A stretch of 36,265 bases of DNA from Arcicella sp. (GTDB lineage: Bacteria > Bacteroidota > Bacteroidia > Cytophagales > Spirosomataceae). The position numbers were made by a program, and so were the translations under genes. Position 1 is the first letter of the stretch. Every line of letters starts with the position of its first letter. The notes beneath the pieces are model-generated. The model was given only the letters and a program-made list of their open reading frames with translations, did not search any database and had not been told where the DNA came from. Of this stretch, positions 1 through 36,265 are shown one piece after another. The stretch lies in NCBI GenBank assembly GCA_025454855.1, contig JALONS010000010.1, positions 1-36,265 on the forward strand. The letters run 5' to 3'.

Positions 1-1597
1 TTAAAGCTATTGACGTAGGGTGGCAAGCAACACTCCGCTCAAACATACTCACCAAGGTTGAAGCAAAACTATAATCCCGAAACGTATGACAATGATGACT
101 TAATAGTTTTAATTGTGTTTCAGGATTTAAAAGCGATAAATCGTCTATATTGTTAGTTGGATTTTCAACTATTTCATTTAGAATATTTTGGAAATAAGAT
201 AACAACTGCTCCGCTCTTTCATGACTAAATAATTGGGTATTATATTTCCATAAACCAACCATTTTCTCTCCATCATCACACAATTCTAAAGAAGTATCAT
301 ATTGCCCTTCTAATTGTGGTAAATCAAGCGGTATTAAGGTTAAATTTTTGTACGAATAGGCTTCCTCGTTGGGGTTGGGCATAAATAGCTTTTTGATTTC
401 CCCAACGCCTTCTAAATTTAAATAATTAAAAAGGACTTGAAATACAGGTGATACATTGGTATTTCTTGGTAAGTCTAAATCCTTAACTAATTGTAGGAAA
501 GGATATTCTTGATGTTGAAAAGCCGATAAAATAGTTTCTTTATTAGTCTTCAAGAAACCTACGAAATCTTTCGATTCTGTAAAATCAGCACGCATGGGTA
601 GTAGATTGACAAAATGCCCGATCGATTTTGAGAAATTTGCATTAAGTCTACCAGAAGAAACAGGAGAGCCAACAATAATGTCGTCCTGACCACTAATTCG
701 ATAAAGAAAAACTTGAAAAATGGATAACAAAGTAGTGTAGAGCGTACAATTATTAGCCTTTGAAAACGCTTTTAGGCTCAAATACAAACCTCTGTTTAAC
801 TCAAAGGTTATCTTATTTCCAAAGAGTGAAGGTAAAGCAGGGCGTTGTTGATCATTTGGTAAGTTAAGAGTAGGAATTTCTCCTAATAATTGATTCTGCC
901 AATATTTCTTTAATTTTTTTCCTTCCTCTCCTAAGATTATTTGTTGTTGTTTTTTTACAAAATTTATGTATGATTCATCAACTTGCGAGTTTCGGAACAA
1001 TGTAAAATTTTCAAATGAATCATACGATTCTAAAATCTCCTGAACCAATAAAACTAATGAGTAAGCATCTACTGCAATGTGATGAAAATTCAATAACAAT
1101 ATCGTTTCATCATCATTTACCTTGAAAACATGAATCCTGAAAACGGGTTCATTTTCTAAATCAAAGGGAAGTTGATATGTTAGTTTTAGGCTTTTATAGA
1201 CATCTTCACGAGTCCACCCAGAAGCTTCAATTTGATGAATGATAACCTCTTGATGAGTATTAATTTTTTGACATGGTACATCATCTTGAATAACAAAATT
1301 TGTTCTAAGAATTTGATGAAAATCAACTTTTTCTTGAAAAACTTTTCTAAAAACTTCTACATCAAATTTTGAGGTAATTTTAACAGCAAAGCCCACATTG
1401 TAAGCAGTATTTCCTTCAAAAGTTTGATTGATAATCCATAGAGATTCTTGATTATAGGACATTCGCTGCAAACCATTCTCTCTCATTCTTTTTTCAGCCA
1501 GAAGCCTTTTGATAAGCTCAGACTTATCTTCTCGTAAAAATTCACTTCTTGAACCAATATCCTTGGTATGTAACGGCTTATTTTGAATGGGATTCAT
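1..1597 (-). CDS. Non-ribosomal peptide synthetase, N-terminal condensation domain and start of an adenylation domain; truncated by window left edge
   Basis: Own translation of minus strand from ATG at 1595-1597: MNPIQNKPLHTKDIGSRSEFLRE...; C-domain motif NFHHIAVDAYS (HHxxxD), GHFVNLLPMRADF motif, then A-domain-like start TLVSMFERSVACHPTSIAL at the edge. Not in ORF track because no stop is in the window. Confidence 0.93.
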   Translation of the reverse strand, partial: MNPIQNKPLHTKDIGSRSEFLREDKSELIKRLLAEKRMRENGLQRMSYNQESLWIINQTFEGNTAYNVGFAVKITSKFDVEVFRKVFQEKVDFHQILRTNFVIQDDVPCQKINTHQEVIIHQIEASGWTREDVYKSLKLTYQLPFDLENEPVFRIHVFKVNDDETILLLNFHHIAVDAYSLVLLVQEILESYDSFENFTLFRNSQVDESYINFVKKQQQIILGEEGKKLKKYWQNQLLGEIPTLNLPNDQQRPALPSLFGNKITFELNRGLYLSLKAFSKANNCTLYTTLLSIFQVFLYRISGQDDIIVGSPVSSGRLNANFSKSIGHFVNLLPMRADFTESKDFVGFLKTNKETILSAFQHQEYPFLQLVKDLDLPRNTNVSPVFQVLFNYLNLEGVGEIKKLFMPNPNEEAYSYKNLTLIPLDLPQLEGQYDTSLELCDDGEKMVGLWKYNTQLFSHERAEQLLSYFQNILNEIVENPTNNIDDLSLLNPETQLKLLSHHCHTFRDYSFASTLVSMFERSVACHPTSIAL

Positions 1598-1677
1598 TAC
1601 TTATCACGAGAATAGATTAAAATGATACACTTCTATATTTTTTGATGCAAAGAATCTGTAATTGAGTTCCTTCGTGT

Positions 1678-3834
1678 TTAATAAACTGCTTGTTCAGACA
1701 ACAAACTTTCTAATAAATTCTCAATTTCTTCTGATGAAAGGTTTTCTATATCTATTTCATTTTCAAGAGGTTGTACCTGCCCCAACATAAATTTATTATT
1801 CTTTTTGCTCACTAAAAGATTTACTAATTCTTGTACTGATATACCATCTAAGAACTCACGTATCTCAATTGGAATTCCTAATTCTCTTTCAATTCTATTG
1901 CTCAACTGCATACCCATCAACGAATCAAATCCCATTTCAATAAATGATGCGTTAAGAGGGATTTTTTCAGGATTTAATAAGATTGTTTCAAATATTAAAT
2001 TATGGCAGTATTTGAGCATCAATTCATACTGATTTTCATTATTTGTATGAAGCAGTGCATCTAAAATAGAATTTACTTTTGGGGCATGAGCTTCATTTAT
2101 CTCTGCTTCACTTGCAAAAATTTTCTGTGCTATTACATTTAACTCTTTGTTCAAAAACGCCTCTTTACAAGCACTATGCTGTATTTTTCCACTGGATGTT
2201 TTAGGGATACTCATTACTCTGAGCAATACAATTGCATGAGGCACAATACCATGTTCAAGTGAAACCGCTTGTCTGATAGCTTGGTACACTTCCTCAACGT
2301 TAATATTATTTGTATATACACGTTCAACTTCTTGAAGTACAATTAGCTTTTCATCTCCTTCTACTTCAATCGAAAAAACCGCTCCACAACCAGCCCTAAG
2401 AGTATGATGACTTTCTTCAACGGTCAGCTCAATATCCTGAGGGTAATGGTTTACGCCACGAATAATCATCATATCTTTCATTCGACCCGTAATGTATAAA
2501 TGACCCTCATTCAAGAACCCTAAATCACCTGTTTTGAAATATTTTTTATCAGGAAATCCACTTAATGTAGCCCCAAAAGCACTTTCTGTCAATTCTGGCA
2601 TATTCCAATACCCTTTAGCAATACTTTTACCCGAAACCCAAATTTCTCCTATACAATTTTCTGAAAGTTTTTCATGAGTATGAGGATTGGAAATAACAAT
2701 TTCTTGTTGACAAAAAGGGTCTCCACAACTCACATAACCTCTGGACAATTCCTCTTTCTGAGTTACGAAAGAAACTTGATTAACTTTTACTTTGTCTTTA
2801 TTCAAATATTTTACAATAGGCAATGTTTGTGCCTTACCACCAGCTGCCAACAATGTAGTTTCGGCCATACCGTAGCAAGGGTAAAAATTTTCTATTTTAA
2901 ACCCAAATGAACCAAATTTTTCAGCAAAACTTTGCATTGTTTCCATCCTAACAGTTTCTGCCCCATTGCTTGCTAACTTCCAAGAACTGAGGTCAATTCC
3001 TTCCATTTGGTCGATACTTATATTTTTTACGCATAAATCATAGGCAAAGTTCGGTGCTGCACTGGTTGTAGCCCTATATTTAGAAATTGCCTTGAACCAC
3101 CTGATAGGCTTTTGTATAAATGCCTCTGGAGTCATGAATACACAATACGCTCCTGTGAAAATGGGTTGTAAAATACCACCAATCAAACCCATATCATGAT
3201 AAGGAGGTAACCAAATGACTCCCACCATATCTGAATCCGACTCGAAACCCTGCTGGATTTGCTCTTGATTATGAAGAATGTTTAAATGAGTTATCATTAC
3301 TCCTTTGGGGATTCCCGTTGAGCCAGAGGTATATTGAAGAAAAGCTACATCATCTAAGTTTGCTTTGGGTGATACCCATTGCTCAACTAAACTCAAATCA
3401 TCAAAATCACTAAAAGAGCATAAATCAATACCTCTAAGAATATTTGAAGTTTCAAATTGGGCTTTATCAACAACTTTATTGTGAACCATGGCAAGTTTGG
3501 CACCCGAATCACTCACAATTTTTTCGATTCTATTAAGAGATTGATTCTTACGAATTGGATATGCTGGTACTGCAATTGAGCCAGCATAAAGACATCCCAG
3601 AAAACAGACAATATAATCAAGCCCGTATGGATAAAGTAACAAAATTCTCTCACCAGCCAGTCCCATTTTCTGTAGATTAGCACCTACTAATTTTGCCTTA
3701 AAGTCAAGCTCTTTATAAGTAATATGAGTTTCTTCATCCGTTCCATCAGTTAAAAAAGTATATGCTCTCTTATCGGGATTGAGGAGTGCATGATGTTGAA
3801 GCACTTCAACAAAAGTATTTTCTGACTTAATCAT
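1678..3834 (-). CDS. Fatty acyl-AMP ligase (FAAL) with C-terminal acyl carrier protein domain
   Basis: LQYTSGSTGIPKGVMITH AMP-binding motif, YKTGDLG, FAAL-type N-terminus (YPYGLDYIVCFLGCLYAGSIAVPAYP), C-terminal carrier motif MGFDSLMGMQL. Confidence 0.95.
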   Translation of the reverse strand: MIKSENTFVEVLQHHALLNPDKRAYTFLTDGTDEETHITYKELDFKAKLVGANLQKMGLAGERILLLYPYGLDYIVCFLGCLYAGSIAVPAYPIRKNQSLNRIEKIVSDSGAKLAMVHNKVVDKAQFETSNILRGIDLCSFSDFDDLSLVEQWVSPKANLDDVAFLQYTSGSTGIPKGVMITHLNILHNQEQIQQGFESDSDMVGVIWLPPYHDMGLIGGILQPIFTGAYCVFMTPEAFIQKPIRWFKAISKYRATTSAAPNFAYDLCVKNISIDQMEGIDLSSWKLASNGAETVRMETMQSFAEKFGSFGFKIENFYPCYGMAETTLLAAGGKAQTLPIVKYLNKDKVKVNQVSFVTQKEELSRGYVSCGDPFCQQEIVISNPHTHEKLSENCIGEIWVSGKSIAKGYWNMPELTESAFGATLSGFPDKKYFKTGDLGFLNEGHLYITGRMKDMMIIRGVNHYPQDIELTVEESHHTLRAGCGAVFSIEVEGDEKLIVLQEVERVYTNNINVEEVYQAIRQAVSLEHGIVPHAIVLLRVMSIPKTSSGKIQHSACKEAFLNKELNVIAQKIFASEAEINEAHAPKVNSILDALLHTNNENQYELMLKYCHNLIFETILLNPEKIPLNASFIEMGFDSLMGMQLSNRIERELGIPIEIREFLDGISVQELVNLLVSKKNNKFMLGQVQPLENEIDIENLSSEEIENLLESLLSEQAVY

Positions 3835-3942
3835 AATAATCTAATTTTTTGAGATGGATGAATACAAAAAATTGCTAACGACAATATATATACGTTATCA
3901 AACTGAAAACTCCTTTTAGCAAAATTTTTATTTCAGGTGATT

Positions 3943-5325
3943 CTAATAAATTGATGAAAGTCTTTGGGTAAGTGCTGACTTGATAAGATCTATTCCATCA
4001 TTAAAGTCGTTATTAGTCGTTATCGCTGATTTCATATTTTCTATATTTGTTTTGTATGATAAATCAAAAAGTATTGAATCAGACTTCTTTTTTATCTTTT
4101 TACAATTATCGTAGTTTATTTTACCCCTTAACCCAATTTTATGAAATACAACTCTGGCGGCATTTCCTGGTTGATCAAAACGATTACTCAATGGATAAAC
4201 CAACATAGGAACTCCTAAAAGAATACATTCTACAATAGAAGAAATTCCACCGTGAGTAATCATCATATTAGCATGCCTCAACACTTGTAACTGTGGTACT
4301 CGTTGAAAAATAAAAATATTTTCAGGTACGTTTTCAAAGTCATTTTCTGTTAGTTTATCACCTACCGAAAGAATTAACCTGTATTTATTGTTGCTTCCAA
4401 AAGCTTCAATAACTTTTCTGAAAAAGTGAAGCGGGTTTCCATATTGAATCGCCGCAAGCGTGCCAAGTGAACAATAGATAAGTACTTGTCCAGATTCTGT
4501 TTTCAAAGATTCTTTAAAACGAAGTTCATTATCAGGCATTTTTTCATATCGGTTCAAATCCACTACTGAACCGATGTTAATTTGATTAGGATGTTTGTCT
4601 CTCGGAAAATCAAATTCTTTTGGAATTGCCACAATTTCAGGCAAATTATTAAATCCTATGTGAAAGGCCTTATTGAATTCTATTACTTCACTTAAAGGAA
4701 ATTTATTCTTTTGAGCTAACAAACTTGTAAGTGAGTAAATCCTTAACCTTTCTTCAAAACTTACTGAAAAAAATTTTATATAAATTTCATTTTCAAGAAA
4801 TAACCTAACTCTATGTCTAATCCAAGTCCATCTTGATTTCCAGTGAGACCACTTAGAGTCATTTGGTATCATGGATGAAGTACACACTGGTACATTAAAA
4901 GCCTTGGTCATAGGTACAAAAAGCGTATAAAAAAACATGGGAATTTTATACTTTGATAACAAAATTGCGTCAATTGTATAATGTGTATCTAAAATTAGCA
5001 AATCCGGTTTGATTCTATCAATGATTTCATCATAGATTTCTTCCTCAAGAATCCACTTATCAATTCTTGATAGATAATTAAAATGTTTTTTTATTTTTCC
5101 ATAAATATTAAACTGAGCTAACTTTCTAACGTCAGGTTTGGGAAAATGATCAAAACCTATTGGTTCGACTTCAAAACCTTGTTTCCCAACTATATCAATG
5201 ATTGACCCATTTGTAACATCAATATAAATTATTCGGTGTCCCAAATCTTTAAGACTCCTCATAACTTTGAAGGTCGAATTCAAATGGCTCGTAGCGGGAT
5301 GAATTATCAATGTAATAGTTGCCAT
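3943..5325 (-). CDS. GT1/MGT-family glycosyltransferase (paralog of 28101-29498)
   Basis: UGT/MGT signature THGGISSIVECILLGVPMLVYPLSNRFDQPGNAARV; IYCSLGT motif. Confidence 0.88.
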   Translation of the reverse strand: MATITLIIHPATSHLNSTFKVMRSLKDLGHRIIYIDVTNGSIIDIVGKQGFEVEPIGFDHFPKPDVRKLAQFNIYGKIKKHFNYLSRIDKWILEEEIYDEIIDRIKPDLLILDTHYTIDAILLSKYKIPMFFYTLFVPMTKAFNVPVCTSSMIPNDSKWSHWKSRWTWIRHRVRLFLENEIYIKFFSVSFEERLRIYSLTSLLAQKNKFPLSEVIEFNKAFHIGFNNLPEIVAIPKEFDFPRDKHPNQINIGSVVDLNRYEKMPDNELRFKESLKTESGQVLIYCSLGTLAAIQYGNPLHFFRKVIEAFGSNNKYRLILSVGDKLTENDFENVPENIFIFQRVPQLQVLRHANMMITHGGISSIVECILLGVPMLVYPLSNRFDQPGNAARVVFHKIGLRGKINYDNCKKIKKKSDSILFDLSYKTNIENMKSAITTNNDFNDGIDLIKSALTQRLSSIY

Positions 5326-5421
5326 TTTTTCTGATTCAAAGGAAATAAAAAGGATAGCTTTCTAATAAAATATTATGTAAATACCTTAAAATATTATCTG
5401 AAACCCCATAAATTCATGATG

Positions 5422-5574
5422 GGAGCTGTTTGAACTTTCACTTTCAACTAAAATAAAGTCATTTAAAATCTCTTGTCCCGATAACTTTTCAACGTAGTTC
5501 GGCTATGCTTCAAAATTTCAGACCAATAGAAAGCACAATAATTAATAATAGAAATGGGAAGTTTAAACAGCTTC
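5422..5574 (+). repeat. MITE-like element copy 1 with imperfect terminal inverted repeats (GGAGCTGTTTGAACTTTC ... GGGAAGTTTAAACAGCTTC)
   Basis: Inverted termini and a sequence resembling the reverse complement of 23163-23322, including an internal block CGTAGTTCGGCTATGCTTCAAAATTTC. Confidence 0.7.
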
Positions 5575-5580
5575 ATGCTT

Positions 5581-6498
5581 TTATCTAAATTGTGCCATGA
5601 AATACTGCAATTTTGTTTTTTCTCCCAATATTTGATTAACCCTTCTATGATACTCGGGGTATTCTTTTTTGAGAACGGACGAAAGTGTATTGCATTTAGA
5701 AAGTTGTCGTTTAAAAGAACCTACTAAATGTACATAATTCAAGTCATTAGACCCCATTTTATTGAATTGAGATATGGGTTTATAATCCGAGAACTGTTCA
5801 GTATCTTTCGTAAAATAATCAATATCTATTTTAGCTTTTTGAGCCATACAAATAAGGAGAAATTGCTCAAAGACGCAGTTGAAAAACTGAAAGTCTTTAT
5901 CTGAAGCATAGGTAAAATATTCTTGTGCGAAGTGTAGTGCTTCTTTGGAAAATTGTTTTATGAAGTCGATATTGTTTCCTCCAAAAATACCCATATTTGA
6001 GGCTAATATATGGTTCGTTTGGCTTAAATAATCTTTAATCTCTGTTGGCAAGTAATTTTGGGTTTTAATGATTGCTTTCATTGCTGAATGATAACAATCA
6101 AAATTCACCTCTAAGTTTTGAGAAATTATTGCTGCTTTTTCTAAAGATTCTGTAAATGGTTTTGAAATAAAGATGTCTCCATCAATATGTATAAAAGGTT
6201 TATCCTGAAGGCTATAACTGATGAGTTTAGCAATAGCCCAAAATTGCCAAGGGTAACCATTGATATCATCGAGAACGACTTTTACGCTTGTATATGGGAG
6301 TTTTAATTCATCAATTAAAAGTTCTTTCCCCAGGGAATCTGTAACAAGTTCAACTTCATCATAATATTCTCTTAACCTCAAACAGCTCAAGGCCCAACTC
6401 ATATAGTGATGATTTGTTGTGAGCCAAGCCGACCTAAAAGTCTTTAAATCGGCTAAATCTACAACATTACAAGTCCAAAATGTTTGTACAATTTTCAT
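5581..6498 (-). CDS. DUF6734-like putative GT-A glycosyltransferase (paralog of 6583-7527)
   Basis: MKIVQTFWTC N-terminus, DxD-like motif FIHIDGDIFISKP; close similarity to the adjacent ORF along its length. Confidence 0.65.
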   Translation of the reverse strand: MKIVQTFWTCNVVDLADLKTFRSAWLTTNHHYMSWALSCLRLREYYDEVELVTDSLGKELLIDELKLPYTSVKVVLDDINGYPWQFWAIAKLISYSLQDKPFIHIDGDIFISKPFTESLEKAAIISQNLEVNFDCYHSAMKAIIKTQNYLPTEIKDYLSQTNHILASNMGIFGGNNIDFIKQFSKEALHFAQEYFTYASDKDFQFFNCVFEQFLLICMAQKAKIDIDYFTKDTEQFSDYKPISQFNKMGSNDLNYVHLVGSFKRQLSKCNTLSSVLKKEYPEYHRRVNQILGEKTKLQYFMAQFR

Positions 6499-6582
6499 AA
6501 TATAGCGTTTGGATGTTAGTTTTTTACTTTACATTTTAGGTTTCTTTATTTCATTGGGCATCAAAATAATGAATCTATAAAC

Positions 6583-7527
6583 TCAAAACATTCCACTGGG
6601 AGCAGGTTCAAAGTATAGTTTTAAATGATTCCGTTTTCCTAAAACTTGATTTATTCTTTTATAATATTTTTGATAGCGAGTTCTCAAAACAAACGCCAAT
6701 TTTAGACAATTTAGATATTCACGTTTATGATAGCCTCCTAAATGAACGAACCCGTACTGGTTATTTCCTCTGAAATTGATTTTAGATAGTGGATCATCAA
6801 AGTTAAACTTGTTATATTTTTTTGAGTCAATTTCAAAAAAATATTGTATCGGTATTTTCTTAATATCTGCCATGCTATGCATTAACTCTTGTTCAAATAA
6901 TGTATTAAAGAAAGGCAGATTTTCATCTGTAGAATCAGAGTAAAATTCTTTTGAAAAATCCATTGCTCTACTGGAATAGTCTTTTATAAATTCAATATTA
7001 TTTCCGCCAAAGATTCCCATACAGGAGGCTAAAGGCTTATTATTAATACTTCTTTGGGATAATATTTCAGTAGGGATTTCTCTTTTAAAGTCCAAAGCAG
7101 CATCAAGTGCTATTCTGTAGCAGGTGTAATCATCTTCAATATTTTGAGATAAGATTTCAGATTCGTGTATCGATTGTGAAAACGGTTTTGATATAAAAAC
7201 ATCGCCATCAACATGAATAAATGGTGAATCCTGCAAACCATAGGCAACTAATTTGGAAGTTGCCCAAAAACGGTTTGGACAACCTTCTAATTTTTCATCA
7301 AGGACAACCTTTACGCTTGTGTAAGGTAAGCCCAATTCGTCTATTAAAAGTTGCTTACCTACTTTATCAGTAACTAATTCAACATCATTATAGAAGTTCC
7401 GGAGCTGAAGACAGCTCAGAGCCCAGCCCATGTAATGGTGATGATTAGTAAGCCAACCAGACCTAAATTTTTTAAGCTCTTGTATTGTATCAATTTTACA
7501 ACTCCAAAACGTTTGAACAATTTTCAT
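6583..7527 (-). CDS. DUF6734-like putative GT-A glycosyltransferase (paralog of 5581-6498)
   Basis: MKIVQTFWSC N-terminus, FIHVDGDVFISKP DxD-like motif; ASCMGIFGGNNIEFIK conserved between paralogs. Confidence 0.65.
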   Translation of the reverse strand: MKIVQTFWSCKIDTIQELKKFRSGWLTNHHHYMGWALSCLQLRNFYNDVELVTDKVGKQLLIDELGLPYTSVKVVLDEKLEGCPNRFWATSKLVAYGLQDSPFIHVDGDVFISKPFSQSIHESEILSQNIEDDYTCYRIALDAALDFKREIPTEILSQRSINNKPLASCMGIFGGNNIEFIKDYSSRAMDFSKEFYSDSTDENLPFFNTLFEQELMHSMADIKKIPIQYFFEIDSKKYNKFNFDDPLSKINFRGNNQYGFVHLGGYHKREYLNCLKLAFVLRTRYQKYYKRINQVLGKRNHLKLYFEPAPSGMF

Positions 7528-7551
7528 ATCTTTAACTGAGAATGTTATTAG

Positions 7552-9948
7552 TTACTTAACTCTATTTTTTTCTGTTTCTGAACCCACAACTCTATTTCTA
7601 TTTGATTTAAGAATACTATTTCCAAAAGAGTAGCTAAAAGAGAGACGAGCGTCTCGTGAATCAGACAAACGTCTATATTGCAAATCAATATCTTTGAACC
7701 TAATATTGCCTGTTACATTGGTTGTATAGAAAATATCGTTCAAAACAAAGGCTAATCTTGCTCTATTGTTCCACATTTTTTTCGCAATTACAAAACTCAG
7801 ATACCCTGATTCTTGTCCTTCAAAGAATCCTTGAATAAATGGAGACATATAATGTGCATGTAAATCTGCTGAAACGGTTTCTGAAACTTTAAAGAAAAGA
7901 TGTGCTGCTCCGCCCACAGTCCACTTACTGACATCATAATTTTCATTCAAATAATTCGCCTGATAATGGTTTTTAATAATTTGGGTACCTCCAAAACCTG
8001 TAATCCTGCTTCCAAAATTTAAAGGAAAATTCACCTCAAAAACTGTACTGCTCAATGAAGCAATATTTTGAGACTGGGTGAAAGTAATATTCCCCTCTTG
8101 TCGGGGGGCATCAATAATAATATCACTGGTATTATTTGTACTTACTGACAAAAATGGAAGACCATCATAAACTAAGCCAAGTTTAGAAGAAGTAATCATT
8201 TCAGGAAGTAAAAGTGGGTTCCCTTGTTGATACGTTAAAGGATCCATAAAAAACTTAAATGGATTTTGCTGTTGATAACTTGGTCTATTCAATCTTCTTC
8301 CCACCGTACCAATAAGGGTGAAGTGTTCTCCCATTTTTTTAGAAATGAATACACTGGGAAATGGTTGCCAATAGTTTCTATCCAAAACATTTACTCCTCC
8401 CGAATTACCCTGTGCGATAGTCTGTTCTGCTCTCATACCAATCTGCAAATCCCATGTTCTCCATTTTTTAAAATAAGTCAAATAAACTGAATTAATTTTT
8501 TCTGTATATAGAAACTGATTCGTTTTGAGAACATCAATTACTTCATTTTGAGTAAATTTCAAATCATAATCAATATTAGCATCGCTCAACTTCAGACCCA
8601 ATTCAATTTTCTGGTTATTGATGAATGGTAAGGAATAATCTACTTTAAATGTCTTGAAATTTACAGGATTAATAACTGTTTGCGTATTTTTAGTAACTGT
8701 CCCCAAATTCTCTTTGTAAAGAATCCGAAAGTTGTTATTACTATTAATATCATAGACACCTTGATCAAAATCAATGTTTAATTCATGCCCCGTAGAATCG
8801 AAGTTATGTTTCCAATTTAAGTTATAAGCATAATTTGTACGGTTAGTTTCTTGGGAATTTAGTGATGAAAACTCTGAAATTAATTCATTATTGCTTTTTA
8901 AACGTTGCTGGGTAAAATTCTGAAAATCACCTAATTCATTCCGAGTATTCCATGAAATTAATGCACCAAAAGTATTTTTATTATTTAAGCTAAAATCAGC
9001 TCCGGCTGACAAACTATTGGAGGAATTTGAAGATGGATTAAAATTCTTTTGTGAATAAACATTATCTTTTATAAAACGATTAAGCTCCGTTTGTTCAAAT
9101 TGATATCTGTTTGAATAATTGTAATTTCCAAAAAGATTCCATTGCCCTTTACGATGATTCAATGATATACCTGGACTATAAGCAGTAAACCAACGATTTG
9201 TGTTAGTTTCACCAACTTGTAGGCTATAAGGGTATGCCTTGCCTGTCAAAGAAAATGACCCGTTTGTGCCTAAATTGGCATTCTTTTTCATAATGATATT
9301 TATGATTCCACCCCCAGAGGCATCAAATTTTGCAGATGGATTAGAGATAACCTCAATTTTTTCTATGTTACTACTTTGTAGGGTTCGCAATACCATACTT
9401 ACGTCCGTATATTTTGAAGATCGTCCATCAATCATGACAGTAACACTTGACTTCCCAACCATTGAGACCCCGTCGTTAATCACAACAAGCCCCGGAACTC
9501 TTTGCATGACCTCTAAGGCAGTTAGCCCCATTGAACTCAGGGTTCCTGCAATATTTACAACTAATTTATCGACTTTTTGCTCCAAAAAAGGCTTTCTTGC
9601 ATTCACGGTTACTTCTTGAAGCAACTTAGATTCAGGTAGAATCTGAATTTCAATGCTTTTTTCGGAAGCCTTAGTTAATTCAAAAGGTCTTGAATATGTT
9701 TTCTGATAACCAATCATTGAACACAAAAGAATATAATTACCCTCTACAACATTTTCAAAATTATAAACCCCGTTAATATCACAGAGAGTTGCTTTGATAA
9801 AAGTTGAGTCTTGAGATTTATATAATGAAACAGTTACAAAACCTGCTGCATTATTTTTTTCATCTTTTACTTTTCCTGAAATTTTATTCTGGCTGAATGC
9901 TTGAAATACGCTCAGGTAAATCAACATGAAAAACAGTTGCATTTTCAT
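7552..9948 (-). CDS. Outer-membrane beta-barrel protein, TonB-dependent-receptor-like with N-terminal carboxypeptidase-regulatory-like domain
   Basis: Signal peptide; NKISGKVKDEKNNAAGFVTVSLYKSQDSTFIKATLCDINGVYNFENV; plug region (VMQRVPGLVVINDGVSMVGKSSVTVMIDGR...ASGGGIINIIMKKN) and long beta-rich barrel. Confidence 0.9.
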   Translation of the reverse strand: MKMQLFFMLIYLSVFQAFSQNKISGKVKDEKNNAAGFVTVSLYKSQDSTFIKATLCDINGVYNFENVVEGNYILLCSMIGYQKTYSRPFELTKASEKSIEIQILPESKLLQEVTVNARKPFLEQKVDKLVVNIAGTLSSMGLTALEVMQRVPGLVVINDGVSMVGKSSVTVMIDGRSSKYTDVSMVLRTLQSSNIEKIEVISNPSAKFDASGGGIINIIMKKNANLGTNGSFSLTGKAYPYSLQVGETNTNRWFTAYSPGISLNHRKGQWNLFGNYNYSNRYQFEQTELNRFIKDNVYSQKNFNPSSNSSNSLSAGADFSLNNKNTFGALISWNTRNELGDFQNFTQQRLKSNNELISEFSSLNSQETNRTNYAYNLNWKHNFDSTGHELNIDFDQGVYDINSNNNFRILYKENLGTVTKNTQTVINPVNFKTFKVDYSLPFINNQKIELGLKLSDANIDYDLKFTQNEVIDVLKTNQFLYTEKINSVYLTYFKKWRTWDLQIGMRAEQTIAQGNSGGVNVLDRNYWQPFPSVFISKKMGEHFTLIGTVGRRLNRPSYQQQNPFKFFMDPLTYQQGNPLLLPEMITSSKLGLVYDGLPFLSVSTNNTSDIIIDAPRQEGNITFTQSQNIASLSSTVFEVNFPLNFGSRITGFGGTQIIKNHYQANYLNENYDVSKWTVGGAAHLFFKVSETVSADLHAHYMSPFIQGFFEGQESGYLSFVIAKKMWNNRARLAFVLNDIFYTTNVTGNIRFKDIDLQYRRLSDSRDARLSFSYSFGNSILKSNRNRVVGSETEKNRVK

Positions 9949-10067
9949 ACTTTTAAGTGTTTAAAAGTTACTTACGTTTAAATAAAACAAGTTATACTTG
10001 TAAAAAGGGTATTTAAATTATACAGTTATCTCATAAGTTAGTCTTATACATTACTTCAAGTCTGTTT

Positions 10068-10769
10068 TCAAAAAACATAGCCAAATAATTTCTGACTTTT
10101 CTTTAAATAATGAATACATATATTCTGAAAGTCTTTTAAGTTGAGAGATTCTATTTGAGGCTCTTCCACTAACTGGTACTCTGTTGCTAAATGCGTAATG
10201 AATGTCTTTTGGATGTCAACCCTTCTCAAAAACCAGTATTCATCATCTAACCAAGCCCCTTCATTATCCAGACAAATACTATTTAAATCAATACCAAAGC
10301 CTTCACCACTTCCTTTCATAACCGCTTCTTTCTTAGTCCAATATTCAAAAAAGCTGGTAATTGGATTTTCTGACATTTCAATGTCTCTCCACTCTTTTGA
10401 ATTCATACAACTGTGATAGTCTTCAAAATTGATTATTTTACATTTTTCAATGTCTATACCAACACGCCCTTGATTTGATATAACACAGACAATATAATTA
10501 TTTGAATGTGAGATATTGAAATCAAGTTGTTCACACAAGCATGGCCGCATATAAGGCGAATACAAAATATCTTCTAAATCACTTTTTGATTTAAAATCTT
10601 GAAGAGCTTTTATCAATAATAACTTCCCAAAAACACTCATTTGAGCATCTTCCCAACGATGATATTTTGCAATTGTTTCTTGCATGGATTTAGGCAAAAC
10701 ACTCTTGTAAAATTCAAAATCTTTTTCTGTAAGTTTATCATCAAAATATGTATAGTATATCTTTACCAT
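10068..10769 (-). CDS. Sfp-type 4'-phosphopantetheinyl transferase
   Basis: VGIDIEKC and FFEYWTKKEAVMKGSGEGFGIDL motifs; 233 aa. Confidence 0.93.
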   Translation of the reverse strand: MVKIYYTYFDDKLTEKDFEFYKSVLPKSMQETIAKYHRWEDAQMSVFGKLLLIKALQDFKSKSDLEDILYSPYMRPCLCEQLDFNISHSNNYIVCVISNQGRVGIDIEKCKIINFEDYHSCMNSKEWRDIEMSENPITSFFEYWTKKEAVMKGSGEGFGIDLNSICLDNEGAWLDDEYWFLRRVDIQKTFITHLATEYQLVEEPQIESLNLKDFQNICIHYLKKSQKLFGYVF

Positions 10770-10935
10770 GTTTACTTTCAGATTAATTAATAATAATATA
10801 GTATCTTATAAGGTTATAAAAAGGGTATTTCGTTATCTCTTGCACTATACGTTCAAAACAATTTGTCATTTTTTATAAAAATTTGGTAGAGTAACAAGCT
10901 AAAACCCACTTAATAAATAGGTTAGTATTTTACCT

Positions 10936-13383
10936 TTACAATTTCAAAGGCTCCATCATTTCGCTATTTTCTACATTAAGTACAGCGTCTTGATTAATTC
11001 TGACATTGCGAAAGGTTTGCAGAATAACAGTTAATACAAAAAGCCCAATTACTATTGCACTTGGTACAACAAAAAGCGTCCAATCAATCATGATATGATA
11101 TGCGTAGTTTTCTAACCAAACCTTAGTAAAAAAATAAATTATTGGAAATGCTATCAAAGATGATAACAATACTAATAGCACGAGGTCTAATGTCAGTGAA
11201 TCAATAATTTGGTTAAATATTTTCTTGAGGGCTTTGTTATCGAATTTAGTCTCTGCACTCGAAAAATCAATGAGCCGTGTCAGGGCGTAAATTAGTGTCC
11301 AAAAAACGCCAATTGAAAGAGCCAATAATAGAAGAACAATATCATCAAAATGTTGCTCTTTGAGGTTCAACTTGTTAAAAAATGAGTCCATAAAGAAGAA
11401 ATCGAAGGGGCTATTTGCAAATTCTTGATAGAATTCTTTTTCAGAACTCTTCAATAATTGGTTCACGCATTTTTCTGAATCTTCCCCCGTTTTAAATCTC
11501 AAAGAAATGTAATTATTACTTTTTCCGTAAAAAAGGCACAATGGATTTATATGGTGTTTCAGGGACTTATTCTGGAAATTTTTTATAACTCCAATGATTT
11601 CAATCCTTCTACCCTCATGCCACAAAAAGGTTTCACCAACAGCACTTTCTGCATTGGTGAATTTCATGGCAGATAGGGCTTCTTCATTGATAATTACTTT
11701 ATTACTAAGAGTATCGTTATCATTTTTGGAATTAAAATTTCTTCCAGCCAATAAATTAATGTTGTATGTATTGATATAATTTTCGTCCACTACTACCCCT
11801 TCATAATTGACATCAGTCTTAGTCACAACGTTTTCTCTATTGATAAAGCCCATTCCAAAGTTTGCATCAAAACCTGGCACGCTTCCAGATAGTGAAACAC
11901 TTTCAACATTGGGCATAGCCCGCAATTTTTTTGTAAATTTCTTAACACTCATATTTGGATTTGATGAAAGAATATTTGGTCCATTTATGACGATTAATCG
12001 TTCTGTATTCAAGCCCAAGTCCTTCCCTCTTAAATATCGAATTTGGTTATAAACTACATATACACCAACCACTAAAACCATTAGTGCTGATACCTGAAAC
12101 ACAACTGAGCTAACCCTGAAGAATGTTAAAAAATATTGGAATCTTCTTAACTTGAAAAAAGAATAAGGATTATGTGATGGAATAAGCAAAGAGGGTAATA
12201 TACCAGAAACGAAAGCTCCGATGAAACACATCAAAACAAAATAATAAAAATATTTGTGCGTGAAAATATCAGTATAGTAGTCTTGAAAGTCAATAATCCC
12301 AAAAACATACTTCATCAGAATATAAAATATTGATATAGAGGCTATTAATGCAATCACATTGAGTACTAATGTGTCTGTGATAAAGTAATACATACTATTT
12401 TTTTTGTTGCATACATTTGCATCACAAGAAATTGGTTGGGTGGACATGTAAATAACAGAACTATTCATATAATTTATCCAAATTATAAACATAATGAACA
12501 CGGCAACTATAATCAGAGTATTAATCAAATCAATATTTCCATTAACTTCTAATTCATTATTCATATTAGATAGAAGGTGTATTGCCTTTAGGGGTTGAAG
12601 GGAATATGACAAGTTAGAACCCTTGATTCCGTAAACATTTATAAATTCTGGGAACTTTTGTTCCAATTCATTCACATTTATAGCTGATTTAAGGGATATA
12701 TAGGTGTAAAAATTTTGCCAACTCCAATTAGTCAATTGGTATTGGTCAGGACCAACGTTTTTAACTATATTATCTATTTGCCCCAAAGAAATCAACATTT
12801 TGAATTTTATATGAGAGTTTTGAGGTATATCTTTCAAAACACCTGTTACTTTACAGACCAATTTTCCAAAGGATTTATCGTTAAAAACAATGTCCTGTCC
12901 AACAGCATCTTTTGAACCAAAGAAACTCTTTGCCAGACCTTCTGTAATTACTACTGCATTTTGTTCAGTCAAAATTTCTGATGATTTACCGCCTACAAGA
13001 GGAAATGAAAAGAAATGGAGAAAATTCTTTTCGACGAATAAAATATCTTTCTGAAGAATGTTTTGCTTATGATTTGGGAGCGTAATTAGAGCGTTTTCAA
13101 CTCTTAAAGCCCTTGTAAAGTCTTCTATTTGCTCTGGAAAAGCATCTTTTAGTGAAGCCCCTAAGGGAGCATTAGATAGTGCTGTTTGTTGAGCAGCATT
13201 GGTTGTAGTAACCCGATAAATATTATGATAATTTTGATGAAAAGTATCAAAGTTAGTTTCAAAAATATAGTTGCTCAGTATTAATAAGAATACTAACATA
13301 GCAACAGTCAATCCGATAATGTGGAGAATACTTTTTGATTTCTGTTGAGATAAATTTCTTAGAGATATTTTTAGATAGTTCAT
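10936..13383 (-). CDS. FtsX/MacB-like ABC transporter permease
   Basis: MNYLKISLRNLSQQKSKSILHIIGLTVAML N-terminus, MacB_PCD-like periplasmic segments, paired TM blocks; no ATPase partner in the window. Confidence 0.88.
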   Translation of the reverse strand: MNYLKISLRNLSQQKSKSILHIIGLTVAMLVFLLILSNYIFETNFDTFHQNYHNIYRVTTTNAAQQTALSNAPLGASLKDAFPEQIEDFTRALRVENALITLPNHKQNILQKDILFVEKNFLHFFSFPLVGGKSSEILTEQNAVVITEGLAKSFFGSKDAVGQDIVFNDKSFGKLVCKVTGVLKDIPQNSHIKFKMLISLGQIDNIVKNVGPDQYQLTNWSWQNFYTYISLKSAINVNELEQKFPEFINVYGIKGSNLSYSLQPLKAIHLLSNMNNELEVNGNIDLINTLIIVAVFIMFIIWINYMNSSVIYMSTQPISCDANVCNKKNSMYYFITDTLVLNVIALIASISIFYILMKYVFGIIDFQDYYTDIFTHKYFYYFVLMCFIGAFVSGILPSLLIPSHNPYSFFKLRRFQYFLTFFRVSSVVFQVSALMVLVVGVYVVYNQIRYLRGKDLGLNTERLIVINGPNILSSNPNMSVKKFTKKLRAMPNVESVSLSGSVPGFDANFGMGFINRENVVTKTDVNYEGVVVDENYINTYNINLLAGRNFNSKNDNDTLSNKVIINEEALSAMKFTNAESAVGETFLWHEGRRIEIIGVIKNFQNKSLKHHINPLCLFYGKSNNYISLRFKTGEDSEKCVNQLLKSSEKEFYQEFANSPFDFFFMDSFFNKLNLKEQHFDDIVLLLLALSIGVFWTLIYALTRLIDFSSAETKFDNKALKKIFNQIIDSLTLDLVLLVLLSSLIAFPIIYFFTKVWLENYAYHIMIDWTLFVVPSAIVIGLFVLTVILQTFRNVRINQDAVLNVENSEMMEPLKL

Positions 13384-13432
13384 AAATACAATTATTAACG
13401 TTATTCATATTGTTTATCATAACCGCTTTTTC

Positions 13433-14815
13433 TTATACATAAGCCGTTATTTCTTCCAGGAAATAAGAGTAGTCTAAGGTCATCCAACAATTCTCAATAT
13501 CATCTACCATCATAATTTTATCAAGAATCTCATTTTGCAAAAGGCTGATTCTAAGCACTTCTTGGTAGGGAGTCGTTCTAAATGCAATCAGTGTGTAAAT
13601 CGGTTGCCAAATATCTGGATAGTTTTCTCCAATGAAGAAGTCAATTTTTTTCCTTAACAGAAACAATGGATTTTTGATATAATCCCTCATTTCTAAGAAA
13701 TTATTATATGAAAGAATTGACAAGGCATCAGCATTTGCTTTTCTTTCTTTTTGGAAAATATCCAAGGTTTTTTCATTTATTTCATTGTGATCCAATAGAG
13801 CATCTAAATAGGTACAATCTTCAAACCCAGAATTCATTCCTTGACCATAGAATGGCAAAATGGCATGAGCAGCATCTCCGATAATCAATGCTCTACTTTT
13901 ATGTACCCATGGGTAACAGTTTATAGACGACAATGATGAAACAGGGAAGTTAAAGAATTCGTATTCCAAATGAGGCATAAATTTCGTAACATCTGGGAAG
14001 TCTTTTTGAAAGAATGTAATTAGTTTTCCAGCTGTGTCAATTTGTTCGAAAGAGTTTTCACCTTGCAAAGGAGCATACAAAGTAGCTGTGAAACTTCCAT
14101 CATTATTGGGTAGAGCCATCAGCATATATCTACCTCGAGGCCAAATGTGAAGAACATTCTTTTCAATAGCCCATTGGTTATTTTCTATCGCTGGAATTGA
14201 TAGTTCTTTATATCCATAATCTATATAATTACGCTCAAAGTCCATTACCTCATACTCACCTATTGCTTTACGAATTTGAGAAGAAATACCATCTGCTCCA
14301 ATGATTAAATCAGATTCAAAATAGCTAATATCCTTAGTTTTACAATCAACCATTTGAAGTGTGGAATTTTCTAAAAAAACATTCTGACACTCTTTTTCAA
14401 AATAAAAAGTGATATTCTCGTGTTTTTGAGCCTCTTGAATGAGGATTTTATTAAGTTCCTCCCTTGACACAGAGTAAATACATTCCTGATTGATTCCGTA
14501 TGGCTGATACAACTGCTCTCCGTCTGGAAGATGAACCATTCTACCAGATAAGGGCACTATTATATCTGTTACTTTTTGAGAAATATTAATTTTCTTTAAA
14601 GCTCGCCAACCTCTCTCCGACAAAGCTAAATTGACAGTTCTTCCGCTTTTAGAGTAATGTTGGAAAGGGTTAGGTCTTTTTTCAAAGATATTAACTTTTA
14701 TATTTCTCTTTGCTAATAATAATGCCATCATCGGTCCCACCAAACCTCCCCCTAAAACAGAAACAGTTTTCATATTTTTATTGAATATTAAATGGTAATA
14801 AGTACTAAGTACCAA
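13433..14815 (-). CDS. kmo: FAD-dependent kynurenine 3-monooxygenase
   Basis: GGGLVGPMMALLLAKRN Rossmann motif, SGRTVNLALSERG (KMO signature), GADGISSQIRKAIG, IGDAAHAILPFYGQGMNSGFEDC. Upstream ATG at +16 aa likely extended; MKTVSVLGGG is the probable true start. Confidence 0.92.
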   Translation of the reverse strand: MVLSTYYHLIFNKNMKTVSVLGGGLVGPMMALLLAKRNIKVNIFEKRPNPFQHYSKSGRTVNLALSERGWRALKKINISQKVTDIIVPLSGRMVHLPDGEQLYQPYGINQECIYSVSREELNKILIQEAQKHENITFYFEKECQNVFLENSTLQMVDCKTKDISYFESDLIIGADGISSQIRKAIGEYEVMDFERNYIDYGYKELSIPAIENNQWAIEKNVLHIWPRGRYMLMALPNNDGSFTATLYAPLQGENSFEQIDTAGKLITFFQKDFPDVTKFMPHLEYEFFNFPVSSLSSINCYPWVHKSRALIIGDAAHAILPFYGQGMNSGFEDCTYLDALLDHNEINEKTLDIFQKERKANADALSILSYNNFLEMRDYIKNPLFLLRKKIDFFIGENYPDIWQPIYTLIAFRTTPYQEVLRISLLQNEILDKIMMVDDIENCWMTLDYSYFLEEITAYV

Positions 14816-14943
14816 GACACAATTATTTAAGAATTATGATTGATTAGATTTACGATTATTCATCTGATTATCAATAATTTATTCGTAAGTCTTAATCGCT
14901 GGCGAACCACTCGGATTAATCGTAAATAATTTATGCTGAATAC

Positions 14944-15933
14944 TTACTTATCACTCAATGATGTTAAAAAAATCACTAAATCATCAATATCATTTTCGGT
15001 CATTTTGTATTGCCCTTTCATTCTTACGTCAACATTTTTTCCTTTGTTAAACAATTCAGGCTGATTATAAAATTCGACTACTTCTCGGAGCGTTTTTTTT
15101 GAACCATCATGCATATACGGTGCTGTTTTAGGCAAGTTTCTTAAATGTGGAATTTTAAATTTTCCTAAATCCAAGCTGTCTTTTGTAAGTTCAAATAAAC
15201 CTTTATCATCATTTTCATTTTGATACAAACCAATATTTGCATAATCATCTTTTGCCAAAATACCTACCCTACCATGACAATTTTTACAGTTTCCAGAAAG
15301 GTAAACTTCTAATCCATGTAGTTCTTTTTCATTAAGAGCTTTTAAATCACCTCGCATAAAATTGTCAAACGGAGTATTAAACTTTTCGAGCGAACGTTGA
15401 TAATCAGCAATAGATTTCGTCAAATTTCTTGCGTTTGGAGCTTCATAAAATAGGCTTTTAAATGACGCAACGTAATAAGGTGAAGCTCTGAGCCTTTCAA
15501 TGGCCTTAACAATTGGCAAATTCATCTCTTTAGGATGTGTAATTGGGCCTAAAGCTTGCTTTTCTAATGATTCAGCCCTACCATCCCAAAAATAAAAAAG
15601 ACGAGTAGCTAAATATGTAACTGTTGGTGTATTTCGGCCTGTAAAATTTGAATCTACACCCATACTAAAAGCTGTATTATCGGCAAATCCGTATTCGGGT
15701 TTGTGGCATGAACCACAACTTACCTTGTACGTTGAAGAAAGAATGGGGTCAAAAAAAAGTTTCTTTCCTAATTCAACGGTACTTTGGGGAAGTTCGTCTT
15801 TTTTGAATTTCTTACCTTCATCAACGGTCATACTTATGAGAGTGATGACCAAGCCTATGGCATAAAAAAAGTAAGCTACTTCCGATTTGAGAAATGTTAT
15901 GCCTTTTCTCATTTTCTTAAATTTCGATTTCAT
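14944..15933 (-). CDS. Di-heme cytochrome c peroxidase / MauG-family protein
   Basis: Two CxxCH motifs (CGSCH, CKNCH), GKKLFFDPILS, GRNTPTVTYLATRLFYFWDGRAESLEKQALGPITHPKEM, APYMHDGSKKTLREVVEFYN; N-terminal membrane anchor/signal. Confidence 0.92.
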   Translation of the reverse strand: MKSKFKKMRKGITFLKSEVAYFFYAIGLVITLISMTVDEGKKFKKDELPQSTVELGKKLFFDPILSSTYKVSCGSCHKPEYGFADNTAFSMGVDSNFTGRNTPTVTYLATRLFYFWDGRAESLEKQALGPITHPKEMNLPIVKAIERLRASPYYVASFKSLFYEAPNARNLTKSIADYQRSLEKFNTPFDNFMRGDLKALNEKELHGLEVYLSGNCKNCHGRVGILAKDDYANIGLYQNENDDKGLFELTKDSLDLGKFKIPHLRNLPKTAPYMHDGSKKTLREVVEFYNQPELFNKGKNVDVRMKGQYKMTENDIDDLVIFLTSLSDK

Positions 15934-15946
15934 AATTCAGCAGTTT

Positions 15947-17848
15947 TTATTTACCATTAAAAGAAAGATTATTATTCTTTTTTTGACTGAATAACCAAGG
16001 CATAAACTCTTCAATACTTTGAATATTATCCCAACAAATTGTTCCTGAATTAGGGAACTCCGTATGCCTCACATTTTTAGTGTCTTTAAAAATATTAACC
16101 ATCATCATTCTTGTTAATGCCAAAACAGTACTCGTAGGGTCGAGGGTTGTTTCCTCAACTTTTACCCCATTAAACATCCAGATAGGCGTATTTACTATCT
16201 TACTTGTTCGTTCGTCGGTAAATTCATACCATGAAGAAATTGGGACTCCTGCCGCAAAGAAATTTGGAAAACGAATTAGGGCATCCCAGACGGCATCACC
16301 GCCCTGCCCAATACCTACCACATAAATTCTGTCACTGTCAATGTTATATTCTTTCTTTAGATTATTTATCATCTTTATTGAAATTGCCAGTTTCCATGGT
16401 ACTCCCCAACTCACCAGTGCAGGTCTATCATCAACCCAACCAGACTCTTCAGATTTTACATCAACATTAGGTTTTTGAGGAGCGACTATAAAACAAGGAT
16501 ATTTTTCTCGATTGCCATCTGCAACAAATTGCCACAGGAAATTTCTAAATTGGATGAGATTATCATTCCCGCTTTCAGTAAGGTGATGGAAAAACAGGAT
16601 AACAGGATACTTTCTTTTAGCATCATAGTTGCTTGGTAACACAACTCTGTAAGGCAAGCTTTCATTGGTGTTTTTATTGGCAATAACTTTTGCAATTGAG
16701 GGAATTTTTTCTGTTGTAAGTATAGAATACCTTTCATCTTCAATCACAATACCATTTTTAATTAAATTATTGTTTTCTATCAACTCTGTTCTATTATTGG
16801 AAAAAGAAACTTTGTTCCCATAAACCACGATGCTCTTGTTTCCTTTACACAAGAAAATAACATTATCAGACACCTCCAATCCCGCTGATTTTGAGGAAGA
16901 AGTTTTATCAACCGTAACTACTTCATTATTTTTTTCATTTTTGTAAATATCCCGCAACTTACCCAAAGAGCTATTGATGGTTATGCCCAAGTGGTCTGAG
17001 TAATTAAAAATTGCTTGCGAACCATCAAACACCATACCATCATTAATCATAAAATGGTTCTGGGGGAAATTATCTGTATTTTCATCATTGAGAAGACACT
17101 TCGTTACAATACAATTCTTGGCTATATTCAGATTTATGTTTGATGCTAATTTCCACGACCAGCGTTGCCAGCCTCTTGCATTTAGGCTCTGAAATTTAGT
17201 TGGTATAGATGGATCTGGGAATGCTACATTATTTTGGCGAACTCTTAAAATGATAATATTTTGATGTTGGAATTTAGCTTCTCCTTTAAATGCCCCTGCA
17301 AAATCAATTAAACCACGGTTGATATCTATATTGACTAAGCCTGCATTTCGTAATTTTTCTTTGGCAAAAATCACTTTGAAAGCCGTGTTAATGGGTGTTC
17401 CTTCTTCAACCGAGGTAGGCTGATACTTGGGAAATTCAAATCTCGTAATTAGTTTTTGTCTTATATCTCCACCAAGTCCTTTTTCCTCAATAGGATTTGC
17501 TCCCCTCACTACTACTCTGTCATAAATTGGCAAATCATAATCAAAAAAATAGGACCCTGGTGGAAAATATAATACTCCCCCTCCTTGGTTTTTAATTTTC
17601 AACATTATACTAACCAAAATTGTGGAATCTACGTGGTTGGTAATACTCGTGTAATCTACTAAATTGGGAATCTCTAAGGCATTGACAGTTTGATTCCATC
17701 TTATTGCATTTGTCCAGTGTTTACTGACTTTTTTTACTTCTGAGTAAGGGTTATTAGTCGGAGTTGCCTCATCCTGGCCAAATAAGTCATTACTAAAACT
17801 TGCACAGATAATAACTAAAATTCTAATAATAGTTAATTTTGTTTTCAT
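15947..17848 (-). CDS. Secreted two-domain protein: pectate-lyase-like beta-helix + alpha/beta-hydrolase (PHB depolymerase/S9-like) domain with degenerate catalytic residues
   Basis: Signal peptide; GGGVLYFPPGSYFF and VVVRGANP (beta-helix start); C-terminal LPSNYDAKRKYPVILFFHHL...IYVVGIGQGGDAVWDALIRFPNFFAAGVPISSW. Confidence 0.8.
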   Translation of the reverse strand: MKTKLTIIRILVIICASFSNDLFGQDEATPTNNPYSEVKKVSKHWTNAIRWNQTVNALEIPNLVDYTSITNHVDSTILVSIMLKIKNQGGGVLYFPPGSYFFDYDLPIYDRVVVRGANPIEEKGLGGDIRQKLITRFEFPKYQPTSVEEGTPINTAFKVIFAKEKLRNAGLVNIDINRGLIDFAGAFKGEAKFQHQNIIILRVRQNNVAFPDPSIPTKFQSLNARGWQRWSWKLASNINLNIAKNCIVTKCLLNDENTDNFPQNHFMINDGMVFDGSQAIFNYSDHLGITINSSLGKLRDIYKNEKNNEVVTVDKTSSSKSAGLEVSDNVIFLCKGNKSIVVYGNKVSFSNNRTELIENNNLIKNGIVIEDERYSILTTEKIPSIAKVIANKNTNESLPYRVVLPSNYDAKRKYPVILFFHHLTESGNDNLIQFRNFLWQFVADGNREKYPCFIVAPQKPNVDVKSEESGWVDDRPALVSWGVPWKLAISIKMINNLKKEYNIDSDRIYVVGIGQGGDAVWDALIRFPNFFAAGVPISSWYEFTDERTSKIVNTPIWMFNGVKVEETTLDPTSTVLALTRMMMVNIFKDTKNVRHTEFPNSGTICWDNIQSIEEFMPWLFSQKKNNNLSFNGK

Positions 17849-17925
17849 GATAATTTTGAAAATAATGTTTTAGAAATTACTAAAATTTGTTTTGTTAGAC
17901 TCCTTATGGTCTATCCTCTATTTTT

Positions 17926-18549
17926 TCAGTATCCAACAATGTCTATCATAATATCAAATTCATCTTTAATATAATCGTCCTTAAGATTATCAAAGAAGTT
18001 CTTAGAATTGTAGGTAATATTGAATTGGGTTCTGTCTATTTTTAAGATAGACTTTATCGAAATTTCTGTTTTATCTTTTTTAATAGTTGCTGGAAAAGAA
18101 AGGTTACGACTAACTCCCTTAATGGTCATTTGTCCGTTAACCTTATAATAATTATCAGCAATATTAATGGGACTTACAGAGGTAATTTTGAAAATTGCTT
18201 TCGAGAATTTACTAACTTCAAAAAAATCCTCACCTTTCAAGTGTTCAAGTAGGGTAATTTTTTTTATGCCATTTAAGCTTGTGCAACTAATTGAGTTCAT
18301 ATCCATCACAAACTCGCCTGAATTGTTTAGCTTATCAAATACCATAAAACTTTCAGGAGCTAATTTTATATTGCCCGAAATATTATAGTCTCCGACTTCT
18401 GCTCTACCGACCCAAGTAATTTTGCATTTTGCAGAATCAAATTTATAAACTATACTCCGCCCTCCTGTCTGTGCAGAATAGGTAATAAAATAACTAATAA
18501 TAAAAATGCTAACTTGAATAATTGAAATGCCTATTTTTTGAGTTCTCAT
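17926..18549 (-). CDS. YceI-like domain protein
   Basis: YKFDSAKCKITWVGRAEVGDYNISGNIKL...GEFVMDMNSISC...LKGEDFFEVSKFSKAIFKITSV; signal peptide. Confidence 0.85.
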   Translation of the reverse strand: MRTQKIGISIIQVSIFIISYFITYSAQTGGRSIVYKFDSAKCKITWVGRAEVGDYNISGNIKLAPESFMVFDKLNNSGEFVMDMNSISCTSLNGIKKITLLEHLKGEDFFEVSKFSKAIFKITSVSPINIADNYYKVNGQMTIKGVSRNLSFPATIKKDKTEISIKSILKIDRTQFNITYNSKNFFDNLKDDYIKDEFDIMIDIVGY

Positions 18550-18652
18550 GATGCTTCATTTTAAAACTTTTATTCTTTCTTGTATCAAGATAATTACACT
18601 TCTCTACTTATGAATAAATTACTCTTTCATAATCAGTATGTTATTGTTGAAA

Positions 18653-20179
18653 CTATCGCACCTTATTTATGGATATTCCATGTCCTTGACCTCCAATCTT
18701 TTTGGCAACATATTCATAGATTGGGTCTTTAAATCTTATACCTGCAGCTGCTTCACCTGAAAAGCGAAGAAATTTTAAATTTTCTCCTTCTTCGGTAATG
18801 AATTCATCTTCATTAATAGGGTATAGTTTAAGAGTCTTAATATTATCAAATTGTATATAAAGCTGCTGAGCATTTGAAAAAACATTAGCTAATTTTCTCC
18901 CATCCATTAAATATTCACCCCAGTAAAAATGATGAAAAGTAGTATCACTTTTGATGACGCTCATTTCGTGGGAGGGCTGAGCTTCTAATGGAAGTATTTT
19001 GGTCCAATGATACGCTGAAGCCACACTTCTTACTATTTCCATCATCAGTTTATAACCTTCGTTATCAGAATTTGTCATGATAACAACGCCTTGCCCTGTA
19101 TTTTTGAAAGCAAGAGCGTAAGAAGTATATCCATCACTCCAACCTCGATGGTAGAAGGTCAAATCATCATTGGCTCCATTCAAATAAAACCCAATTCCTC
19201 TATTTTCATTCCCTTTTTGAGAGCTCAACATTTGTTGGGCAATCGAGGCAGAAAAGAGTTTGTTATTCTTACCATGAGATGCTTTCTGAATCTCAATAAA
19301 AAACTTAGCGATGTCTGACGGAGTTGACCACAATCCTCCTGAAGCACAAGCAGGATGCAATTTCCATTTATCCAAGAGTTCTTTGCCTTGAAAATTCCCC
19401 GAAGCAACCAAAGCAGTCAATGAAGCGGGTAAATCTTGTTGGAACGTACTCTTAGTCATTCCCAATTTATCTAAGACAGTGGTCTTAGCATACTCTGTAA
19501 ATGGCTGTTTGACAAGGTCCTCTATCAATTGCTGAACAATAACATATCCTTCGCCTGCAACCCGTGGATTTGTACCCGGAATGCTACTGACTAAGATGGG
19601 CTTATTGGCAGCGGGCAATTCGCCTTTCAGAATGTTTATTATCTTAGGCAAGGGCGTATTTCTTGGATATGCACCACTATTTAACCCCACATTTTCTAAT
19701 CCTGCATTATGAGTAAGTAGTCTTCTAAGCGTTACTTTTTGTTGGACAGTAAACTCATTTTCTGGCACCTTAAATGAAATAAGTTTATTATTAATATCCT
19801 CATCCAAACTTATTTTACCAGATTCAACTAATTTCATCGAAATAACCGAAGTAACCAATTTACTAATTGCTCCTGCTTGAAAAATAGTATTCTCGGTGAC
19901 AGGTTCGTTGGCACTATTCTTAACACCATAGCCTTTTGCCCATTCAATTTTCCCATCATTAATCACAGCAATACTTAATCCCTTTACATGATGAAACTTC
20001 ATTCTATCAAGAAGATTCATAGGAGCAACAGTACTGTCTTTCAAGTATATAGGGAGCATTAGCCCATTTTCAACTGCTAACACCTTTTCTTGAAGGTTTC
20101 CCAATAAAACCTGTGAGAAAATATTGTTAGCAAAAGCCATTAAAATAATCAATATTTTAAAGCATAATTTCATATTCAT
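18653..20179 (-). CDS. Secreted serine-hydrolase-fold (S12/class C beta-lactamase-like) protein with nucleophile Ser replaced
   Basis: Signal peptide; VKGLSIAVINDGKIEWAKGYGVKN...TENTIFQAGAISKLVTS; LLTHNAGL; HRGWSDGYTSY. Confidence 0.85.
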   Translation of the reverse strand: MNMKLCFKILIILMAFANNIFSQVLLGNLQEKVLAVENGLMLPIYLKDSTVAPMNLLDRMKFHHVKGLSIAVINDGKIEWAKGYGVKNSANEPVTENTIFQAGAISKLVTSVISMKLVESGKISLDEDINNKLISFKVPENEFTVQQKVTLRRLLTHNAGLENVGLNSGAYPRNTPLPKIINILKGELPAANKPILVSSIPGTNPRVAGEGYVIVQQLIEDLVKQPFTEYAKTTVLDKLGMTKSTFQQDLPASLTALVASGNFQGKELLDKWKLHPACASGGLWSTPSDIAKFFIEIQKASHGKNNKLFSASIAQQMLSSQKGNENRGIGFYLNGANDDLTFYHRGWSDGYTSYALAFKNTGQGVVIMTNSDNEGYKLMMEIVRSVASAYHWTKILPLEAQPSHEMSVIKSDTTFHHFYWGEYLMDGRKLANVFSNAQQLYIQFDNIKTLKLYPINEDEFITEEGENLKFLRFSGEAAAGIRFKDPIYEYVAKKIGGQGHGISINKVR

Positions 20180-20228
20180 TTGGAGTTGATAAAGATAAAA
20201 AATCCGTTAAACTGATAACCCAACCTAA

Positions 20229-20657
20229 TTATGGTTTAGTAGCACGAGTCCAAATGCTTGAACGACCTATAAAAGATACACCTATATATCCTCTGACCAC
20301 CAATTCGTTTTTTTCATTTAATTTTAAAAAGCAGGAATAAGTCTTACCGCTATTGGGGTCGTAAATCGTTCCTCCATCCCAAGAATTTTTGTTATAGCTG
20401 AAATCTTTCAAGATAGTTAATCCCAAAATTTTTTGAGAACGAAGTTTAGGATTAGGATTTTGCCAGTCTGTTACATTTTCATTTTTTATCCAGACAAGTT
20501 TTCCATAATATTTATCTCCTTTTTTAAAAATTTCAATCTTACCATCTTTTGTATCTGAATACCATTCGCCGATGATAACATCAGAATTTGATGTTGATTC
20601 TGAAGCTTTGATACCAAAGTGCATCAAGACTATGATACTTGCTATTATAGTTTTCAT
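20229..20657 (-). CDS. DUF2147-like secreted protein
   Basis: IIGEWYSDTKDGKIEIFKKGDKYYGKLVWI ... DGGTIYDPNSGKTYSCFLKL ... VRGYIGVSFIGRSSIWTR. Confidence 0.85.
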   Translation of the reverse strand: MKTIIASIIVLMHFGIKASESTSNSDVIIGEWYSDTKDGKIEIFKKGDKYYGKLVWIKNENVTDWQNPNPKLRSQKILGLTILKDFSYNKNSWDGGTIYDPNSGKTYSCFLKLNEKNELVVRGYIGVSFIGRSSIWTRATKP

Positions 20658-20705
20658 ATTCGTATTGTTAAAATTTTCCTTAAAAAATCAAACCTTGCTC
20701 ATGTT

Positions 20706-21614
20706 CTAATTCTCGAGTGTGGGTATTGATGAATGACCCATTTTCTGTGATTCTACTTTAAGAATGATATTCTGAACATCCTCAACCGTTATTTTTTTTA
20801 TGCACGCACTATCATAAGGACAGCCGTCTTGTCCCCACAAGAGAAAGTAACAAGGGGCACAAGGCATTTTATAATAGATATTGATATGTTCCTTATGCCC
20901 GTGTGTATTTACATCTGAATCCGAAAATAGAACTATTGCGGGGATTTTGGCGGAATTAGCAGCGTGAGCCAAGCCACCATCAGTTCCTACAAAGTATTGG
21001 GCATGAGTCATCATTGCGATTGCCCCTCTCAATGAGGTTTTACCTAAAAAATCCACGGCTCCCTTGACGTGATACTCGTCTTTTTGCCCTAATTGGATAA
21101 AAGTATATTCAGGCATTCTTCTTATCAATTCTTCCCACTTTTCAGGAGCCCACATATGATATTTTGAATTCCGAGAAGTTACGTGAATACAGATAGGATT
21201 CTTATACTTACTCATTATATGCAATGCATCACTTTTCTCTTTTTCTGTTAAGTAAACCTGCACACGGTGGTCATTTAACTTAACTCCTAATATATCCGCT
21301 ACGATTTCCTTACCGTGTTTTGTTGTTTTCAGAAATGTAGGCGGAATTGCCTGAAAATGAGTATCATACACTTTTACAAATTTTTTCAAAATTTCTAATT
21401 GCCAAATTTTTATATTGACTATCGAATCAATGTAAGGATTGTTGGCGTAGATTTCTTTAAAGTACCATCTGATACAATAAACAATTATTTTACAGTCTGG
21501 ATAGGTCTCTTTTAGAGCTTTAAAGGAAGGAGTATTGGCTAAACCATCTCCAACGCCCCCCCAAGTTTCAATCCTAAAAACTTTTCTGTTATTTTTTTTT
21601 AAAAAATTTATCAT
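20706..21614 (-). CDS. GT9-family (heptosyltransferase-like) glycosyltransferase
   Basis: GGVGDGLANTPSFKALKETYPDCKI; FVGTDGGLAHAANSAKIPAIVLF; C-terminal Cys cluster CAPCYFLLWGQDGCPYDSAC. Confidence 0.88.
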   Translation of the reverse strand: MINFLKKNNRKVFRIETWGGVGDGLANTPSFKALKETYPDCKIIVYCIRWYFKEIYANNPYIDSIVNIKIWQLEILKKFVKVYDTHFQAIPPTFLKTTKHGKEIVADILGVKLNDHRVQVYLTEKEKSDALHIMSKYKNPICIHVTSRNSKYHMWAPEKWEELIRRMPEYTFIQLGQKDEYHVKGAVDFLGKTSLRGAIAMMTHAQYFVGTDGGLAHAANSAKIPAIVLFSDSDVNTHGHKEHINIYYKMPCAPCYFLLWGQDGCPYDSACIKKITVEDVQNIILKVESQKMGHSSIPTLEN

Positions 21615-21874
21615 AAGCTTGCAGTTTGTTTGAATTGAGAATCCATATTTTCAACCGTGATGCTATCGCTATATTGAGACTCCTTTTCTAAAAACCACCG
21701 TAATTCTTCAAGCCTTGCTCGGTTTACTCTTTCTTCCAGATACCAAAAGTTGAATATGTATCTATCTCTTTTGAAAAACGGTATCTTTAAACCCTCTATA
21801 CGAGCAGCATAAATATTGATGATGTTCTGTTCTATCTCAGCTATTCTTAATTGAATTTCTGTTGTATCCCTCAT
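21611..21874 (-). CDS. Small helical protein of unknown function, overlapping the downstream GT9 start by 4 bp
   Basis: 87-aa ORF in the operon strand, translationally coupled overlap; predicted charged helices. Confidence 0.6.
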   Translation of the reverse strand: MRDTTEIQLRIAEIEQNIINIYAARIEGLKIPFFKRDRYIFNFWYLEERVNRARLEELRWFLEKESQYSDSITVENMDSQFKQTASL

Positions 21875-21998
21875 GGTGAAATTGATTTAATGAAAAAACA
21901 TCTGCAAGTAGAGTGCGAAATAGCTTTTGGAAATTAAATTTGATATATATGGAAACACTAATATGTTCCGCCTTTCTCTATCATATGATTAAAAAAAA

Positions 21999-22922
21999 CT
22001 ATTCAACTGTAAAATGATTTTCAAAAGTGTGTTCCTTCGCTAATTCTTTTTCAACAAAATCATTCAAAATCTTTTGCCTAATTGATTTTTCTACTTCCGA
22101 CTTTTTGATATTTTTCATGCAAAGTCTGTTGTATGGACATTCATCATCTCCTAAAATATCTACACAGGGAGAGCAGAGAGTTTTTTTATAAATATTAGTA
22201 TTTGAACTATATCCCCAGATGGCTGGATTTGAGGGTCCAAAAAGAACAACTGCTGGTACACCAACCGCTACTGCTGCGTGACCTAAAAAAGTTTCAACCC
22301 CGACAAACCCTTTCATGTATTTTAGCATAGCAACCGACATTCTAAGTGAGGTTTTACCCCGAAAGTCCACCGTACCTTTTATGTAGGGTTCATCTGCAAG
22401 ACCAAGTTGTATGAACGTAACATCAGGCATGTCATGCACTAACTTTTCCCATTCAACCAAGTCCCATTCTTGGTTTTTTGTGGTTCTTGAGGTCGGGTTA
22501 ATAGCAATGGGATTATTATATTTTTTTACGATTGCTCGGGCTTCTATTTCTTCTTCAGGTGTCAAAAACATTTGAGGTTTTATATCATTGACTTCCACTT
22601 CCATCATTTCACCAACAATTTTGGCGGCTGACATTTCATAAAAAATACTTGGGCGTAGGAGTCCATAGCATAACCATTCATAATTTATGGTTTTAACCAG
22701 TAAATATTGAACCATCTTGTTCAACTTAGTGACCCATGAAGGCAGCTTTCTAAGTGTGTCAATATTAGGGTTATGTTTAAAAATATCATAATGGCTTGAA
22801 TGTGTACACAACAATGAAATTTTACATTCTGGATACTTTTCTTTGAGAGCTTTGAATGTTGGAGTTGATAACAAACTATCGCCAACGCCACCCCATGATA
22901 GTATTTTAAATGTTTTTTGCAT
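21999..22922 (-). CDS. GT9-family (heptosyltransferase-like) glycosyltransferase
   Basis: WGGVGDSLLSTPTFKALKEKYPECKISLLC; FVGVETFLGHAAVAVGVPAVVLFGPSNP; CSPCVDILGDDECPYNRLC. Confidence 0.88.
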   Translation of the reverse strand: MQKTFKILSWGGVGDSLLSTPTFKALKEKYPECKISLLCTHSSHYDIFKHNPNIDTLRKLPSWVTKLNKMVQYLLVKTINYEWLCYGLLRPSIFYEMSAAKIVGEMMEVEVNDIKPQMFLTPEEEIEARAIVKKYNNPIAINPTSRTTKNQEWDLVEWEKLVHDMPDVTFIQLGLADEPYIKGTVDFRGKTSLRMSVAMLKYMKGFVGVETFLGHAAVAVGVPAVVLFGPSNPAIWGYSSNTNIYKKTLCSPCVDILGDDECPYNRLCMKNIKKSEVEKSIRQKILNDFVEKELAKEHTFENHFTVE

Positions 22923-22931
22923 AAATGTTAC

Positions 22932-23132
22932 TTAGATTTCACTAATAAATTCTAATTGTTTCAGAGCAAAAGCATAAATTGCCTTTTCTTGTGCTAAAAA
23001 AGATAATAACTGAAATTTCCTTTCACGATGCGGCTTTGACATTTCTTTTTCTAAACCATGTTCGATAATAGCTAATTGGGCTTTTAATGAAACCTTTCTA
23101 TCTACAACTATTTTCGCTGAAATATTTTCCAT
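22932..23132 (-). CDS. Small helical protein of unknown function, 9 bp upstream of GT9
   Basis: 66-aa ORF on operon strand, same position relative to a GT9 as 21611-21874; C-terminal LxxLxFI/LRWFLE-like similarity. Confidence 0.55.
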   Translation of the reverse strand: MENISAKIVVDRKVSLKAQLAIIEHGLEKEMSKPHRERKFQLLSFLAQEKAIYAFALKQLEFISEI

Positions 23133-23162
23133 CTCTTTAAGGTTTTACCTCTATTAATAAAT

Positions 23163-23322
23163 CAAGCTGTTTACACTTTCCGTTTCTGATTGAAATTATT
23201 CTATTTTTGAATTTGTTTTTTTTGAAATTTGCGAAACATAGCAGAGCTACTTTGGGCAAATTTTAATAAAGCTCTTTTAAAAAGGCTTCATTCAGTGCAA
23301 AAGGGAAAGTTCAAACAGCTTC
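23163..23322 (-). repeat. MITE-like element copy 2, inverted relative to 5422-5574
   Basis: Termini CAAGCTGTTTACACTTTCC ... GGGAAAGTTCAAACAGCTTC; reverse complement aligns with 5422-5574 over its ends and an internal GTAGCTCTGCTATGTTTCGCAAATTTC block. Confidence 0.7.
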
Positions 23323-23335
23323 ATTATCTATCCGT

Positions 23336-24955
23336 TTAAGCAAAAACTTCTTCTTTGAATTTTGAATACAAAATCTCTTTTTCTCCAAAAAGACGTTCAG
23401 CAATTATTCCTCTCTTTGAACAAGTCTCTAACAGTTTATTGGAAGCTACAATCGGATTTGAATCATCAGTATATTTGATACTACTGATAAATTTCAACCA
23501 AGGTTCTTGCCCCATAGCATACACGTATGCTTCTAAGGGATTAAAAGTATCAATAATTGCCATTCCTCTGTCATAATTAGACCCTGCGAGTCTTCGAGAA
23601 TTATCCTTTTCTCGGGATAGTTCGTTCATCAGTAATGGACCATATAGCCAACTCAAAGGGGCTCCATCACATTCCATTCCTAACATTACAACATCCACAT
23701 CACCTGTCTGTTGATGTACCCGTTCATAAAGTTTAGGCTCTATATTACAAGAATCAGCCACAAACAATATTGAAAATTCTTGAATTTTTACTAAATAACA
23801 AAGTTTGGTTTTTATATCTAAATCACTATGTTCTCCCACAAAAGGTATTCCCATAATATCGCAATCATCAAAGGAAATAGTATCCATTTCATCAATTTCT
23901 ACAATATTTTTAAAACCAATATTCTTGAACATTAAGCCTAAATTGGGGTCTTGAAGAGTCCCTGAATTTGTTCTGGGAATTACTAAGTTTTTAATCCTAT
24001 GCCGTAGTGGAAGAAGCGTTTCAAAAAGAATATGGTCTTGATGGTTATGTGTGATAAGTACATAATCAATCTCATCTGGCAAATCAAAATCTGAGAATCT
24101 TTCAACCTCTGTTTGATAGCCATAATAACTCACGATGGGGTCAATCAAAATACTGACTCCTTTGGTTTCAATTAATACACAAGCATGACCAAAATATCTC
24201 ATCCTAATAAATTCTCCCTCGTAGTTTTCGTATGAAGGAGGAGCTTCTTCAGTAAAAAACGACATAAATAATGGCATATCTTCTTCGTCAATATCAATCA
24301 AATCAAAAACTTTCGATAGATATTCTGGCTTTCTTTTCATACCAGCTAAAACATCAATAACACTATGACTGAAAGGAATATTTAAGTAAACTGAGTTTTT
24401 GTCTTTCAAACGTGGTGTACTCAACACAAAGGGGCGTTCATCATTATCTGTCAGCCACATAGCTATTCCTTGAGCAGTTGTATCATAATATTCACTTTTG
24501 TAGAGCAGAGACTCAAAGAATCTAAAAGAAGGATTTCCATTAATATCATATACCAATTCAACAAAACCTTTTAAAATTTCTGGTACTTTCTCATAAAGCG
24601 GTTCTAATGAATATCCATGAGCATTTGCTTTGAGCATACTATCTAATTCTTTGACTGCTTCAGAAAAATCTAACATCCTCTGGCGACTAATAATTGTTTC
24701 CTCTTTTAATGTCTTTACATCTTCAACCCTTTCCTTGGGAATATCCATAAAAGGTCCACCTAACATTTTAGGATTCTTTACAGCAACTTCATGCACCTGT
24801 GGTGCTTGAATGAAAGAATTCATAATTTTCAGATGGCGACCAGTAATATTCAAAGCTGCTGTTGCTGGAGAAACTAAATGACTCCAAGCATACCAACGGT
24901 CAATCAATGGTTCAATCACAACATTGGAAAGTAAGTATAAAGGTTTGTCAAACAT
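23336..24955 (-). CDS. CmlA-type diiron NRPS amino-acid beta-hydroxylase (MBL-fold C-terminal domain)
   Basis: N-terminal IEPLIDRWYAWSHLVSPATAALNITGRHLKIM...AVKNPKMLGGPFMDIP typical of the CmlA-like family; MBL motif LITHNHQDH, GEHSDL, ADSCN; SRRLAGSNYDRG...YVYAMGQEPWLKF. Confidence 0.83.
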   Translation of the reverse strand: MFDKPLYLLSNVVIEPLIDRWYAWSHLVSPATAALNITGRHLKIMNSFIQAPQVHEVAVKNPKMLGGPFMDIPKERVEDVKTLKEETIISRQRMLDFSEAVKELDSMLKANAHGYSLEPLYEKVPEILKGFVELVYDINGNPSFRFFESLLYKSEYYDTTAQGIAMWLTDNDERPFVLSTPRLKDKNSVYLNIPFSHSVIDVLAGMKRKPEYLSKVFDLIDIDEEDMPLFMSFFTEEAPPSYENYEGEFIRMRYFGHACVLIETKGVSILIDPIVSYYGYQTEVERFSDFDLPDEIDYVLITHNHQDHILFETLLPLRHRIKNLVIPRTNSGTLQDPNLGLMFKNIGFKNIVEIDEMDTISFDDCDIMGIPFVGEHSDLDIKTKLCYLVKIQEFSILFVADSCNIEPKLYERVHQQTGDVDVVMLGMECDGAPLSWLYGPLLMNELSREKDNSRRLAGSNYDRGMAIIDTFNPLEAYVYAMGQEPWLKFISSIKYTDDSNPIVASNKLLETCSKRGIIAERLFGEKEILYSKFKEEVFA

Positions 24956-24979
24956 TTTATTTGAGATTTTATTAATTGT

Positions 24980-25702
24980 TTAAACTATTGCTCTCTGCAA
25001 CAATTGCTCTATCCTATCCTTCATTTCAGTAATAATTTCGGCAGTATGATTGTAGATAAAAAAATGGTCGCCTTCGTATTGCTTCACGGTTGTTTCTTCA
25101 GTGCTTTCATGTTGCCAAGTCTGTGCTTCTTCAAGGTTGGTATCATCTGCTGTTCCAATTCTTACTTCCATTGGAATTGACCATGGTTGTGTAAGTTCAT
25201 ATTCATATTTTTCGACAGCCTCAAAATCTGCTTTCAGGATTGGTAGGTAGAATTCAAGTATCTCTGAATTCTTTAATATCTCGTCAGGTAATCCCCCCAA
25301 GATTTTCACTTTTGAGATGAAATCATCATCTGGTAAAAGATAATAATTATCATTTTCTCTTTTAACAGAAGGACCTCTACTTCCTGTTAAGAATAACATC
25401 AATGGTGGATTCAGAAAACATTCTGTAATTCTTTTTGTCACTAAGTAGGCAATTAGAGTACCCATACTATGACCATAAATCACATATTGAATGTTACTAA
25501 TTTCATCTTTAATTTGACCAAACACATCTTCGACAATAGCATCAATATCTGTCAATAGATTTTCTTTCATTCTTTTGCCTCTTCCAGGAATTTCAAGCGG
25601 AATAATTTTGAAATCATCAGAAGCATAACTCATGTAATTCCGATACGAGTAACTACTTCCACCAGCAAATGGCAATAAGAATACTGTAACTTGGCTATTC
25701 AT
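24980..25702 (-). CDS. Type II thioesterase
   Basis: FLLPFAGGSSYSYRNY, IPLEIPGRGKRMKENL, YGHSMGTLIAYLV, GDHFFIYNH. Confidence 0.95.
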   Translation of the reverse strand: MNSQVTVFLLPFAGGSSYSYRNYMSYASDDFKIIPLEIPGRGKRMKENLLTDIDAIVEDVFGQIKDEISNIQYVIYGHSMGTLIAYLVTKRITECFLNPPLMLFLTGSRGPSVKRENDNYYLLPDDDFISKVKILGGLPDEILKNSEILEFYLPILKADFEAVEKYEYELTQPWSIPMEVRIGTADDTNLEEAQTWQHESTEETTVKQYEGDHFFIYNHTAEIITEMKDRIEQLLQRAIV

Positions 25703-25746
25703 TAATTTGTCTGTTTTATTTTACAAATGATAAGATTATTGCCTAT

Positions 25747-27078
25747 CTATCGTGATGCCAAGAAAAGGGTAACTTTAGAATATGCCACACCTGCGTGTTG
25801 AATTTCAGCTAAATTGGCTATTGTAGCAATAGAGGCTTTAACTACATTACTTGCAAATGCATAATTATATTTTTTTGAAGAATTATCATTTTTAAGAATA
25901 ATTTTATCTCTTGTATAACCCGTATCATTAATGTCTATTGCCTTCAATTTACCGTACCAAAACGCTACATGGTCGCTTGTGGCAAGTTCAGGGGTTAGTT
26001 TACCGTCACGTGGGGTTACTAATGAAATTAATTTCAAATCAGGAACAAACTGTTTGACATTTTTATCAAATTCATTCATCAAGGACACTGAATTTTCATT
26101 TGATACATTTAGAATAAAATCTCCTTTATATTGATTGTTTTCAAGATATTGAGCCTGCTCTGGAAACAACAATTCAAACCCTTTTGGGAAAGATTGAGAC
26201 CATGGCACAGGTCTATAATTACTAATTCCATCTAAACAAATTGCACCCTCCATCTTCTCATTTTCTTTCAATCCGCCCTCAAAAATATACTTTACACAGC
26301 CCGTAGATTCTTTGAATTTCAAATCAAAACCTGCAAAAACCACCGTTTTCTTAAACTGATATTGAGATAAAATCCGTGAAGCTTCTATAAGCCCTGCCAC
26401 TCCTGAACTATTGTCATCACTACCTTTTGTTTTGTCTTGATTATCAAAATTAGCACTTAGGATATAAAAGTTTTGTTCCTCAAGATTCCCCAATTTTTTA
26501 CCGAAAATATTGAAAGTATTATATTGACCAATGGAAAACTCTTGCTTATCTATAAACAATTTTTGCTCAGTGAAATTTTTAACAATATAATTCCTTGCTT
26601 TTGTTAGACCAATCATTCCGTCAAGGGTTGCAGGATAACGATTACCTAATAAATGTTCTACTGATTTTTGTAATCTAACTGTATCTACTTGATTTATTAA
26701 ATCGAAAATATTTATTTTGAAAAGGTCATCTGCTACGAGTTTCACATAGAAATTTCCAATAGATTCTGAACTATTCTTATAGTTCCAAATTATTTTTTTA
26801 TCATTCCCCACCTCAATATCTTTTCCAATATCGCCCATAGCACTCGCAATATCTACATTAAACGTTTGTCCATTATCATTTGAGACATTTAAAGAAATGG
26901 TTATTTTTTCATTTTCTACATCTTTCAAATCATATGTAATTTGCAATTCTTTCTTTAAGGTATCATTTGAAACTCTCAAATTCAGTATTTGAGGTACTTG
27001 ATTAAATTTTGACTGAGCCTGAGAATACCAAAAACCCAAAATCAGTAATACGGAAAGAAAAATAGTTTTGATTTTCAT
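25747..27078 (-). CDS. Secreted M28-like peptidase-fold protein with degenerate metal ligands
   Basis: Signal peptide; FYILSANFDNQDKTKGSDDNSSGVAGLIEASRIL; AICLDGISNY; TSDHVAFWY. Confidence 0.82.
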   Translation of the reverse strand: MKIKTIFLSVLLILGFWYSQAQSKFNQVPQILNLRVSNDTLKKELQITYDLKDVENEKITISLNVSNDNGQTFNVDIASAMGDIGKDIEVGNDKKIIWNYKNSSESIGNFYVKLVADDLFKINIFDLINQVDTVRLQKSVEHLLGNRYPATLDGMIGLTKARNYIVKNFTEQKLFIDKQEFSIGQYNTFNIFGKKLGNLEEQNFYILSANFDNQDKTKGSDDNSSGVAGLIEASRILSQYQFKKTVVFAGFDLKFKESTGCVKYIFEGGLKENEKMEGAICLDGISNYRPVPWSQSFPKGFELLFPEQAQYLENNQYKGDFILNVSNENSVSLMNEFDKNVKQFVPDLKLISLVTPRDGKLTPELATSDHVAFWYGKLKAIDINDTGYTRDKIILKNDNSSKKYNYAFASNVVKASIATIANLAEIQHAGVAYSKVTLFLASR

Positions 27079-27085
27079 AAAAGTT

Positions 27086-28096
27086 CTATTTAAATGATTG
27101 ATTTAATGCTCCAATTACCCATGTCTTGCCCCAATTTTCACGCTCTTGCTTTGTCCAAAGCTTGGGGAAAAATATAATTTTTTGAAAACGTGGGGGTAGA
27201 TATGCCTGCCAGTTAGTACCACCTGTACCTTCTTTTACTTCTACATTTGTTCGGAGGTGGCGAATAGCTGCCTTATAGTGTGCTAATCGCCAATCAATAT
27301 TAGCAAGCATATCCAATCTTCGTAACTCCATTACAACTTTTTCCCGCTCAGGGCTGGTTATGGTTTTAGAATCTAAATTTTTAAAAACCTGCCAAAGATT
27401 TTTATTTTCAAATTTGATAGCGTGGTTAAGTAATGTCCAATCATATTTTTCAATAAAATGTACCAAACTCAGGTCTCTTTTACCATTTTTAACGTCCGTC
27501 GCTCCTGTTTTCCAGTATATTTGATTATAAAGCTCCTTTAATTTGTTTCTTCCTTCTTCAAACGAAGGCTGTTCTCGATAAGATAAGGCTCTTAAATTTT
27601 CAAGATCCGTTGCCATTAATTCTATTTCTCTGAACTGTGCTGACTGAAAACCACTTGCAGGCCAAAGAGCGTATCTAAATTCCAAGAATTGCTTTTGATC
27701 AAGCCCATCAATCATAATATCAAAAGAGTATATTAAATTCTCGTAATATCTGTTCATTCGCATTAATCCAACAAGAAAGTCTTCATCACAAATATTTTTG
27801 GTACCTGTTATCTTTCTTATTTCACTAATAATCAACTTGAAGTATAACTCTGTTATTTGATGATAGACAATGAAAATCATTTCATCTGAAAATGTCGTTT
27901 TGGGATGTTGAATGCTCAACAAAGTATCAGTATGGATATAATCCCAATATTTGGTATGTTCGGTATAATAAAGTCTATCAAGATGACAGGCTATATTCTG
28001 ATCAACTTCTTTATACTTTTCACTTAGCCGAAACACTTTTTGCTGAATAGCGTCATCAATTACTAATGAGTCTTCCATAAGTTGTTGCTGGTTCAT
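27086..28096 (-). CDS. Tryptophan 2,3-dioxygenase family protein
   Basis: FIVYHQITELYFKLIISEIRKI; DWRLAHYKAAIRHL (heme His region); EGTGGTNWQAYLPPRFQKIIFFPKLW. Confidence 0.9.
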   Translation of the reverse strand: MNQQQLMEDSLVIDDAIQQKVFRLSEKYKEVDQNIACHLDRLYYTEHTKYWDYIHTDTLLSIQHPKTTFSDEMIFIVYHQITELYFKLIISEIRKITGTKNICDEDFLVGLMRMNRYYENLIYSFDIMIDGLDQKQFLEFRYALWPASGFQSAQFREIELMATDLENLRALSYREQPSFEEGRNKLKELYNQIYWKTGATDVKNGKRDLSLVHFIEKYDWTLLNHAIKFENKNLWQVFKNLDSKTITSPEREKVVMELRRLDMLANIDWRLAHYKAAIRHLRTNVEVKEGTGGTNWQAYLPPRFQKIIFFPKLWTKQERENWGKTWVIGALNQSFK

Positions 28097-28100
28097 ATTG

Positions 28101-29498
28101 TCAAATATATTGCTTCTCTCTGTGAAATATCTGAGAGTTGATTAAATCAATTCCTTTTTCAAAATCATTACTTTGACTTATTTTTTCTCTCATCTGTAGA
28201 ATTTTTTCTTTAAAAGATTTTGTGGTTAGAATTTGCTCGACTTTTGTTCTTATTACGTTAGCTTTATCTTTCCGAACGTCTCCTTTCAGACCCAACCCAT
28301 GATAAATTACTCTGGCAGCATTCCCTGGTTGATCAACAGCAGTTGGAAAAACAATCATCGGAACTCCTGAGAGAATACATTCTACTACTGACGACATACC
28401 TCCATGTGTAAGCATAACATGGGTGAATTCCAAAACTTCTAATTGTGGGACATTATTAGCAATGAAAATATTTTCGGGAACACTCTCAAATTTACCAATA
28501 TCAATTACCGAACCAACAGACATAATAACACTGTAATTCTCACTATTCCCAAAAGCTTTGATTACCTCACAAAAAAACTTAAAACATTCATTATATTGAT
28601 GCTGCGTTCCTAAAGAGCAATAAATCAAAGTTTTATGTTTTCTATCGCTGATAAAATCATTCAATTCATTACTCATGGGTTCCCTAATTCTATCAAAATC
28701 AATAGCATGACCAATATAATGTTCATTTGATTTAACACATCTTGGAAAATCAAAATCTTTTGGTGAGGAAATTAATTCTGGATAATTATTGAGTCCAATC
28801 CAAAAAGGTCTCCGAGAATCTGCCACTTTCTGCAATGGAAAGTTTTGAGCATTAGCAACTTTATGTAACCAATAATTTCGAGTCAATTCATTTGATAATC
28901 CGTTATTGGTGGGCAAAAACCTTCCCAAAACACTGTAAAACCAATTGTTTGTTTTTTTATAGATATTAAAAACCTCCCAAGTCATTTCCGAAATAAAGTG
29001 ACTATAGAAAGAATCAGAGGGTACAAAACTAAAGTGAAAATGTGGAATATTAGATGCCCGAGTTGCCGAGACAAAAACACTCCACATCATTATTGGAATT
29101 TTGTACTTAGCAAGAATAATAGCATCATAAATAAAATTAAAGTCCAGAATAATTAAATCTGGCTTAGTTGATTCTATAAAATCTGCATACATCTCTCCTT
29201 TCAAAACAAATAATTCTCTATCTTGAAAATATTGCAAGATATTTTTCAAATAGCTCATCTTTCTTCCGAAAAAACCATTATTCTTCAAACCTTTCGCTTG
29301 ATTAAAAACTGGAAAGTTAACGTTAGCTAATTTTGCAAATTCAAATCCTTGTTTTTCAATTTCGGCTTTAAATTTAGCATCGTGTGTCGAATCCAGATAG
29401 ATAATTTTATTTCCCAAAGACTGTAACCTTCTTGCGGTACGATAAGAAGTATTATAATGTCCTTGACCACTGTGAATGATAAATACAATGTTAGCCAT
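28101..29498 (-). CDS. GT1/MGT-family glycosyltransferase (paralog of 3943-5325)
   Basis: LIYCSLGTQHQYNECFKFF; LTHGGMSSVVECILSGVPMIVFPTAVDQPGNAARVIYHGLGLKG. Confidence 0.88.
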   Translation of the reverse strand: MANIVFIIHSGQGHYNTSYRTARRLQSLGNKIIYLDSTHDAKFKAEIEKQGFEFAKLANVNFPVFNQAKGLKNNGFFGRKMSYLKNILQYFQDRELFVLKGEMYADFIESTKPDLIILDFNFIYDAIILAKYKIPIMMWSVFVSATRASNIPHFHFSFVPSDSFYSHFISEMTWEVFNIYKKTNNWFYSVLGRFLPTNNGLSNELTRNYWLHKVANAQNFPLQKVADSRRPFWIGLNNYPELISSPKDFDFPRCVKSNEHYIGHAIDFDRIREPMSNELNDFISDRKHKTLIYCSLGTQHQYNECFKFFCEVIKAFGNSENYSVIMSVGSVIDIGKFESVPENIFIANNVPQLEVLEFTHVMLTHGGMSSVVECILSGVPMIVFPTAVDQPGNAARVIYHGLGLKGDVRKDKANVIRTKVEQILTTKSFKEKILQMREKISQSNDFEKGIDLINSQIFHREKQYI

Positions 29499-29527
29499 AA
29501 TTGAGAATCAAAGATTGAATCATGAAT

Positions 29528-29872
29528 TCAGATAAATACATTTTCCTCTATACTTCTATCCACTTTTTGTTTAATCCTATCAACTTCTAACTCCGAAAGT
29601 CTCACTGGGTGTCCATCGAAAGAAACATAGTCAATTAAACCCTCTACTTTTACTAAAAATTTTTCTAAAACGTTATCTTCAAATTTGATAAAAACATAGT
29701 TTGGATATAATGGGTTATTATTTAAAAGTTTATTATTTTTTTCAGGATAAGGTGTAAAAGACTCATAACCCATGTCATTCATTCTTGTAACAACTCTATT
29801 TTCCTCATTTGATTCAGTATAACCAAGATACCAACCTGGTATGGTTATAAAATTTTTATTTTGCATTTTCAT
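29528..29872 (-). CDS. NusG-like (UpxY/LoaP/RfaH-type) transcription antiterminator, NGN domain only
   Basis: GWYLGYTESNEENRVVTRMNDMGYESFTPYPEK...LYPNYVFIKF...GLIDYVSFDGHPVRLSELEVDRIKQ; ends at 114 aa with no KOW domain. Confidence 0.85.
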   Translation of the reverse strand: MKMQNKNFITIPGWYLGYTESNEENRVVTRMNDMGYESFTPYPEKNNKLLNNNPLYPNYVFIKFEDNVLEKFLVKVEGLIDYVSFDGHPVRLSELEVDRIKQKVDRSIEENVFI

Positions 29873-29950
29873 GTTATTCTACGTTTAAATCAAAATGATT
29901 AGAGTATATTTTTACTAACGTATGTATATATACGCATTGTATTGTTGTTG

Positions 29951-30652
29951 CTAATCTCTGAAAATTATATCATCAAAATCTAAGAAATGAGTGTTTCTCC
30001 AAGAGTCATTTTGAGGTGTTTCAAAGGCTCTAATAGCTTCTATCGTTTCGTCCTTGTTAAAAAAAACATTATTACTATTGCTTTCTAAAAATAATTCTTT
30101 TGATTTCTTATACCAGTATTGAGATAATTTGTCATAGAAGGCAATCTTTGTCAAAAAAAACATAGTTTGATATAACAATGCAACACCGATAGTGCCAGTT
30201 CTAAAATCTGCTGATAGATTTGTATTTGAAAAATCTTCTTCCTTATATTTAGTTACCATACCAATCATATTAGCTAAATGAAATAATTTTTCATTTTTCA
30301 ATATCAGTGATACTCTTAAAACCAAGAGTGCAATTTGTAAGTCTCCGTATGTGTAAGTAACTTTTTCATCAATAAGAATGACTTTATCTTCAACTTCAAT
30401 GGGAAGTAACGTAAAGTTCATTTTCTCAAAGTTCATAGGCATCAAGAATCCTAAAATTACCTGTATTCCTTCTTCTAAAACTTCTTTTATTTCAGCCTTC
30501 TGGGAAGCACTACAGACTGTATATTTTCTTATTAATAAATTCAATGAATGGCACAATCCAGATTCATCAGTTGTAAACTTTGCTTTTCCGCCCAATCTTA
30601 TATTTGTAATAATTTTATTACACTGTTCTAAATATTGAGTGAAATCATTCAT
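29951..30652 (-). CDS. LanC-like (lanthionine synthetase C-like) protein, short and lacking zinc ligands
   Basis: TYTYGDLQIALLVLRVSLILKNEKLFHLANMIGMVTK aligns with LanC W-C-Y-G-D-L-G-I region; DFRTGTIGVALLYQTMFFLTKIAFYDKLSQYWYKKS aligns with L-C-H-G-x-A-G-I-A region. Confidence 0.6.
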   Translation of the reverse strand: MNDFTQYLEQCNKIITNIRLGGKAKFTTDESGLCHSLNLLIRKYTVCSASQKAEIKEVLEEGIQVILGFLMPMNFEKMNFTLLPIEVEDKVILIDEKVTYTYGDLQIALLVLRVSLILKNEKLFHLANMIGMVTKYKEEDFSNTNLSADFRTGTIGVALLYQTMFFLTKIAFYDKLSQYWYKKSKELFLESNSNNVFFNKDETIEAIRAFETPQNDSWRNTHFLDFDDIIFRD

Positions 30653-30760
30653 AATTTGTTAACATAAAAGAACCCAGATGTTTAAGTCTTATCTCTATAG
30701 AGTTTTAGTTATATCTTTAATAACATAATATTAGTTTCGTTTGTCTGTTTTTCTAAAAAA

Positions 30761-30794
30761 ATTATGTGAAACCCAGTAAATATTATGTGAAACC
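30761..30794. promoter_or_regulatory. Phased direct repeat ATTATGTGAAACC x2 (start-to-start 21 bp), candidate LytTR-regulator binding site
   Basis: ATTATGTGAAACC at 30761-30773 and 30782-30794, identical 13-mers; third occurrence of the 11-bp core ATTATGTGAAA at 31087-31097; LytTR regulator and cognate kinases encoded adjacent. Confidence 0.6.
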
Positions 30795-30875
30795 GATAAA
30801 CTACATGAAATTGGTGTACTATTTAATAAATTACCTGATGAAATAGCTAAATTGAAGATTGAAAACTACTGTTCA

Positions 30876-30998
30876 TTATAATCTTGAACTTCCTGTACTA
30901 ATAGCCGTTTTAGAGTTATTTGAAGAATCAGTTCTACATACATTATCAAATGTAATTACTGTACTTTTACTGATTGAAAGTTTAGTTGAATTTTTCAT
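30876..30998 (-). CDS. Candidate 40-aa RiPP (class I lanthipeptide-like) precursor peptide MKNSTKLSISKSTVITFDNVCRTDSSNNSKTAISTGSSRL
   Basis: Own translation with internal ATG (30996-30998) of ORF 30876-31067: leader-like MKNSTKLSISKSTVITFDN resembling Bacteroidota K-L-x-[IL]-x-K-x-T-[IV] leaders, Ser/Thr-rich C-terminus with one Cys; same strand and immediately upstream of the LanC-like gene. Confidence 0.45.
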   Translation of the reverse strand: MKNSTKLSISKSTVITFDNVCRTDSSNNSKTAISTGSSRL

Positions 30999-31096
30999 TG
31001 TCGTAAAGGGGTTTATTTTGTTTGATGATTCAAACCTACCACCGATTAACAAGCACAGGAAATACATTATTTATAACCCAAAAACTATTATGTGAA

Positions 31097-32182
31097 ATGG
31101 CAAAACTGCAAAAATTATACCTCAAACTCAAACAAAAAATAAATTCAAATACCCAATTCCGCTTACACTTTATCGTATGGATTATATACTTTTTACTAAT
31201 AAATCTCAATTATTATATTGGTACTGGCGGTAAAAATAATTTAATCAACTCCTTCTCACACATACTTATAGTGGCTGTGGTTATCTTTTATGGAAATGTA
31301 TTTGTGGTTTCTTCTTATTTTCTTCCTCGCAGACAATACTTTGGGGAGTTGCTGGGCATAATTGCTCTCTTTATTATTTTTGGAGTTTGTAGATATATTC
31401 TTGACTTTCAGTTATTACCTCTTTTGGGTGAAGAATATAAGTATTACAAAGTTTTAGATGGTCGCTTTTTTTTGGATACGGGCTGGTTTTCTATTCAATA
31501 TTTATTATTAAGCTTTGGCTACTGGTTTGCACTCCAAACCATCAAGACAGAAAGAGAGAAAAATACTATGCTTCTGAAACTTATAGATTACGAAAAAAAA
31601 GTATATCAACTCGAAATGGATTTTCTACGAAGTCAGATAAGCCCACATTTTATTTACAACGTCCTGAGTTCAGTTTATACAAAAGTGAGTAAGCTCTCCC
31701 CTGATATTGCAGAGCCTATTATACTGTTATCGGAAATAATGTCGTACACAACAAAGTCTTCAAAGTCCGACGAAGAAGTATTATTAGAAGAAGAATTAGA
31801 AAATATTGAAAGATTCATAGCTTTAGAAAGGTTTCGATACGGGGATTCTTTTCATGTAAAATATACCGTAAATGGTTATGCTGATACAGAGGATAAGATT
31901 TTGCCATTAGTATTATTAACTTTCATTGAGAATGCGTTTAAATATGGAGATAGATCAAATCTCGAAAATCCTATTTCTATCACCATTAATATAGATGACA
32001 AATCGTTGACATTTATTTGTAAGAATTTAAAACAAAGAAAATCAAGTACCAAAAAATCTAATAAAATAGGGGTAAGTAATACTACTCGGAGATTAGAACT
32101 AAAATATCCTCACAGATACACCCTTAATATTGATAATACTACTGATGAGTATATCGTATTTTTTAAACTAATTTTAAGTTAA
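31097..32182 (+). CDS. LytS-type (His_kinase family) membrane sensor histidine kinase; start re-assigned from 31022 to ATG at 31097
   Basis: MAKLQKLYLKLKQK..., four hydrophobic segments, FLRSQISPHFIYNVLSSVYTKV phosphoacceptor region, LTFIENAFKYGDRS N-box. Confidence 0.9.
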   Translation: MAKLQKLYLKLKQKINSNTQFRLHFIVWIIYFLLINLNYYIGTGGKNNLINSFSHILIVAVVIFYGNVFVVSSYFLPRRQYFGELLGIIALFIIFGVCRYILDFQLLPLLGEEYKYYKVLDGRFFLDTGWFSIQYLLLSFGYWFALQTIKTEREKNTMLLKLIDYEKKVYQLEMDFLRSQISPHFIYNVLSSVYTKVSKLSPDIAEPIILLSEIMSYTTKSSKSDEEVLLEEELENIERFIALERFRYGDSFHVKYTVNGYADTEDKILPLVLLTFIENAFKYGDRSNLENPISITINIDDKSLTFICKNLKQRKSSTKKSNKIGVSNTTRRLELKYPHRYTLNIDNTTDEYIVFFKLILS

Positions 32183-32324
32183 TTGTAACAATTTATATAT
32201 GAGTGGGTTATAAGATTATAATCTAAAAATATTTAATTAGTTTCTTCCACATCAAAACTTGATATTCTTACCATTTTGATAAACAAAGTATGTAAAGTGT
32301 TATAAAACTTAAAACTTTATAATA

Positions 32325-33158
32325 ATGTCAAAATTTATTTTGGGTGAGATGAGTATTAATCACTACTCACATTCACATACCTCAAATCATTTAAGTCAAA
32401 TCAATTACTTATTGCAGCCCTTTAGTACAAATTTGCATTCCCAAGGCTTTTTTGTTAATACTTTGACGAATAATCAGAGCCTTAATGGGCATTTCTTTCA
32501 TCACGCCAATAAGACAAATACTAATATTGAACAAGATAATAACTCTCTCAATAACCAATTAATTCAATCTGAAAAAAGAATAGCACAACTTGAGATTGAG
32601 TCTTTAAGAACTCAAATAAGCCCTCATTTCGTTTATAATGTTCTTAGTTCTATATACACTAACGTAAAAAAACAATCTCCCGAAATAGCAGAGCAAATCA
32701 TGTTACTTTCAGAGATAATGTCTTACGCCACAAAGAAAACCAATCTTGATCAAGAAGTACTTTTAGAAGAAGAATTAGAAAATATCATACGATATTTAGA
32801 ATTACAAAAAACACGTTATAGTATCAATTCTGGTTTTAGTCTTAAACAAACGGGCAATGCTGATAATGCACTCATTATTCCACTCGTTTTATTAACGTTT
32901 GTAGAAAATGCCTTTAAATACGGTGATAGGTCAAACCCTGAAAAACCCATTACTATAGTCATTGATGTAGCAGACGAAAAGCTGTACTTTAGCTGCAGAA
33001 ACAAAAAATATACAAATCCACAAGGCAGTATAAAGTCTAATGGTATTGGACTTATCAACACCAAAAAGCGATTAGCTATTAAATACCAAGATAGACACAA
33101 CCTCATTATTAATGATACAAATGAAGATTTCGAAGTAATTTTTACTTTAAAATTTTAA
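32325..33158 (+). CDS. Second LytS-type histidine kinase, no transmembrane region, His/Asn-rich N-terminus
   Basis: SLRTQISPHFVYNVLSSIYTNVKKQSPEIAEQIMLLSEIMSYATK; LTFVENAFKYGDRSNPEKPI; N-term HYSHSHTSNH...GHFFHHANKTN. Confidence 0.88.
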   Translation: MSKFILGEMSINHYSHSHTSNHLSQINYLLQPFSTNLHSQGFFVNTLTNNQSLNGHFFHHANKTNTNIEQDNNSLNNQLIQSEKRIAQLEIESLRTQISPHFVYNVLSSIYTNVKKQSPEIAEQIMLLSEIMSYATKKTNLDQEVLLEEELENIIRYLELQKTRYSINSGFSLKQTGNADNALIIPLVLLTFVENAFKYGDRSNPEKPITIVIDVADEKLYFSCRNKKYTNPQGSIKSNGIGLINTKKRLAIKYQDRHNLIINDTNEDFEVIFTLKF

Positions 33159-33186
33159 ATAATATAACTAACCTTAGCTCAAAACT

Positions 33187-33927
33187 ATGTTAAAGTGTTT
33201 AATTATTGATGATGAAAATCATGCAATAGAACTATTGTCAGATTATATCAACAACGTTAGCTTTTTAAGTCTCGCAGATACAGCCAATGACCCAATTGCT
33301 GGTTTGAAGCTAATTAATGAAAGTAATTTTGACATCATTTTTTTAGATGTAGAAATGCCTAAGATTACTGGTTTAGAGTTGCTCTCCGGTATTCCAAAGT
33401 CTTGTAAGGTCGTCGTAACGAGTGCCTATCGTGAATATGCTGCAGATGGTTATGAACATGGCATTTTCGATTTCCTAACAAAACCCATCAGATTTGAACG
33501 ATTTCTGAAAGTTGTTCAAAAAATTTTTAATACTATCGCCAAAGAAAATACAAGCATAAAAGAAGAGTATATTTTTGTAAAACTTGATTCTAAAAATCGC
33601 CTACGAAGGATTTTGTATAGTGATATATATTACGTAGAAGGTGCTGGAAATTACATCACGATTCATTTGGAAAATGAGAAAATAATGACGTATCTTACCA
33701 TTCGTGATTTTGAGGAATTAGTTCCAGCCGATAGATTCATCAGAATTCAGAAGTCTTATATAGTATCTATAGAGAAAATTATTGGTCTGGATGGTAATGA
33801 AATTATTCTTATTAACAACCGAAAAGTGTTAGTTGGAGAATCCTACCGAACACGGGTAAGTGAGTTTATGAACAATTTCTTGATTCAGAAAAAAGTTGTA
33901 AATCTTAACTCATCAAAAGAGAAATAG
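33187..33927 (+). CDS. LytTR-family response regulator
   Basis: CLIIDDENHA, FLDVEMPKITGLELL, TSAYREYAADGYEHGIFDFLTKPI; C-terminal LytTR domain IYYVEGAGNYITIHL...FIRIQKSYIVSIEKI. Confidence 0.95.
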   Translation: MLKCLIIDDENHAIELLSDYINNVSFLSLADTANDPIAGLKLINESNFDIIFLDVEMPKITGLELLSGIPKSCKVVVTSAYREYAADGYEHGIFDFLTKPIRFERFLKVVQKIFNTIAKENTSIKEEYIFVKLDSKNRLRRILYSDIYYVEGAGNYITIHLENEKIMTYLTIRDFEELVPADRFIRIQKSYIVSIEKIIGLDGNEIILINNRKVLVGESYRTRVSEFMNNFLIQKKVVNLNSSKEK

Positions 33928-34241
33928 TATTACAAAGAATCTTCTCAAACCTAATTGGGCTTCCTTTAATAATTATTTTTAATCCACATAGGTTTCAAGT
34001 TCCTTATTAGGCAAAAATGGCGAGTCACTTAAATTTATGAAACTGTCTTTTACTACTAAACGTACAGGACAAAAAATGACTTAAAGATGGGAGAGACTTC
34101 CACAATTGTTTACTGTTAAACAAAACTATGTTATCATAGAGGTAAACCCTATCATATATTAATTTAGTAGATATCTTCTAAATTTAGAGGGGGCGAATCA
34201 ATCTCGTTACTAAAAAAATATTACTCGCTTGCCAAGCCATG

Positions 34242-34283
34242 ATAATCTTTCGTCCAACTCAGCTAAGTGTGATGAAAGATTAT
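34242..34283. repeat. 42-bp imperfect palindrome
   Basis: ATAATCTTTCGTC-CAACTCAGCTAAGTGT-GATGAAAGATTAT; 13-bp arms pair with one G/T position and the central 16 bp are also mostly symmetric. Confidence 0.7.
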
Positions 34284-34616
34284 TTAGCTCAGCTCTTAAA
34301 TGGTACAGAGTTACTTATTGCTCTTGGTGTAAGTTCTTCCTAATTTTTCTGAATCAAGATTAATCTTTGAGAATAAACATCGAATTTTCCATCAAATGAT
34401 TGATTTTCAATGTAATTCAAACCTACCTAAAGCATCTTTAATAATTTATCATTCTATGGATATGCTTATTCCGCAATATTACGATACAATTGATTTTTTT
34501 AGGCTTCATAACTGTCAGATAAATAGCCTAAAAAGGGAATGAAAGTGTATAATTTCGAAAATCATCGGCTTACAATCACCATTACTGTTGATTTTGAAGT
34601 GAATTGATGGGATAAA

Positions 34617-36137
34617 CTAATCTCTTATTTCCTCCCATTGTAATTCGGCTACTTTTTTTGTTTCACTTGAAAAATTAATACCAATAGCAATTAGCTTTTT
34701 ATCATCCTGCAAAAAAGGTTCTAAATATCCTTTGTCTTTTATCTGTTGAAGTGCTTTTTCTGCTGATTCATCTAATTTGAATTCTATGCAATAGACATAT
34801 TCCTGCAAACGAATCAAGGCATCCATTCGTCCATCGGAGGTTTGTACTTCCGACTGGATATAAACACCCAGTAGTGTAAAAGTCAAATGAATAATGGCAT
34901 GATAAAAATGTTCGTTCTCTCGTTGCCATAATTCATAAGGTAATGATTTGAATATGGTGTTCAAGATTCCCTCTAAACGGTCGATTTCTCCTTTTTCTAA
35001 TAGTTGCCTAATTTTATCAACATATACCGCTCCATAACCTGCATCGTTTTGGCTATAAGCTGACATGAGCACATCTACGTATGATTTTTTTACTTCTTTA
35101 TTGGGGTAACTCAACACATAGACATCACTCATTGGACTGTAAGACTTCACGGTAAGATAGCCAGTTTGAAACATCAAAGGAATCAGCTCTAATTTTTCAA
35201 TATCGTAGGCACTCAGGGCGTTCGCTCCAATTTCAATTTCTTCAAAATTATACAAATGTGTCTTTTGAGCTAATTTTATCAAAAAAGTGGGTGTTCCTGT
35301 TTCAAACCAATAATTTTGAAATTTCTTTTTCCTGAAAAAACTTAGTAATGAAAAAGGGTTATAAACACTTATTTCGGTATCCCACGTATAACCATTATAC
35401 CATTCTTTAACTTCCTGTTTATCAAATATTTTTAATTCTTCTCTGAAATTAGCCTCTAATTCCTGTTCTGTAATGCCACAACAAGCTCCAAAACGATAAT
35501 CAATAGTAATATCATCTAAGTTATTCAAATCTGAAAAAATACTAACCCTTGAAAACTTAGATACTCCCGTAATAAAAACTAATTTCAAATGTGGGTCGGC
35601 ATCTTTCAAAATGGAATAAAAGGCTTTCATGGTATCTCTATTTTCGAGAGCCAGTTTCGTTTGAACACCCAAATAGTCAATAATGGGCTTATCGTATTCG
35701 TCTATCAAAACTACTACTTTACCTTTGGTTTTAGCCAGTATTTCGATGAGTTCTTTAAATTTTCCACTGATGACTTCTTCCGTAAGTTGAATATCGTATT
35801 TGTTGGCGATATTATCTAATTCATCACTGATTGCTTTGGTAAGCCCTTTTTCTTTATGCCCAATATTACTAAAAGATATACGAATAACGGGATTGGTCTG
35901 TCCCCAAGTCCATTTATCTTCTATAAATAAGCCTTTAAAAAGCTCTCTTTGGGCTAAAAAGAGACATTCTAACGTACTGATAAACAAAGATTTACCAAAT
36001 CTGCGGGGGCGTGACAAAAAATAGTATTTCCCTTCCTCTATTAATTGGTAAATAAAGGCGGTTTTATCAACGTACATATAGCCATTATTACGAATTTCTC
36101 CAAAATCCTGAATGCCTACGGGATATTTTTGTATCAT
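34617..36137 (-). CDS. AAA-ATPase-like / PD-(D/E)XK nuclease-like protein (DUF1703 family type)
   Basis: YPVGIQDFGEIRNNGYMYVDKTAFIYQLIEEGKYYFLSRPRRFGKSLFISTLE; VVLIDEYDKPI; C-terminal GRMDALIRLQEYVYCIEFKLD. Confidence 0.93.
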   Translation of the reverse strand: MIQKYPVGIQDFGEIRNNGYMYVDKTAFIYQLIEEGKYYFLSRPRRFGKSLFISTLECLFLAQRELFKGLFIEDKWTWGQTNPVIRISFSNIGHKEKGLTKAISDELDNIANKYDIQLTEEVISGKFKELIEILAKTKGKVVVLIDEYDKPIIDYLGVQTKLALENRDTMKAFYSILKDADPHLKLVFITGVSKFSRVSIFSDLNNLDDITIDYRFGACCGITEQELEANFREELKIFDKQEVKEWYNGYTWDTEISVYNPFSLLSFFRKKKFQNYWFETGTPTFLIKLAQKTHLYNFEEIEIGANALSAYDIEKLELIPLMFQTGYLTVKSYSPMSDVYVLSYPNKEVKKSYVDVLMSAYSQNDAGYGAVYVDKIRQLLEKGEIDRLEGILNTIFKSLPYELWQRENEHFYHAIIHLTFTLLGVYIQSEVQTSDGRMDALIRLQEYVYCIEFKLDESAEKALQQIKDKGYLEPFLQDDKKLIAIGINFSSETKKVAELQWEEIRD

Positions 36138-36166
36138 GGTCTTATATTGTTATATCGGGCGATTTG

Positions 36167-36265
36167 AGACTATTTTCCTAAAAGTGAAAGCGTTTCACTT
36201 TTGGAGATATTTGCATTTATACCTAATGTTTTCAGACTATTTTCCTAAAAGTGAAAGCGTTTCAC
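36167..36265. repeat. Direct repeat of 32-bp AGACTATTTTCCTAAAAGTGAAAGCGTTTCAC, 67-bp period, each copy containing a palindrome; continues past window
   Basis: Copies at 36167-36198 and 36234-36265; first copy palindrome AAAAGTGAAA-GCG-TTTCACTTTT at 36180-36202. Confidence 0.85.

Follow-up and report, generated by a model that had tools for sequence, protein, structure and literature searches.

The 36,265-nucleotide stretch of DNA analysed here (the window) carries, with a probability that we put at roughly 0.7, the upstream loading and tailoring part of one NRPS-PKS gene cluster of about 80 kb, which belongs to a family shared among Bacteroidota and would work by the five-step route proposed below. 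The product of the cluster is probably a fatty-acylated peptide that is glycosylated and contains kynurenine. The window is the entire contig C29 of a Spirosomataceae MAG (474 contigs, 84% complete), and the same cluster family is found in at least five other Bacteroidota genomes.

Gene content of the window

In the ORF listing of the window, all 24 plausible genes between position 30652 and base 2 lie on the minus strand, as the sequence-only reading had stated for every substantial ORF. Plus-strand ORFs in this interval are only 81-126 aa long (at 9239, 11807, 16080 and 30378), and each overlaps a confident minus-strand gene. From the right end of the run, the genes are:

29951..30652, minus: protein of 233 aa that opens the run; matches no family; AlphaFold pLDDT 48, too poor for fold search
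29528..29872, minus: UpxY/RfaH-type NusG paralogue, NGN domain only, presumed antiterminator (PF02357 1.7e-11, UpxY model 6.9e-11)
28101..29498, minus: UDPGT/MGT-type glycosyltransferase 2 (PF00201 1.9e-18, MGT 1.8e-41)
27086..28096, minus: tryptophan 2,3-dioxygenase (TDO), cluster-specific clade (profile, alignment, tree)
25747..27078, minus: secreted M28 peptidase homologue, metal ligands lost (PF04389, alignments)
24980..25702, minus: type II thioesterase (TEII), GHSMG intact (PF00975 1.3e-33)
23336..24955, minus: CmlA-type diiron beta-hydroxylase, HxHxDH intact (PF18456 6.6e-93; PDB 8a90 E 2.8e-147, 4jo0 E 1.5e-120)
21999..22922, minus: GT9 (heptosyltransferase-like) glycosyltransferase (PF01075)
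21611..21874, minus: 87-aa protein, no family match
20706..21614, minus: GT9 glycosyltransferase (PF01075)
20229..20657, minus: DUF2147 protein, secreted (PF09917 2.5e-37; N-terminus)
18653..20179, minus: secreted class-C beta-lactamase-like protein with Ala in place of the catalytic Ser (PF00144 9.1e-41; alignment to 2qmi)
17926..18549, minus: YceI lipocalin-like protein, secreted (PF04264 1.9e-24)
15947..17848, minus: secreted esterase homologue with Gly in place of the nucleophile Ser (PF00756; alignment to 3doh)
14944..15933, minus: MauG/MbnH-like di-heme c-type protein, two CxxCH, axial Tyr289 (PF03150 1.7e-49)
13433..14815, minus: kynurenine 3-monooxygenase (KMO), likely start ATG at 14773 (PDB KMO E 7.7e-88)
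10936..13383, minus: MacB/DarB-type ABC permease (PF12704, DarB model 1.1e-26)
10068..10769, minus: 4'-phosphopantetheinyl transferase (PF01648)
7552..9948, minus: outer-membrane beta-barrel protein, OMP_b-brl_3 (PF14905 1.7e-74)
6583..7527, minus: DUF6734 protein b (PF20508)
5581..6498, minus: DUF6734 protein a (PF20508; homologue in the Fibrella cluster)
3943..5325, minus: UDPGT/MGT-type glycosyltransferase 1 (PF00201, MGT 4.8e-31)
1678..3834, minus: fatty acyl-AMP ligase fused to ACP (FAAL-ACP, loading) (AMP-binding, DIP2-like, PP-binding; FAAL models)
2..1597, minus: initial NRPS protein, with a C domain and the beginning of an A domain, cut by the contig end (PF00668 1.8e-101)

Profile search placed the proteins that had been named from the letters (FAAL-ACP, C domain, PPTase, type II TE, CmlA, TDO and di-heme CCP_MauG) in the same families. 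FAAL with its ACP lies directly before the first C domain, as had been described, but of the A domain that was said to follow, the window contains no more than some 35 N-terminal residues. In CmlA, both the CmlA_N domain and the HxHxDH metal site are present. Six glycosyltransferases had been counted, of which two UDPGT and two GT9 enzymes stand; the other two are the DUF6734 proteins, for which the only hint of such a role is a DGD stretch in FIHIDGD/FIHVDGD, suggesting putative glycosyltransferases. The DUF6734 profile found no match in the PDB, and the AlphaFold model (pLDDT 35) is too poor for fold search.

The intergenic gaps are mostly short (4-170 nt), as had been claimed, apart from two larger ones at 5326-5580 (255 nt) and 22923-23335 (413 nt). 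With random orientation, a same-strand run of 24 genes has a probability of 2^-23 if genes are independent, which they are not; conservation of the gene set in other genomes is the stronger argument that the run is meaningful. The NusG/UpxY paralogue near its head would fit a long operon transcribed with processive antitermination, by analogy with RfaH/UpxY biology, and longer NusG-like homologues head the Spirosoma and Lewinella clusters. No Rfam family matched in the window, and scans of the run for promoters, terminators and Bacteroidota -7/-33 elements gave counts at chance level. Of the single-strand operon of about 30 kb that had been proposed, the strand run holds, the single transcript is putative, and the extent does not hold, since the run is the upstream part of about 80 kb. 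To the right of the run, two His_kinase proteins and a LytTR regulator are encoded on the plus strand.

Proposed assembly line past the left edge

An NRPS that stops right past the left edge, an outcome considered earlier, is not what is seen, as the line goes on beyond it. C29 and contig C336 have the same 99 bases at their left ends, where an A domain starts; contigs C170 and C272 have another 99-mer in common, within a T domain. These shared 99-mers suggest that an A domain present in repeated copies, some 1.6 kb long judging by position, was collapsed in the assembly. A contig holding this repeat was not found in the MAG, so that we infer the joins between contigs. C272 encodes C / A-T-C-A-T-C-A-T-C-A-T / TubC-C-A-T / carbamoyltransferase. 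C336 opens with KS, in the order KS-T-T-C-[A]. On C170, T-C-A-T comes first, two multi-module proteins with a PF00756 release domain at their end come next, and an ABC transporter follows. At their outer ends, C272, C336 and C170 have repeats present in multiple copies, and the join of C272 to C336 is therefore likewise deduced.

From contig-end k-mers alone, two pairings of the contigs are possible. In one of them, C29 would lead to C170, giving a short lipopeptide line with the PF00756 release end, and C336 to C272, giving a separate cluster. In related clusters, however, the KS-T-T NRPS comes after the carbamoyltransferase, an order that corresponds to the step from C272 to C336; this is the case in Fibrella, Spirosoma and Lewinella, and the Cytophagales order agrees. 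In Lewinella, homologues of C272_2, C272_3, the carbamoyltransferase, C336, C170_2 and C170_3 occur in this order. Two separate clusters are thus rather unlikely, and k-mers together with synteny favour the order C29-R-C272-(IS-like gap)-C336-R-C170 (R, the repeat), that is, one NRPS-PKS line of about 80 kb with its release end in the PF00756 domain on C170.

Tryptophan branch and A-domain codes

TDO keeps the heme His, the distal His, the substrate Arg and the GTGG motif in alignment to 2nox and 2nw7, and its score (101.8) is below the NCBIfam cut-off for the canonical equivalog (390.7). The best PDB relatives of the FAD enzyme are KMOs (E about 8e-88). Of the Trp-to-kynurenine enzymes proposed earlier, TDO is therefore retained, while the FAD enzyme extends the branch to 3-hydroxykynurenine. 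No formamidase was identified in the window.

A-domain codes were extracted by motif alignment to GrsA and presumptively assigned to amino acids from published codes. Along the line, they suggest Tyr-Ser-Ser-Cys, Asn, Gly, DAVIITGVG, Ser, DAVIVTGIG and Orn, with the KS-T-T step falling between the Asn and Gly modules in the proposed order. The A domains with DAVIITGVG and DAVIVTGIG are both on C170, and in the last module, which precedes PF00756, the code DVGEIGSID is Orn-like. For Kyn, the code in the literature is DAWTTTGVG (PMC9113097); DAVIITGVG equals it at only six of nine positions, so that this A domain could select Trp. Codes of this TG type were found twice in the window genome, twice in Spirosoma and once each in Fibrella and Lewinella (four of the five TDO clusters read), and none was found in the incomplete Cytophagales cluster. 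None of the 154 A domains in CmlA-anchored 20-kb loci has such a code, a set that includes pieces of TDO clusters without the TG-code module. Our best guess from these codes is that the peptide contains Kyn or 3-hydroxykynurenine residues, with Trp as the alternative. Another code, DIWELTADD, occurs in clusters with homologues of SbnA/SbnB, which supply 2,3-diaminopropionate (Lewinella and Cytophagales). It is absent from the window and Spirosoma lines, and no SbnA/SbnB homologues were found in the window.

The same enzymes might instead build a starter of the quinoxaline/3-hydroxyquinaldate type, in which carrier-bound Trp is hydroxylated by CmlA and released as beta-hydroxy-Trp by the type II TE, TDO opens the ring and the FAD enzyme rearranges it, giving an aromatic chromophore and no Kyn residues. 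Echinomycin/triostin biosynthesis indeed has parallel functions, namely carrier-bound beta-hydroxylation, type II TE, TDO and FAD oxidoreductase (PMC3578932), and TDO directly adjoins CmlA in a second Lewinella locus, while CmlA and TEII adjoin in many of the 80 CmlA loci compared. However, the hydroxylase of echinomycin/triostin is a P450 whereas that of the window is CmlA, and the starter there is handled by an A-T didomain with MbtH and no FAAL, whereas in the window FAAL already provides the starter and the FAD enzyme is a KMO. KMO was not seen in the Lewinella cluster stretch that was read, which also speaks against this starter. Neither a stand-alone A-T didomain protein with MbtH nor a P450 hydroxylase is among the window ORFs or on C170, C272 and C336, and the pathway dehydrogenase is likewise not among the contigs seen. 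Membership in the quinoxaline/quinaldate family was thus rejected, and we regard a starter of this kind as unlikely.

Related clusters in other Bacteroidota

CmlA is rare in the family Spirosomataceae (4 of 222 genomes) and common across Bacteroidota, and among 80 CmlA loci a few also have the odd genes of the window. Fibrella aquatilis has 17 gene families of the window on its contigs C14 and C64. Present on these two contigs are M28, two UDPGT, KMO, CmlA, GT9, the beta-lactamase-like protein, YceI, carbamoyltransferase, the KS-T-T NRPS and a NusG paralogue, together with NRPS, TDO, MacB permease, FAAL, the esterase homologue, MauG (52%), TEII and DUF6734. The cluster of a Spirosoma MAG is also on two contigs, in the orders TDO-M28-KMO-NRPS and NRPS-ABC-TEII-CmlA-PPT-esterase-MauG-OMP-HK. 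Parts of the cluster are present in a Cytophagales MAG and a Saprospirales MAG. In a Lewinella MAG, the homologous cluster is unbroken and on one strand of a single 97,685-bp contig (CALMYQ010000200.1), in the order NusG-PPT-SbnA/B-TDO-FAAL-PKS-NRPS-carbamoyltransferase-KS..NRPS-M28-ABC-TEII-esterase-MauG-CmlA-OMP. OMP_b-brl_3 homologues come after CmlA in both the Lewinella and the Cytophagales clusters.

This synteny bears on whether the run is a mosaic of several transcription units, in which the secreted YceI, DUF2147, beta-lactamase-like and M28 proteins have nothing to do with the peptide. The two larger gaps and the chance-level promoter and terminator scans would fit such a mosaic, but homologues of M28, esterase, MauG, YceI, beta-lactamase-like, GT9, UDPGT and DUF6734 proteins accompany the corresponding NRPS genes in other genera, which makes it quite improbable.

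TDO occurs in 36 of the 222 Spirosomataceae genomes, mostly outside clusters. When 41 TDOs were placed in a tree, the seven that come from NRPS loci grouped together (99/98), with the 34 others outside the group, a grouping to be taken with caution because of long branches. That TDO and KMO are ordinary Trp catabolism genes lying in the run by chance, beside an NRPS whose product has no kynurenine, is very unlikely: a kynureninase fragment elsewhere in the source genome allows for catabolic use and related TDOs are common in the family, but TDO is in the homologous clusters of at least six genomes as one clade, both TDO and KMO are absent from the seven other species of the genus, and Kyn-like A-domain codes track with TDO clusters.

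MauG-like enzyme and degenerate hydrolases

The M28, beta-lactamase-like, DUF2147, YceI, esterase and OMP proteins have signal-like N-termini. The MauG-like protein has the axial Tyr in all six cluster homologues, as in structure 6e1c, which we take to be MbnH, whereas classical di-heme peroxidases have Met. Against NCBIfam, it scores 183.4 of the 443.85 bits required for MauG and 183.8 of the 362.85 for MbnH; being below both cut-offs, it may work like MauG/MbnH but is filed as neither.

The loss of active-site residues that had been noticed in three hydrolases is borne out for the beta-lactamase-like, esterase and M28 homologues. The SxxK motif of the beta-lactamase-like protein is AISK, against SITK in 2qmi, and its Tyr motif is lost; the Fibrella homologue keeps the Ser, and the Tyr motif is missing there too. 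In the esterase homologue, GxSxG is GIGQG, against GLSMG in 3doh, and the nucleophile Ser is lost in five of six homologues. No relative of the M28 homologue was found in the PDB; its metal ligands are lost in four of five homologues. The loss of hydrolase catalytic residues, as judged from alignments, is thus frequent in the cluster family and not universal. Pseudo-hydrolases as a universal rule were rejected, since Spirosoma retains the esterase Ser and the M28 His/Asp, and for the same reason a "scaffold" role cannot be general.

Maturation of pyoverdine takes place in the periplasm. By analogy with this and with MauG, MbnH and CorB (PMC3912023), we infer the whole periplasmic step proposed here. 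Relatives of MauG have been implicated in the oxidation of Trp to kynurenine in CorA/MopE, and CorB and its relatives were proposed to turn Trp into kynurenine (PMC3912023). The window protein resembles MauG, MbnH and CorB in its two CxxCH hemes, axial Tyr and secretion. It differs in that it is below the family cut-offs and that the known partners are proteins (methylamine dehydrogenase, MbnP/CorA), not a nonribosomal peptide. It is a tentative suggestion, and on the doubtful side, that such a peptide is finished in the periplasm by a MauG/MbnH-type enzyme acting on Trp, kynurenine or 3-hydroxykynurenine, with hydrolase homologues that have lost catalysis binding the peptide; a crosslink, a phenoxazinone-like ring or a kynurenine metal site would be the outcome.

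Proposed biosynthetic route

The most likely product is a FAAL-initiated, beta-hydroxylated, carbamoylated and glycosylated Kyn/3-OH-Kyn lipopeptide with a periplasmic finish by the MauG-like enzyme. First, FAAL would put a fatty acid on its own ACP, and the starter C domain would link the acyl group to the first amino acid. Second, TDO and KMO would convert Trp into kynurenine and then 3-hydroxykynurenine, to be activated by the DAVIITGVG and DAVIVTGIG A domains. Third, CmlA would beta-hydroxylate a carrier-bound residue, and the type II TE would clear stalled carriers. Fourth, the line would proceed through Tyr-Ser-Ser-Cys, Asn, the KS-T-T step, Gly, Kyn-like, Ser, Kyn-like and Orn to release by the PF00756 domain, with decoration by the carbamoyltransferase and the UDPGT/GT9 enzymes. 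Fifth, the peptide would be exported via the MacB-type permease and the ABC transporter, and the secreted MauG-like enzyme may then oxidise an aromatic residue (Trp/Kyn/Tyr); the degenerate hydrolase homologues, YceI and DUF2147 may bind or hold the peptide until it crosses the outer membrane. The earlier reading of the product as a glycosylated, fatty-acylated nonribosomal peptide is well supported, with backing from synteny and the rest of the assembly line, in so far as the peptide would be FAAL-initiated, Trp/kynurenine-derived and probably glycosylated.

Relation to known systems and significance

The product class had seemed unlike any recognised one. Gausemycins are Streptomyces lipoglycopeptides with 4-Cl-kynurenine; gausemycin A is a lipoglycopeptide whose cluster has TDO (PMC12471526, PMC9558223). 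FAAL/ACP initiation is described for the daptomycin group (PMC9113097). Gausemycin and daptomycin/taromycin are fatty-acylated nonribosomal peptides with kynurenine, as proposed for the window cluster. They are actinobacterial, however, and the portions of these sources at hand mention no CmlA, MauG-like enzyme, carbamoyltransferase or pseudo-hydrolase set. Gausemycins, which make glycosylated Kyn lipopeptides a known class, have the product logic in common and not the gene content. Nor is the combination of genes unique to the window, as at least five other Bacteroidota genomes have this cluster family. The daptomycin-type Kyn code also differs from DAVIITGVG of the window line, which ends in Orn and PF00756. 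Daptomycin family membership was rejected, as there is no DptD-type termination dimodule ending in Kyn and Te.

Chitinopeptins and other CmlA-bearing lipopeptides are from the same phylum, made by NRPSs and modified by CmlA-type beta-hydroxylation (PMC9248904). Kynurenine and FAAL have zero occurrences in that paper, and chitinopeptins contain Dap, whereas the window yielded no SbnA/SbnB homologues.

In the literature, as distinct from MIBiG, no description of this cluster family was found. The family looks undescribed, and each of its building blocks is already known. The clusters compared here define a conserved and apparently undescribed family of lipopeptide clusters in Bacteroidota, recognisable by TDO, CmlA, carbamoyltransferase and the KS-T-T module. 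The single Lewinella contig can serve as its intact reference, and Fibrella aquatilis HMF5036, a named strain with a sequenced genome, is available for chemical work. Two questions follow: what led the hydrolase homologues of this cassette to lose catalytic residues repeatedly, and whether the periplasmic tailoring of nonribosomal peptides is a task of MauG-type di-heme enzymes. If the latter is true, it would be the first use of MauG chemistry in the maturation of such peptides, possibly for a metal-binding lipopeptide.

Genes and sequences in and beside the cluster

Beside and within the cluster, these features of the window were recorded.

29528-29872, minus strand: NusG/UpxY paralogue, 114 aa, NGN-only
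31022-33927, plus strand: two LytS-like His_kinase proteins and a LytTR response regulator, divergent from the cluster
34617-36137, minus strand: AAA-ATPase_like/PDDEXK_9 protein

NusG/UpxY copies in the related clusters are longer (172-179 aa) than the 114-aa window protein. Homologues of the window histidine kinase and LytTR genes are likewise present on the Spirosoma cluster contigs. A direct repeat, GTGAAACGCTTTCACTTTTAGGAAAATAGTCT, lies at the right contig end, inside the final 110 bases of the window contig.

Related genes at other loci

One gene fragment was found in genome G000, whose sole tryptophan 2,3-dioxygenase (TDO) and kynurenine 3-monooxygenase are both within the cluster.

G000:C384:7-504 (L181): kynureninase C-terminal fragment, at contig end

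On contig C34 of genome G183 (L177), a beta-lactamase-like homologue (40%) keeps its SISK motif and adjoins a MacB-type permease, and no homologues of the window NRPS were found near this pair. The Lewinella MAG has a second NRPS locus (contig C101, L224) with SbnA/SbnB-like genes and two genes for CmlA, one of which is adjoined by TDO. In the KS-T-T module of C336 (L014), a contig of the same MAG as the window, the AT remnant reads GVGIGK instead of GHSxGE, and the homologues from Cytophagales and Lewinella are degenerate at this site as well.
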